Positions 1 through 45,772 of a stretch of DNA of 45,772 nucleotides are shown piece by piece. Made by a program: the position numbers and the translations under genes. How positions within the stretch are numbered: the stretch's first letter is position 1; every line of letters begins with the position of its first letter. The stretch covers positions 1 to 45,772 of the forward strand of contig SFCB01000243.1 in the NCBI GenBank assembly GCA_004367505.1, given 5' to 3'. The DNA comes from Chloroflexi bacterium OHK40. Lineage in GTDB: Bacteria > Chloroflexota > Chloroflexia > Chloroflexales > Chloroflexaceae. Below the pieces are notes generated by a model, which saw nothing but the letters and a program-made list of their open reading frames with translations, did not search any database and was not told where the DNA came from.

Positions 1-1068
1 CATCCCACCCATGCCGCCCGCGTTCCCCACACCCTCGGCGCCCTCGAAGGCCTGGCTCACCAGAGTGAGCGTGGTGCCGACCGGCACATCGCGGAGGTCG
101 GCCCAGAGCTCGATCCGCTCGCCGGGAGCCAGCATCACGAATTGACGGGTAACAGGCTGCTCCAGCAGCCCGCCGTCGGTGCCGATCACCGTCAGCGGCG
201 TGCCGGTATCCCAGGCCAGCTTGTAGATGCGGCTGTTGGAGCCGTTCAGCAGGCGCAGCCGGTAGGCGCGGGTGGCGACGTCGAGGGTGAGGTCGGGGGC
301 GCCATTCACCAGGATGCGCTCGCCCAGGAAGCCCATCATCTGCGCCATCGGGTCCGGGCTGTAGACGAACTGGTTCTGTTCGTCAAAGGTGCGATCTTGA
401 ATGACGACCGGCAGATCGTAGGCGCCGGTCGGCAAGCTGGCCGCGTCCTCCTCGGCATCACCAACCAGGAAGAGCCCGGCCAGGCCCATGATCACCTGGG
501 TGCCGATCTGGCCGTGGGGATGGGGGTGGAACCAGTAGGTGCCGGCACGGTCGGCGACGGTGAACTCGTAGACATAGCGCTCGCCGGGCGGCACCACGCT
601 GCTCGTGTGGCCGTCAACCGGCGCGGGCGTATGCAGGCCGTGCCAGTGGATGATTGAAGACTGACTCGGATCGGGCAGGGCGTTCTCGAAGGTCACACGC
701 ACCTTCTGGCCGGTGCGGGCGCGGATGATCGGTCCCAGGTAGCTGCCGGGGATGGCCTGCACCGCCGCCGCGTCGCCGGCGTTGACCTGAGCCTGATAGG
801 TCCAGACCCTGGTGAGTGCGCCAGGGAGGAGCTGCACTTCAGACGGGGCCGCGCGTAGGGTCACGTCCAGGTCGGGGGCGAAGGCGGGATTTGCCGTCGG
901 CTGCGGCGTGACAGCTGCGGTAGGGGCAGCGGTAGGGGCAGTCGTTGCGTTGTTGGCAGGCTGGGCCGGCGCGGCGCAAGCGCCGAGGATCCCACCCGCG
1001 CCTATCACCAGCGTTCCGGCGCCGGCGAGGCGCAGGACGTCACGGCGGGTTAGTGTTCGTCGCAGCAT
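1..1068 (-). CDS. Multicopper oxidase, Tat-exported (partial, C-terminus outside window)
   Basis: The N-terminal 356 residues of a periplasmic multicopper oxidase are visible; the gene runs off the left edge. The ATG at 1068 opens a signal peptide with a twin-arginine motif (TRRDVLRLAG) followed by a hydrophobic stretch and a lipobox-like LGAC, so the protein is probably exported folded and may be lipid-anchored. The first cupredoxin domain carries the type 2/3 copper ligands HWHG and the HPHPHG stretch. A Met/Gly-rich GGMGGM segment begins at the window edge. Family members oxidise Cu(I) to the less toxic Cu(II) or oxidise phenols; the surrounding copper genes favour a CueO-like role. The promoter has three CTTGA boxes (1111-1166). 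Confidence 0.9.
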   Translation of the reverse strand, partial: MLRRTLTRRDVLRLAGAGTLVIGAGGILGACAAPAQPANNATTAPTAAPTAAVTPQPTANPAFAPDLDVTLRAAPSEVQLLPGALTRVWTYQAQVNAGDAAAVQAIPGSYLGPIIRARTGQKVRVTFENALPDPSQSSIIHWHGLHTPAPVDGHTSSVVPPGERYVYEFTVADRAGTYWFHPHPHGQIGTQVIMGLAGLFLVGDAEEDAASLPTGAYDLPVVIQDRTFDEQNQFVYSPDPMAQMMGFLGERILVNGAPDLTLDVATRAYRLRLLNGSNSRIYKLAWDTGTPLTVIGTDGGLLEQPVTRQFVMLAPGERIELWADLRDVPVGTTLTLVSQAFEGAEGVGNAGGMGGM

Positions 1069-1110
1069 CGGTGTCGCTTCCTCTCGTATTGTCAGCGGGT
1101 TCTGCCGGCC

Positions 1111-1166
1111 AGTGTACCAACCGAAGTTCAAGAACGTGGGGGACGAATGTTCAAGATCTGGTCAAG
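1111..1166 (-). promoter_or_regulatory. CTTGA-type operator and -10 for the multicopper oxidase
   Basis: On the minus strand, boxes CTTGACC (1160-1166), CTTGAAC (1149-1155) and CTTGAAC (1126-1132) are followed, after 9 bp, by the -10 hexamer TACACT (1111-1116). Box spacing is 11 and 23 bp. The identical spacing occurs at 1787-1842 and 39836-39891. There is no separate -35, which fits an activator-dependent promoter. Confidence 0.7.
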
Positions 1167-1234
1167 CTTGTGTCTGCCCGCACAGAGAATCTGCGACGTA
1201 TGCGGGGGCTGCCTGAGCAGCCTGAAGACAGCGC

Positions 1235-1717
1235 TTAGAGCCCCCACGTGAGGGTGCGTTCCGGCACTCCGCCGACACCGCGGATCACCAGGTCAACCGC
1301 CTGGGTCTGCACGGTGATCAACGGCGTGCCGTCCGCAGCCGTGCTGGGGAAAACCAGCGTGCCAGAGCGGTGATGCCCCCCCGCAGGCGCCTGCCAGCTT
1401 GTTGGGGCTACCTCGCGACCGTCAACGCGAAGAGTCGCCAGCTTGGCCAGGTCGTAGCCGTCCAGGGCCACGCTGTGAGTGTCGAGGACGACTGCGAACG
1501 TCGGGGTGGCCTGGTTTGCCAGCCAGGTGGCCTTGACCGTCACCTCGCCGCCCTCGCTGGTCTGGGCGACATCAGCGGTGGGCGACGACACGACGGGTGA
1601 CTGACGCGCCAGGAAGAGCGAGAGGGCGAGGAGTGCTGCGGCGATAAGCACGGCGACGGCAAGGCCGACGACGAGTGAGCGCGAAAACGGGCGTGCCGAC
1701 AGCGATTGTGTGTGCAT
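1235..1717 (-). CDS. Membrane-anchored extracytoplasmic protein, paralogue of 11961-12449
   Basis: A 160-residue protein with one N-terminal transmembrane segment or uncleaved signal (about residues 16-38) and an extracytoplasmic domain with no cysteines. I do not recognise a named family. The core reads like a beta-sandwich: an EGGEVTVKATW strand, then VLDTHSVALDGYDL, then GGHHRSGTLVFP, and a C-terminal R-x-LTW. The DTH and GGHHR histidines are conserved in the second copy at 11961-12449 and are candidate metal ligands. It lies downstream of a CTTGA-type operator, unlike its paralogue, which follows a TCAG-type operator. Function unknown; a periplasmic copper-binding role is inferred from context only. 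Confidence 0.8.
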   Translation of the reverse strand: MHTQSLSARPFSRSLVVGLAVAVLIAAALLALSLFLARQSPVVSSPTADVAQTSEGGEVTVKATWLANQATPTFAVVLDTHSVALDGYDLAKLATLRVDGREVAPTSWQAPAGGHHRSGTLVFPSTAADGTPLITVQTQAVDLVIRGVGGVPERTLTWGL

Positions 1718-1752
1718 TGTATGCCTCTTCCGGTTCTACCAAGGGCTTGCAT

Positions 1753-1766
1753 ACACCTTCCGGTGT
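1753..1766 (-). promoter_or_regulatory. Short inverted repeat in the leader of the 160-aa gene
   Basis: ACACC-4-GGTGT, a perfect 5-bp inverted repeat between the -10 at 1787-1792 and the ATG at 1717. It could be a small leader hairpin or a secondary operator; nothing distinguishes the two. Confidence 0.3.
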
Positions 1767-1786
1767 GGCTCCGATTGCCTGACTTC

Positions 1787-1842
1787 AGCATACGTCGCAA
1801 ACGTCAAGACGCGATGTGCGCGTTGCTCAAGATCGCCGCAAG
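1787..1842 (-). promoter_or_regulatory. CTTGA-type operator and -10 for the 160-aa exported protein
   Basis: Minus-strand boxes CTTGCGG (1836-1842), CTTGAGC (1825-1831) and CTTGACG (1802-1808), spaced 11 and 23 bp, then 9 bp, then -10 TATGCT (1787-1792). The first box is the weakest match. Spacing equals that of the multicopper oxidase and SHOCT promoters to the base. Confidence 0.65.
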
Positions 1843-1850
1843 AATCAGGA

Positions 1851-1878
1851 GGGGAGTGGTCAACGCCGACCACTCCCC
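1851..1878 (-). terminator. Hairpin downstream of copA1
   Basis: A perfect 11-bp stem (1851-1861 with 1868-1878) and a 6-nt loop lie 28 bp past the CopA1 stop. The 3' flank on the minus strand is only moderately T-rich (TCCTGATTCTTG), so termination may be inefficient, and it partly overlaps the upstream edge of the next operator region. Confidence 0.6.
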
Positions 1879-1905
1879 CCGCGACGGTGATCCTCACCCG
1901 AGCAA

Positions 1906-4467
1906 CTACGCCGTTCGTGCTCTGACCGGGCGACCCTCAAGCGGCTTCACCTGCTGAGGGCCTTCGAGACGAAGCCCCCGCAGCCGCAGTGAGTTCGAGA
2001 CGACGAACACCGACGAGAAGGCCATCGCTGCCGCGGCGTAGATTGGGCTGAGCTGCCAGCCCAGGAGCGGGTAGAAGACGCCCGCCGCCAGCGGGATGCC
2101 GATCACGTTGTAGATGAAGGCCCAGAACAGGTTCCAGCGGATCGTCCGCATCGTGCGCCGGCTCAGCTGGATCGCCTGCGGCACCGCGCGCAGGTCGCCC
2201 CGCAGCAGGGTCACATCGGCTGTCTCCATCGCCACGTCGGTGCCGGTGCCCATCGCGATGCCCACATCGGCCTGGGCCAGCGCGGGCGCGTCGTTAATCC
2301 CATCGCCGACCATCGCCACGACCCGGCCCTCGCCCTGCACCCGCTTGACCTCGGCGGCCTTCATCTCGGGTAGCACCTCGGCGATCACCTGCTCGGGCGC
2401 GAGACCTACCTGCCGACCAATCGCCTCGGCCGTGCGTCGATTGTCGCCGGTGAGCATGAGCACCTGGACGCCCTGGTGCTTTAGCGCGGCCAGCGCCTCA
2501 GCGGAGGTGGGCTTGACCGGGTCGGCGATGCCGAACACGCCCAGGGCCTGCCCGCCGGCCGCGACGACCACCGCCGTCTTCGCCTCGCCCTGCAGCCGCT
2601 CGACAGCGGCCTCGTACCCACCCAGGGGCACGCCCTGCTCACGCATCAGCCGGGGCGAGCCAATCAGCACGGCCCTGCCGTCGACTGTGGCCTGCACGCC
2701 GTGGCCGGCGATGGCCGCGAAGCCCTCCGGCTGGGCCAGGTTCAGGCCGCGCTCGTGAGCCGCCCGCACCACCGCCTCGCCCAGCGGGTGCTCGGAGCCC
2801 CGCTCCACGCTGCCCGCCAGCCGCAGCAACTCGCCCGCGTCCCCGTCGGTCACGATGTCGGTCACCGCCGGCTGGCCCTGAGTGATTGTGCCCGTCTTGT
2901 CGAAGACCACCGTGGCAATCTTGCCCGCCCGCTCCAATGCCTCAGCGTTCTTGATCAGGATACCGTGCTGAGCGCCCGTGCCCGTCCCGACCATGATTGC
3001 CGTGGGTGTGGCGAGGCCGAGGGCGCAGGGACAGGCGATCACCAGCACGGCCACGGCGAAGATCATCGCCTGGACCGCGTCGCCGGTGACCAGCCACCAG
3101 ACGAGGAAGGTGACCACGGCGATCACAATCACAATCGGCACGAACACCGCCGAGACCTGATCCACCAGGCGCTGCACGGGCGCTTTGGAGCCCTGCGCCT
3201 CCTGTACCAGGCGGACGATCTGGGCCAGCGCGGTGTCTTTACCGACGCGGGTGGCGCGGAACTGAAAGCTGCCGGTGCGGTTCAGGGTCGCACCGATCAC
3301 GCTGTCGCCCACCTGCTTCTGCACCGGCATGCTCTCGCCGGTGAGCATGCTCTCGTCCACGGCCGACCCGCCCTGGGTAAGCACGCCGTCCACCGGCACC
3401 TTCTCGCCAGGGCGTACGAGCACGATGTCGCCGACCCGCACCTGGGCCAGGGGAATGTCGGTCTCGACGCCGCCGCGCAGCACCCGGGCGGTCCTGGCCT
3501 GGAGGCCCATCAGCGCCTTGATCGCCGCACTGGTCTGGCTCTTGGCCCGGGCCTCCATAAACTTGCCCACCAGCACCAGGGCGATGATCACCGCCGCCGT
3601 CTCGAAGTAGACGTGGCCGGGCAGGCCGGCGATGAGCAGCCAGAGGCTGTAGAAGTACGCGGCCGAGGTGCCCAGGGCGATCAGGGTGTCCATGTTCGCC
3701 GTGCGGGCCTTCAGCGCTTTCCAGGCGTGGACGTAGAAGTCGCGGCCGGCGTAGAACTGCACCGGGGTGGCGAGGGCGAGGAACAGCCAGTTGAGCAGGT
3801 CATCGCGGGCGGGGATGTGCTTCATCATCTCGGCCATCGACGCACCGGGCATCTGGCGCATCATCTCGGCGGCCTGGCCGGTAAGCCAGGGCGCGATCAG
3901 CCCGAAGTCGCGGGCCATGGCCAGCACGAAGATCGGCAGGCCGAGCACCACGGCGACGACGAGCTTGCGGCGCTTATCGGCGAGCTCGGAGCGGCGGGCC
4001 AGGGTCTCAGCGTCCTCGCCCTCGGTGGCCTCGCCCTCGTCGGCGGCTGGCGCGATCACCCCATAGCCGGCGGCCTCAACCGCCGCGGTGAGGCTGGCCC
4101 GGTCGGCAACACCGGGGGCAATGGTAACGGTCGCCCGCTCGGTGACCAGATTGACGCTGGCCTCCAGCACACCGGGGCTCTTGCGCAGGGCCTTCTCGAC
4201 GCGGGTCGAGCAGGAAGCACAAGTCATCCCGGTGATCGGCAGCTCCAGCTGCTCGCTGATGACGCCGTAGCCGCTCTGTTCGACGGCGGCGACGAGCTGC
4301 TGAGGCTGAACCTGCTGGGGGTCAAAGGTAACGGTGGCCTGCTCGGTAGCCAGGTTGACCTCGGCGCTCTCCACGCCGGGGGTCTTGCGCAGCGCCTTCT
4401 CGACGCGGATCGAGCAGCTCGCACAGGTCATCCCGGTGACGGGCAAGGTGAGTTGCTGCTGTGCCAT
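1906..4467 (-). CDS. copA: Cu(I)-exporting P1B-type ATPase with two HMA domains (CopA1)
   Basis: An 853-residue ATPase that pumps Cu(I), possibly also Ag(I), out of the cytoplasm. Two N-terminal metal-binding domains each carry MTCASC (residues 13-18 and 81-86). The membrane metal site is CPC (about residue 480), the phosphorylation site DKTGT about residue 525, the SEHP motif follows, and GDGINDAP is near residue 724. All P1B-1 motifs are intact. A Met-rich extracytoplasmic loop ([16 protein letters not shown]) lies between the first membrane helices. CopZ lies directly upstream on the same strand, separated by a strong terminator hairpin, so the two probably have separate transcripts. Confidence 0.95.
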
Positions 4468-4587
4468 ATCACTCCTCGTGTTTTCGCGTACCTGTCTCTG
4501 TCTCTATGGTATGTGGGACAAGCGGCCGCTGATACCCGCCAGATCGCCTACCACGGGTGGGGGCTACTGCCTGCTGGAGCTCCAGTC

Positions 4588-4629
4588 AGCACAACGGGGG
4601 CGATGTCGTGGCATCGCCCCCGTTGTGCT
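4588..4629 (-). terminator. Strong 18-bp hairpin after copZ
   Basis: A perfect 18-bp stem (4588-4605 with 4612-4629) and a 6-nt loop (TCGTGG), 20 bp past the CopZ stop. It is the longest perfect hairpin in the window and lies between copZ and copA1. No long T run follows, so besides termination it could stabilise the short copZ mRNA. Confidence 0.7.
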
Positions 4630-4648
4630 CCAGCTAGCGACGTTTCGC

Positions 4649-4867
4649 TTAGCCGGCCGTCTCAACAACGCTAATCTGGCGGTATCCGGCAGTGTTGATC
4701 GCGGCGATGACGGCCTCACGGGTCACCTCGGGGGCGGCCTCGACCACGACATCCTTGGTCTGGGGGTCAGCGGTTACGGCGCTCACGCCGGCGATGCTCG
4801 AAACGGCTTTGCGGACGGAGGCGGCACAGCCGCCACAGGTCATATCCTCCACCTTGAACACGTACAT
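4649..4867 (-). CDS. copZ: CopZ-like copper chaperone (single HMA domain)
   Basis: A 72-residue ferredoxin-like HMA protein of normal CopZ length. The Cu(I) site is MTCGGC (Cys11 and Cys14). It would carry Cu(I) in the cytoplasm to the HMA domains of the ATPases encoded next to it. A ribosome binding site (AAGGAGG) precedes the ATG. CopZ and CopA1 are adjacent and co-oriented, as in many copper operons. Its promoter does not have the TCAG or CTTGA boxes seen elsewhere in the window, so it may be controlled separately. Confidence 0.93.
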   Translation of the reverse strand: MYVFKVEDMTCGGCAASVRKAVSSIAGVSAVTADPQTKDVVVEAAPEVTREAVIAAINTAGYRQISVVETAG

Positions 4868-4908
4868 ATGCGGAGCCTCCTTGTAGTTGCAGATGCGCGA
4901 ACATCGTT

Positions 4909-4950
4909 ATTGTAGCGTGGCCTTCAGCGGAAGCGAACCCGCCATTTCGC
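4909..4950 (-). promoter_or_regulatory. Promoter of copZ with overlapping inverted repeat
   Basis: A good -10 hexamer TACAAT (4909-4914, minus strand) lies 42 bp upstream of the copZ ATG. An inverted repeat GCGAA-8-TTCGC (4933-4950) occupies the -35 zone and is a candidate operator. The -35 hexamer itself is weak. Confidence 0.45.
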
Positions 4951-4983
4951 CTACGCGATGGTGGGCAATGTCGCGGACATCGG

Positions 4984-6111
4984 TCACGGTTGGTCAGTAT
5001 GAGCGTCCTCTTCGCCGTGGGTGCTCTCCTCGCCGTGGGCGTCTATATCCGTCTGGCTAGGCACCAAGAGGGCGATCTCAGTGGTCCCCGCGGAGGCAGG
5101 TGCGTTAGGTGTGAAGCTGACCCCGTTCGGTGCCGCACCCATCGGAAGGGTTGCTACGACGCGCCGCTCGGCCAGATCCAGCACGGCGAGGTCGTCGCCG
5201 TAGATATTCGTGACGTAGGCATGGCGTCCGGTAGGGTCGATCGTCACACCATGTGCGCCCTGGCCTGTTTCGACCGTCTTCACCACGCTTAGGCCGGCAG
5301 TCTCAACAAACGAAACGGTAGTACTGGGCTGCTCGGGCGTGCCCTGGTTCGCAACCAGAAGCGTTTCGTTGTTGGGCGAGACGAAGACTTGCACGGGTCC
5401 AACGCCAACCTGTACCTTCCCAGTGAGCGTGCGGCCTGCAACATCGATCCGGCCAACCGCGTTCTCGGCGTTGAGTGAGACGTAAGCCGTCGCGCCATCG
5501 GGGCTAAAGGCAACCTGCACCGGGCTCAGGCCGACCTCAATGTCGGCCACGCGCTGGTTGCTCGTGGTGTCGATCACGCTGACCGTAGTGTCCTGCATGT
5601 TTGCAACATAGACCCAGCGTCCGTCCGGGCTGGGGCGCAGGCCGTGGGGATAGTCCCCAACTGTGATCGTTGCCTTCGTCTGGAAATTCGCGGTGTCGAT
5701 AGCGCTGACCGTATTGTCCTCGGCGTTGGTCACGTAGGCGGTGCGCCCATCGGGCGAAAGGATGATATGGGCCGGGTGATGCCCGGTCGGGGCCGTGCCG
5801 AGGAGCTTGTAGGTACTTGTGTCGATAGCGATAGCCTGGTTGTCGTGACCGCTGATTGCCCAGACGCTGCGACCGTCGGGCGCCACCTGGATGTTGTGGG
5901 GGCCGGCAACTCCAGTCAGGGTGGTCACGACCCGCTGTGTGGCCGCATCGATAGCGGTGAGGCTGTTCCCCTCCTCATTTGCCACCCAGACCGTGCCCCG
6001 CACCATACCCTCGTGAACACTCGCTGTTCCACTACCGCCGCGTGCGAAGAGTATCGCCGCTCCTCCAAGGAGCAGGATGCCGATTAGTACGAAGATCACT
6101 ATGCGTTTCAT
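4984..6111 (-). CDS. Secreted YVTN-type seven-bladed beta-propeller
   Basis: A 375-residue protein with an N-terminal signal or anchor (residues 4-24) and repeated YVTN/WVAN blades (for example VWVANEEGNSLTAID, AYVTNAEDNTVSAID, VYVANMQDTTVSVID), the pattern of YncE and cytochrome cd1-type propellers. No haem-binding CxxCH is present. The C-terminal tail is rich in His, Asp and Glu (AHGEESTHGEEDAHTDQP) and could bind metal. Propellers of this type act as extracytoplasmic scaffolds or binding proteins; the actual ligand is unknown. It precedes copZ on the same strand with a gap of about 116 bp. Confidence 0.85.
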   Translation of the reverse strand: MKRIVIFVLIGILLLGGAAILFARGGSGTASVHEGMVRGTVWVANEEGNSLTAIDAATQRVVTTLTGVAGPHNIQVAPDGRSVWAISGHDNQAIAIDTSTYKLLGTAPTGHHPAHIILSPDGRTAYVTNAEDNTVSAIDTANFQTKATITVGDYPHGLRPSPDGRWVYVANMQDTTVSVIDTTSNQRVADIEVGLSPVQVAFSPDGATAYVSLNAENAVGRIDVAGRTLTGKVQVGVGPVQVFVSPNNETLLVANQGTPEQPSTTVSFVETAGLSVVKTVETGQGAHGVTIDPTGRHAYVTNIYGDDLAVLDLAERRVVATLPMGAAPNGVSFTPNAPASAGTTEIALLVPSQTDIDAHGEESTHGEEDAHTDQP

Positions 6112-6511
6112 TGGATCACTCCAGACTCAAGTCTCTCCAGCCTCTGCGGAACACATTCTATAGACCTTCAGATAAAGAATCTGGAAGTTGGCGCTCGGTG
6201 AGCGCATCAGAAAGCGGCAGAACTTGCGGCCTTCCAGATTCTTTATCTGACTGACTATAGTTCGCTCAAGCCCACAAGTCCGTGAGAAATGTCGCATCAA
6301 GAAATAGACGCATAGTGTGTCATTTGCTCCAAAAAGAGTGGTATTTGCGCTATATGCCACACTTTCTGGTGTATCGGGAGCAATAAATTGATGATTTTTC
6401 ATTGTTCTCTTCCTATTCCAATGGAACAGTAAGAGGAGCGGGACATCGTACTGTCCAGCCCCCCTTACCTGTTCGCCCTATCGAACTGCAGCTGGTCGGC
6501 GTTCCTGCTGC
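6112..6511. other. AT-richer gap between the propeller gene and the Lgt-like gene
   Basis: About 400 bp lower in GC than the rest of the window. It contains the inverted repeat at 6158-6260 and no convincing gene: the only open frame (91 codons) runs through the repeat and lacks any recognisable domain. The lower GC suggests an insertion or a remnant of foreign DNA. Confidence 0.6.
6158..6260. repeat. 103-bp imperfect inverted repeat with nested hairpin (MITE-like)
   Basis: Arms 6158-6187 and 6231-6260 match at 26 of 30 positions: 6-bp CTATAG ends, a 4-bp mismatch, then 20 perfect base pairs. Inside is a second hairpin, GCGCTC-3-GAGCGC (6191-6205). The element is AT-richer than its surroundings and lies 47 bp upstream of the propeller gene. 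It could be a small non-autonomous mobile element or a structured leader of that gene. Confidence 0.75.
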
Positions 6512-7309
6512 TCATGCACGCCGCAGCTGCGGCATACGCCCACGAAGTTGCTGAGCGCTTGCCCAGGCCCAGACAAGCGCCACAAGCCCTAGACCGAGTG
6601 CGACAAAGTGCGACTGCTGAAGCCCCCAGAGCCAGACAGGATCGATGCGTGTGAACGTGATCACGAACTTACCGGCAGCATAAAGCCCGAGGAAGAGTGC
6701 AAACAGGTACCCGTCGGTTTTGATGCGCCCGCGTAGGCTCCACAGCAGGAGAAAGATCAAGACGTCCCACACTTGTTCGTACAGAAATGACGGCTGGAAC
6801 GCGACGCCAAGTTGCGGAGCGTGAGCGCCCGGGTTTGTATACGCGATTCCCCAGCTCCCGTCCGTTGGCCTGCCTACCGTATCACCGGTGACGAGGCAGC
6901 CGAAGCGCCCGATCGCCATGCCAAGAATTACACCTGGCGCAGCGGCATCGAAGAAGCGCCTGATTGGCAATCCACGCCGCCAGAGGAACAGGCCACCAGC
7001 GAGCCCGCCGCCGAGGATGGCGCCCATGATCGAGATACCGCCCTTTTGCACTGCGAGGAGTTGCTCCGGGTTCGCGGCAAAGAAGGGCCAGCGGTCAAGC
7101 ACAAAGAGCAGCCGAGCCCCGATCAGACCTCCGACAATAATCCAGGTCATCGCGTCCCAGGCACTGTCGGCAGACAAGCCCCGTCGTTGCGCCTCCCGTG
7201 TCGTCAGCCAGCCGCCAACCAGGATACCGGCTGCCACCGCGAGGCCGTACCAGGAGATGGCAAAGGGTCCCAGGTGGATGAGAACCGGGTCAATGGAGAC
7301 GGTGAACAT
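6512..7309 (-). CDS. Prolipoprotein diacylglyceryl transferase-like protein (divergent Lgt paralogue)
   Basis: A 265-residue polytopic membrane protein of the Lgt family, which transfers diacylglycerol from phosphatidylglycerol to the lipobox Cys of lipoproteins. The family landmarks are recognisable: an N-terminal SWYGLAVAAG helix, GGISIMGAILGG (90-101), GRFGCLVTGD (134-143) and QPSFLYE (172-178). Two positions usually critical differ: the His of the GGxSxHG motif is Met95, and the Asn of GRxGN is Cys138. It may therefore be a paralogue with a changed activity rather than the housekeeping enzyme. It follows the HMA/membrane gene by 48 bp and is presumably co-transcribed from the TCAG operator at 8185-8237. 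Confidence 0.8.
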   Translation of the reverse strand: MFTVSIDPVLIHLGPFAISWYGLAVAAGILVGGWLTTREAQRRGLSADSAWDAMTWIIVGGLIGARLLFVLDRWPFFAANPEQLLAVQKGGISIMGAILGGGLAGGLFLWRRGLPIRRFFDAAAPGVILGMAIGRFGCLVTGDTVGRPTDGSWGIAYTNPGAHAPQLGVAFQPSFLYEQVWDVLIFLLLWSLRGRIKTDGYLFALFLGLYAAGKFVITFTRIDPVWLWGLQQSHFVALGLGLVALVWAWASAQQLRGRMPQLRRA

Positions 7310-7357
7310 ATGTCTATTCCTTCATGCTTTGCGCTGCCCGTCGCTCGCTATCGTGTG

Positions 7358-8083
7358 TCAGGCCGTGTGACAGCGCATGCGGCGCGCCTCTCCAACTTTA
7401 TGCAGGAGGTAGATGACGCCGGCAACATTCATCACAATGCCGATCCAGAGCAGTGGCGTCTTGTAGGTGTTCAGCAGGACTGCGGCGCCTGAAAGTCCGA
7501 CGATAGGCAGGATGTCAGCCAGGTGGTGTGCGCAGCAGGCAAGCATCGCCGCCCCGCTTGTGCCCGTGCTGGCCGCCATACCACCGGCCGCCGCTTGGGC
7601 GTGGATGGCGCGCAGATGGACAAATAGCCCGACCTGGGCACCGAAGCCAAGGGCAATCGCGCCGATGAACCAGCGGTCCTCGCTGAGCTGCTGTACGGCG
7701 TGCCCCCAGCCCTGGGCCAGGGTGATGACACCCAGGTAAAAGGCCAGGAGTCCGGTTACGCCGAGCAGCGCTGCCGCGAAGGGACGCCAGGTCAGCGCCG
7801 ACGTTGTCGTAGAAGCGTTGGGTGCAGGAGCCGCGCGACGCGGTGCCGACGGCGATTTCACTGCGGGCGGACCAAAGCCGGCCGCTGCCACGGCCGCCGT
7901 AACAGCAGTTGGGGTCAGGGCCTCCGGGTCGAACTCGACATACGCCATCTCAGTGGCGGGGTTGACGTAGACTCTGGCGACGCCCGGTGTCCTGGCCAGG
8001 GTGCGCTCAATCACCAGGGCGCCGCCGCCGGCGCAGCTGAGGTTGTAGATCGGAACGGTCATCCGTTGCGTGGCCATGGTCAT
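7358..8083 (-). CDS. HMA-like domain fused to a four-helix membrane domain with a CCAHH motif
   Basis: A 241-residue protein. Residues 8-75 resemble an HMA domain, but the metal loop is LSCAGGG, so only Cys17 of the usual CxxC remains. A proline/alanine linker leads to about four membrane helices. One helix contains ACCAHHLAD, a Cys-Cys-Ala-His-His cluster placed like a metal site within or at the membrane, and the last loop has a terminal RCHTA. I do not know a characterised homologue; a metal transporter or a metallochaperone receptor are the obvious guesses. It is the first gene behind the TCAG operator at 8185-8237 and is followed by the Lgt-like gene. Confidence 0.75.
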   Translation of the reverse strand: MTMATQRMTVPIYNLSCAGGGALVIERTLARTPGVARVYVNPATEMAYVEFDPEALTPTAVTAAVAAAGFGPPAVKSPSAPRRAAPAPNASTTTSALTWRPFAAALLGVTGLLAFYLGVITLAQGWGHAVQQLSEDRWFIGAIALGFGAQVGLFVHLRAIHAQAAAGGMAASTGTSGAAMLACCAHHLADILPIVGLSGAAVLLNTYKTPLLWIGIVMNVAGVIYLLHKVGEARRMRCHTA

Positions 8084-8184
8084 CTCCCTTCATCCGTTGC
8101 GGGTCTGGGCAGGCGTTCCGTGGCCCACTCCGCCTGCCCGACCGGCCGCCGACGCACCCCGTTGTGCGCGGATGGGCCAGCTCT

Positions 8185-8237
8185 AGCGTCGCATCTCTCC
8201 TTGAACGAGCGCTGAGTCGGCCCTGAAGCCCCGCTGA
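8185..8237 (-). promoter_or_regulatory. TCAG-type operator and -10 for the HMA/membrane gene
   Basis: Minus-strand boxes TCAG (8234-8237), TCAG (8223-8226), TCAG (8212-8215) and TCAA (8201-8204), each 11 bp apart, then 10 bp, then -10 GACGCT (8185-8190). Spacing is identical to the seven other copies. The start codon at 8083 is about 100 bp downstream. Confidence 0.7.
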
Positions 8238-8269
8238 GTGCCCACCCAGCCGGTTAGCATGCGCCGTGC

Positions 8270-8488
8270 TCAGGAACTCCGCTCCTTCACCCAGGTCGTG
8301 ACCAGGGGCGTGGTGACAATGAGCGTGAGCAGGCCAACCCACACCGCCCCACCGATGCGCGCAGTCAGTGTGTAATCGCCGGTCAAACTGGCGACCAGCA
8401 GGAAGAGGAGCGCGGCGCCGACCGAGATGGGCAGGTAGATGCGTGCGCTGCGCCTTGCGATCTCCCGTGTAACCTGTTCGTGTTCCAT
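8270..8488 (-). CDS. Small two-helix membrane protein
   Basis: A 72-residue protein with two transmembrane segments and a charged N-terminus (MEHEQVTREIARRSARIY), not assigned to a family. The ATG at 8488 is preferred over an upstream ATG at 8536 because AGGAGGAAGG sits just ahead of it and the longer N-terminus looks untranslated. It lies 72 bp behind CopA2 and is probably translated from the same transcript. A comparable small two-helix gene (37023-37232) follows the CPD-type ATPase, which hints at a recurring ATPase-associated small protein. Confidence 0.65.
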   Translation of the reverse strand: MEHEQVTREIARRSARIYLPISVGAALLFLLVASLTGDYTLTARIGGAVWVGLLTLIVTTPLVTTWVKERSS

Positions 8489-8560
8489 TGGTAGTGCTTG
8501 CCTTCCTCCTGCCGGCGAGCACGTCTGACGACCCACTCGCCGGCAGGACTGATGGAGGAA

Positions 8561-11143
8561 TTAGCGGCTCGTCGCCGGTCGCGGCTGCGTGGCCTTAGCC
8601 AGTTGCTCTTCCCCGCCGTGTCCCGAACCGCGTCGGAGCGAGGGCACGAAGCGTTTGAGCAGCAGCGTATTCAGCGTGACCGAGACCGAGCTGATCGCCA
8701 TGAAGGCCGCCGCCAACTCGGGGCTGACCACCAGGGCGAAGAAGGGGTAGAAGAGGCCCGCGCCGATCGGGATGCCGAGGATGTTGTAGGCGAAGGCCCA
8801 GAAGAGGTTCTGCTTGACCTTACGCATCGTGGCACGGGCCACCTCCAGCGCCACCACCACATCGCGGATGTCGTCGCGGATGAGGATGACATCGCCGGTT
8901 TCCTTGGCCACATCAGTGCCGGAGCCAATCGCCAGACCGACCTCAGCCTGAGCGAGGGCGGGCGCATCGTTGATCCCGTCGCCAACCATCGCCACCCGGC
9001 GGCCCTGGGCCTGCAGGCGCTTGACCTCGGCAGCTTTGTCCTGGGGCAACACCTCGGCGAGCACCCGGTCGATACCAACCTGCCGCGCGATCGCCTCCGC
9101 CGTGCGCCGGTTGTCGCCGGTGATCATTGCCACCTCCAGGCCCATGCGGTGTAGGGTCGCCACGGCCTCGGCGGCGTGCTCTTTGAGTGTGTCCGCCACG
9201 GCGATCAGCCCGGCGCCCTGCCCATCCATAGCGACAAACATCACCGTCTTGCCCGCAGCCTCCAGCTCCTCGGCCGCCGTGGCCAGGGCGACGATGCCGA
9301 TCCCTTCTTCTTCCATCAGCTTGCGGTTGCCAAGGAGCAGCGAGTGACCTTCAACCCGCGCGGTGATGCCTCGCCCGGGGACAGCGGCAAACTCTTCTGG
9401 TGCTGCCAGGGTGAGCGCGCGGGCCTGGGCGCCGCGCACAATTGCCTCGCCGAGCGGGTGCTCACTGTGCTGCTCGGCTGCGGCTGCCAGGCGCAACACA
9501 TCTTCTTCCGCGATACCAGACGCTGCAATGATGTCGGTCACTGACGGCTCGCCTCTGGTCAGGGTGCCGGTCTTATCGAAGACGATCGTCTGGAGCTTGC
9601 TCGCGTTCTCGATCGCCTCGGCGCCCTTGAAGAGCACGCCGTACTCGGCGGCCTTGCCGGTACCGGCCATCATGGCACTCGGCGTCGCCAGCCCCACGGC
9701 GCACGGGCAGGAGATGACCAGCACGGTGACCGAAAGCAGCAGCGCGAAGCCGAACACGCCGATGGCGCCTAGACTGTAGGGCGAGAGGATGAAGCTGGAG
9801 GCCGGGTCGAAGTACAGCTGGTAGCCAAAGAAGAACCAGAAGAGGAAGACCACCACGGCCAGTAGATGCACGCCGAGAATGAAGTGGCCGGCGACCCAGT
9901 CGGCCAGCTTCTGGATGGGTGCTTTGCTCGCCTGGGCATCCTCCACCAGCCGGATGATCTGCGCGAGCGCCGTCTCCTTGCCCACGCGGGTGGCGGTGAA
10001 GGCGAAGCTGCCGGTCTTGTTCATGGTGCCGCCGATCACTGCGTCACCGGCCCGCTTCTCAACCGGGATGCTCTCGCCGGTGAGCATCGACTCGTCCACG
10101 GCCGAGTAGCCCTCGACCACGGCGCCGTCCACCGGGATGCTCTCGCCGGGACGCACGCGCAGCAGATCGCCGGGGACCACCTCGTCGGCGGGCAACTCGA
10201 GCTCGACGCCGTCGCGCACCACGCGGGCGACCTTCGGCTGAAGCTTCATCAGCTTGCGAATAGCCTCCGAGGTGCGCCCGCGGGTCAAGGCCTCCAGCCA
10301 GCGACCCAGCACAATGAAGCCGGTCAGCAGGGCGGCGCTCTCGAAGAAGGTAGCGCCCTCGCCGCCAAAGCCGGCGTCGGGGAAGAGCGTGTTAATCACG
10401 GCGATGCCGTAGGCAGCACCAATGCCGGTGGCGTACAGTAAGTTCATATCCGTCACCCCGTGGCGCATGCCGCGCCAGGAGTTGACGAAGAACTGGCGTC
10501 CCGGGCCGAAGACGATCGGTGTGGTGAGCAGCCCAAGCACCCACTTCTCGGCAAGCCACGCGGGGACGAAGGCCTGAAGCGGGCCGAGCATGTCGTAGAA
10601 GGTGCCGATCATCACCAGCAGCCCGATCGTGCCGGCGATAAGGAGGTTGCGGCCCTGGCGGCGCACCTCTTCCGCGCGGACCTGCTGCTCACGATCCAGG
10701 GCGTCCACGACCCTTCCGCGCTCACTGGCCTCGTAGCCCACCTCGCGGATAGCCTGCTTGAGTCTCGCGACGCTGACCACGTCGGGGATATAGCCGACCC
10801 GGGCCGTTCCGAGGCCGAGATTGACCGTGGCTGCGGCGACGCCAGGTACTCCCGTGAGGGCTTTCTCGACGTGGGCGACGCACGAGGCGCAGGTCATTCC
10901 GCGCACGTCAAGGGTAAGCTCGACGGTGGGAACCTGGTAGCCGACGCCGCTGACCGCGGCGCGCAAGTCGTCGACGCTGGCGTGGGCGGGATCGTAGGTC
11001 AGGCGGGCGCTGTTTGTCCCCAGGTTGACAACAACTTCGTGCACGCCGGGGACCGTGCGCAACGCCTTCTCGACGTGGGCGACACAGGAGGCGCACGTCA
11101 TCCCCTGAACTGGGAGGGTGAGCTGCTCTGGTGATGCTGGCAT
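8561..11143 (-). CDS. copA: Cu(I)-exporting P1B-type ATPase with two HMA domains (CopA2)
   Basis: An 860-residue second CopA. Both N-terminal HMA domains carry MTCASC followed by VAHVEKAL. The membrane motif is CPC (about residue 478, [10 protein letters not shown]), with DKTGT near 523, SEHP and GDGINDAP intact. The loop between the helices around the CPC motif is unusually long and aromatic ([23 protein letters not shown]), unlike CopA1, so this pump may belong to a different subgroup with another affinity or rate, as seen for bacterial CopA1/CopA2 pairs. It is driven by the TCAG operator at 11202-11254 and precedes the small membrane gene at 8270. Confidence 0.95.
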
Positions 11144-11201
11144 AATATATCTCCTTGCCTGGCGGATGTCGCAGGACGGGTGTGTCCGCGGCTCTGGCAG
11201 G

Positions 11202-11254
11202 AGTATCAGGGGGGCCGCTGAGTCGTGCCTGAAGCGAAGCTGATTCCCCGCTGA
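11202..11254 (-). promoter_or_regulatory. TCAG-type operator and -10 for copA2
   Basis: Minus-strand TCAG boxes at 11251-11254, 11240-11243, 11229-11232 and 11218-11221, spaced 11 bp, then 10 bp and -10 GATACT (11202-11207). All four boxes are perfect. It is divergent from the operator at 11291-11343, with 36 bp between them. Confidence 0.75.
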
Positions 11255-11290
11255 GGAGGGTTGGGCCAGCTTCGCACGAGGCGCCTATCT

Positions 11291-11343
11291 TCAGGAACTG
11301 GACAGCCACGCCTCAGCCAGGACTCAACTGGGCCGACGATCCT
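11291..11343 (+). promoter_or_regulatory. TCAG-type operator and -10 for the YHS operon
   Basis: Boxes TCAG (11291), ACAG (11302), TCAG (11313) and TCAA (11324), each 11 bp apart, then 10 bp and -10 GATCCT (11338-11343). Two boxes are imperfect, so binding may be weaker than at the divergent copA2 site. Confidence 0.65.
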
Positions 11344-11389
11344 GAGTACCAGCGACGGATGGTCGCCCAGGTACCAGTGAGGTGTTTCC

Positions 11390-11671
11390 ATGCTGCACGA
11401 CCCAGTTTGTGGCCGGCGGATTAACCGTAACCAGGCCTATGCTCGCATCACCCATGAGCGTGTGATCTACTTTCTGTGTTGTCCCGTCTGTCAGGCGGAG
11501 TTTGCGGCCGCACCGGAGCGCTACGCCGACCCGAAGATCGGCGAGCCTGTGCGCGGGCCACGCGATGCCCGCCCCCATCACCATCACGAGGCGCCTGTGG
11601 AGCCCGACGACGAGGGCGAAACCCCAACTGAAGGCGGACGCGCGCGACCGCGGCGCAGGGCGCCGCGCTAA
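11390..11671 (+). CDS. YHS-domain protein with His-rich and basic tail
   Basis: A 93-residue protein with a YHS-type TRASH fold: DPVCGRRI at the N-terminus and FLCCPVCQAEF about 25 residues on. The Cys residues are the expected metal ligands; an additional Cys is present (CCPVC). The C-terminal half is low-complexity, with RPHHHHEAP followed by acidic and then Arg-rich stretches, so it could bind further metal. It is the first gene of a three-gene operon behind the TCAG operator at 11291-11343. YHS domains often accompany copper ATPases and act as metal-binding or sensing modules. Confidence 0.8.
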   Translation: MLHDPVCGRRINRNQAYARITHERVIYFLCCPVCQAEFAAAPERYADPKIGEPVRGPRDARPHHHHEAPVEPDDEGETPTEGGRARPRRRAPR

Positions 11672-11687
11672 CCCTGGAGTGTCAGCC

Positions 11688-11942
11688 ATGACCCTCAATG
11701 GCGAGGAGCGGCGCTTTGACCCCATCTGTGGGATGTGGCTCGCGCCCGAGCAGGTCGCGGCCACCTACATCTACATCGGCCACGTGTACAGCTTCTGTAG
11801 CGCTGAGTGTCGCGAGCTGTTCGCGCGCAAACCCGACGTCTATGTGGTGCGGCTCGCCTACGACCCGGAAGCATACATCGCCGACTTCTGCCCAGGTCAG
11901 CGAGCCGGCCAGGGCGACCGCTCCGAGCCATCAACCGGCTGA
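11688..11942 (+). CDS. YHS-domain protein
   Basis: An 84-residue single-domain YHS protein: DPICGMWLAPEQ, then FCSAECRELF about 25 residues later, giving three Cys ligands. I use the ATG at 11688, which begins directly before the domain and follows a GGAG sequence; the frame is open further upstream but overlaps the previous gene. The N-terminal motif is close to that of the YHS domain in the ATPase at 22883, whose [12 protein letters not shown] is nearly identical, suggesting a common origin. Second gene of the operon. Confidence 0.8.
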   Translation: MTLNGEERRFDPICGMWLAPEQVAATYIYIGHVYSFCSAECRELFARKPDVYVVRLAYDPEAYIADFCPGQRAGQGDRSEPSTG

Positions 11943-11960
11943 CCAGAAAGTGAGACTGCG

Positions 11961-12449
11961 ATGCTTGAACGAACCCCATTCCGCCTGTCACGCGCCTATG
12001 TCGTCCCGATCGTCATCGTGACGGTCGCCGTCCTGATCGGCGCCGGGATCAGGCTGCTCAGCACGGCGACAGCGGTCCAGCCGCCTACCTTACCGGCGGC
12101 CGAGACGGACGATCGCACCCGCGTGAGCGAGGGCGGCCAGGTCACGATCACTGCAACGTGGCAAGACCCTGCGCCGGGGCCGGCCTTTACGATCGTCATG
12201 GACACCCACGCGGTCGACCTCGACGGCTACGACCTGACACAGCTCGCCGCGCTGCGCGTCGACAACGGCCCCGAGCTCAAGCCGGTGAGCTGGGATGCGC
12301 CCGCCGGCGGGCACCACCGCGAGGGCACGCTCACGTTCCCCGCCGAGCAAGGTGGCAAACCCATCATCGACGTTACGACTCGGGCGGTTGAGCTCGTGGT
12401 CCGCGATGTGGCCGGTGTGCCTGTGCGGGTGCTCACCTGGCAGCGCTAG
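11961..12449 (+). CDS. Membrane-anchored extracytoplasmic protein, paralogue of 1235-1717
   Basis: 162 residues: a transmembrane segment at about 13-33, then the same domain as the 160-aa protein, with EGGQVTITATW, VMDTHAVDLDGYDL, GGHHREGTLTFP and RVLTWQR. Identity is high in these blocks and low in the anchor and linker. It closes the YHS operon, so it is presumably under the TCAG-type regulator, whereas its paralogue is under CTTGA boxes. Function unknown; the conserved DTH and GGHHR histidines are candidate metal ligands. Confidence 0.8.
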   Translation: MLERTPFRLSRAYVVPIVIVTVAVLIGAGIRLLSTATAVQPPTLPAAETDDRTRVSEGGQVTITATWQDPAPGPAFTIVMDTHAVDLDGYDLTQLAALRVDNGPELKPVSWDAPAGGHHREGTLTFPAEQGGKPIIDVTTRAVELVVRDVAGVPVRVLTWQR

Positions 12450-12765
12450 GAGCGTGGGACGGGAGTATTTGCCACACAGGTGTGCATTCTCCCACAAATT
12501 TCCGGTCAATTCAGGCCCTGACATGACCGATTTGGGCAAAAGTTGCACGCTCGGCGTGCTGTACTTTACAGTGAGCCCACGCTGGTTGGAGACACTCCTC
12601 CCTGCCTCTGTTACCCCACTTCGCCCCACACTCGCCTGCCGCCGGCGGCCTACCCCTCAACCAGCTGCCGCCGGCGGTGCATGTTGCTCGCCCGCGCGCA
12701 CTGTGAGCTCGCCCAGGAGGCGGCATCTTCAATGTGCGGCGCTTGAAACGATTGAGAGGTCGACG
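12450..12765. other. Intergenic region upstream of the GAPDH gene
   Basis: 316 bp without a gene. It contains an inverted repeat GCACGC-3-GCGTGC (12545-12559), two copies of a 12-bp palindromic sequence (12637-12677, listed separately) and a ribosome binding site GAGAGGT just before the GAPDH start. No convincing -35/-10 pair and no TCAG or CTTGA array were seen. Confidence 0.6.
12637..12677. repeat. Tandem copies of a GC-rich palindrome
   Basis: TGCCGCCGGCGG occurs at 12637-12648 and 12666-12677, 29 bp apart. Its core CCGCCGGCGG is self-complementary. Placed about 90-130 bp upstream of the GAPDH start, it looks like a pair of operator sites, though GC-rich palindromes also arise by chance in such DNA. 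Confidence 0.4.
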
Positions 12766-13803
12766 ATGAGGGTCCGAAAGGCTCGCGTACTGGTGAACGG
12801 CTATGGTGTTATTGGCAAGCGCATCGCCGACGCCGTGGTGGCGCAGGAAGACATGGAGCTGGTCGGCGTCGCCGACGTGGTCAGCGACTGGCGCATCAAG
12901 GTTGCGGCCACGAAGGGCTTCCGCGTCTTCGCCTCCACGGCGAGCGCGCTCGACCCGATGGGGGCGACCGGAGTGAAGCTTGCCGGGCAGCTCGACGACA
13001 TTCTCGGCGAGGTCGATGTTGTCGCCGATGCGACGCCCAAGAAGGTCGCGGCGACCAACTTTGAGCGCTACCAGGCCGCCGGCGTCAAGTCGATCTTCCA
13101 GGGCGGCGAAAAGCATAGCCTGACGGGGCACTCCTTCGTCGCCCAGGCCAACTACGCCTCAGCCCTTGGCCGAACTGCGACGCGGGTCGTCTCGTGCAAC
13201 ACGACCAGCATTGTGCGCACGCTGGGCGCTTTGCGCGAGGCCGGACTGCTGCGCAAGGCCCGCGGTGTACTCGTGCGTCGCGCCACCGACCCATGGGAGT
13301 CGGATCACTCGGGCGTGATGAATACCGTCGTTCCCGAGCGCGAGATTCCCTCGCACCAGGGGCCTGACGCACAGACGGTGCTCCCAGATCTCGACGTGGT
13401 CACCATCGCCGTTGTCGCTGCTCACACGACGAGTCATCTACACGCCTGGAGCGTCGAACTGATCCGCCCAGCAACCAGGGAGGAGGTACTCGACGCGTTT
13501 CGCTCTGCGCCGCGGATCGCATTCCTCCGGGCTGATCAGGGGCTGGTCGCCCTCAACAGCACCCACGAGCTGATGGCCGACCTGGGGCGGTCGCGCGGCG
13601 ATATGTGGGAGGTCGGGCTCTGGGAAGATAGCCTGACAGTGCGTGGCGAGGAGTTGTTCTACAACTATCAGGTCTACAACCAGGCGATCGTGGTCCCGGA
13701 GACGATTGACGCCATCCGTGCCCTGACCGGCATCGAGGAGGATGGGTATGCGTCGATCGCGCGGACCGACGCAGCCCTCGGCCTCACAGACAGCTTTGTC
13801 TGA
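12766..13803 (+). CDS. gap: Type II (archaeal-type) glyceraldehyde-3-phosphate dehydrogenase
   Basis: A 345-residue enzyme of the archaeal GAPDH family, distinct from the common bacterial GapA. It oxidises glyceraldehyde 3-phosphate to 1,3-bisphosphoglycerate, usually with either NAD or NADP. The N-terminal Rossmann motif is NGYGVIGKR, FQGGEKH is the family signature, and the catalytic cysteine is Cys144 in SCNTTS. RRATDPWESDHSG and SHQGPDAQTVLP match the phosphate and substrate regions. The start at 12766 follows GAGAGGT. The gene has no evident link to copper, but GAPDH's catalytic Cys is a classic target of copper and peroxide, so a resistant or substitute isozyme is conceivable. It converges with two-component system 1. 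Confidence 0.88.
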   Translation: MRVRKARVLVNGYGVIGKRIADAVVAQEDMELVGVADVVSDWRIKVAATKGFRVFASTASALDPMGATGVKLAGQLDDILGEVDVVADATPKKVAATNFERYQAAGVKSIFQGGEKHSLTGHSFVAQANYASALGRTATRVVSCNTTSIVRTLGALREAGLLRKARGVLVRRATDPWESDHSGVMNTVVPEREIPSHQGPDAQTVLPDLDVVTIAVVAAHTTSHLHAWSVELIRPATREEVLDAFRSAPRIAFLRADQGLVALNSTHELMADLGRSRGDMWEVGLWEDSLTVRGEELFYNYQVYNQAIVVPETIDAIRALTGIEEDGYASIARTDAALGLTDSFV

Positions 13804-13819
13804 TCGGCTGGCTGGTCTT

Positions 13820-15244
13820 TCATGAGGGCAAGGCAGGCAGGTGGACGACCACCTGGGTGCCTTGCCCTGGGGCGCTCGCAATGTCGATCGTGCCCTCGTG
13901 CTGCGCGACGATCCACTGGGCGATCGGGAGGCCGAGACCGGTGCCGCCAGGGTCACGGCCGCGGGCCGGGTCCGCGCGGTAGAAGCGCTCAAAGACGTGG
14001 GGAAGGTCGTCTGGCGCAATGCCCACTCCGGTATCGCATACGCGAATTTCGGCGCGGTCACCCGCTTGCCGGAGCCCGACGGTCACGGTGCCGCTGGGCG
14101 GCGTGTACTTCACGGCATTGTCGAGCAGGATCAGGACGAGCTGGCGCAGGCGATCTTCGTCGCCGCAGGCGCGCACCGGCTCGAACGGGTCAAGCTGGAG
14201 CACACGCCCCTTGGCGAGTGTGCGACCGGTCTGAAACGTGTCGAGCACGACAGCATCGAGATCGACGGCGTCTCGCCGAATACTGATGCCCGCATCGGCG
14301 CGGGCAAGGGCCAGCAGGTCGGCCACCAACCTGGTGAGCCGGTCAGTCTCCCGCGCCGCCTCATCGAGGGCCTCGATCCGCTCTTCGCTGGGGAGCTCAG
14401 GCCGCCGACGGAGCAACTCCAGGTTGCCCTGAATGGCGGTGAGGGGCGCGCGTAGCTCGTGGGAGGCGTCAGCGACGAAGCGCTGCTGGGCGCGGTACGC
14501 CTGCTCGATGCTGGCGAGCATCGTGTTGAAGGTAGTAGCCAGGGTGCCGAGCTCGTCCTGCTGGCGCGGCTCGGGGATGCGGCGAGAGAGGTCGCGGGAG
14601 GCGGTAATGGCGCGCGCCGTCGCCACCATGTGCGTGACCGGGTGGAGCGCCTGGCCAGCAACGATCAAGCCGGCGAGCAGCGCGACCGCTAATCCCAGCG
14701 CCCCGAGGCTGAACAACATCATCCGGAAGGTGGCAATACCGGCGTCGAGCCGGCCCAAGGGCGAGACCGCCTCGACATAGCCGCTAAGTGTTCCGTCACT
14801 CGAGCGCAGCGGGAGCACAAAGGCGCGCCAGCGTTCGCCTCCACTGGTCACCGTACCGAAGGCGCTTCCCGACGGTTGCTCGGGCGGCGTCAGTGGCGCC
14901 AGAGGGGCTAGCCGGTCGTAGGCGGGGCCAGCGGGCGCAGCCAGCACCGCCTGGGGGTCAATCTGTGGCGCAAGTTCTCCGTTTGGCGTGTCTTCGCGCA
15001 GGGCAGCATCAGGGCCGTAGAGCCGCAACACCACCGCAAAGCCACCGCTGCTCTGCGCGAGGTGCGGAGGTTCGTCCATCACCGTCGCTTCGGCAACGGC
15101 GTGGCCTGCGCTCGTGATGAGAATCCGGTCGAGATCGTCGTACTGGCCCCGGCTGTGCACTGCGTAGGCCAGGGTTCCAACGACGAGGAGCACAAGGGCG
15201 CAGAGCGCGGCGCACCAGAGGGCCAGGCGTAGCCGAAGCGACAT
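13820..15244 (-). CDS. Sensor histidine kinase of two-component system 1
   Basis: 474 residues in the classical order: membrane helix (about 7-28), extracytoplasmic sensor domain, second helix (about 175-200), HAMP, HisKA with the phosphorylated His in SHELRAPLTA (near 262), and HATPase_c with ILLDNAVKYTP, DTGVGI and GTGLGLPI. The sensor domain contains few Cys or Met, so the ligand is not obvious from sequence. Its start overlaps the stop of the response regulator gene, indicating coupled translation. The context makes it a CusS/CopS-like kinase, most likely responding to extracytoplasmic copper. Confidence 0.92.
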   Translation of the reverse strand: MSLRLRLALWCAALCALVLLVVGTLAYAVHSRGQYDDLDRILITSAGHAVAEATVMDEPPHLAQSSGGFAVVLRLYGPDAALREDTPNGELAPQIDPQAVLAAPAGPAYDRLAPLAPLTPPEQPSGSAFGTVTSGGERWRAFVLPLRSSDGTLSGYVEAVSPLGRLDAGIATFRMMLFSLGALGLAVALLAGLIVAGQALHPVTHMVATARAITASRDLSRRIPEPRQQDELGTLATTFNTMLASIEQAYRAQQRFVADASHELRAPLTAIQGNLELLRRRPELPSEERIEALDEAARETDRLTRLVADLLALARADAGISIRRDAVDLDAVVLDTFQTGRTLAKGRVLQLDPFEPVRACGDEDRLRQLVLILLDNAVKYTPPSGTVTVGLRQAGDRAEIRVCDTGVGIAPDDLPHVFERFYRADPARGRDPGGTGLGLPIAQWIVAQHEGTIDIASAPGQGTQVVVHLPALPS

Positions 15245-15927
15245 CAGGGGTCCTCCTGACGCAGGACATAGCCGGCCCCGCGGATGGTGTGCAACAATCG
15301 GCTCTCGCCCCCGCTCTCGAGCTTCTGGCGCAACTGCTTGACGTAGACCTCCACGACGTTCGCGTTGCCGCCGAAATCGTAGCCCCAGACCCGGTCAAGC
15401 AGCAACTCCTTCGGTAACACCTGCTCGGCATGGCGTAGGAATTCGTGGAGGAGCTTGAACTCGAGGCTGGTGAGGGTCACCGAGCGTTCCCCCCGGAAGA
15501 CTGCGTGACGCGAGGGCTCCAGCGCCAGGTCGGCATAGCGTAGCACCTGCGGCTGCTCAGCCTCGCGCCGGCGGAGCAGGGCGCGAATGTGCGCCAGCAG
15601 CACCTCGAAGCTGAAGGGTTTGACCATGTAGTCGTCGGCGCCGGTCTCCAGTCCTTGCACCTGCTCGGCGGGAGTGTCGCGGGCCGTCAGCATTAGCACG
15701 GGCAGCGTCGCATCAGCCGCCCGCAGCCGGCGCAGCACCTCCAGTCCATTGAGGCCCGGCATCATGATGTCCAGCACAACCAGATCGGGCGGCGCCTCGC
15801 GGGCTGCGGCGAGCCCTGCGGGACCGTCAGCCGCGACCGTGACCGTGTACCCTTCATAAGACAGGCCGCGGCGCAGAACACTCGTTACGGCCGGATCGTC
15901 GTCGACGACAAGAATACGCGTCACCAC
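15244..15927 (-). CDS. OmpR-family response regulator of two-component system 1
   Basis: 227 residues: receiver domain with acidic pocket D9-D10, phospho-acceptor Asp53 (LDIMMPG) and the conserved Lys in VKPFSF, followed by a winged-helix DNA-binding domain (YDFGGNANVVEVYVKQLRQKL). The start is a GTG; two consecutive GTG codons (15927 and 15924) are possible, both served by AAGGAGG. It lies behind a DUF2933 gene with a TCAG operator and also has its own promoter (15979). It is the best candidate regulator of the eight TCAG operators, since phased 11-bp direct repeats are typical of this family. Confidence 0.92.
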   Translation of the reverse strand: MVTRILVVDDDPAVTSVLRRGLSYEGYTVTVAADGPAGLAAAREAPPDLVVLDIMMPGLNGLEVLRRLRAADATLPVLMLTARDTPAEQVQGLETGADDYMVKPFSFEVLLAHIRALLRRREAEQPQVLRYADLALEPSRHAVFRGERSVTLTSLEFKLLHEFLRHAEQVLPKELLLDRVWGYDFGGNANVVEVYVKQLRQKLESGGESRLLHTIRGAGYVLRQEDP

Positions 15928-15936
15928 TGCCTCCTT

Positions 15937-15984
15937 GACCAGCGAGCCGGCGCCATCCTACGTCAGCTCGCTGGTCAGAGTGTA
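15937..15984 (-). promoter_or_regulatory. Promoter and inverted repeat ahead of response regulator 1
   Basis: An extended -10 TGCTACACT (hexamer 15979-15984, minus strand) lies just upstream of an 11-bp perfect inverted repeat (15966-15976 with 15937-15947, 18-nt loop). The 3' arm ends immediately before the AAGGAGG that serves the GTG start. The repeat could be an operator over the start site or a leader hairpin limiting translation. Confidence 0.5.
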
Positions 15985-16058
15985 GCAAGATTGTGACGCC
16001 GGGCGCGAAAAACATTCGTTACCAGGAGTGACCGGGCCACAACCGCGCGATGGCCGCG

Positions 16059-16298
16059 CTAGTGGCGGTGCCCCTGGTCGTTGCCTCCGCCCCCGTGGCC
16101 GCCATGGCCGCCCATCATAAAGAGGTGCATAAGCGGGCAGAGCAGGAAGATGGCGTACGGGAGCAGGCTGATGACGTGGGCCGTGTGCGCGACCAGGGCG
16201 TAGATCACGGCGGCGCTGACGAGCGCGAGGATGGCGGCGCCCGCCGGCGAGCGCATCAGCGCGCGGAAGCCACCGGGGGCGGACTTGGTGTGGTTCAT
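16059..16298 (-). CDS. DUF2933-type small membrane protein, Gly/His/Met-rich tail
   Basis: 79 residues with a DUF2933-like core of two hydrophobic segments, the motif LLPYAIFLLCPLMHLFM, and a C-terminal tail MGGHGGHGGGGNDQGHRH. Cys, Met and His are grouped at the end of the second helix and would suit Cu(I) or Ag(I) binding. I choose the ATG at 16298 (GGAGGAA 5 bp ahead) over one 27 bp upstream. A second copy is at 28799-29050. Function is not established for the family; co-occurrence with copper ATPases is frequent. It leads the operon containing two-component system 1. Confidence 0.85.
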   Translation of the reverse strand: MNHTKSAPGGFRALMRSPAGAAILALVSAAVIYALVAHTAHVISLLPYAIFLLCPLMHLFMMGGHGGHGGGGNDQGHRH

Positions 16299-16347
16299 CG
16301 GTTCCTCCATCAGGCGGCGGTTCACATCGGGCCCGAGTACCTGCCGG

Positions 16348-16400
16348 ATCGTGCGTCTGGTGGCTGAGGCTGCGCTGAGTCCGAGCTGAGCGCGTGCTGA
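16348..16400 (-). promoter_or_regulatory. TCAG-type operator and -10 for DUF2933 and two-component system 1
   Basis: Four perfect minus-strand TCAG boxes at 16397-16400, 16386-16389, 16375-16378 and 16364-16367, then 10 bp and -10 CACGAT (16348-16353). Divergent from the operator at 16435-16487, with 34 bp between the two arrays. Confidence 0.75.
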
Positions 16401-16434
16401 AGCATCAGGCTGGCCGTTACGCCCGCTGCTGTAG

Positions 16435-16487
16435 TCAGCCAGGATTCAGGGCATCCTCAGCGGGGCCTCAGGGAGGCGGGGCACACT
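16435..16487 (+). promoter_or_regulatory. TCAG-type operator and -10 for the cupredoxin operon
   Basis: Four perfect TCAG boxes at 16435, 16446, 16457 and 16468, then 10 bp and -10 CACACT (16482-16487). The predicted transcript starts about 75 bp upstream of the cupredoxin ATG. Confidence 0.75.
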
Positions 16488-16565
16488 GGCAGCGTCGGGA
16501 GCCGGCCCCGACGCAACTATACTCTTGAGGCTGCGGCCTGCTGCCGCGTATGATGAGGTGCTACG

Positions 16566-17036
16566 ATGTCATCCCAGCCCAAGCCCTCCGCCAGTTGTCA
16601 CCAGCACGGGCCCCGCGGCCGACGCGCTCCCGCTCGGCAACCCGCCTTTGGCCCGCGCCTCGTCGCCTTCCTCGTGATCGTCGTCCTGGTCGTCGGCGGC
16701 GCCGTATGGCTCCTGCGTCCGCCCGCAGCGACGGTGCGTGCCGAACAGGATGTCACCGTGACAATGAGCGGTTTCACGCCCGGCGACATCACCGTCGCCG
16801 CAAACCGGGTCGCCACCATTCGTCTGGTGAACCCCGACAGCAATATGCATACAGACGGCGGCGGTGTCCATCAGCTGGCCATCCCCGCTTTGGGCGTGGA
16901 CATCAAGGTGCAGCCGCGCAGCGAGGCATTGGTCACCATCCCAGCCGCCGCGCCGGGCCGCTACGCGTTTTACTGTGACGTCTGCTGCGGCGGCAAGGAG
17001 AATCCTATGATGCAGGGAACCCTGATCGTCGGCTAG
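16566..17036 (+). CDS. Membrane-anchored cupredoxin with a CuA-like metal loop
   Basis: 156 residues: a basic, His-containing cytoplasmic N-terminus, one membrane helix (about 32-50), and an extracytoplasmic cupredoxin domain. The upstream ligand is His102 (GGVHQL). The C-terminal loop is YCDVCCGGKENPMMQG, which fits the CuA pattern C-x3-C-x3-H-x2-M of cytochrome oxidase subunit II and nitrous oxide reductase with Cys137, Cys141 and Met148, except that the second His is Glu145; an extra Cys140 is present. It could bind one or two copper ions outside the membrane. It starts the operon with ccdA, the ligase and a methyltransferase. Confidence 0.82.
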   Translation: MSSQPKPSASCHQHGPRGRRAPARQPAFGPRLVAFLVIVVLVVGGAVWLLRPPAATVRAEQDVTVTMSGFTPGDITVAANRVATIRLVNPDSNMHTDGGGVHQLAIPALGVDIKVQPRSEALVTIPAAAPGRYAFYCDVCCGGKENPMMQGTLIVG

Positions 17037-17059
17037 CATCGCTCACGGAGGCTACCTGT

Positions 17060-17767
17060 ATGCAACTGACCCTCCCTGCCGTGATCGGCGCCGGGCTGGT
17101 CGACAGCCTGAACCCCTGCGCCTTCGCCTTGCTCCTGGTCTTTGTCGCCACCACCCTGAGCATGGTGCAGCATCAGGATGACCTGGCCGGCGTCACCGCC
17201 GCGCGCCGCCGGCTGCTGGGCCTGGGCAGCATCTACATCGCCGGGATCTTCCTGACGTACCTGGCCCTCGGGCTTGGGCTCCTCGGCGCGATGGGGCTGG
17301 CGAAAAGCCTCAGCGGCACCCACCTGGTGAGCCGGGCGGCCGCGCTGATCGCCCTCGGCCTGGGCCTGCTGGCGATGCAGGAGGCGCTGCTGCCCGAACT
17401 CGGGACGCGCCTGACCGCCCATATCGACCTCCAGCGGCTACGTGGTCTGGTGAGCCGGCTCCGCGCCCCCGGGCTGTTCCTCGCCGGCGTGCTGGTTGGG
17501 CTCTGTACCGTGCCTTGTGCCGGCTCGGTCTACCTGGCGGTGCTGGCCCTGCTCGCGGCTCAGACGACTCTGCTGGCGGGGGTGGGCTACCTGGTGCTGT
17601 ACAACCTGGTCTTTGTCGCCCCGCTCCTCGTCATCCTGGCCCTGGCGGCGAGCCCGACGGTCTATCGCGGCATGGCCCGTTGGCAACTGCACCATCGCCC
17701 CTCCCTGAAGCTGGCCGTCGGTGTGGCGACCCTTGCCGTCGGGTTTCTCACGCTCGTGGTGGTGTAG
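17060..17767 (+). CDS. CcdA/DsbD-like transmembrane thiol transporter
   Basis: A 235-residue polytopic membrane protein with the CcdA pattern: Cys20 in DSLNPCAFALL and Cys153 in CTVPCAGS, each at the start of a helix, plus Cys149. CcdA moves reducing equivalents from cytoplasmic thioredoxin across the membrane to extracytoplasmic thiol proteins, for cytochrome c maturation or for keeping copper-binding cysteines reduced. Located 23 bp behind the CuA-like cupredoxin, it is well placed to keep that protein's three Cys in the thiol state. Confidence 0.85.
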   Translation: MQLTLPAVIGAGLVDSLNPCAFALLLVFVATTLSMVQHQDDLAGVTAARRRLLGLGSIYIAGIFLTYLALGLGLLGAMGLAKSLSGTHLVSRAAALIALGLGLLAMQEALLPELGTRLTAHIDLQRLRGLVSRLRAPGLFLAGVLVGLCTVPCAGSVYLAVLALLAAQTTLLAGVGYLVLYNLVFVAPLLVILALAASPTVYRGMARWQLHHRPSLKLAVGVATLAVGFLTLVVV

Positions 17768-17791
17768 CCGCACTGGGAGAAGGAGGCGCCT

Positions 17792-19165
17792 ATGACTCCG
17801 GGCATGCTTTTCGCCATTCTGGCCCGCCTGCGCGCCTTGCGCCAGCGCGAGCGTTGGGAGCGAGCGCGGCTCCTGGCGTATCAATCCCAAGCCCTCGCGC
17901 GAACCCGTACCCACGCGTGCGCCCACTCGCCCTTCTATCGGCGCTTCCATCGAGGCCTAGAGCGTGCCCCGCTCGCCGCGCTGCCGGTGCTCACCAAAGC
18001 AGCCCTCATGGAGCAGTTCGACGAAGTGGTCACCGACCGTGCCGTGCGTCTGGCTGATCTTGAGACGTACCTGGATGGCCGCCCCGTTGAGCCGCTGTTT
18101 CGCGGCCGCTACCGAGTGTGTGCCACCTCAGGCAGCTCGGGGCACCGCGGGATCTTCCTCTTCGACCAGGGCGAGTGGGCGGCGGTCATTGCATCGTTTG
18201 CTCGCGCCCGCGAGTGGGCTGGCCTGCGGATCGATCTGACACACCAGGTGAAGACCGCTGTTGTCGCCTCCATAACACCGTGGCACATGTCGTCTATGGT
18301 CGCCGCCACAGGGCGCAGCTGGTGGATGCCCGAGCTGCGCCTGCCCGCCAGCGCCCCCCTGGAGACCATCGTCGCCCGGCTCAACATGTGGCAGCCCGAG
18401 TTGCTGGTCGCCTACGCCTCGATGGGCCACATCCTGGCTGATGAGCAGCAGGCGGGCAGGCTCCACATCAGCCCGCGCCGCATTATGCTGAGCTCTGAGG
18501 TGCTGACCGATGCCGCGCGGCGCGCCATCACCGGGGTCTGGGGCCACGTACTGTTCAATCAGTATGGCGCCACCGAGACTGGAGCGATTGCCGCCGAGTG
18601 TACTGCACATCACGGGCTGCATGTCTTCGAAGATCACGTGCTGGTCGAGGTTGTAGACGCGGCACACCGCCCCGTGCCACTCGGCACCTATGGAGCGAAG
18701 CTCCTCGTCACGACCCTATTTAGCCGCACCGTGCCACTCATTCGTTATGAGCTGAGTGACAGTGTCCGTATGAGCGCCGCATTGTGCCCGGCTGGGCGTC
18801 CCTTCGGCCTCATTAGTGGAATCCAGGGTCGGGCCGAGGATATCCTAGCGCTGCCCGGTGTGCACGGTGACACCGTCCGGGTCCACCCCTTGGTATTTCA
18901 CAACGTGATGGATCGGGTCTCCGCGAGTGGCTGGCAGATAGTCCAGATGCCAGACGGCCTACGTGTGCTGGTGACTGGTCTCCCGGAGGACCAGGATACG
19001 ATGGAACTCGGGCGTGCGTTTGAGCAGGCCCTGGCCGAGCAGCTGGTGGCGTCGCTTCCGGTGCGTATCGAGCGGGTATCAACCATTCCAAAGGCGTCAT
19101 CGGGCAAGGCTCCGCTGATCAAGGCGCTGCACCCGGAGCCACTTGCTGAGAAGGCAGCACCATGA
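17792..19165 (+). CDS. PaaK-like adenylate-forming enzyme
   Basis: 457 residues resembling phenylacetate-CoA ligase and coenzyme F390 synthetase: the ATP-binding loop is TSGSSGHRGIF (about residue 110), the adenylation motif NQYGATETGAIAAEC, and a C-terminal lobe with SGKAPLIK. Such enzymes activate a carboxylate as acyl-AMP and transfer it to a thiol or amine. The substrate is not predictable here. It sits between ccdA (24 bp) and a methyltransferase (4-bp overlap), so the two probably act in one pathway. Its place in a copper-type operon is unexplained; synthesis of a small metal ligand is one speculative option. Confidence 0.8.
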   Translation: MTPGMLFAILARLRALRQRERWERARLLAYQSQALARTRTHACAHSPFYRRFHRGLERAPLAALPVLTKAALMEQFDEVVTDRAVRLADLETYLDGRPVEPLFRGRYRVCATSGSSGHRGIFLFDQGEWAAVIASFARAREWAGLRIDLTHQVKTAVVASITPWHMSSMVAATGRSWWMPELRLPASAPLETIVARLNMWQPELLVAYASMGHILADEQQAGRLHISPRRIMLSSEVLTDAARRAITGVWGHVLFNQYGATETGAIAAECTAHHGLHVFEDHVLVEVVDAAHRPVPLGTYGAKLLVTTLFSRTVPLIRYELSDSVRMSAALCPAGRPFGLISGIQGRAEDILALPGVHGDTVRVHPLVFHNVMDRVSASGWQIVQMPDGLRVLVTGLPEDQDTMELGRAFEQALAEQLVASLPVRIERVSTIPKASSGKAPLIKALHPEPLAEKAAP

Positions 19166-19752
19166 AACTTAACCGGCTGGAGTTCGCCGTCGTCAACAAC
19201 CCGCTGCGAGCCGCCGCCCAACGATGGGTCGAGACGCCACTGCTGTTGGGCGGTCGGAACGGGCTGCGTGGGGAGCATGTGCTCGAGGTTGGATGTGGCC
19301 GGGGGGTCGGTCTCGAGATCCTCGCCTCCTTAGGTGCAGCGAGCGCGGTCGGCTTTGACCTCGACCCGGCGATGATCGCGCTGGCCCGGTCCCGCGTTGT
19401 GTCCGGCGGTTGGGGTGTCGCGGCGTACGTTGGCGACGCAACCGCGATCAGCGCGCCGGACGGCAGCTTCGACGCCGTGGTCGAATACGCCATCCTCCAC
19501 CACATCCCACCCTGGCGCGACGCCCTCGGCGAGATCGCGCGCGTCCTGCGGCCGGGCGGCGTCTTCTACTTCGAGGACCTGCTCCGCGGCTTTACCACCG
19601 CGTGGCCCGTGTCCGTGTTGTTCGACCATCCCCTCCAGACCCAGTTTACAGGCGAGGAGTTTCGAGCCGCCCTTGAGGCGCACGACCTCCAGGTGCAAGC
19701 CTGGCACCAATTAGGCCCGTGGGCGGTCATTGGTCGTGCTGTGCGCCGTTGA
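19162..19752 (+). CDS. Class I SAM-dependent methyltransferase
   Basis: 196 residues with the SAM-binding motif LEVGCGRGVGLEIL, the acidic motif FDLDPAM, and the later GDATAI and VLRPGGVFYFEDL motifs of the type 11 methyltransferases. The ATG overlaps the stop of the PaaK-like gene (ATGA), so the two are translationally coupled and the substrate may be the product of that ligase. The N-terminus (NRLEFAVVNNPLRA) is typical of a subgroup found beside lipid or quinone genes, but no substrate can be assigned. Confidence 0.82.
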   Translation: MKLNRLEFAVVNNPLRAAAQRWVETPLLLGGRNGLRGEHVLEVGCGRGVGLEILASLGAASAVGFDLDPAMIALARSRVVSGGWGVAAYVGDATAISAPDGSFDAVVEYAILHHIPPWRDALGEIARVLRPGGVFYFEDLLRGFTTAWPVSVLFDHPLQTQFTGEEFRAALEAHDLQVQAWHQLGPWAVIGRAVRR

Positions 19753-19767
19753 GCCAGGAGAACAGGT

Positions 19768-19920
19768 ATGTTGAATCTCATCCTCGCCCACAGCGATCAC
19801 ATTGTCGCCGCGATGTTTGTGCTCATCGCCGTCGCCCTGCTGCTGGCGCGCCCGAAGGTTTCCTGCTGTCGACAACCGCGCTGGGAGCGCCACAGGCCCG
19901 AACATCGCCGGCGCAGCTAA
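19768..19920 (+). CDS. Possible 50-aa membrane protein
   Basis: A short frame beginning 15 bp after the methyltransferase stop with GGAG upstream. It encodes a start (MLNLILAHSDHIVAA), one hydrophobic helix ending in LLLARPKV, then Cys33-Cys34 and a very basic tail. It ends 14 bp before a convergent gene. The tail could also be the result of a frameshift in a once longer protein. Existence as a real gene is uncertain. Confidence 0.45.
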   Translation: MLNLILAHSDHIVAAMFVLIAVALLLARPKVSCCRQPRWERHRPEHRRRS

Positions 19921-19933
19921 AGGTCAGGCAGCG

Positions 19934-20584
19934 CTACGGCACGCGCTCCGGCCCCTGATTGATGTGAGCGCTGAAGAAGCCCCTGATCGCATCGGGGTCG
20001 ACGGTCTGGAGGCGGAGGATGCGTCCCCAGGCGGTCGCGGTGATGGGGTTCTCATTTTCCGGGCGCGGTGCAAGCACAACCTTCCGGTTGCGCTGGAGGA
20101 GTTCGCGGGCAATGGCCTCGAGCTGTTGGCGTTGGGCCTCATCGAGGTCCGGGCGGTAGTGCAGCACAATGCCGCCATGCTCGAGATTATGCACGAGCGC
20201 AATGTCGGGCAAAGGTGATGCCGAGATACCCCACGGCGCCTCGCTCGTCACGTGGTCACCGGAGGTCGGCGGATTCGAGTTATATACCGGCTGTGCGTCC
20301 GCACCGACGTGGTTGGAGGTCAGCACGGCAACACCCTCGCCGGTGGTTGCGCGCACGACGCTGCGGTAAATCAGCAGACCGCCAACAATCGCAACGAATA
20401 GCGCCATTCCCAGGAGCAGGAAATCGGTCGGCTTCCGTCGGTGCCGCGGCTTGGGCAGGGGAGTTTTGAGCGTTCGGGTGGGCGAGGCCGCCACTGGAGT
20501 AGCCTGCCCGCGCTGCGGGCGTTTTGGCCGCGATGAGCGAGATGACCGGGAGCTCACGGAGACGTTCCTTTGCTGGCCGCGCAA
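19934..20584 (-). CDS. DUF3105 membrane-anchored protein (copy 1)
   Basis: 216 residues: a basic N-terminal segment of about 50 residues, one membrane helix (about 53-72), then a DUF3105 domain with NSNPPTSGDH and VHNLEHGGIVLHY. The conserved His residues (GDH and LEHGG) suggest a metal site, but the family's role is unknown. It follows the methyltransferase (18 bp) and cytochrome c on the same strand. A divergent relative is at 22072-22695. Confidence 0.85.
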   Translation of the reverse strand: MRGQQRNVSVSSRSSRSSRPKRPQRGQATPVAASPTRTLKTPLPKPRHRRKPTDFLLLGMALFVAIVGGLLIYRSVVRATTGEGVAVLTSNHVGADAQPVYNSNPPTSGDHVTSEAPWGISASPLPDIALVHNLEHGGIVLHYRPDLDEAQRQQLEAIARELLQRNRKVVLAPRPENENPITATAWGRILRLQTVDPDAIRGFFSAHINQGPERVP

Positions 20585-20602
20585 AGCGCAGGAGGGCGGA
20601 GG

Positions 20603-21322
20603 TCAGGGTAGCTTACAAGGCAAGTGGGCAGGTTCGATAACGCAACATTTCGCCACAACAGCTACCGTGGTGAGGCCACCGAAAAACTGGCGGAGGCTAG
20701 AGTGCTCGCACTGGTGAAAGGGCCGCTCCAGCTCAGGCAAAAGCACGGACAGTGGCCCGCTATCAGGGGCCGCCAGCTCAATGACTCGTTTGAGCAGCGC
20801 TCCACCCCTCCCTTCCGGCAGGCTGCAGAAGGCATAGATGGCAATGCCCTCTGGCTTGATGACGCGCACAAACTCGCGCACCGCCGACCGAGGATCGTCG
20901 AGCGTCTCGACAACCCATGTGCTGGCGACGAGATCAAAGGAGTTATCCGGGAACGGGAGCCGGGTTACATCGCCACGCACAAAGGCGACGCGAGGATCGC
21001 GCAGCTTGCCACTAGCCAGGGCCAGCATGGCCTGCGAGCCATCAAGGGCTACGACGTGGGCGGTAGCGCCATGACGTAACAGAACGCGGGTGCGCTCGCC
21101 GGTGCCGGCGCCGGCATCCAGCACGTTCGCACCAGGTTTCATATGCTGGGCGACAAGGGCATTGAAATGGGCGAGGGCCGGCGCAGCGATGCGGTCATCC
21201 CAGATGCGCGCAAACCCGTCGTAGACTTCCGCTGCAGCATCGTAGGCCGCGACGCCGTCACCACGGTGGAGCCCCAGTAACCCGAGATAGGAGCGAAGAC
21301 GCTCACGATCTGGAGGCTGCAT
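20603..21322 (-). CDS. Class I SAM-dependent methyltransferase
   Basis: 239 residues; motif I is VLDAGAGTGERTRVLL, followed by VALDGSQAML, a RLPFPDNSFDLV motif and IKPEGIAIYAFCSLP, the order of type 11 (UbiE-like) enzymes. The C-terminus is Cys- and His-containing (FHQCEHSSLRQFF). It lies between cytochrome c (28 bp) and DUF3105 (18 bp), so the three form an operon. Substrate unknown. Confidence 0.82.
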   Translation of the reverse strand: MQPPDRERLRSYLGLLGLHRGDGVAAYDAAAEVYDGFARIWDDRIAAPALAHFNALVAQHMKPGANVLDAGAGTGERTRVLLRHGATAHVVALDGSQAMLALASGKLRDPRVAFVRGDVTRLPFPDNSFDLVASTWVVETLDDPRSAVREFVRVIKPEGIAIYAFCSLPEGRGGALLKRVIELAAPDSGPLSVLLPELERPFHQCEHSSLRQFFGGLTTVAVVAKCCVIEPAHLPCKLP

Positions 21323-21350
21323 CTCGACCTCCTCGAAGTATACGCAGCGC

Positions 21351-21809
21351 TTAGCGGGCTTGCCTGTTTACTTCCTCCTGGGCGGCCTGGATGTCAGCCG
21401 GCCAGGTACTCTTGATATAGGCGAGCACTGCCCAGATCTCGTCGTCGGTCAGCACGTCGCCGAAGGCGGGCATACGGTAAACATAGCCAGGGAGCGTACT
21501 TGACTCAGGACCCTTTTGCACGATCTCGAAGAGTAGCGCGTCGGCGTGGTGCCAGGTGTGGCCGCTCGCATCGTGGGGCGGCGCCGGCCGGCCGCCCTCC
21601 GGGAGTTCGTCCTTCCAGTTCGGCTGGCCCTCGAGATTGGCGCCGTGGCAAGAGGCGCAGTATTGGCTGTAGACGAGCCGGCCTTGCGCGACCATCCGCG
21701 TGTCGTTGGGGTTCGCACGGCTGCCGGAGCCCTCGCCGCCGCGGGCGACCGCGAGCGCAATCAGGCCGACCACGAGGATGGCAGCAAAGCCAATCGCAAA
21801 CCAACGCAT
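21351..21809 (-). CDS. Membrane-anchored mono-haem cytochrome c
   Basis: 152 residues: N-terminal membrane anchor (about 4-22), haem-binding CASCH (near residue 55), and a distal Met in YRMPAF. The C-terminal helix LTDDEIWAVLAYIKSTWP is typical of class I cytochromes. It would transfer electrons outside the membrane, perhaps from a copper oxidase to the terminal oxidase. It is the first gene of a three-gene operon and is divergent from DUF3105 copy 2. Confidence 0.88.
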   Translation of the reverse strand: MRWFAIGFAAILVVGLIALAVARGGEGSGSRANPNDTRMVAQGRLVYSQYCASCHGANLEGQPNWKDELPEGGRPAPPHDASGHTWHHADALLFEIVQKGPESSTLPGYVYRMPAFGDVLTDDEIWAVLAYIKSTWPADIQAAQEEVNRQAR

Positions 21810-21884
21810 TGCACACCTTCACTATTGTCGAAACATGCCACCATATCGTAACACTGCGCCAGGCAATCCGCAACCTAAGGTGTT

Positions 21885-21951
21885 TTTTCACGGGCTTTAC
21901 CCACTGGTGTCGCGGAAGGGTGTGAAAACGCACGGCGTTGTGTCTTTTCAC
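21885..21951. promoter_or_regulatory. Three TTTTCAC repeats between divergent genes
   Basis: TTTTCAC at 21885-21891 and 21945-21951, and its complement GTGAAAA at 21922-21928, lie between cytochrome c (minus) and DUF3105 (plus). They form direct and inverted pairs and could be sites for a dimeric regulator. The region is distinct from the TCAG and CTTGA arrays. Confidence 0.35.
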
Positions 21952-22071
21952 GCACTTATTCTACGTAAATTAACTCAGAGAGACTGCCAATCGACGCTGG
22001 TTATGGATAAGTGCTATGTAGAGATGGTGGGTAAATACTATCTAAACGGGCAAATCCCAAGGAGAACGACG

Positions 22072-22695
22072 ATGCCGAAGTCGACCTCACCCACTTCACC
22101 GGCCCCGCACAGCCGCGGCCGCGCCGCACCAGGGCAGCCCCGGCGCCCCTGGAAATTTGTCGCTACACTGGTCGCTATTGGTCTGAGCGCTGCCGCTGTA
22201 GCAGCATTTGTGCTACGCCCCCCGCGAGCGCCAGATGTGGCCGTCCCTGAAGTCATCGAGGGCGTAGTGAGTATCGAAGCACAAGCGCAGGATCATCTCG
22301 CGGCCCCGGTTGCCTACGAGCAACTTCCGCCGACGGGCGGTGTTCATAGTCCGGCGTGGCAGAACTGCGGAATCTATAACGAGCCCATCTTCGACGAGTT
22401 AGCGGTACACTCGCTCGAGCACGGCGCCGTCTGGCTGGCCTACCAACCCGGCTTGCCTGAGGAACAGGTGGAGCAACTCCGGAAGCTTGCACGAGGGCGC
22501 CCCTACATCCTGCTTGCGCCACATGAGCGCATTACCGCACCCGTTGTGGCTTCAGCCTGGGGTCTTCAGCTCGCCGTCGACAGCGCCGACGACGTACGCC
22601 TCGCCCAGTTTGTGGCCAAGTACCAACAAGGCCCCCAGACACCCGAGTTGGGAGCCGCCTGCGTCGGGGGCAATGGCGTTCCTGACGAGCGATAG
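22072..22695 (+). CDS. DUF3105 membrane-anchored protein (copy 2)
   Basis: 207 residues: basic low-complexity N-terminus, one membrane helix (about 28-46), and a DUF3105 domain with LPPTGGVHSPAWQNCGIYNEP and VHSLEHGAVWLAY. Unlike copy 1 it has a Cys in the first motif and a second Cys near the C-terminus (AACVGG), which could form a disulfide. The start at 22072 is chosen because AAGGAGAA lies just upstream; the frame remains open for 124 codons before it, but that part is non-coding in character. Confidence 0.85.
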   Translation: MPKSTSPTSPAPHSRGRAAPGQPRRPWKFVATLVAIGLSAAAVAAFVLRPPRAPDVAVPEVIEGVVSIEAQAQDHLAAPVAYEQLPPTGGVHSPAWQNCGIYNEPIFDELAVHSLEHGAVWLAYQPGLPEEQVEQLRKLARGRPYILLAPHERITAPVVASAWGLQLAVDSADDVRLAQFVAKYQQGPQTPELGAACVGGNGVPDER

Positions 22696-22766
22696 CGGCC
22701 TGATCGAAAGTACCGCCCTGGCTCACCCATCAAAGCGGTACTGTGGTTCTACGCGTCGCTACGCCT

Positions 22767-22819
22767 TAAGCCACCCTTAAGGGCCGCCTCAGCCCGGACT
22801 CAGCGCCGCTATCTACCCT
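22767..22819 (+). promoter_or_regulatory. TCAG-type operator and -10 for the YHS-ATPase
   Basis: Boxes TAAG (22767), TAAG (22778), TCAG (22789) and TCAG (22800), spaced 11 bp, then 10 bp and -10 TACCCT (22814-22819). Two boxes have A at position 2, as does one box at 28712, so the box is better written TMAG. Confidence 0.7.
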
Positions 22820-22882
22820 GGATCCAGGCGGCAGGGGCGTTCTCCTGCCGCATGACCACCCAGTGTAGAAAGGCGCGACATC

Positions 22883-25552
22883 ATGAGCTCACCCGTCTCT
22901 GTGCGCACCACGGTGCGCGACCCGGTCTGCGGGATGGAGTTTGCCCCCGAGCAAGCCGCGGCAACGCGGACCGTTCCTGGGCTTGTGCTCCATTTCTGCT
23001 CCAACGACTGCGCCGCCACCTTCGACCGCAACCCGGCCCACTACCTCGCGCCTGCATCGCCAACGACCGGCGTTCCCCCCGGCGGAGCCGCTCCGGCTCG
23101 TCTTGTGCTGCCGCTCGCTGAACTCCAGCAGGCCGGCTCCCCGGCCCTCGAGCGCGCTGTCGGCCTGGTGCCGGGGGTGACGCATGTGAATGCAAACGTC
23201 AAAGGCCGGCAACTCATTATCGAGTACGACCCGGCACAGGCGAGCGTCGCGGCCCTGCTGGGCGCTGTGCGCGCCGCCGGCTTCCGCCCCGCCGATCATA
23301 CTCTGCGCCTGAAGGTGAGCGGGCTTTACTGCGCCGAGTGCGTCGCCCGGATCGAGGACGCGCTCAAGGCCGTGCCCGGCGTCCTCGACGCGACCATGAG
23401 CGCTGCCTCCAACGAGGTGCGCGTCGTCTACGCGCCGGTCATCGGCGACCTAGGGCTGCTGACCCGCGCAGTGGAGCACGCCGGCCCCTACACGGCCGCC
23501 CGCGCCGCCGAGGCCAGCGCGCCTGAGCAGGACCGCGAGGCTGAGGCGACCGCCGCCGAGTATCGCTCGCTGATGCGCAAGTGGTGGTTCGGCGCCGCCG
23601 TTGGCGTCCCTACCATGATCCTCTCCTATCCCTATCTGATTCCCGGCCTGCGCGACTGGCTCCCCCGTGGCAGTGAGGCCCTCTGGTGGACCTGGTTCGT
23701 GATGGGCATCGCCAGCCTGGCCGTGCTGGTTTACTCCGGCAGCCAGTTCTTCGTCGGCATGTGGGAGGGGCTCAAGCACCGCTCAGCCAATATGCACACG
23801 TTGATCGCCCTGGGCACCAGCGTGGCCTGGCTCTACTCCACAATCGCCCTGTTCTTTCCCCAACTCTTCCCTGACGAGGCGATGACCGATGTCTACTACG
23901 ACGTCACCGTCGTGGTCATCGCCCTGGTGGTCCTCGGTCTGGCCCTCGAGATCAAGGCCAAGGGGCGTACCTCCGAGGCGATCAAGAAGCTGATCGGGCT
24001 CCAGCCCCGCACCGCCCGGGTGCGCCGAGGCGGCCAGGAGCAGGATATTCCTGTCGAGGAGGTGCTGGCCGGCGACTTGATCGTGGTGCGCCCCGGCGAG
24101 AAGATCCCGGTGGACGGCGTGGTGGTCGAGGGCCAGTCAGCGGTGGACGAGAGCATGATCACCGGCGAGTCGCTGCCCGTGTCAAAGAAGGTGGAGGACG
24201 AAGTAATCGGCGCCACAATCAATAAAACCGGCGCCTTCGTCTTCCGCGCCACGAGGGTCGGCAAAGACACGGCGCTCGCCAATATCATCAGGCTGGTGCA
24301 GGACGCCCAGGGCAGCAAAGTGCCCATCCAGCGGGTTGTCGACCGGGTCTCAGCCTACTTCACCCCGGCGGTGATGATCCTGGCGATCGTGGGCTTTGTG
24401 GTCTGGTACGTCTTCGGCCCGGCCCCCGCCCTCACCTACGCCTTGATCGTCGCGGTGACGACGCTGATCATCGCGTGCCCCTGCGCGCTGGGCATGGCCA
24501 CGCCGATGAGCCTGACCACGGGTGTCGGCCTGGGCGCCCAACACGGCATTCTGATCCGCTCGGGCGACGCGCTGCAGACCGCGGCAAAGCTCAACGCCGT
24601 GGTGCTGGACAAGACGGGCACGATAACCGAGGGCAAGCCGGCGCTGACCGACATCGTCCTGCTCGAGGGCTACGACGAGCACGAGGTACTGCGCCTGGCC
24701 GCCACCGTCGAGCGGGCCTCCGAGCACCCACTGGCCCAGGCGATCGTTGAGGGGGCCGAGGCGCGCGGGCTGGCCGCGGGTACGCTCGCCGGCTTTGAGG
24801 CTGTCCCCGGCCACGGCGTGATCGCCAGCGTGGATGGGCGCGAGCTGCAGATCGGCAACCGCAAGCTGCTGGAGCGGGCGGGGATCGACCCGGGCCGCCT
24901 GGAGGCCGAGGCGCAGCGCCTTGCCGACAACGGCAAGACGCCAATGTTTGTTATCCTTGACGGGCGGGCCGCCGGCATCCTGGCCGTGGCCGACACGGTG
25001 AAAGCGGACTCGCAGGCCGCCATCGCCGCGATGAAGCGGCTGGGCCTGGAGGTGGTGATGATCACCGGTGACAACGAGCGCACCGCGAAGGCGATCGCGC
25101 GGCAAGTGGGCGTGGACCGGGTGCTGGCCGAGGTGCTGCCCCAGGACAAGGCGCTCAACGTGCAGCGGCTCCAGCTCGAGGGCAAGAAGGTCGCGATGGT
25201 GGGCGACGGCATCAACGACGCGCCGGCCCTGGCCCAGGCCGACGTGGGGCTGGCGATTGGCACGGGCACCGATGTGGCGATCGAGGCGGCGGACATCACC
25301 CTGATCAAGGGCAGCCTGACCGGGGTGGTCACCGCCATCCAGATCAGCCGGGCGACGATGGCCAACGTCTATCAGAACCTCTTCGGTGCCTTCATCTACA
25401 ATACGCTGGGCCTGCCGGTCGCCCTGGGCGTGCTCTACCCCTTCACCGGGCTGCTGCTCTCGCCGCTGCTGGCCGCCCTGGCCATGTCATTCAGCAGCGT
25501 GACGGTGATCAGTAACGCCAACCGGCTGAAGCGCTGGAAGCCCCGTGTCTAG
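22883..25552 (+). CDS. P1B-type ATPase with N-terminal YHS domain and two HMA-like domains
   Basis: 889 residues. Residues 12-55 are a YHS domain ([22 protein letters not shown]). The next domain (about 72-140) has the HMA fold pattern but no CxxC. A second HMA domain carries [11 protein letters not shown]. The membrane metal motif is CPC (near 531, [10 protein letters not shown]), DKTGT is near 576 and GDGINDAP follows, so it should transport Cu(I) or Ag(I). The YHS-HMA-HMA arrangement differs from both CopA proteins. It is driven by the TCAG operator at 22767-22819 and followed after 56 bp by a cupredoxin, the probable extracytoplasmic acceptor. Confidence 0.92.
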
Positions 25553-25608
25553 AATGAGCGCACGCGGGGCGTGTCGAACGCGCCCCGTTGCAATGAAGGA
25601 GCAACGTC

Positions 25609-25986
25609 ATGTCCCCCGACAAGATTGCCGTGATCGTCGGCGGCCTCGCCGCCATCGCCCTGATCGTCTGGTTCTTCTGGCTGGTGAAGAAGCCCGGTGT
25701 GCGCGCCACGCGCAGCGCTGGAGGTTACCAGGAATTGATGGTGCTGGTGAAGGGTGGCTACACGCCCGATGTGATCGTCGTGGAGCGGGGCAAGCCGGTG
25801 CGGCTCAACTTTGTGCGGGCCGAGTCGTCGGCCTGCTCCGAGATGGTGTTGCTGCCCGACTTTAAGAAGAGCGCGCAGCTGCCCGAGGGCGAGACGGTGC
25901 CGGTGGAGTTCCTGCCGGACACTCCGGGCGAGTATGAGTTCCAGTGCCAGATGGGTATGCTGCGCGGCAAGCTGATCGTCGAGTGA
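25609..25986 (+). CDS. Small membrane-anchored cupredoxin
   Basis: 125 residues: one N-terminal helix (about 7-26) and a cupredoxin-like domain. Candidate ligands are Cys76 (SSACSEM), Cys113 and Met115/Met117 (FQCQMGMLRG); the C-x-M-x-M-x-RG ending is typical of the cupredoxin_1 family. It probably accepts copper outside the membrane from the ATPase encoded 56 bp upstream. A hairpin at 26023-26055 follows and likely ends the transcript. Confidence 0.85.
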   Translation: MSPDKIAVIVGGLAAIALIVWFFWLVKKPGVRATRSAGGYQELMVLVKGGYTPDVIVVERGKPVRLNFVRAESSACSEMVLLPDFKKSAQLPEGETVPVEFLPDTPGEYEFQCQMGMLRGKLIVE

Positions 25987-26022
25987 GAAAGCTGCGATTT
26001 GGAGAGCGTGCCACTTCATACA

Positions 26023-26055
26023 GAGCTGCTTGTTTTGCCACGAGACAAGCAGCTC
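26023..26055 (+). terminator. Hairpin after the ATPase-cupredoxin operon
   Basis: A perfect 11-bp stem (26023-26033 with 26045-26055) and an 11-nt loop, 37 bp past the cupredoxin stop. No T run follows, so the terminator call rests on position and stem strength. Confidence 0.55.
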
Positions 26056-26089
26056 ATTCGTGCACTTCATGCCAGACTTTTCCAGGAAA

Positions 26090-26118
26090 TTGACAAACGC
26101 TTGGCAGCTTTGTATCGT
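26090..26118 (+). promoter_or_regulatory. Consensus sigma-70-type promoter for the PAP2 gene
   Basis: TTGACA (26090-26095), a 17-bp spacer and TATCGT (26113-26118). This is the only near-consensus -35/-10 pair I found in the window and it lacks TCAG or CTTGA boxes, so the gene is probably constitutive or separately regulated. Confidence 0.6.
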
Positions 26119-26196
26119 GCAGTGAGCTCGTCTCACGCCACCGGCCGAACGCCTCATGCTACACGAGTACACAGCACACCAAGGGGACACATCGCG

Positions 26197-26898
26197 ATGG
26201 TTGAACTGCGCTTTCCTCCGCGTATCCTGCTTATTACGGCCATCGTCGCCGTCGTTGTCTTTGTGCTACTGGGCTTGTTGTACACCATTGGCGGCCCGGT
26301 AAATCGTGTAGACGTGTGGCTCGGGACTCTGCTTCATGAACTAAACGATCGTCATATTGATTGGATCACGTTAAGCATGAATGCAGTGTCATTCTTTGGC
26401 GGAAATGGCCTGCTCTTTATTGCGGCAGCTGTAGTCGCTTACCTTGTGTTTCGGCGCGCTTGGCCAGAACTGTTTCTATGGATAGTAGCTGTTGGCGGCG
26501 TGATCGTCTTCAACCGTGTCCTCAAGGAATACTTTGAGGTGCTGCGCCCAGTCGTTGGGCATGAGGATCGCTTTGAAGAAAGCACGGGTTTTCCAAGCGG
26601 GCACGCGATGATCGCGCTCGTCACCTACGGGCTGCTGGCCGCACTTGTCGCACCTCAGACAGCCGCCCGATCAGCGAGGCTGTCGGTCTGGGGAGGGGCG
26701 AGCCTGCTGATCCTGCTGATCGGCTTTAGCCGGCTCTACCTGAGCGTTCACTACCTCAGCGATGTCATCGGCGGCTATGCTGCGGGGTTAGCCTGGTTGG
26801 CTGCCTGCCTGTGGGTTTACCTCGTCGTTGCCAGGCGTTATAGTGGCCTGCGCTCACGACACGAGATTACCGGTATTCCAGACTCGCCGGTTGGCTGA
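26197..26898 (+). CDS. PAP2-family membrane phosphatase
   Basis: 233 residues with five to six membrane helices and the three PAP2 motifs: KEYFEVLRP, PSGHAM and SRLYLSVHYLSDV. These enzymes remove phosphate from lipid phosphates such as undecaprenyl diphosphate, phosphatidic acid or phosphatidylglycerol phosphate. The ATG at 26197 is preferred because it opens the first helix. Base composition is more AT-rich than that of neighbouring genes and its promoter is different, so it may be a later arrival or simply outside the copper regulon. Confidence 0.88.
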   Translation: MVELRFPPRILLITAIVAVVVFVLLGLLYTIGGPVNRVDVWLGTLLHELNDRHIDWITLSMNAVSFFGGNGLLFIAAAVVAYLVFRRAWPELFLWIVAVGGVIVFNRVLKEYFEVLRPVVGHEDRFEESTGFPSGHAMIALVTYGLLAALVAPQTAARSARLSVWGGASLLILLIGFSRLYLSVHYLSDVIGGYAAGLAWLAACLWVYLVVARRYSGLRSRHEITGIPDSPVG

Positions 26899-26933
26899 GC
26901 GGAGCCTCATGTGAAGCTGAGCGGGGCGATGTG

Positions 26934-28613
26934 CTACCTTCCCCCACGCAGGATACTCCAGGCGAGCACGATTCCCAGCAGCAGGGCTACGACAAAGCCG
27001 AAGGCGAATAGCGCGCCGGCCCAGCGCTCAATCCCTGCGGGGTGAAAGACCGCCAGCAGCACGGCCAGGCCGACGATAAAGGCGGCGGCTAGCATGCCGA
27101 GCACGAGCCGATTGGCCAGCCGTTCGAGGCGCTGCAAGATCGGCTCGACACCTTCTGGACGCACGCCGACCTGCAGCCCCCCACGCTCGAGGTCGGCTAC
27201 GATCTGGCGGAACTGCGCGGGGAGCTCCAGGCCGAGCCTGGCCATTCCACTGCCCGCCGACGCCAGCTCGCGCGCTAACCGCAGGGGCGCGTAGCGCTGC
27301 TGCAGCAGCCGCTGGGCGTAGGGCGCGATCGCCTCGGCGAGCCGGAAATGCGGGTCGAGCTGCGCACCCATCCCCTCGCTCATGATCAGCGTCTTCAGCA
27401 GCAGGGCCAGATCTGCCGGCAGCTGGAGCCGGTGGGTGCGGATGGTCGCGAAGGCGGCCTCGAGCAACGGCCCGAGGGCAATCTCGCCGATCGCGCGTCC
27501 GTAGTACGGGGTGAGCAGCCGCTCCAGATCAGCGCGCAGAGCCCGCCGATCCACCCGCTGGCGTGCAAAGCCCAGGGCGAGCAACGCCTCGACGAGCTGC
27601 TCGTAGTCGCGGCTCAGCACCGCCAGAATGACGGCCGCCAGGGCGTCACGAGCGGACTCGTTGACCATCCCAACCATGCCAAAGTCGATTAGCCCGATCC
27701 GCCCATCAGGCTCGATAAAGAGGTTGCCTGGGTGGAGATCGGCGTGGAAGAGGCCATGCTCGAAGATCATCTGCAGGATCGCATCGGTGGCCCGTTGGGC
27801 CAGGGCGCTGCGGTCGATGCCCGCGGCGTCGAGGGCGGCGATGTCGGTAACCTTGAGCCCGCTGATACGCTCCAGTGTGAGTACCTGATCAGTGGAATGG
27901 GACCAAAAGACCCGCGGGATACGGATGTTCGTGTTGGTGGAGAAGTTCGTTGCGAAGCGCTCGACCGTGCGCGCCTCCTGGGCGTAGTCAAGCTCGGTGC
28001 GGATCGTGCGCACGAACTCGTCGGCAAGGGCAACCAAGTCGTACTGCTCGGCGGCCGGCCAGCGCCGCTGCGCGGTCTGGGCGAGGCCCCGCAGCAAGGT
28101 GAGGTCGGCCTCGACCTGGGCGACGACGCCCGGACGGCGCACCTTGATCACCACCGCTGTGCCGTCTGGTAGCGTCGCCGCGTGGGCCTGTCCGATCGAA
28201 GCGGCAGCCAGCGGCTCCCGCTCGAACGTGGCGAAATGGCCCGCCAGAGGGCCGCCGAGCTCCGCCTCGACCACAGCGACAATGGCATCCCCTGACACGC
28301 TGGGAACCTCATCCTGGAGCAGGGCGAGCTCGCGCTGATAGGCCGGCGGGAGCAGGTCGGCCCTGGTCGAGAGCAGCTGGCCGAGCTTGGCGAAGGTCGC
28401 GCCAAGCTCCTCGATCCCGAGACGGAGATGTTCGGGCGGTGTATATGGGGTGTCGCGAGGGGCGTGGCCGAGCAGGCCGCGGTGAAACGGCACGTAGCGC
28501 TCCAGGCCGAAGACGTTGACGAGATATCCAAGACCGTGACGGGCGAGGACTTCGGCAATCTGCCGTGAGCGTGCAGCGGCATTGACCGCAGCCGGTTCCT
28601 GTGTTGACGACAT
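26934..28613 (-). CDS. UbiB/ABC1-family kinase-like protein
   Basis: 559 residues. The family KxGQ motif appears in FAKLGQLLSTRADLLP, the Ala-rich loop in AAASIGQAHAA, the nucleotide-binding Lys in VVIKVRRPG, and the catalytic region in HADLHPGNLF and LIDFGMVG. Two C-terminal membrane helices complete the UbiB layout. UbiB proteins support isoprenoid quinone biosynthesis or lipid transport, probably as ATPases. It has its own TCAG operator (28641-28693), so a quinone-related function appears to be co-induced with copper defence. Confidence 0.9.
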   Translation of the reverse strand: MSSTQEPAAVNAAARSRQIAEVLARHGLGYLVNVFGLERYVPFHRGLLGHAPRDTPYTPPEHLRLGIEELGATFAKLGQLLSTRADLLPPAYQRELALLQDEVPSVSGDAIVAVVEAELGGPLAGHFATFEREPLAAASIGQAHAATLPDGTAVVIKVRRPGVVAQVEADLTLLRGLAQTAQRRWPAAEQYDLVALADEFVRTIRTELDYAQEARTVERFATNFSTNTNIRIPRVFWSHSTDQVLTLERISGLKVTDIAALDAAGIDRSALAQRATDAILQMIFEHGLFHADLHPGNLFIEPDGRIGLIDFGMVGMVNESARDALAAVILAVLSRDYEQLVEALLALGFARQRVDRRALRADLERLLTPYYGRAIGEIALGPLLEAAFATIRTHRLQLPADLALLLKTLIMSEGMGAQLDPHFRLAEAIAPYAQRLLQQRYAPLRLARELASAGSGMARLGLELPAQFRQIVADLERGGLQVGVRPEGVEPILQRLERLANRLVLGMLAAAFIVGLAVLLAVFHPAGIERWAGALFAFGFVVALLLGIVLAWSILRGGR

Positions 28614-28640
28614 AGAACCTCCTTGAGACCTGTTGCCGGC

Positions 28641-28693
28641 AGCATTCCACAGCTGGCTGATGCTTGCCTGAGCCGCGGCTGAACGCCGGCAGA
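28641..28693 (-). promoter_or_regulatory. TCAG-type operator and -10 for the UbiB-like gene
   Basis: Minus-strand boxes TCTG (28690-28693), TCAG (28679-28682), TCAG (28668-28671) and TCAG (28657-28660), then 10 bp and -10 AATGCT (28641-28646). It abuts the divergent operator at 28701, with only 7 bp between the arrays. Confidence 0.7.
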
Positions 28694-28700
28694 GGCAGAT

Positions 28701-28753
28701 TCAGGGAGCCCTAAGAGCAGCCTCAGCGCAGCCTCAGGGGGTTGCTCGATGAT
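28701..28753 (+). promoter_or_regulatory. TCAG-type operator and -10 for the eight-gene operon
   Basis: Boxes TCAG (28701), TAAG (28712), TCAG (28723) and TCAG (28734), 11 bp apart, then 10 bp and -10 GATGAT (28748-28753). Together with the divergent array it makes eight phased boxes in about 81 bp. Confidence 0.75.
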
Positions 28754-28798
28754 GCATCAGGACAAACATAGCGCCTCATTGGCGCGAGGAGAAACAGT

Positions 28799-29050
28799 AT
28801 GCACAGCGATCATTCGTCGGCGGGCGGCCCCGGGCGCTTCTTGCGCTCACCGGCAGGGCTCGCCCTGCTCGCCTTTCTCGCCATCGCGGGCTTTTATCTC
28901 GTCACCGAGCACACGGCACATCTCTGGGGCTACCTGCCATACGCGCTACTGCTCCTGTGCCCGCTCCTCCATCTGTTTATGCACGGCGGCCACGGGGGCC
29001 ACGGCGGCGCTCCGGATCAGCAGAACGGTGATAGCCAGCACCGCCACTAG
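28799..29050 (+). CDS. DUF2933-type small membrane protein (copy 2)
   Basis: 83 residues, paralogous to 16059-16298. It shares RSPAG, the LPYALLLLCPLLHLFM helix and a Gly/His tail (HGGHGGHGG), with a Cys and several Met/His at the end of the second helix. GAGGAG precedes the ATG. It leads the eight-gene operon; as the other copy leads the two-component operon, both DUF2933 genes are first behind a TCAG promoter. A role in binding Cu(I) at the membrane is inferred. Confidence 0.85.
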   Translation: MHSDHSSAGGPGRFLRSPAGLALLAFLAIAGFYLVTEHTAHLWGYLPYALLLLCPLLHLFMHGGHGGHGGAPDQQNGDSQHRH

Positions 29051-29085
29051 GCGGCCGCGGGAGCTTACCTGTAGAGGTTAACACA

Positions 29086-29751
29086 ATGGATACAGCAGAG
29101 GGGATACCGGCCTACGGGCTCTGGCCGCTGGTGGTGCTCAACGCCGCCATCTTCATTATGTTCGCGTTCAGCTTTTTCAAGCCGCGCACCCAGAGGGATT
29201 GGCGCACCTTCGGTGCATTTTCGGCCTTCCTGGTCGCACTGTTCACCGAGATGTACGGCTTTCCACTGACCATCTATCTCCTCTCGGGCTGGCTCGGCCG
29301 GCTGTATCCGGGGATGGATCTGCTGAGCCACAACATGGGCCACCTCTGGTCCACCCTGCTGGGCTGGGAGGGCGACCCGCACTTCAGCCCCTTCCACCTG
29401 CTCAGCTACGCCTTCATCGGCGGTGGCTTCGTGTTGCTGGCCCGCGCCTGGGATGTACTGTACCAGGCCCAACGGAACGGCCAGGTCGCCATGAGCGGCC
29501 CGTATACCGTGGTGCGGCACCCGCAGTACGTCGCCTTCGTGCTGATCATGGTCGGGTTCCTCTTCCAGTGGCCGACGATCCTCACGCTGGTGATGTTCCC
29601 GATCCTCGTGCTGATGTACGTCCGCCTTGCCCGGCGTGAGGAGCGCGAGTCGCTGGAATACTTCGGGGAGGCATACGCAGCCTACATGGCGCGCACACCG
29701 GCGTTCATTCCGCGGCGCTCGTCGGCCTCACCTCGGCTGCGGCAGGGTTGA
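29086..29751 (+). CDS. Isoprenylcysteine carboxyl methyltransferase-family membrane protein
   Basis: 221 residues with several helices and a C-terminal ICMT/PEMT-like SAM-binding region: GPYTVVRHPQYVAF, a long helix pair, then REERESLEYFGEAYAAYMARTPAFIP. Bacterial members methylate small membrane-associated acceptors; specific substrates are largely unknown. It follows DUF2933 by 35 bp and precedes the ABC permeases by 33 bp. With a second methyltransferase and a patatin in the same operon it may take part in lipid modification. Confidence 0.83.
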   Translation: MDTAEGIPAYGLWPLVVLNAAIFIMFAFSFFKPRTQRDWRTFGAFSAFLVALFTEMYGFPLTIYLLSGWLGRLYPGMDLLSHNMGHLWSTLLGWEGDPHFSPFHLLSYAFIGGGFVLLARAWDVLYQAQRNGQVAMSGPYTVVRHPQYVAFVLIMVGFLFQWPTILTLVMFPILVLMYVRLARREERESLEYFGEAYAAYMARTPAFIPRRSSASPRLRQG

Positions 29752-29784
29752 GCCTCAGGCTGACTGATTCGGAGCAGGACTCCC

Positions 29785-30879
29785 ATGGCGCTTGCACGAC
29801 ACAATCTCGCACAAGACTGGGCGCGTCTCACGCTGAGCGTGGTTGGGGTTGCGCTCGCTGTGATGCTCATCCTGCTTCTGAGCGGCTTCCTGAGCGGGAT
29901 GTACATCCAGATCGCGGCCTATCTGACCAATACGCCGGGCTCGGTCGTGGTGGCCCAGGATGAGGTGCGCAACCTGCTGGGCGTCTCCTCGCTGCTCCCG
30001 CTGGGTGCCACGGCTGCGGCTCGCACCGGTGGGAGCCGGGTCATCCCGATCCTCTCGCAGTTCGTCATCCTTGATCTCCATGGGAAGAAACAGCCGGTGT
30101 ATCTAGTTGGCTACGATCGCAAAGAGGGTGGCGGCCCGTGGCGCCTCGCCGCTGGCGCTGAGCCGCGGACAAGCTATGAGGTCGTCTTTGACCGGGTACT
30201 GGCCAGCCGCCACAACATCGCTCTGGGCGAGCAGGTCGAGATTATGGATCGCGATTTCACCGTGGTTGGCCTCTCTGATGGGACTTCCTCGTGGATGACC
30301 AGCTTTGTGTTTGTGCGCAAGGCAGCAGTCGAGCGGCTCCTGCGCGTGCCGGGCGGTACGAGCTTCCTCCTCGTGACCCCGCCTGCGCGCACGCGCCCCG
30401 AGGTCCTGCGCGACCGGCTCAGCCGGGTGCCGGGGGTCGAGGCGCTGCTCAAACGTGACATGATCGCCAATGACGCCGCGCTTTTCGGCAAGGTCTTCAG
30501 TGCGCCGATCCGCCTGATGGTACTGATCGCGTTCTTCGTCGGCACGCTGGTCGTCGGGTTGGTGATTTATACAGCGACGATCGAACGGCAGCGCGAGTAC
30601 GGCGTGCTCAAGGCGATCGGCGCGCGGAACGGGCTACTCTACCGCACCGTACTGGCGCAGGCGCTGATCATCACTGGCCTCGGCTCGCTTGGAGGGGTTG
30701 CTCTGGCCTTCGCGGCCGCCCGGCTGATAATGGTGCTGCGCCCGCAGTTCCTGGTTGTGCTGGAGCCGCCGGCGATCGGCTGGGCGCTGCTGAGTGGCCT
30801 GGGGATGGCGCTGCTGGCGGCCCTCATCCCGGTGCGCACGATCGCGCGCCTGGCCCCCGCTGATGTATTCCGAAGGTAG
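29785..30879 (+). CDS. ABC transporter permease, MacB/FtsX type (1)
   Basis: 364 residues: one N-terminal helix (about 13-38), a large extracytoplasmic MacB-like domain, and three C-terminal helices with the FtsX motif YTATIERQREYGVLKAIGA. Such permeases do not carry substrates through the membrane but drive mechanical work on lipoproteins or extracytoplasmic substrates. The next gene encodes a second permease 7 bp downstream, and the ATPase follows, so a heterodimeric complex is expected. Confidence 0.88.
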   Translation: MALARHNLAQDWARLTLSVVGVALAVMLILLLSGFLSGMYIQIAAYLTNTPGSVVVAQDEVRNLLGVSSLLPLGATAAARTGGSRVIPILSQFVILDLHGKKQPVYLVGYDRKEGGGPWRLAAGAEPRTSYEVVFDRVLASRHNIALGEQVEIMDRDFTVVGLSDGTSSWMTSFVFVRKAAVERLLRVPGGTSFLLVTPPARTRPEVLRDRLSRVPGVEALLKRDMIANDAALFGKVFSAPIRLMVLIAFFVGTLVVGLVIYTATIERQREYGVLKAIGARNGLLYRTVLAQALIITGLGSLGGVALAFAAARLIMVLRPQFLVVLEPPAIGWALLSGLGMALLAALIPVRTIARLAPADVFRR

Positions 30880-30886
30880 GTGCGCC

Positions 30887-32005
30887 ATGCTCCGCCTCGC
30901 ACTGCGCAACCTGTTCCAGAGCCGCGTCCGGCTCGGCGCCTCAGCCGGCGGGGTGGCGCTTGCCCTGTTGCTGATCCTAGCCCTCGACGCGGTGGTCGCG
31001 GGGATGGAGCGCCAGCTGACCGCCTACATCGACGGGTCGGGCGCCGACATCATCGTCGCCCAGGGCGGGGTGCGCAACATGCACATGGCCGCCTCAACAA
31101 TGAACCGCTCGGTGCGCAGCCGGGTGCGGGCTCTCCCCGGCGTCGCCGCCGTCACGCCCATCCAGTACGCGACCAACATGGTTACGGTAGGAGAGCACCG
31201 CCATCTCGCCTATATCATCGGCCTTCCCCGCGACGCGGCGATGGGTTTGCCCCCACGCATCGTCGCCGGGGTGGCGGTCCCCAGACGCGGTGAGGCGGTG
31301 ATCGACCGCAGCGTGGCCGAGACCGCCGGCCTGCGCCTTGGCGACGAGGTCAAGATCCTGGGGATGGAGCTGACCGTTGCCGGGCTGGCGGAGGGCACCG
31401 CCAGTCTGGTAAACTCGGTCGCCTTTATTGCAAAGGACGACTTCCTGCGGGCGCGCGGCGACGGCTCGACGGTCAGTTTTCTGATGGTACGAGTCACGCC
31501 CGACGCCAATCCAGTCGCAGTTGCTGCAAGCATCGAGGCCCTCGCCGGCGACGTTACCGCGCAGCCGCGGGCCAGCTTCTCCGCCGAGGAGCGCAAGGTG
31601 GTGAAGGATATGAGCGCCGACGTGCTCACGATTATGAACTTGGTCGGCCTGCTGATCGGGCTGGCGGTGATGGCCCTGACCATCTACACGGCGACCCTTG
31701 CCCGGCGCAAGGAGTACGGCGTGCTCAAGGCCCTCGGCGCACGGAGCGGGCAGCTCTACCGGGCCGTGCTCTGGCAGGCGGCGGTCAGCGTCATGCTTGG
31801 CCTGGGGCTGGCCGTGGGCGCCACACTGCTGCTGGCCATCGCGCTCCCGCGGCTGGAGCCAAACCTGACGCTGGAGCTCACCGGGGGCTCACTGCTCAAG
31901 GTGAGCGGCGCGGCGCTGCTGATCGCCGGGGTCGCGGCCCTTCTGCCGATTCGGCAGATTGTGGCCCTCGATCCGGCGCAGGTCTTTCGGGGAGGTGGGC
32001 GATGA
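30887..32005 (+). CDS. ABC transporter permease, MacB/FtsX type (2)
   Basis: 372 residues, same topology as the preceding permease: N-terminal helix, an extracytoplasmic domain, and a C-terminal three-helix FtsX unit with YTATLARRKEYGVLKALGA. The extracytoplasmic domain has a Met/His segment (GGVRNMHMAASTMNRS) that could contact copper. The ATG at 30887 gives a normal start for the family; a longer frame overlaps the previous gene. The stop overlaps the start of the ATPase gene. Confidence 0.88.
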   Translation: MLRLALRNLFQSRVRLGASAGGVALALLLILALDAVVAGMERQLTAYIDGSGADIIVAQGGVRNMHMAASTMNRSVRSRVRALPGVAAVTPIQYATNMVTVGEHRHLAYIIGLPRDAAMGLPPRIVAGVAVPRRGEAVIDRSVAETAGLRLGDEVKILGMELTVAGLAEGTASLVNSVAFIAKDDFLRARGDGSTVSFLMVRVTPDANPVAVAASIEALAGDVTAQPRASFSAEERKVVKDMSADVLTIMNLVGLLIGLAVMALTIYTATLARRKEYGVLKALGARSGQLYRAVLWQAAVSVMLGLGLAVGATLLLAIALPRLEPNLTLELTGGSLLKVSGAALLIAGVAALLPIRQIVALDPAQVFRGGGR

Positions 32006-32832
32006 GTGAGCCGCTGTTTGTCGCCGAAGCGCTGACGAAGCGCTATGGCTCGGGGGCGGCCGAGGTTGTCGCCGTGCGTGATGTCTCGCTGTCGGTCGCG
32101 CCCGGGGAGATTGTGCTAATCATGGGGCCGTCCGGCTCCGGCAAGACCACCCTGCTCCTGATGCTCGGCGCGCTCCTCCGGCCGACCGCGGGCAAGCTGT
32201 GGGTGCGGAGTACGCTGGTCAGCGGGTTGCCAGAGCGCAAACTGCCCGACGTGCGGCTGCGGCAGTTCGGCTTCGTGTTCCAGGACTTCAACCTGCTTTC
32301 GGCCCTGAGCGCCCTTGAGAATGTAGCCGTGGTCGCAGAGCTCGCCGGCATTGGGGGCGGCCAGGCGCGAAAGCGGGCGGCGCATCTGCTCGGCGAGCTG
32401 GGTCTGGGCGCACGGCTGCACTTCCTGCCCGAGAAGCTCTCCGGCGGGGAGAAGCAGCGCGTGGCACTCGCCCGCGCGCTGATCAATGACCCAGCGGTGG
32501 TTCTGGCCGACGAGCCGACGGCCAATCTCGACTCGAAGATCGGCCGCGAGATCATGCGCCTACTCCAGCGGGTGGCACGGGAGCAGGGGCGCGGCGTGGT
32601 GATCGTCTCGCACGACCAGCGCCTGAAGGAGACTGCTGACCGGGTGCTCTGGCTGGAAGATGGGCAGTTCAAGGCGATGGTGACGATGGCGGTGGACCCA
32701 GTCTGCGGAATGGCGGTGGAGCGCGAGGGCGCGCCTACAGCCGAAGGGAAGGACCAGACCTACTTCTTCTGCTCACGTGGCTGCCGTGATGAGTTCCTCG
32801 CAGAGCGCTTGGAGGCCGTAGCCCCGCGCTGA
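32002..32832 (+). CDS. LolD/MacB-type ABC ATPase fused to a C-terminal YHS domain
   Basis: 276 residues. Residues 1-225 form a complete ABC ATPase: Walker A GPSGSGKTT (42-50), the signature LSGGEKQRV, Walker B VVLADEPT and the switch His in VSHD. Residues 228-276 are a YHS domain, DPVCGM and YFFCSRGCRDEF, joined without a stop or frame change. ABC ATPases of this type power MacB/FtsX permeases, here encoded immediately upstream (4-bp overlap). The added cytoplasmic metal-binding domain suggests the transporter is gated by, or supplied with, copper. Confidence 0.9.
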   Translation: MSEPLFVAEALTKRYGSGAAEVVAVRDVSLSVAPGEIVLIMGPSGSGKTTLLLMLGALLRPTAGKLWVRSTLVSGLPERKLPDVRLRQFGFVFQDFNLLSALSALENVAVVAELAGIGGGQARKRAAHLLGELGLGARLHFLPEKLSGGEKQRVALARALINDPAVVLADEPTANLDSKIGREIMRLLQRVAREQGRGVVIVSHDQRLKETADRVLWLEDGQFKAMVTMAVDPVCGMAVEREGAPTAEGKDQTYFFCSRGCRDEFLAERLEAVAPR

Positions 32833-32856
32833 GCCGCTTGTGGAAAAGGAGTATGT

Positions 32857-33504
32857 ATGGATACCAGAAATAATCAGCTCACGCTCGAAACCCGAGCCCG
32901 CTACGACCGTAACGCGCCCTTTTACGATCTACTCACTCGCGGGAGCGAGCGCATGCTGGAGCCGGGGCGGGCAGAGCTCTGGCGGCGTGTCCGCGGACCA
33001 CGCGTACTGGAGGTGGGCGTGGGTACGGGCAGAGGTATGGCCTACTACCGTCCCGAGTTGGCAGTTACGGCGATCGATTTCTCACCGCGGATGCTCGCGC
33101 AGGCCCGCCAGCGCACAGCACGCGAGCAGATCACGGTTGACCTGCGCGAGGCCGATGTGCAGGCATTGCCGTTTCCTGACGCGAGCTTCGACACAGTGAT
33201 TGCAACGTGCGTGTTCTGCTCAGTGCCGGATCCAATCCTCGGCCTGCGTGAGTTGCGCCGCGTCCTTGTCCTGGGCGGCCAGCTCCTGTTGCTCGAGCAT
33301 GTCCTGTCGCACCGCCCGCTGCTCAGCCGGGCCATGCGGCTGCTCAACCCGCTGGTCGTGCGCCTAAGCGGCGCCAACATCAACCGCGAGACGGTGGAGA
33401 ACGTGCGCCGCGCCGGGTTTGCCAGGCTACATGTTGAGGATCGCTGGCTCGACGTGGTCAAACAGATTGAGGCAGCGGCGCCTTCACCGGTGTCAACGGA
33501 CTGA
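32857..33504 (+). CDS. Class I methyltransferase, PmtA/METTL7-like
   Basis: 215 residues: motif I is VLEVGVGTGRG, then TAIDFSPRML, and a LPFPDASFDTVIATCVFCSVPDP stretch. The C-terminal half (LLLEHVLSHRPLLSRAMRLLNPL, NINRETVENVRRAGF) resembles the phospholipid N-methyltransferase PmtA and METTL7-type thiol methyltransferases. Its position between the ABC-YHS gene and a patatin favours a phospholipid or thiol substrate, but this is inference. Confidence 0.8.
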   Translation: MDTRNNQLTLETRARYDRNAPFYDLLTRGSERMLEPGRAELWRRVRGPRVLEVGVGTGRGMAYYRPELAVTAIDFSPRMLAQARQRTAREQITVDLREADVQALPFPDASFDTVIATCVFCSVPDPILGLRELRRVLVLGGQLLLLEHVLSHRPLLSRAMRLLNPLVVRLSGANINRETVENVRRAGFARLHVEDRWLDVVKQIEAAAPSPVSTD

Positions 33505-33541
33505 GGTGGTGCTCATGGGATCGGGGCGAGGAGGCCAAGGC

Positions 33542-34441
33542 ATGATCGAGCCCATCTGCCGGCCACCGCGAGGACCACGCCGCCTGGGCCTCGTGCTCAG
33601 CGGCGGGGGCGGCCGCGGCGGAGCCCATCTTGGTGTACTCGCCGTGCTGCGGGCCCTCCGGGTACCCATCGATATCATCGTCGGCACCTCGGTCGGCGCC
33701 CTCGGCGTGATGTATGCTGCCGGCCTGAGCATCGACGCTCTCGATCGCTTCTTCCGAGCGACTCAGCTCAGGCGCATCGCGAGCAGTGACCCCTTGCGGG
33801 CCGGACTTATCGGCCCCCGCAAGCGTGAGGCCCTCGCAGTCGAGCTGCTTGGCGAGCGGACGTTCGCCAATCTGTCGATCCGCTGCGCCGTGGTAACGGT
33901 GGATCTGGTGAGCGGGCGTGAGGTGGTGCTCGACAGCGGGCCACTTGTGCCCGCGATGCTCGCGACGACCGCGCTACCAGGAATCTTCCCTCCAGTCCAG
34001 TACGGCGACGCTGTGCTCGTCGACGGGGGACTGGTGAACAACATGCCCGTTGACGTTGCCGAGCGCCTCGGCGCGCAGCGCGTGATCGCCGTGCAACTCG
34101 CCGAGCAGCTCCCGCCTTTTCATCTGGCAGCGCCTCGCCGTGGGGTGTGGAAGCATCTCCAATCGCCGCAGCACCTGGCGATCCTCTCGCGGGCTATCGC
34201 TATCCTACGCGCCCAGACCAACGAGCGCCTGGCATGTCACGTTCCCACCTTGATTCTACGCCCCGAGCTGCGCGGGCTGTCGCTGCTCGACATGGCGCAC
34301 CCGGACATTGGCCGTTGGGCGGGGGAGCTGTCCGCCTTTCACCATCTCGACGAGCTACTCGCCCTACGCGCCTGGCGGCTCGACACCGAGGCTGACCCTG
34401 CTGACGCCGCTGCGATCACTCAGCCGGAGCTCAGCCTGTGA
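33542..34441 (+). CDS. Patatin-like phospholipase (RssA type)
   Basis: 299 residues. The patatin features are the oxyanion loop SGGGGRGGAHLG (20-31), nucleophile Ser50 in GTSVG, and the catalytic Asp in VDGGLVNNMP. Family members hydrolyse acyl groups from lipids. I use the ATG at 33542, which has GAGGAGG at ideal distance; an ATG 27 bp upstream is possible. It may remove damaged acyl chains or remodel membranes during metal stress. Confidence 0.88.
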   Translation: MIEPICRPPRGPRRLGLVLSGGGGRGGAHLGVLAVLRALRVPIDIIVGTSVGALGVMYAAGLSIDALDRFFRATQLRRIASSDPLRAGLIGPRKREALAVELLGERTFANLSIRCAVVTVDLVSGREVVLDSGPLVPAMLATTALPGIFPPVQYGDAVLVDGGLVNNMPVDVAERLGAQRVIAVQLAEQLPPFHLAAPRRGVWKHLQSPQHLAILSRAIAILRAQTNERLACHVPTLILRPELRGLSLLDMAHPDIGRWAGELSAFHHLDELLALRAWRLDTEADPADAAAITQPELSL

Positions 34442-34528
34442 TCAAGCCCGCCTCAACCTGGGGGCGCATGCTGTGGGCAGGATCAGTCAAACGCGGGCGA
34501 TCGCCCGCACGGAGGGAGTGAGTGAGTC

Positions 34529-36937
34529 ATGCGCGAGGATATCTTCCAGGCCCAGGGCCTCCTGCACGGTAGTTCAGCGCCGGCGCTGGAGATAGCCCTG
34601 CGGCGCGTCGCCGGGATTCATCACGTTGAGGCGAGCGCGGTCAGCCAGACCGTGACGGTTGGCTACGATGAAACGGTGGTCGAACGGAACGTTATCAAGC
34701 AGACGATCGAGCGGTGCGGCTACCACTGTCGCGGCGAGTCGCTGCCGCGCCACCTTGTCGCGGCCCCGACGGCTTCGCCCCCTGGCAGCACCTTGGATCA
34801 AGCTGCAGCCCATACTGTGCACACCGCTACGCCCGCGGGGGCAGGCCACGACCAGGTTGATCAGATGGCCCACGAGATGGGCCACGGCGGCGGGATGACG
34901 ATGGACGCGATGGTCCGCGATATGCGCAATCGCTTCTGGGTCACCTTCATCCTCGGCATCCTGGTGACGCTCTACTCGCCCCTGGCAACCGACGTGTTTA
35001 GCCTGCGGCTGCCTGTGCCGTTCGGCCTCCCGCTCAACCTCCTGCTCTTCATCCTGGCCACGCCGGCGGTGCTCTGGGGCGGCCAGATGTTCTTCGTCGG
35101 CGCGTACCGCGCGTTGAAGAACCGCACCCTGGATATGTCGGTGCTGGTGGCCCTCTCGGTCGGCGCGGGCTACCTTTTTAGCGTTGGCGCGACCTTTGTG
35201 TTCGAGAGCGAAGTCTTCTACGAGGCGGCGGTTGTGCTGCTGGCCTTTGTGCTCTTTGGCCACTGGATGGAGATGCGGGCTCGCGCCGGAGCCTCCGATG
35301 CCATCCGCGCCTTGCTCGATCTGGCCCCGCCCAAAGCCACGGTGATTCGCAATGGTGAGCAGGTGGAGGTTGCCACGGCGGAGGTGCTGATCGACGACAT
35401 TGTGCTGATCAGGCCGGGCGACAAGGTTCCTGTCGACGGCCTCGTCACCGAGGGCGAGTCGAACGTGGACGAGAGCATGATCACCGGCGAGAGCGTGCCG
35501 GTGAGCAAAAAGCCAGGCGACAGCGTGATCGGAGCCACGATTAACAAGACGGGCACCTTCCGCTTCCGCGCGACGCGGGTGGGCGCCGACACCGCCCTGG
35601 CGCAGATCGTCAAGCTGGTGCAGCAGGCGCAGAACTCGAAAGCACCGGCCCAGCGTCTCGCCGACAAAGCGGCCCAGTGGTTGGTTGCCGCGGCCGTAGT
35701 CTTCGGCCTGGCAACCTTTGTAGGCTGGTACTGGGTCGCTGGGGCGAGCCTGATCTTCGCGCTGACCCTGGCGATCACAGTCGTGATTATCGCTTGCCCC
35801 GACGCCCTCGGCCTGGCGACGCCCACGGCGGTGATGGTCGGCACTGGCCTTGGGGCGCTAAACGGCATCCTCTACAAAAACGCCACTGCCCTCGAGCAGG
35901 CCTCGCAGCTGCAGGCAGTAATTTTCGACAAGACCGGAACGCTGACCGTGGGCCAGCCTCAAGTTGTCGAGGTGGGCACAAACGGCGACGGTCTATCGAT
36001 CGACGGCCTGGTGTGGCTCGTAGCCTCAGCTGAGCAATCCAGCGAGCATCCCCTGGCCGAGGCGGTTGTGGCCTATGCCAGGGAGCGCGGCCAGAAGCTC
36101 GCCGAGCCCACCGCCTTTGAGGCAATTCCCGGACACGGCCTGCTGGCGACCGTGGATGGGCGGGCGGTGCTCGCTGGCAATCGGAAGCTGATGCGCGACA
36201 ACGACATCAGCCTTGGCCTCCTTGGGGAGCGGGCTGCGACGCTCGAGGGCGCCGGGCGGACGGTGGTGTACGCCGCTGTGGATGGCGCACTGTCCGGGAT
36301 CATCGCCATTGCTGACGCCATCCGCCCAACGTCAAGTGCGATGGTCAAGGACATGCGCAAACTCGGCATCGAAGTCGTGATGCTCACCGGCGACAATCGG
36401 GCGACGGCCGAGCGCATCGCGGGTGAACTGGGGATCACGACCGTGTTCGCCGAGGTGTTGCCGGGCGAGAAAGCCGACAAGGTGCGCGCGCTCCAGGCCC
36501 AGGGGAAGCTCGTCGGCATGGTTGGCGACGGGATCAACGACGCACCGGCGCTGGCTCAGGCGGATGTCGGCATCGCCATTGGCGCCGGAACCGATGTCGC
36601 GATGGAGACTGCGGATGTAGTGTTGATGCGCAGCGACCCCCACGACGTGATTGGCGCGATTGCGCTCAGTCGAGCTACCGTGCGCAAGATGCGCCAGAAC
36701 CTGTGGTGGGCTGTGGGCTACAACGCCATTGCCTTCCCGATTGCCGCCGGCCTGTTCTACCCGCTGTTCGGGCTGCTGCTGCGCCCGGAGATCGCCGCGC
36801 TCTCAATGGCGGGAAGCTCGCTGCTCGTGGCGGTGAACGCCCTGCTCCTCAAGCGCACCAGGCTCCCCGGGTTGCGCACGACACAGCCGGAGATCGCGAC
36901 GGAACAGACACCTGTCGCAACGCCCGTACACGGGTAG
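34529..36937 (+). CDS. P1B-type ATPase with CPD membrane motif
   Basis: 802 residues. The N-terminal 70 residues have an HMA-like fold pattern ([21 protein letters not shown]) without CxxC. A His/Met-rich segment ([23 protein letters not shown]) precedes the first helix. The membrane metal motif is Cys423-Pro-Asp425 rather than CPC; CPH, SPC and TPC are the better-known variants. DKTGT, SEHP and GDGINDAP are intact, so it should be an active pump, but its ion or affinity may differ from that of the three CPC pumps. It closes the eight-gene operon, 87 bp behind the patatin gene. Confidence 0.9.
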
Positions 36938-36952
36938 GGAAGGGCCGGCTCG

Positions 36953-37001
36953 TATACTCGGCTCCCCGCCGCACAGGCAGGAGTTCTGTGCGGCGGGGAG
37001 C
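36953..37001 (+). promoter_or_regulatory. Possible -10 followed by a 15-bp hairpin
   Basis: TATACT (36953-36958) is directly followed by a perfect 15-bp stem (36961-36975 with 36987-37001, 11-nt loop). The hairpin may terminate the eight-gene operon, lacking a T run, or it may lie in the leader of the small membrane gene at 37023. No -35 is apparent. Confidence 0.5.
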
Positions 37002-37022
37002 ATCATCGCAACGAGGAGGAGC

Positions 37023-37232
37023 ATGATGAAACGCCCACGCTGGCTCGGAGACGATCTGCCCGCAACGTTTGGCCTGACCGTAAGCCTCTGGCTCTGCGCA
37101 TTGATCCTGATCGCCGTCCTCGTCGCACCGCTCTTCGGCTGGATGGTCGCCTGGGCAGCCGCTATCACGGTGCTCCTGGTTCTGGTGCCGATCTGCATCC
37201 GCATCACGGCCAGGCGCACGTTCCGTTCCTAG
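37023..37232 (+). CDS. Small two-helix membrane protein
   Basis: 69 residues, two transmembrane segments (about 15-35 and 39-58), basic ends (MMKRPRW, TARRTFRS). GAGGAG precedes the first of two ATGs. No family recognised. It is comparable in size and topology to the small protein behind CopA2 (8270-8488), and both follow an ATPase gene. Confidence 0.65.
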   Translation: MMKRPRWLGDDLPATFGLTVSLWLCALILIAVLVAPLFGWMVAWAAAITVLLVLVPICIRITARRTFRS

Positions 37233-37280
37233 GCCGATGTCCGCCGTGACCACGCAAGCCGCATCGAAGGGAGAACGGCA

Positions 37281-38192
37281 ATGCAGGCGAGCGTTCAGTC
37301 TACCCGCCAGGCAGGACGGGTGCGTCGCCTGCTGATCGTGCTGGGTCTGACCCTGGTGTACGCGTTGTGCTTTGTGGCGATTAAAGACGGGCTCGCCTTT
37401 GCCCCGCCGTTGCGGTTTGCCGCCCTGCGGGGGCTGGTCGGCGGGGCGGCCCTGCTGGGCCTGCTCGTGGCCTCGCGCCGGACACTGATGCCGCCGCGCG
37501 ACAGTTGGCCCTGGATCACAGCGCTTGCCGCGACAGCGACGACAATAGCGTTTGGTGCGATGTTTCTCAGCCCCGGACGGACCGGCGCCGGGGTCGCGGC
37601 GGTGCTCGGGAATCTTCAGCCAGTGCTCGTCCCCGCCCTGGCTGCCACCTTTCTCGGCGAGCGGATGTCCGGCGGAAAGTGGACCGCGCTCCTCCTTGGG
37701 TTAGCTGGCGGCATCTTGATCGCCGCCCCGGCCTTTGCCGGCCCCGCAGGCGTTGACGGGCCGCTGCTCGCACTGGCAGCCTCCCTCGGGCTGGCTGCCA
37801 GTTCGATCATTGCCAAGCGGATGCAGCCTCAGTTGGATGTGCTACAGCTCACCGCGTGGCAGCTGGTTGCCGGCAGCCTGCCCCTGCTGCTCGTCTCGGC
37901 GATTACGGAGGCTGGGGTTGCGATCGCCTGGAACAGCAACTTCCTCGGGCTCCTCCTCTTCCTCGCGCTGCCGGGCACCGCGATTGCCAATGCGGTCTGG
38001 TACTGGCTGATCCGACAGGGAGATGTAGGGCGGCTCTCCATGTTCTTCTTCCTGGTTCCGGTCCTCGGCCTGCTGCTCGGCGCCACCGTCTTCGCCGAGC
38101 CGATCGGCCTGCTGGAAGGGATCGGTGTCGGGTTAACCCTTGCCGGCATCGGCGCCGTTGCACGGGAGGCGCTCGCCGCGCAAGAGCCCTAG
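37281..38192 (+). CDS. EamA/DMT-family transporter
   Basis: 303 residues with ten predicted helices in two EamA repeats; the second contains PGTAIANAVWYWLIRQGDVGRLSMFFFLVPVLG, characteristic of this family. EamA proteins export amino acids or other metabolites, or act as drug/metabolite exchangers; no substrate can be predicted. GGGAGAA lies ahead of the ATG. It has no recognisable copper motifs and may not belong to the copper regulon. Its stop is 1 bp from the convergent gene. Confidence 0.87.
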   Translation: MQASVQSTRQAGRVRRLLIVLGLTLVYALCFVAIKDGLAFAPPLRFAALRGLVGGAALLGLLVASRRTLMPPRDSWPWITALAATATTIAFGAMFLSPGRTGAGVAAVLGNLQPVLVPALAATFLGERMSGGKWTALLLGLAGGILIAAPAFAGPAGVDGPLLALAASLGLAASSIIAKRMQPQLDVLQLTAWQLVAGSLPLLLVSAITEAGVAIAWNSNFLGLLLFLALPGTAIANAVWYWLIRQGDVGRLSMFFFLVPVLGLLLGATVFAEPIGLLEGIGVGLTLAGIGAVAREALAAQEP

Positions 38193-38193
38193 C

Positions 38194-38793
38194 TCAAGGG
38201 CGCTCTGAGTGGATCGAACGGCGACGCTGCCGCCTGCTCGCGAACCAGCTTGCGGTGAGATAGATGAGGCTGACCGCGCTCAGTGCATACTCGGTGAGGC
38301 GCACGGCGTCGGCATAGTACGCATCTTCCCAATAGCTCAGCGGGCTGGCGAAGCGGTAAGACCAGTTCAGCGGAAAAAGGAAGAGTGGGCCATCGCTGTG
38401 GTGGGTGAAGATATCGACGACGGTGTGCAGGCCGGCGCCAACGGCGAACCAGACGAGCGGCCAGCCCCAGCGTCGGCCGCGCCGCCCGGCAAGGGTTCCG
38501 ACCAACGCGAGCAGCCCGATGACAACGAGCGAATGCAGCGTATTGTGGCCGATAATCCAGACCGGGTCGGTGTAGAACAGGTTGAAGTGCAGCATCCCGT
38601 GGACGTCGCCGCTCTCGGCAGGCGGTGCGACCCAGCGGTAGTAGGCGCCATAGAGGAGGCTCAGCAGCGCGAAGGGCACATCGGGCAGCACGGAGCCGAC
38701 GAGCAGCGCCGGCATATGAATAGGCAGTGCCGCGCGGCGCCGGCCGAGTTGGCCGAGCGCCGCAGTGATCAGGAAGTGGGTCTGGGTCTGCAT
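38194..38793 (-). CDS. YdjM-like membrane-bound metal-dependent hydrolase family protein
   Basis: 199 residues with several helices and the histidines and aspartates of the YdjM/DUF457 group: THFLITAALG, GSVLPDVPFA, GHNTLHSL and GLHTVVDIFTHHSDGPLFLFPLNW. The family is annotated as metal-dependent hydrolases, but activity is not established. It converges with the DMT gene and lies 16 bp downstream of the DUF305 stop on the same strand, so it may be the last gene of the SHOCT-DUF305 operon. Confidence 0.8.
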   Translation of the reverse strand: MQTQTHFLITAALGQLGRRRAALPIHMPALLVGSVLPDVPFALLSLLYGAYYRWVAPPAESGDVHGMLHFNLFYTDPVWIIGHNTLHSLVVIGLLALVGTLAGRRGRRWGWPLVWFAVGAGLHTVVDIFTHHSDGPLFLFPLNWSYRFASPLSYWEDAYYADAVRLTEYALSAVSLIYLTASWFASRRQRRRSIHSERP

Positions 38794-38809
38794 GAGCTCC
38801 CTGGCGTGG

Positions 38810-39538
38810 CTACGGCGTGGCGATGCCGAAGAAGTCCCGCAGATATCTGCGCATCTCGTCGATCTCGGCGGTCTGGCTGCTGATGATCGCCTCGGCCAGC
38901 GCGCGGAGCTCAGGGCGCTCGCTCTCCGCGAGGGCCTGCTCGGCCATGCTGATCGCCGCCTCGTGGTGCGGGATCATCATCTCGAGGAACAACCGGTCCA
39001 TCTGCTCCTGCCCGCCCATCATGCCGCCGCCCATCATGCCGCCACCCATCATGCCGCCCTGGCCGTCCATCATCGTCAGCGACGGCGCGGCAGGTGCGTC
39101 AGGGAACCAGCCGGCGCGCCACTGCGCCATCTGGTCAATCTCAGCCTGCTGGGCGCTGATGATGCGCTGCGCCAGGTCGCGCAGCTCGGGCCGCTCCGAG
39201 TTCGCAAGCATCATCTGGGCCGAGTGAACGGCCATCTGGTGGTGGGGCACCATCTGGTCGAGGAAGCGCAGGTCGAAGGGCTGGGCCGGGTCGCCACCCA
39301 CCTCGCCGCTCATCATCGACTGCATGACCCCATCCTCGGCCATCATGGTGCCCATCATGCCGCCACTCATCATCCCGCCACTCATCATCCCGCCCTGGCC
39401 GCCCATCATCCCACCAGGCACCATCCCGGCGCGAGCGCCGAAATAGGCTGTGGGCCAGAGCTGCGGGCCAACCAGGGTCAGCACCAGGCTGACGAGCAGG
39501 AGCGTAACGCCGGTAACACCTAGCCATCGTAGTCGCAT
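38810..39538 (-). CDS. Tandem DUF305 protein with Met-rich segments
   Basis: 242 residues: signal or anchor helix (about 8-28), then two DUF305 units. Each unit has the motif MxPHHxxAxxMA (MVPHHQMAVHSAQMM; MIPHHEAAISMAEQA) and a second helix pair (ERPELRxLAxxIISxQxAEIDxM). Before each unit is a Met/Gly-rich segment built on GGMMGG or GGMMSGG. DUF305 proteins are extracytoplasmic, and the Met and His residues suit Cu(I) or Ag(I) binding. The ATG at 39538 is preferred because GAAGGAG precedes it and the signal begins there; the longer frame runs into SHOCT. Confidence 0.9.
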   Translation of the reverse strand: MRLRWLGVTGVTLLLVSLVLTLVGPQLWPTAYFGARAGMVPGGMMGGQGGMMSGGMMSGGMMGTMMAEDGVMQSMMSGEVGGDPAQPFDLRFLDQMVPHHQMAVHSAQMMLANSERPELRDLAQRIISAQQAEIDQMAQWRAGWFPDAPAAPSLTMMDGQGGMMGGGMMGGGMMGGQEQMDRLFLEMMIPHHEAAISMAEQALAESERPELRALAEAIISSQTAEIDEMRRYLRDFFGIATP

Positions 39539-39549
39539 TATCGTCTCCT

Positions 39550-39777
39550 TCAGCGCAGCGTCTCGACGACCTGCAGGTACTCCTCCCGGCTGATCTCGCC
39601 GCGGGCGAAGCGCTGCCGGACAATCTCGACCGCGTGGGTCTCGGTGGTGAACTGCCGGGTGGGGAACAGGTTGCTCACGCCCCAGATGACCAGAGCCAGC
39701 ACACCAACCCAGAACAGCAGCATCGTCAGCATCCCAAGCCAGCCTAGGCCGGCCATCACGCCAAATCCGCTCATCAT
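39550..39777 (-). CDS. Small membrane protein with SHOCT domain
   Basis: 75 residues: Met-rich start, one membrane helix (about 14-36), and a C-terminal SHOCT motif (RQRFARGEISREEYLQVVETL). SHOCT domains are thought to mediate oligomerisation, and short SHOCT proteins are common next to DUF305 and copper genes. AAAGGAGGAA precedes the ATG. DUF305 follows after 11 bp. Controlled by the CTTGA operator at 39836-39891. Confidence 0.87.
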   Translation of the reverse strand: MMSGFGVMAGLGWLGMLTMLLFWVGVLALVIWGVSNLFPTRQFTTETHAVEIVRQRFARGEISREEYLQVVETLR

Positions 39778-39835
39778 CGTCGGTTCCTCCTTTATTGTTG
39801 CACGCGTTCCGCGTGTCGCTCTCGCCTCTGTGCTG

Positions 39836-39891
39836 ATGATAGCGCAGCAAGGTCAAGCTTCCGTGCCGCGTTTGCTCAAGATCCGGTCAAG
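39836..39891 (-). promoter_or_regulatory. CTTGA-type operator and -10 for SHOCT-DUF305
   Basis: Minus-strand boxes CTTGACC (39885-39891), CTTGAGC (39874-39880) and CTTGACC (39851-39857), spaced 11 and 23 bp, then 9 bp and -10 TATCAT (39836-39841). The farthest box overlaps the last codons of histidine kinase 2. Confidence 0.7.
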
Positions 39892-41017
39892 GTTTATGCT
39901 GGGGTAAGGTGAAGGCGAAGGTGGCGCCCCGCCCCGGCCCGTCGCTGGTCGCCCAAATGCGCCCGCCGTGGGCCTCGATCAGGGCCTTACTGATGGTCAG
40001 GCCGATACCGTGGCCGCCCAGGGCCCGCGAGCGGGCCTTGTCCACCCGGTAGAAGCGCTCGAAGAGGTGCGGCAGGTGCTCGGGCGCGATGCCCATCCCC
40101 GTATCCGTCACCTCCACCACCACCGCGTCGGGGGCGGCGTAGGCTTGCACGCGCACCTGGCCGCCGGCTGGCGTGGCCCTGAGCGCGTTGCCCAGTAGGT
40201 TGACCAGTACCTGCAGGATGCGATCAGCGTCGACCATGACCAGGGGCAAGCCAGCCGGTGCCGCCACGACCAGCGCAACGCCCTTCTCGGCGAACTGCGG
40301 CGCGAGCCTCGCTCTGGCCCGCTCGACCACCTCGGCCAGCGCCACCGCCGCCAGGTGGAGCATGAGCTGCTTGGCCTCGGCGCGCGAGAGCTCCTGGAGG
40401 TCCGCGACCAGGCGCTTCAGTCGCCCCACCTCGTCATGAATGAGCGCCCAGGTTTCCTCGGACGGGGCAACTACACCGTCGAGCACCCCCTCAGTGTAGC
40501 CCTCGATGGTTGCCAGCGGCGTGCGCAGCTCGTGGGCCACATCACCGATCAGGGCCACCCGCCGGCGTTCGACCGCCTCCAACTCAGCGGCCATGATGTT
40601 GAACGCGCCGGCCAGGGCCGCTAGTTCGTCGTGGCCGGCGGCAGGCACGCGCTCGACATAGTGTCCCTCGGCGATGCGGCGGCTGGCCGCAAGCATCTGG
40701 CGCACTGGTGTGACAATGCGGGCAGAGACGAGCAGACTGACCGCCACGGCTACCAGGGTCGCCGCGCCCCCGCTGAGCAATAACGCCTGGTGCATCGCCG
40801 TCTGGAACACCGCGTTGGTCGCCTGCTCCATCGCGGTCATGGTCGGGTCGTCCGCGATCGTCTGATCCGGGCCGAGCAGCTCGACCATCAGGCGGTCGTG
40901 CAGGGTGGGGGCAGTGCTGAAGGTGACCAGGAGCAGAGTGGCCATACCGGCGATGATGACCAGCAGGTGGGCCAGGAAGAGGCGGGTGCGCAGGCCGCCA
41001 CGGCGCCAGAAGGGCAT
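39887..41017 (-). CDS. Sensor histidine kinase of two-component system 2
   Basis: 376 residues: helix 1 (about 12-34), a short extracytoplasmic loop with several Met and His, helix 2 (about 78-98), HAMP, HisKA with AHELRTPLATIEGY (near 168), and HATPase_c with NLLGNALRATP, DTGMGI and GHGIGLTI. The small sensor loop contains METs (MTAMEQATNAVFQTAMHQ) and could bind Cu(I). It follows its response regulator by 12 bp. BaeS/CusS-like. Confidence 0.92.
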   Translation of the reverse strand: MPFWRRGGLRTRLFLAHLLVIIAGMATLLLVTFSTAPTLHDRLMVELLGPDQTIADDPTMTAMEQATNAVFQTAMHQALLLSGGAATLVAVAVSLLVSARIVTPVRQMLAASRRIAEGHYVERVPAAGHDELAALAGAFNIMAAELEAVERRRVALIGDVAHELRTPLATIEGYTEGVLDGVVAPSEETWALIHDEVGRLKRLVADLQELSRAEAKQLMLHLAAVALAEVVERARARLAPQFAEKGVALVVAAPAGLPLVMVDADRILQVLVNLLGNALRATPAGGQVRVQAYAAPDAVVVEVTDTGMGIAPEHLPHLFERFYRVDKARSRALGGHGIGLTISKALIEAHGGRIWATSDGPGRGATFAFTLPQHKP

Positions 41018-41029
41018 GGGAGCCTCCCG

Positions 41030-41752
41030 CTATGCAGGGCCGGCCTTGAGCCGGTAGCCCACCCCGCGGATGGTCTCGATCAGACGCGGCTGGGCCGGGT
41101 CCTCGTCGAGCTTCTTGCGCAGGTTGGCGATATGCGCATCGACCACATGGTCGTCACCGAAATAGTCGTTGCCCCAGACCTGGCTCAGAAGCTGAGCGCG
41201 GGTGAAGGCACGGCCAGGGTGCGTGGCCAGCGTAATGAGGAGGTCGTACTCGGTGGCGGTGAGCATGAGCGGCACACCATCGAGGGTAACCTCGTGACAG
41301 TCATGGTCAATGCGGAGCGCGCCGAGCACGAAGGCCGCGGGATGGACGGGTGCCGAGAGAAGCTCGTCGCGTCCTCCTCCGCCGCGCGGGCGGCGCAGCA
41401 TCGCGCGCACGCGGGCCACCAGCTCGCGCGGCGAGAAGGGCTTGGTCAAGTAGTCGTCGGCGCCCACCTCCAGCCCGACCACGCGGTCGATCTCCTCAGC
41501 TCGGGCGGTGAGCATCAGCACGTAGGCGTCGGAGAAGGTGCGCAGCCGGCGACAGACCTCCAGCCCATCGAGGCCAGGAAGCATCAGATCGAGCACCAGC
41601 AGGTCAGGGTTGTGGGCGCGAACCAGCTCGAGCGCCTGAACTCCATCGGCGGCCTGCAGCACCCTGAAGCCTGCCTCCGCGAGATAGCTCTGCAACAGCT
41701 CGCGCAGTCGCTCCTCGTCATCAACTACCAGAATCGTCGCCGGTGCTGTCAT
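41030..41752 (-). CDS. OmpR-family response regulator of two-component system 2
   Basis: 240 residues: receiver with Asp11/Asp12 and phospho-acceptor Asp55 (LDLMLPG), Lys in TKPFSP, then a winged-helix domain (WGNDYFGDDHVVDAHIANLRKKL). The ATG at 41752 gives the usual N-terminus (ILVVDDE six residues in); upstream in-frame ATGs extend into L,D-transpeptidase. Its own nearest target may be the CTTGA promoter of SHOCT-DUF305, just beyond the kinase gene, as well as the multicopper oxidase and 160-aa protein promoters. Likely in one operon with the transpeptidase and MerE-like genes. Confidence 0.92.
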   Translation of the reverse strand: MTAPATILVVDDEERLRELLQSYLAEAGFRVLQAADGVQALELVRAHNPDLLVLDLMLPGLDGLEVCRRLRTFSDAYVLMLTARAEEIDRVVGLEVGADDYLTKPFSPRELVARVRAMLRRPRGGGGRDELLSAPVHPAAFVLGALRIDHDCHEVTLDGVPLMLTATEYDLLITLATHPGRAFTRAQLLSQVWGNDYFGDDHVVDAHIANLRKKLDEDPAQPRLIETIRGVGYRLKAGPA

Positions 41753-41781
41753 CTGTGTCCGGTTCCATTTCTGTCCCCACA

Positions 41782-42915
41782 TCAGCTTTGAATAGTAACA
41801 GTTGTTCCGAGACCGGCCCACTGATACAGCCACTGGGCGTCGACCATGCGCAGGTTGATGCAGCCGTGCGATGGCCGCGCGCCGGTTCCATGGAGATCAT
41901 GCCAGTAGGTGCCATGGAGTGCGACGCCGCCGACTACATACTGAACCCACGGCACGTTGGGCACATACCAGCTTTCGCCGCCGAGCGAGCCGGTCATGGT
42001 CTGTACCGGCAGCCTATAGTAAATGGTATAGGTGCCGGTGGGCGTATCAAAGCCGTCGCGGCCTGTTGCCACGGGCGCCCGGTACACGAGGAGGTCGCCC
42101 TCGTAGGCGCTGAGCCACTGGTCGGAAAGGTCGACGACAATTTGTCGCTCCCAGAGCCCCGGCGACCACTCCTGTGCGCCGGCGAGGCGCGGCGCTGGAC
42201 TCATGTTCAGGCCGCGCTGGAGCGCCACTTGCCGCCCCACGTCGTCCAGCTGCACCTCGTATAGTGTATCAAGGTTGATGCCGTTGACCTGCTCCATCTG
42301 GCGGTAGAACGCATCCATATCGCCGGGATTGGCCCGAAAGCGGCCGCGCTCGAAATACTGCACCAGCTGCCCATCCTCGTCGAGCGGCGGACTGATCGGA
42401 TAGCCAAAGAGGGTGAGCGCACCGCGCCGCCCCCAGAAGCGCTGGAACTCGCCCTCGATGGCCTGACTGGTCTCGGCAAAGAAGCGATCGCCCTCCACTC
42501 TCACCGCCGCCGCCTCGAACTGCGGGCGCACCGCACCGGCGAACAGCTCACGTCCGAGCAGGCCGAGCTGTACCTGCCCTGGTTGCCCAAGCAGCGCCGG
42601 GTGATACTCGAAGCGGGCACGCTCGAAATACTGCACGATGCGCCCCTGCTCGACGATTTCCTCGGTGACGGGGTAACCGAAGATCGGCACCTGGCCGTTG
42701 GCGCGCCAGAAGTCGAGAAACCCGTTCCGGTTGCTCAGATGATGCCCCGTCTGCGGGAAGTAGAGCGTGGTAAGACGCGGCAGGGTCGTCGCGTCGATCA
42801 CAACGCCTTGTGAGGCTGCAGGTCGCACCCACACGACGAGCAGACCAGCGAGGAGCAAGACCGACGCGACTATACCAACATACCGCCCACTCCGGCTGTC
42901 TCGTGCTGCATGCAT
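41782..42915 (-). CDS. L,D-transpeptidase (YkuD) with N-terminal repeat region
   Basis: 377 residues: signal anchor (about 13-35), a region with two similar segments that include GYPVTEEIVEQGRIVQYFERARFEY and GYPISPPLDEDGQLVQYFERGRF, then a YkuD domain with catalytic Cys352 in HGTxARPSHGCINLR. It makes 3-3 cross-links in peptidoglycan or attaches proteins to the wall. The two YFER repeats resemble an extracellular module found in Chloroflexota. Its stop is 29 bp ahead of response regulator 2. YkuD enzymes with an active-site Cys are sensitive to copper, which may be why it is regulated here. Confidence 0.9.
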   Translation of the reverse strand: MHAARDSRSGRYVGIVASVLLLAGLLVVWVRPAASQGVVIDATTLPRLTTLYFPQTGHHLSNRNGFLDFWRANGQVPIFGYPVTEEIVEQGRIVQYFERARFEYHPALLGQPGQVQLGLLGRELFAGAVRPQFEAAAVRVEGDRFFAETSQAIEGEFQRFWGRRGALTLFGYPISPPLDEDGQLVQYFERGRFRANPGDMDAFYRQMEQVNGINLDTLYEVQLDDVGRQVALQRGLNMSPAPRLAGAQEWSPGLWERQIVVDLSDQWLSAYEGDLLVYRAPVATGRDGFDTPTGTYTIYYRLPVQTMTGSLGGESWYVPNVPWVQYVVGGVALHGTYWHDLHGTGARPSHGCINLRMVDAQWLYQWAGLGTTVTIQS

Positions 42916-42969
42916 GGTCTGCTCCGCCGCGGTCGTCAGATTTAGATGGTGCGGGAACGGTGGAACGAG

Positions 42970-43302
42970 CTATGCGGACTCACCGGCGCTTGTCGCCCTG
43001 GTCGGCTCAGGGGCCGTCGAGACATGCGATGGGCGCTCGATCGCAGCCGTGCGGCATGTCGTCGCGTTCGCTGGCGGTGAGCCGGCAATCGGCGCGCGGA
43101 CAATCCAGCGGATGCCGACGACCAGCGCGGCGACGAAGTACAGCGTGGTGAGCAGGAACACCAGCCCCATGTTGGCGCTGAGCCAGGCCCCGAGCACCGT
43201 GCCGCTGAGCAGCGTCGCCAGCAGCGGCAGCAGCAGCGGCATGTGGCACGGGCAGACCAGCATTCCGGTGATCAGCAGCGTTTTCTTACCGAGCGAGCGC
43301 AT
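42970..43302 (-). CDS. MerE-like small membrane protein
   Basis: About 110 residues. The first half resembles the mercury transporter MerE: VCPCHMPLLLPLLATLLSGTVLGAWLSANMG, with a CPCH motif at the start of the first helix, then a second helix and an unstructured tail. Known MerE transports Hg(II) and methylmercury; here Cu(I) is a possible cargo. I prefer the ATG at 43302, because the Shine-Dalgarno AGGAG abuts the alternative ATG at 43308. It is preceded by leader copy A (43310-43404) and followed after 54 bp by the L,D-transpeptidase. Confidence 0.7.
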   Translation of the reverse strand: MRSLGKKTLLITGMLVCPCHMPLLLPLLATLLSGTVLGAWLSANMGLVFLLTTLYFVAALVVGIRWIVRAPIAGSPPANATTCRTAAIERPSHVSTAPEPTRATSAGESA

Positions 43303-43309
43303 CGTCATC

Positions 43310-43404
43310 TCCTCGTATAATCACATTACTGTTCCAGGGTGGTGGTGAGGCCGAGTTCCTCCAAGCGGCTGCGACCGCGTAGACAAGAGTGCACCCCCAC
43401 CACC
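43310..43404 (-). repeat. Structured 95-bp leader, copy A
   Basis: Matches copy B (45678-45772) at 80 of 95 positions with no gaps. In the sense (minus) direction it starts with GGTGGTGG, which can pair with CCACCACC 52 nt later (43397-43404 with 43338-43345), encloses GCCG/CGGC and a second variable arm, and ends with a conserved CTGGAACAGTAA and TGATTATACGAGG stretch that includes the ribosome binding site of the MerE-like gene. A three-way-junction RNA leader or a DNA operator are both possible. Confidence 0.7.
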
Positions 43405-43526
43405 ACGGACGGCCACAGTCAGAACCGTATCGAGTGGCCAAGACCACGCATCACGAGGAACGACGTTTGCCGTCCCCGGAGCACGCTTCCGCTCCCTATG
43501 GGCGCTGGGCGTCCACACGAGGGTTC

Positions 43527-44567
43527 ATGTCTGCGACCCCGGCCCGCCCGAGTTACCAGCTCTTCGTCGGAGTGGACGTTGCGGCTGCCTCGTTTGCCGC
43601 TAGTTGGACCCGTGACGGGCACGCCTGTGAGCGCGCCTGCTCCTTCGCTCAATCGCCCGAAGGCTTCGTGTCGCTTCAAACCGCCCTTGCAGCCACCGGC
43701 GTTTCGCCAGCTGACACCCTGCTTGTGCTCGAAGCCACCGGCAGCTACTGGGTTAGTTTGGCCGTCTCCTTGCATCAGGCTGGCTACGCCGTCAGCGTGC
43801 TCAACCCTGCCCACGCCCATGCCTTTGCCCGCTCGCTTCCACGCCGCGCGAAGACCGATGCCCTTGATGCTCAGCTGCTGACACTCTTCGCCCACCAACG
43901 CCAGCCGCATGCTTGGACGCCACCCGAACAGGTCTACCACGAGCTGCGCCAACGTCTGGTTGTGCGCGATAGCCTGCTCGCGATGCGCCAACAGGCCAGA
44001 AATCAGCGCCACGCCCTTGCGCAGTGGCCAGTGCAGATTGCTGAGGCGTGTGAGCAGCTCGACGCCGTCATCGCTGACCTCGACACGCGCATCACGACGC
44101 TCGATGGTGAGGTAGCTCGCGTGTTGCGCAAGGGCGAGTGGGCGGCAAGTGCGGCACTGCTGGGCAGCATCCCTGGGATTGGTCCGATCACCAGCGCCTG
44201 GCTGCTGGTGGCCACGCTGAACTTCGCAGGCTGCAGCTCGGCCGAGGGCGCGGCAGCCTATGCCGGGCTGGTGCCGCTGGCGCGCGAGTCGGGCACGAGT
44301 GTGCGCGGGCGTGCGACAATTGGGCACGGTGGTCACGCCCGCTTGCGCACGGCGTTGTACATGGCGACCTTGACGGCGGCACGCTTCAACCCCCTGGTGC
44401 GAGCGCAGTACGAGCGGCTGCGCGCAGCGGGTAAGCCGGCGAAGGTGGCACGCTGCGCGGCAGCGCGCAAGCTGCTGCTGGTGGCGTATGCAGTGGTGAC
44501 CAAGAAGCGGCCGTTCGATCCGGCGCGGCAGATGGGAGAAGCGGCCCAGGTGGAGCAGCCAGCGTAG
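43527..44567 (+). CDS. IS110-family transposase (DEDD recombinase)
   Basis: 346 residues. The N-terminal RuvC-like DEDD domain shows Asp17 (GVDVAAASF), Glu in LVLEATGSYW and the Asp pair in KTDALDAQLL. The C-terminal Transposase_20 domain has SIPGIGPITSAWLL, GLVPLARESGTSVRG and GHARLRTALYMA, including the Ser needed for recombination. Full length and apparently intact. The ATG at 43527 gives the normal N-terminus; the frame stays open upstream to 43389. Confidence 0.92.
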   Translation: MSATPARPSYQLFVGVDVAAASFAASWTRDGHACERACSFAQSPEGFVSLQTALAATGVSPADTLLVLEATGSYWVSLAVSLHQAGYAVSVLNPAHAHAFARSLPRRAKTDALDAQLLTLFAHQRQPHAWTPPEQVYHELRQRLVVRDSLLAMRQQARNQRHALAQWPVQIAEACEQLDAVIADLDTRITTLDGEVARVLRKGEWAASAALLGSIPGIGPITSAWLLVATLNFAGCSSAEGAAAYAGLVPLARESGTSVRGRATIGHGGHARLRTALYMATLTAARFNPLVRAQYERLRAAGKPAKVARCAAARKLLLVAYAVVTKKRPFDPARQMGEAAQVEQPA

Positions 44568-44754
44568 CGACTGCTCGTCTGCGCGGCTCCCTATACCGGA
44601 TGCGAGCTGTCCACACCCCAGTGGTACAGCAGTTCTCGGCTGCCCGCTGGCGGCGCCCTGGCTGGACTTGGTGTGGGCAGGTCGTATCCGGTCGCCGAAG
44701 GCGCCCCACCGAACTCGTTCAGATTGGCTCTTGACAACCATTACCGTATCTTGT
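44568..44754. other. Non-coding region between IS110 transposase and the BNR gene
   Basis: 187 bp with no recognisable gene; presumably contains the right end of the IS element. The BNR gene's stop codon lies at its edge, so the insertion may have trimmed or replaced the original 3' region of that gene. Confidence 0.5.
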
Positions 44755-45669
44755 CTATCCCCAGCTCTGGCCACCGTCACGGCTGCGGTAAACCCGCCCG
44801 GCCTGATCGACGAGCACGAGCAGGCCATCCTCGTGCGGGCTCAGCGCGATCGCCAGGATCGGGTTGGTCCCGCTGAATGACACCGTCTCCCACGCCCCGC
44901 TCTCCAGGCGGCGGTGCAGCATCGGCATGTTGCCCATCATCGCGCCCGCGTAAACCTCGCCGCTGCGGGGATCGACCGCGAGGGCGCTGATCTGGGTGCC
45001 GAAGCTGCTGAGGCCACCCCGCTGCCAGCTCAGGCCGCCGTCGGTCGACTCAAACACGCCCTCGTTCGCCGTGCCCGCGAAAAGGTGGCCGCCCGCGCCG
45101 GCCGCCAGCGCCGTCACCTGACCCACAGGGCCGAGGGGCTGCCAGGTCGCCCCGCCATCGCCGCTCATCTGCAGCCCGGCATTCGCCACATAGGCGTAGA
45201 CCAGATTCGCATCGTCGGGGCTGACCGCGAAGCCGTGAATATCAGCGCCCTGAAGCGCACCCTTAACCGGTGCCCAGCTCTGCCCGCCGTCGTCGCTGCG
45301 GAAGAAGACCTCGTGCCCGGCCGCATAGATCCGCTGCGGGTTCTGCGGCGAGGCGGCCAGGCTCATCGCGTCGGCGCCGGTGAGCGAGCCATCCTGCCAG
45401 CTGCTCCCCTGGTCACTGCTTACCTTGAGGCCGCCGTGGTGGCCGAAGAAGATTTGCTGCGGGTCAAGCGGGCTGAACAGCAGGGCATGCACATCCTCGG
45501 TGTCCAGCCGCGCGATTGCACCGCCGCCTCCACCGCCGCGATTCTGGCTTACGAAGAACAGGACAAGAATGCCGATCAGGAGCGCCGGGATGGCGATCTG
45601 CAAGGGGCGGATGCGGCGCACAGGTTGCGCCTTGCGACTCGGCCGCGGCGCCGTCGAAGTGGTAGACAC
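44755..45669 (-). CDS. BNR/sortilin-type extracytoplasmic repeat protein (F510_1955-like)
   Basis: 304 residues: basic N-terminus, one membrane helix (about 26-44), a poly-Gly stretch, then BNR/Asp-box repeats (SSDQGSSWQDG, RSDDGGQSWAPV, SGDGGATWQPL, ESTDGGLSWQRG, RSRDGGQSWG), as in the F510_1955 group often found with copper genes. The start is a GTG at 45669, 8 bp behind the Shine-Dalgarno at the end of leader copy B. The stop falls just after the last Asp box, so the C-terminus may be shortened by the adjacent IS. Ligand unknown. Confidence 0.82.
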   Translation of the reverse strand: MSTTSTAPRPSRKAQPVRRIRPLQIAIPALLIGILVLFFVSQNRGGGGGGAIARLDTEDVHALLFSPLDPQQIFFGHHGGLKVSSDQGSSWQDGSLTGADAMSLAASPQNPQRIYAAGHEVFFRSDDGGQSWAPVKGALQGADIHGFAVSPDDANLVYAYVANAGLQMSGDGGATWQPLGPVGQVTALAAGAGGHLFAGTANEGVFESTDGGLSWQRGGLSSFGTQISALAVDPRSGEVYAGAMMGNMPMLHRRLESGAWETVSFSGTNPILAIALSPHEDGLLVLVDQAGRVYRSRDGGQSWG

Positions 45670-45677
45670 GGAAGCGA

Positions 45678-45772
45678 TCCTCGTATAATCAGCTTACTGT
45701 TCCAGGGTGGTGGTGAGGCCGAAGCGATCCAAGCGGCTGCGACCGCGCGTGAAAGAACGCGCCCCCACCACC
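45678..45772 (-). repeat. Structured 95-bp leader, copy B (reaches window edge)
   Basis: Second copy of the leader (84 percent identity to copy A, no gaps). In this copy the first internal arm is a clean hairpin, GCGCGT-6-ACGCGC, and the outer stem pairs 45765-45772 with 45706-45713. It ends in the ribosome binding site of the BNR gene. The repeat stops exactly at the window edge, so its true 5' limit is not visible. Confidence 0.7.

Follow-up and report, generated by a model that had tools for sequence, protein, structure and literature searches.

A putative four-box TCAG operator-promoter unit in a predicted metal-defence regulon of the Chloroflexota

Introduction

Does the promoter architecture that recurs among the metal genes of Chloroflexi bacterium OHK40 represent the operator of a two-component regulator, and if so, of which one? 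The stretch of DNA analysed here (45,772 nucleotides of contig SFCB01000243.1, hereafter the window) was the subject of an earlier note, which described eight promoters of one design, read them as OmpR/PhoB-type sites and named response regulator 1 (RR1) as their likely activator. We consider it highly probable that these four-box units are activator operators joined to a promoter core, which would serve an RR1-driven metal-defence regulon with copper as the most likely signal.

Results

Architecture of the units

Each unit spans 53 bp and consists of four TCAG boxes at 11-bp pitch, followed after 10 bp by a -10-like hexamer NANNNT. Four units lie on the minus strand: 8185-8237 (TCAG TCAG TCAG TCAA, hexamer GACGCT) upstream of an HMA/membrane gene (7358-8083) and an Lgt-like gene (6512-7309), 11202-11254 (four TCAG boxes, GATACT) upstream of CopA2 (8561-11143), 16348-16400 (four TCAG boxes, CACGAT) upstream of the genes for a DUF2933 protein, RR1 and sensor kinase 1 (HK1), and 28641-28693 (TCTG TCAG TCAG TCAG, AATGCT) upstream of a UbiB-like gene (26934-28613). 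On the plus strand, the unit at 11291-11343 (TCAG ACAG TCAG TCAA, GATCCT) precedes a YHS gene (11390-11671), that at 16435-16487 (four TCAG boxes, CACACT) cupredoxin and DsbD-like genes (16566-17767), that at 22767-22819 (TAAG TAAG TCAG TCAG, TACCCT) a YHS-ATPase gene (22883-25552), and that at 28701-28753 (TCAG TAAG TCAG TCAG, GATGAT) a DUF2933 ORF (28799-29050) and genes beyond. All eight were present as the earlier note had described them, with 25 perfect TCAG boxes among the 32 (at least 23 had been claimed) and with A at position 2 and T at position 6 of every hexamer, 10 bp downstream of the last box. The total is nine, however, as a further plus-strand unit at 34420-34472 (TCAG TCAG TCAA TCAA, CATGCT) had been overlooked; it ends 57 bp before the start of a P1B ATPase gene (34529-36937).

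OmpR/PhoB-type operators are characterised by direct repeats spaced roughly one turn of the helix, and the four boxes at pitch 11 have this form. No TTGACA-like -35 hexamer was found in the nine window sites, and the distance from the array to the predicted -10 hexamer is fixed, which is consistent with a PhoB-like class II promoter. These features favour the operator type proposed earlier. Matches falling equally often in coding and non-coding DNA had been named beforehand as the outcome that would speak against the architecture; instead, eight of the nine arrays are entirely intergenic in a window that is 82% coding by our choice of ORFs, and the remaining one overlaps the end of a patatin-like gene by 22 bp.

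Spelling and pitch were examined with arrays defined as four boxes at pitch 11 with at most two mismatches in the 16 box letters, and with 300 dinucleotide shuffles of the window as the null. The window contains 11 such registers (nine distinct sites) against a shuffle mean of 0.02 (maximum 1), and nine arrays with NANNNT at +10 against 0.0067 (maximum 1). When all 256 tetramers were searched at pitch 11 with at most one mismatch, TCAG and its reverse complement CTGA gave six arrays each, TGAG, GCTG, CTCA and CAGC gave two each, which are overlapping phase shifts of TCAG/CTGA, and the remaining tetramers gave none in the window. A scan of pitches 5 to 24 at the same stringency returned arrays in the window at pitch 11 only. 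Pattern searches of the bacterium's own genome (6.93 Mb) found 11 exact three-box places, which are registers of five arrays; eight of them lie on the window contig, which makes up 0.66% of the genome.

Genes downstream of the units

Three ATPases among the targets exceed the cut-off of the copper-translocating family TIGR01511, and the same three also pass the cadmium-family cut-off at lower scores. With two cupredoxin genes and YHS proteins among the targets as well, the set combines copper export with copper proteins, as expected of a copper regulon. Phosphate genes and the PHO box core, the marks of a PHO regulon, were not found: the box is TCAG and the window targets are metal genes. The window regulon is probably one of metal defence, with copper the probable metal, and would include the regulator's own operon. 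The first gene after the 16348 promoter encodes a DUF2933 protein (16059-16325, minus strand; 67.9 bits, cut-off 21) and is followed by RR1 and HK1, suggesting probable autoregulation.

The start of the eight-gene operon named in the earlier note calls for correction. The ORF starting at 28749 begins within the hexamer (28748-28753), which makes the second DUF2933 ORF (28799-29050, plus strand; 86 bits, cut-off 21), with GAGGAG upstream, the likelier first target of the 28701 promoter. The first gene of this operon needs re-annotation.

The proposed regulator and its relatives

RR1 (15244-15927, minus strand), the proposed array binder, has a receiver (PF00072, 109 bits) and a Trans_reg_C domain (PF00486, 85.5 bits), both above cut-off, which places it in the OmpR/PhoB family. 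Its presumed partner HK1 (13820-15244, minus strand) contains HAMP, HisKA and HATPase_c domains; the signal that it would sense is considered below. The best-scoring NCBIfam families for the pair are the CopR/SilR heavy-metal regulators (TIGR01387) and the heavy-metal sensor kinases (TIGR01386), yet neither protein reaches the curated cut-off (RR1 223.5 against 279.2, HK1 225.2 against 292.55). By sequence, the nearest structurally solved regulator to RR1 is PhoP of Mycobacterium tuberculosis. Besides RR1, six rows of its clade among those compared have KQLRQ or SQLRQ in the recognition helix, and many array-less homologues have RYLRQ; a recognition-helix code was dropped, since the array-bearing rows L032, L176 and L182 and those from Bacillota differ.

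Fourteen neighbourhoods were picked solely by RR1 homology and not by boxes. Arrays with at most two mismatches occur in 12 of them, the other two (L287, L289) having no clear array, and NANNNT stands exactly at +10 in 30 of 32 arrays; six other pitches gave no array in these loci. In the 22 RR1-clade loci combined there are 53 arrays, 49 of which have the hexamer at +10. Strong conservation is confined mainly to the boxes and the 7-bp gaps vary. Neither a fifth box nor a separate two- or three-box site at pitch 11 was found in 369.5 kb.

In a tree of 105 regulators, arrays accompany 20 of the 22 rows of the RR1 clade, and the neighbouring group of 26 rows shows one weak array, which has no hexamer. 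With array labels set by hand (L051, with a single two-mismatch array and no hexamer, was left unlabelled), the label changes seven times on the tree against a shuffled mean of 27.0, and none of 500 shuffles was as low. Arrays also stand beside a few other family members (L176, L177, L178, L182 and seven Bacillota rows), and weaker matches with TCAC- or TCAT-type boxes in the same frame of four 11-bp steps plus 10 bp were found at loci of related regulators (L066, L073, L078). TCAG arrays are thus shared with some further members of the family, both within the Chloroflexota and in a second phylum, and the box does not belong to the copper regulator alone.

Among 400 sampled Chloroflexota genomes, 76 match the full pattern with at most one mismatch: all 17 RR1-positive genomes, the bacterium's own included, but 59 of the 383 RR1-negative ones (p = 1.1e-13, with relatedness ignored). 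Some matches, for example in G102, G150 and G345, are plain tandem repeats, and these were kept in the genome counts. The box alone does not identify RR1, because RR1-negative genomes and other family members also carry arrays. A search by boxes only found NANNNT at +10 in 12 of 49 non-window clusters against 2.5 expected; this was the largest count among the 36 offsets tried, with 9 at offset 16 and 8 at offset 21. Since only 12 of these 49 clusters have the hexamer at +10, we rejected the treatment of all arrays as one class. Some of them, those of genus g20 (L130 to L135, L187) for instance, are set in a different context. A copper role is not evident at every array: a gene that has a homologue in the window follows within 260 bp for only 15 of the 44 non-window arrays, and for none of the five in the order-level relatives (L171 to L175).

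Discussion

We propose that HK1 phosphorylates RR1 and that phosphorylated RR1 would bind, as a pair of neighbouring dimers, to the four head-to-tail TCAG half-sites, all on the same face of the DNA. With 10 bp between the last box and the -10 hexamer, the bound protein would occupy the position of a -35 element and recruit RNA polymerase. A single signal, most likely extracytoplasmic copper excess, may thereby switch on the metal-defence cluster together with the regulator's own operon. The comparative evidence, namely the receiver and Trans_reg_C domains and arrays that follow the RR1 clade, supports the earlier choice of RR1 as likely activator.

It is improbable, by our estimate, that the boxes are bound by another regulator, either RR2 (41030-41833) or a paralogue elsewhere in the genome, or by several through cross-talk with RR1 as one user. 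Contig C247 does carry a paralogue (58-59% identity with RR1) that has its own array with the hexamer TAAGCT, an array on C8 is close to an RR2-like gene (50%), and RR2-like genes also occur near arrays in L177 and L178. However, RR2 matches of 67% identity or higher, covering more than 230 residues, occur in 12 relatives, and seven of these show no full pattern even at two mismatches (G020, G028, G030, G032, G033, G035, G049), which makes RR2 less likely as a general binder, whereas the pattern is present in all five relatives with RR1 at 62% identity or more (G011, G022, G044, G045, G057). In G011 the array and RR1 share one contig and the RR2 match is on a different one, and the association of arrays with the RR1 clade also argues against this reading.

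There is only a slim chance that the arrays are repressor sites, at which the regulator would block RNA polymerase until copper relieves it. They overlap the region that polymerase would contact, and the family includes repressors such as ArcA, which represses at many sites (PMC3798270), but with no -35-like hexamer nothing remains for an unaided promoter, and the fixed hexamer distance suits activation by contact better than a simple block, which needs none. Chance or simple tandem repeats with no regulatory role, suggested by the repeat matches in the collection, were rejected as a negligible prospect on the shuffles, on conservation concentrated in the boxes and on a hexamer distance kept in 49 of 53 arrays.

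Within the preferred reading of RR1-activated operators, the operator may be an obligate four-site one, at which activation would occur only with two dimers on exactly four repeats, all or none, and the spacing frame may predate the spelling of the boxes; we hold this tentatively, at somewhat under even chances.

In mechanism, the units fall into the class of PhoB-type promoters. PHO boxes of PhoB in E. coli and PhoP in Streptomyces are likewise built of 11-nt direct repeat units, several of them consecutive in some promoters (PMC4415409), and the E. coli box is mostly found close to the -10 element, in place of the -35 (PMC4971064). In contrast, their repeat core is CTGTCAT or GTTCACC and their targets are phosphate genes, and in Streptomyces unit number and organisation vary (PMC4415409). 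CopR of Corynebacterium glutamicum, a copper regulator of the OmpR family, activates its own operon as well as copper genes, and its repeats, TGAAGATTTnnTGAAGATTT, have by arithmetic the same 11-bp pitch, but it has a single site with two repeats and another box (PMC3353115). ArcA of E. coli uses direct repeats 11 bp apart centre to centre, four at some sites; there, two to five repeats occur with variable number, spacing and position, whereas here there are always four and one hexamer distance (PMC3798270). Certain half-sites of M. tuberculosis PhoP end in TTTCAGC, ATCAGC or CACAGC, but they form a pair of 9-bp repeats with 1 to 5 bp between them, plus a third repeat at variable distance (PMC3413638). 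The motifs given for Streptomyces CutR (TAWATAAA, PMC12802291) and C. glutamicum MprA (TKTTAAGAAM, PMC12113857) do not match the TCAG box, and for Caldicellulosiruptor a motif of direct repeats with no known factor is mentioned (PMC8579813). Among the titles and abstract openings listed from open-licence literature, none describes a four-repeat operator of TCAG boxes or a Chloroflexota copper two-component operator; the strict four-repeat rule and the TCAG address appear to be undescribed in the papers listed.

The rule is unusually strict for the family, with a single repeat number and pitch and, in 49 of the 53 RR1-clade arrays, a single hexamer distance. In our view it offers an operator code of a two-component regulon that is legible from sequence, in a phylum where gene regulation has been little studied by experiment, and regulon members can be proposed across the Chloroflexota from the pattern. 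The uncharacterised DUF2933 and DUF5676 proteins, the UbiB-like kinase and small HMA proteins are thereby placed in a metal-defence context. The locus is also a clean case for asking why a member of this family might require two dimers and, if the frame is older than the box spelling, natural pairs of regulator and site could reveal the DNA recognition code of the family.

Probable operator-promoter units of the window

Both strands were scanned, allowing up to two mismatches over the 16 box letters, and all eight operators proposed in the earlier note (left coordinates 8185, 11202, 11291, 16348, 16435, 22767, 28641 and 28701) were recovered. Each has four TCAG-like boxes at a pitch of 11 bp, followed after 10 bp by a -10-like hexamer of the form NANNNT, and 25 of the 32 boxes are perfect, where at least 23 had been claimed. 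The number of sites was incomplete, since a ninth 53-bp unit lies at 34420-34472 (+) with CATGCT at the same distance, 57 bp upstream of an ATPase gene at 34529, which brings the perfect boxes to 27 of 36. In eight sites the end of the hexamer is separated from the following start codon by 23 to 102 bp, with genes called as chosen ORFs backed by Pfam. At site 28701 the hexamer overlaps an ORF that begins at 28749; a better choice of first gene is the DUF2933 ORF at 28799-29050, which is preceded by GAGGAG. There are two DUF2933 paralogues, 16059-16325 (-) and 28799-29050 (+), each the first gene behind an array.

Across 300 dinucleotide-shuffled versions of the window, arrays with up to two mismatches had a mean of 0.02 (maximum 1), compared with 11 registers observed in the window, and arrays with the hexamer 0.0067 (maximum 1), compared with 9. 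When all 256 tetramers were placed at pitch 11 (up to one mismatch), arrays in the window came only from TCAG, from its reverse complement and from phase shifts that overlap these, and among TCAG pitches from 5 to 24 only 11 gave any. NANNNT stands at offset 10 in 9/9 window sites, and no other offset between 0 and 35 has it in more than one site. The 6.93-Mb genome of the organism contains 11 exact three-box places, 8 of them on the window contig. With up to one mismatch it has 35 (3 for the pattern read backwards), and 29 places (15 on the window contig) combine three boxes with the hexamer at up to two mismatches, against 5 for the control.

Arrays in relatives and beside RR1 homologues

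Four-box arrays (up to one mismatch) are present in 37 of 61 genomes, comprising this organism and 60 relatives, compared with 1 of 61 for the control; for array plus hexamer (up to two mismatches) the numbers are 46 and 2. A second conserved array type, with TAAC or TAAT, three TCAG boxes, 10 bp and TAnnnT, was found in 16 of the 61. Its example in this genome (G000:C8:3464-3516 (-), or L183:3516 -) lies upstream of a 597-aa protein without clear family and near a gene for a regulator like RR2 (41030-41833 in the window). Genus g20 of the same order (loci L130 to L135 and L187) has rows of at least four TCAG-like boxes with the 11-bp pitch, but these lack the hexamer at +10.

Among the best 80 of 548 loci with homologues of response regulator 1 (RR1, 15244-15927 (-)), the proposed activator, the best named homologues come from Chloroflexota MAGs, which would place the window in Chloroflexota. 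Arrays with up to two mismatches occur in ten of the 80 loci (L031, L032, L051 and seven from Bacillota). The top two homologues of this set, in L031 (70% identical) and L032 (57%), have three and four arrays, respectively, with NANNNT at +10 in six of the seven; the end of one L031 hexamer is 55 bp from a downstream YHS-ATPase gene whose product is 65% identical to that of the window. A search of 400 Chloroflexota genomes with RR1 (E up to 1e-88) matched 17, which provided 14 neighbourhoods new to the analysis, picked by RR1 position alone. Twelve of these carry arrays (up to two mismatches), 32 in total with NANNNT at +10 in 30, and six other pitches gave none in the 14 loci. The other two loci have no array at threshold: L287 shows just a sub-threshold two-box match, close to RR1 and on the opposite strand, and L289 has a weaker match of TAAG type. 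L282 has six arrays, and its contig (G119:C68) has ten full-pattern places with up to one mismatch of 18 letters. The full pattern at up to one mismatch is present in 17/17 RR1-positive genomes, this one included, against 59/383 others (Fisher p 1.1e-13, relatedness ignored, as in the other statistics here). In all, 76 of the 400 genomes match, compared with about 3 of 400 for the control, and some of the 76 matches are simple tandem repeats.

A strict four-repeat rule

The 22 RR1-clade loci (369.5 kb) contain 53 arrays, 49 with the hexamer at +10, an offset that is a separate result because the arrays were selected on boxes only. Of the five loci from relatives of the same order (L171-L175), however, L171, L172 and L175 had already come up in the four-box search of the 61 genomes. 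Of the four exceptions, those in L174 and L285 are two-register ties whose other register has the hexamer, and the genuine misses are L032:3513 (TACAAG) and L277:7610 (CTGCTG). In the 49 arrays, whose repeat unit reads roughly yTCAGs, the number with a perfect box is 39, 38, 40 and 40 for boxes 1 to 4, and 0/49 for each of the box-0 and box-5 places. More than 80 bp away from any array there are 5 places with two exact boxes and 3 with three boxes (up to one mismatch), and NANNNT follows at +10 in none of them. The rule is limited to recognizable boxes, because weaker sites such as L285:11408 are uncounted. The repeat number of ArcA sites ranges from two to five, with a spacing that is mostly 11 bp (PMC3798270), whereas RR1-clade arrays have four; Streptomyces PhoP operators vary in unit number and organization (PMC4415409), unlike the fixed four found here.

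Candidate regulator

The RR1 clade of a 105-homologue tree comprises 22 rows (support 100/95) with arrays in 20. The adjacent Chloroflexota group of 26 rows (396.9 kb, 21 loci of at least 10 kb) has one array, in L051, with two mismatches and without hexamer, which was left unlabelled for the tree count. The array label requires 7 changes on the tree, compared with a shuffled mean of 27.0 (0/500 as low). This association makes RR1 the best candidate regulator for the window arrays.

The TCAG box is common to more regulators than RR1. Outside its clade, arrays stand beside L182, a paralogue from this genome, beside L176, L177 and L178, and beside the regulators of a seven-row clade of Bacillota. 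The arrays of this last clade lie upstream of the regulator itself (L095, L105 and L109) or of a membrane gene of PMT type, which Pfam classes as YkcB-like in L098 and which begins similarly in L101 and L108. These Bacillota (Paenibacillus and Desulfosporosinus; L095, L098, L099, L101, L105, L108, L109) have their arrays near an RR1-related regulator, and many end 10 bp short of AATAAT, CATAAT, GATAAT or TATGCT. The array of the paralogue itself, L182:11014 + (contig C247, hexamer TAAGCT), is located at the end of the paralogue's kinase gene, before a 152-aa ORF. A looser matrix scan of 102 loci, with a threshold set by a single mononucleotide shuffle of each locus and raised by 2 bits, gave zero matches in 66 and weak matches in six outside the RR1 clade and labelled loci (L036, L046, L061, L066, L073, L078), with scores of 11.4 to 20.5 bits, where the best arrays reach 43 to 51. 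Matches at L066:9685 + and 10726 +, L073:9904 + and L078:9489 + keep the 4 x 11 + 10 frame with boxes of TCAC, TCAT or ACAG type and lie near other response regulators.

Predicted target genes

The predicted window targets are CopA2, an HMA/membrane gene with Lgt, a YHS gene, DUF2933 with RR1 and its proposed sensor kinase HK1 (13820-15244 (-)), a cupredoxin with a DsbD-like gene, the YHS-ATPase, a UbiB-like kinase, the second DUF2933 with the genes behind it, and a third ATPase. The three ATPases score 602.7, 603.3 and 609.4, above the copper-translocating cut-off of 397, and also exceed the cadmium-family cut-off, with lower scores than for copper. Another P-type ATPase with HMA domains (1906-4467 (-)) lacks an upstream four-box array and is perhaps under different control. 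Beyond the window, 15 of 44 arrays lie within 260 bp upstream of a gene with a window homologue (3/7 in L031 and L032, 0/5 in L171 to L175, 12/32 in the homology-chosen set). Other first genes include those for YtkA-like, DoxX, SHOCT and DUF5676 proteins, and several have no family match.

Mechanism and relation to known systems

At the -35 position the nine window sites read AGCGCT, AGGCAC, AGCCAG, AGCGCA, AGCGGG, AGCCCG, AGGCAA, AGCGCA and AAGCCC, with no TTGACA-like hexamer (0/9). PhoB promoters of E. coli have the same layout (PMC4971064), with the array adjoining the -10 and no -35. Judged from sequence, the mechanism is likely OmpR/PhoB-type activation adjoining the -10, and by family analogy four repeats would leave room for two tandem dimers. 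The best-scoring families of RR1 and HK1 are the heavy-metal regulator and heavy-metal kinase subfamilies, respectively, but both proteins stay below the cut-offs. Since the array at 16348 lies upstream of DUF2933, RR1 and HK1, the system would be expected to amplify itself by switching on its own operon. Among copper regulators, the nearest analogue found is CopR of C. glutamicum, with one site of two repeats (PMC3353115), compared with four repeats here. Relative to known systems, we rate the kind of mechanism as already known, and the box, the fixed repeat number and the spread through Chloroflexota as new.
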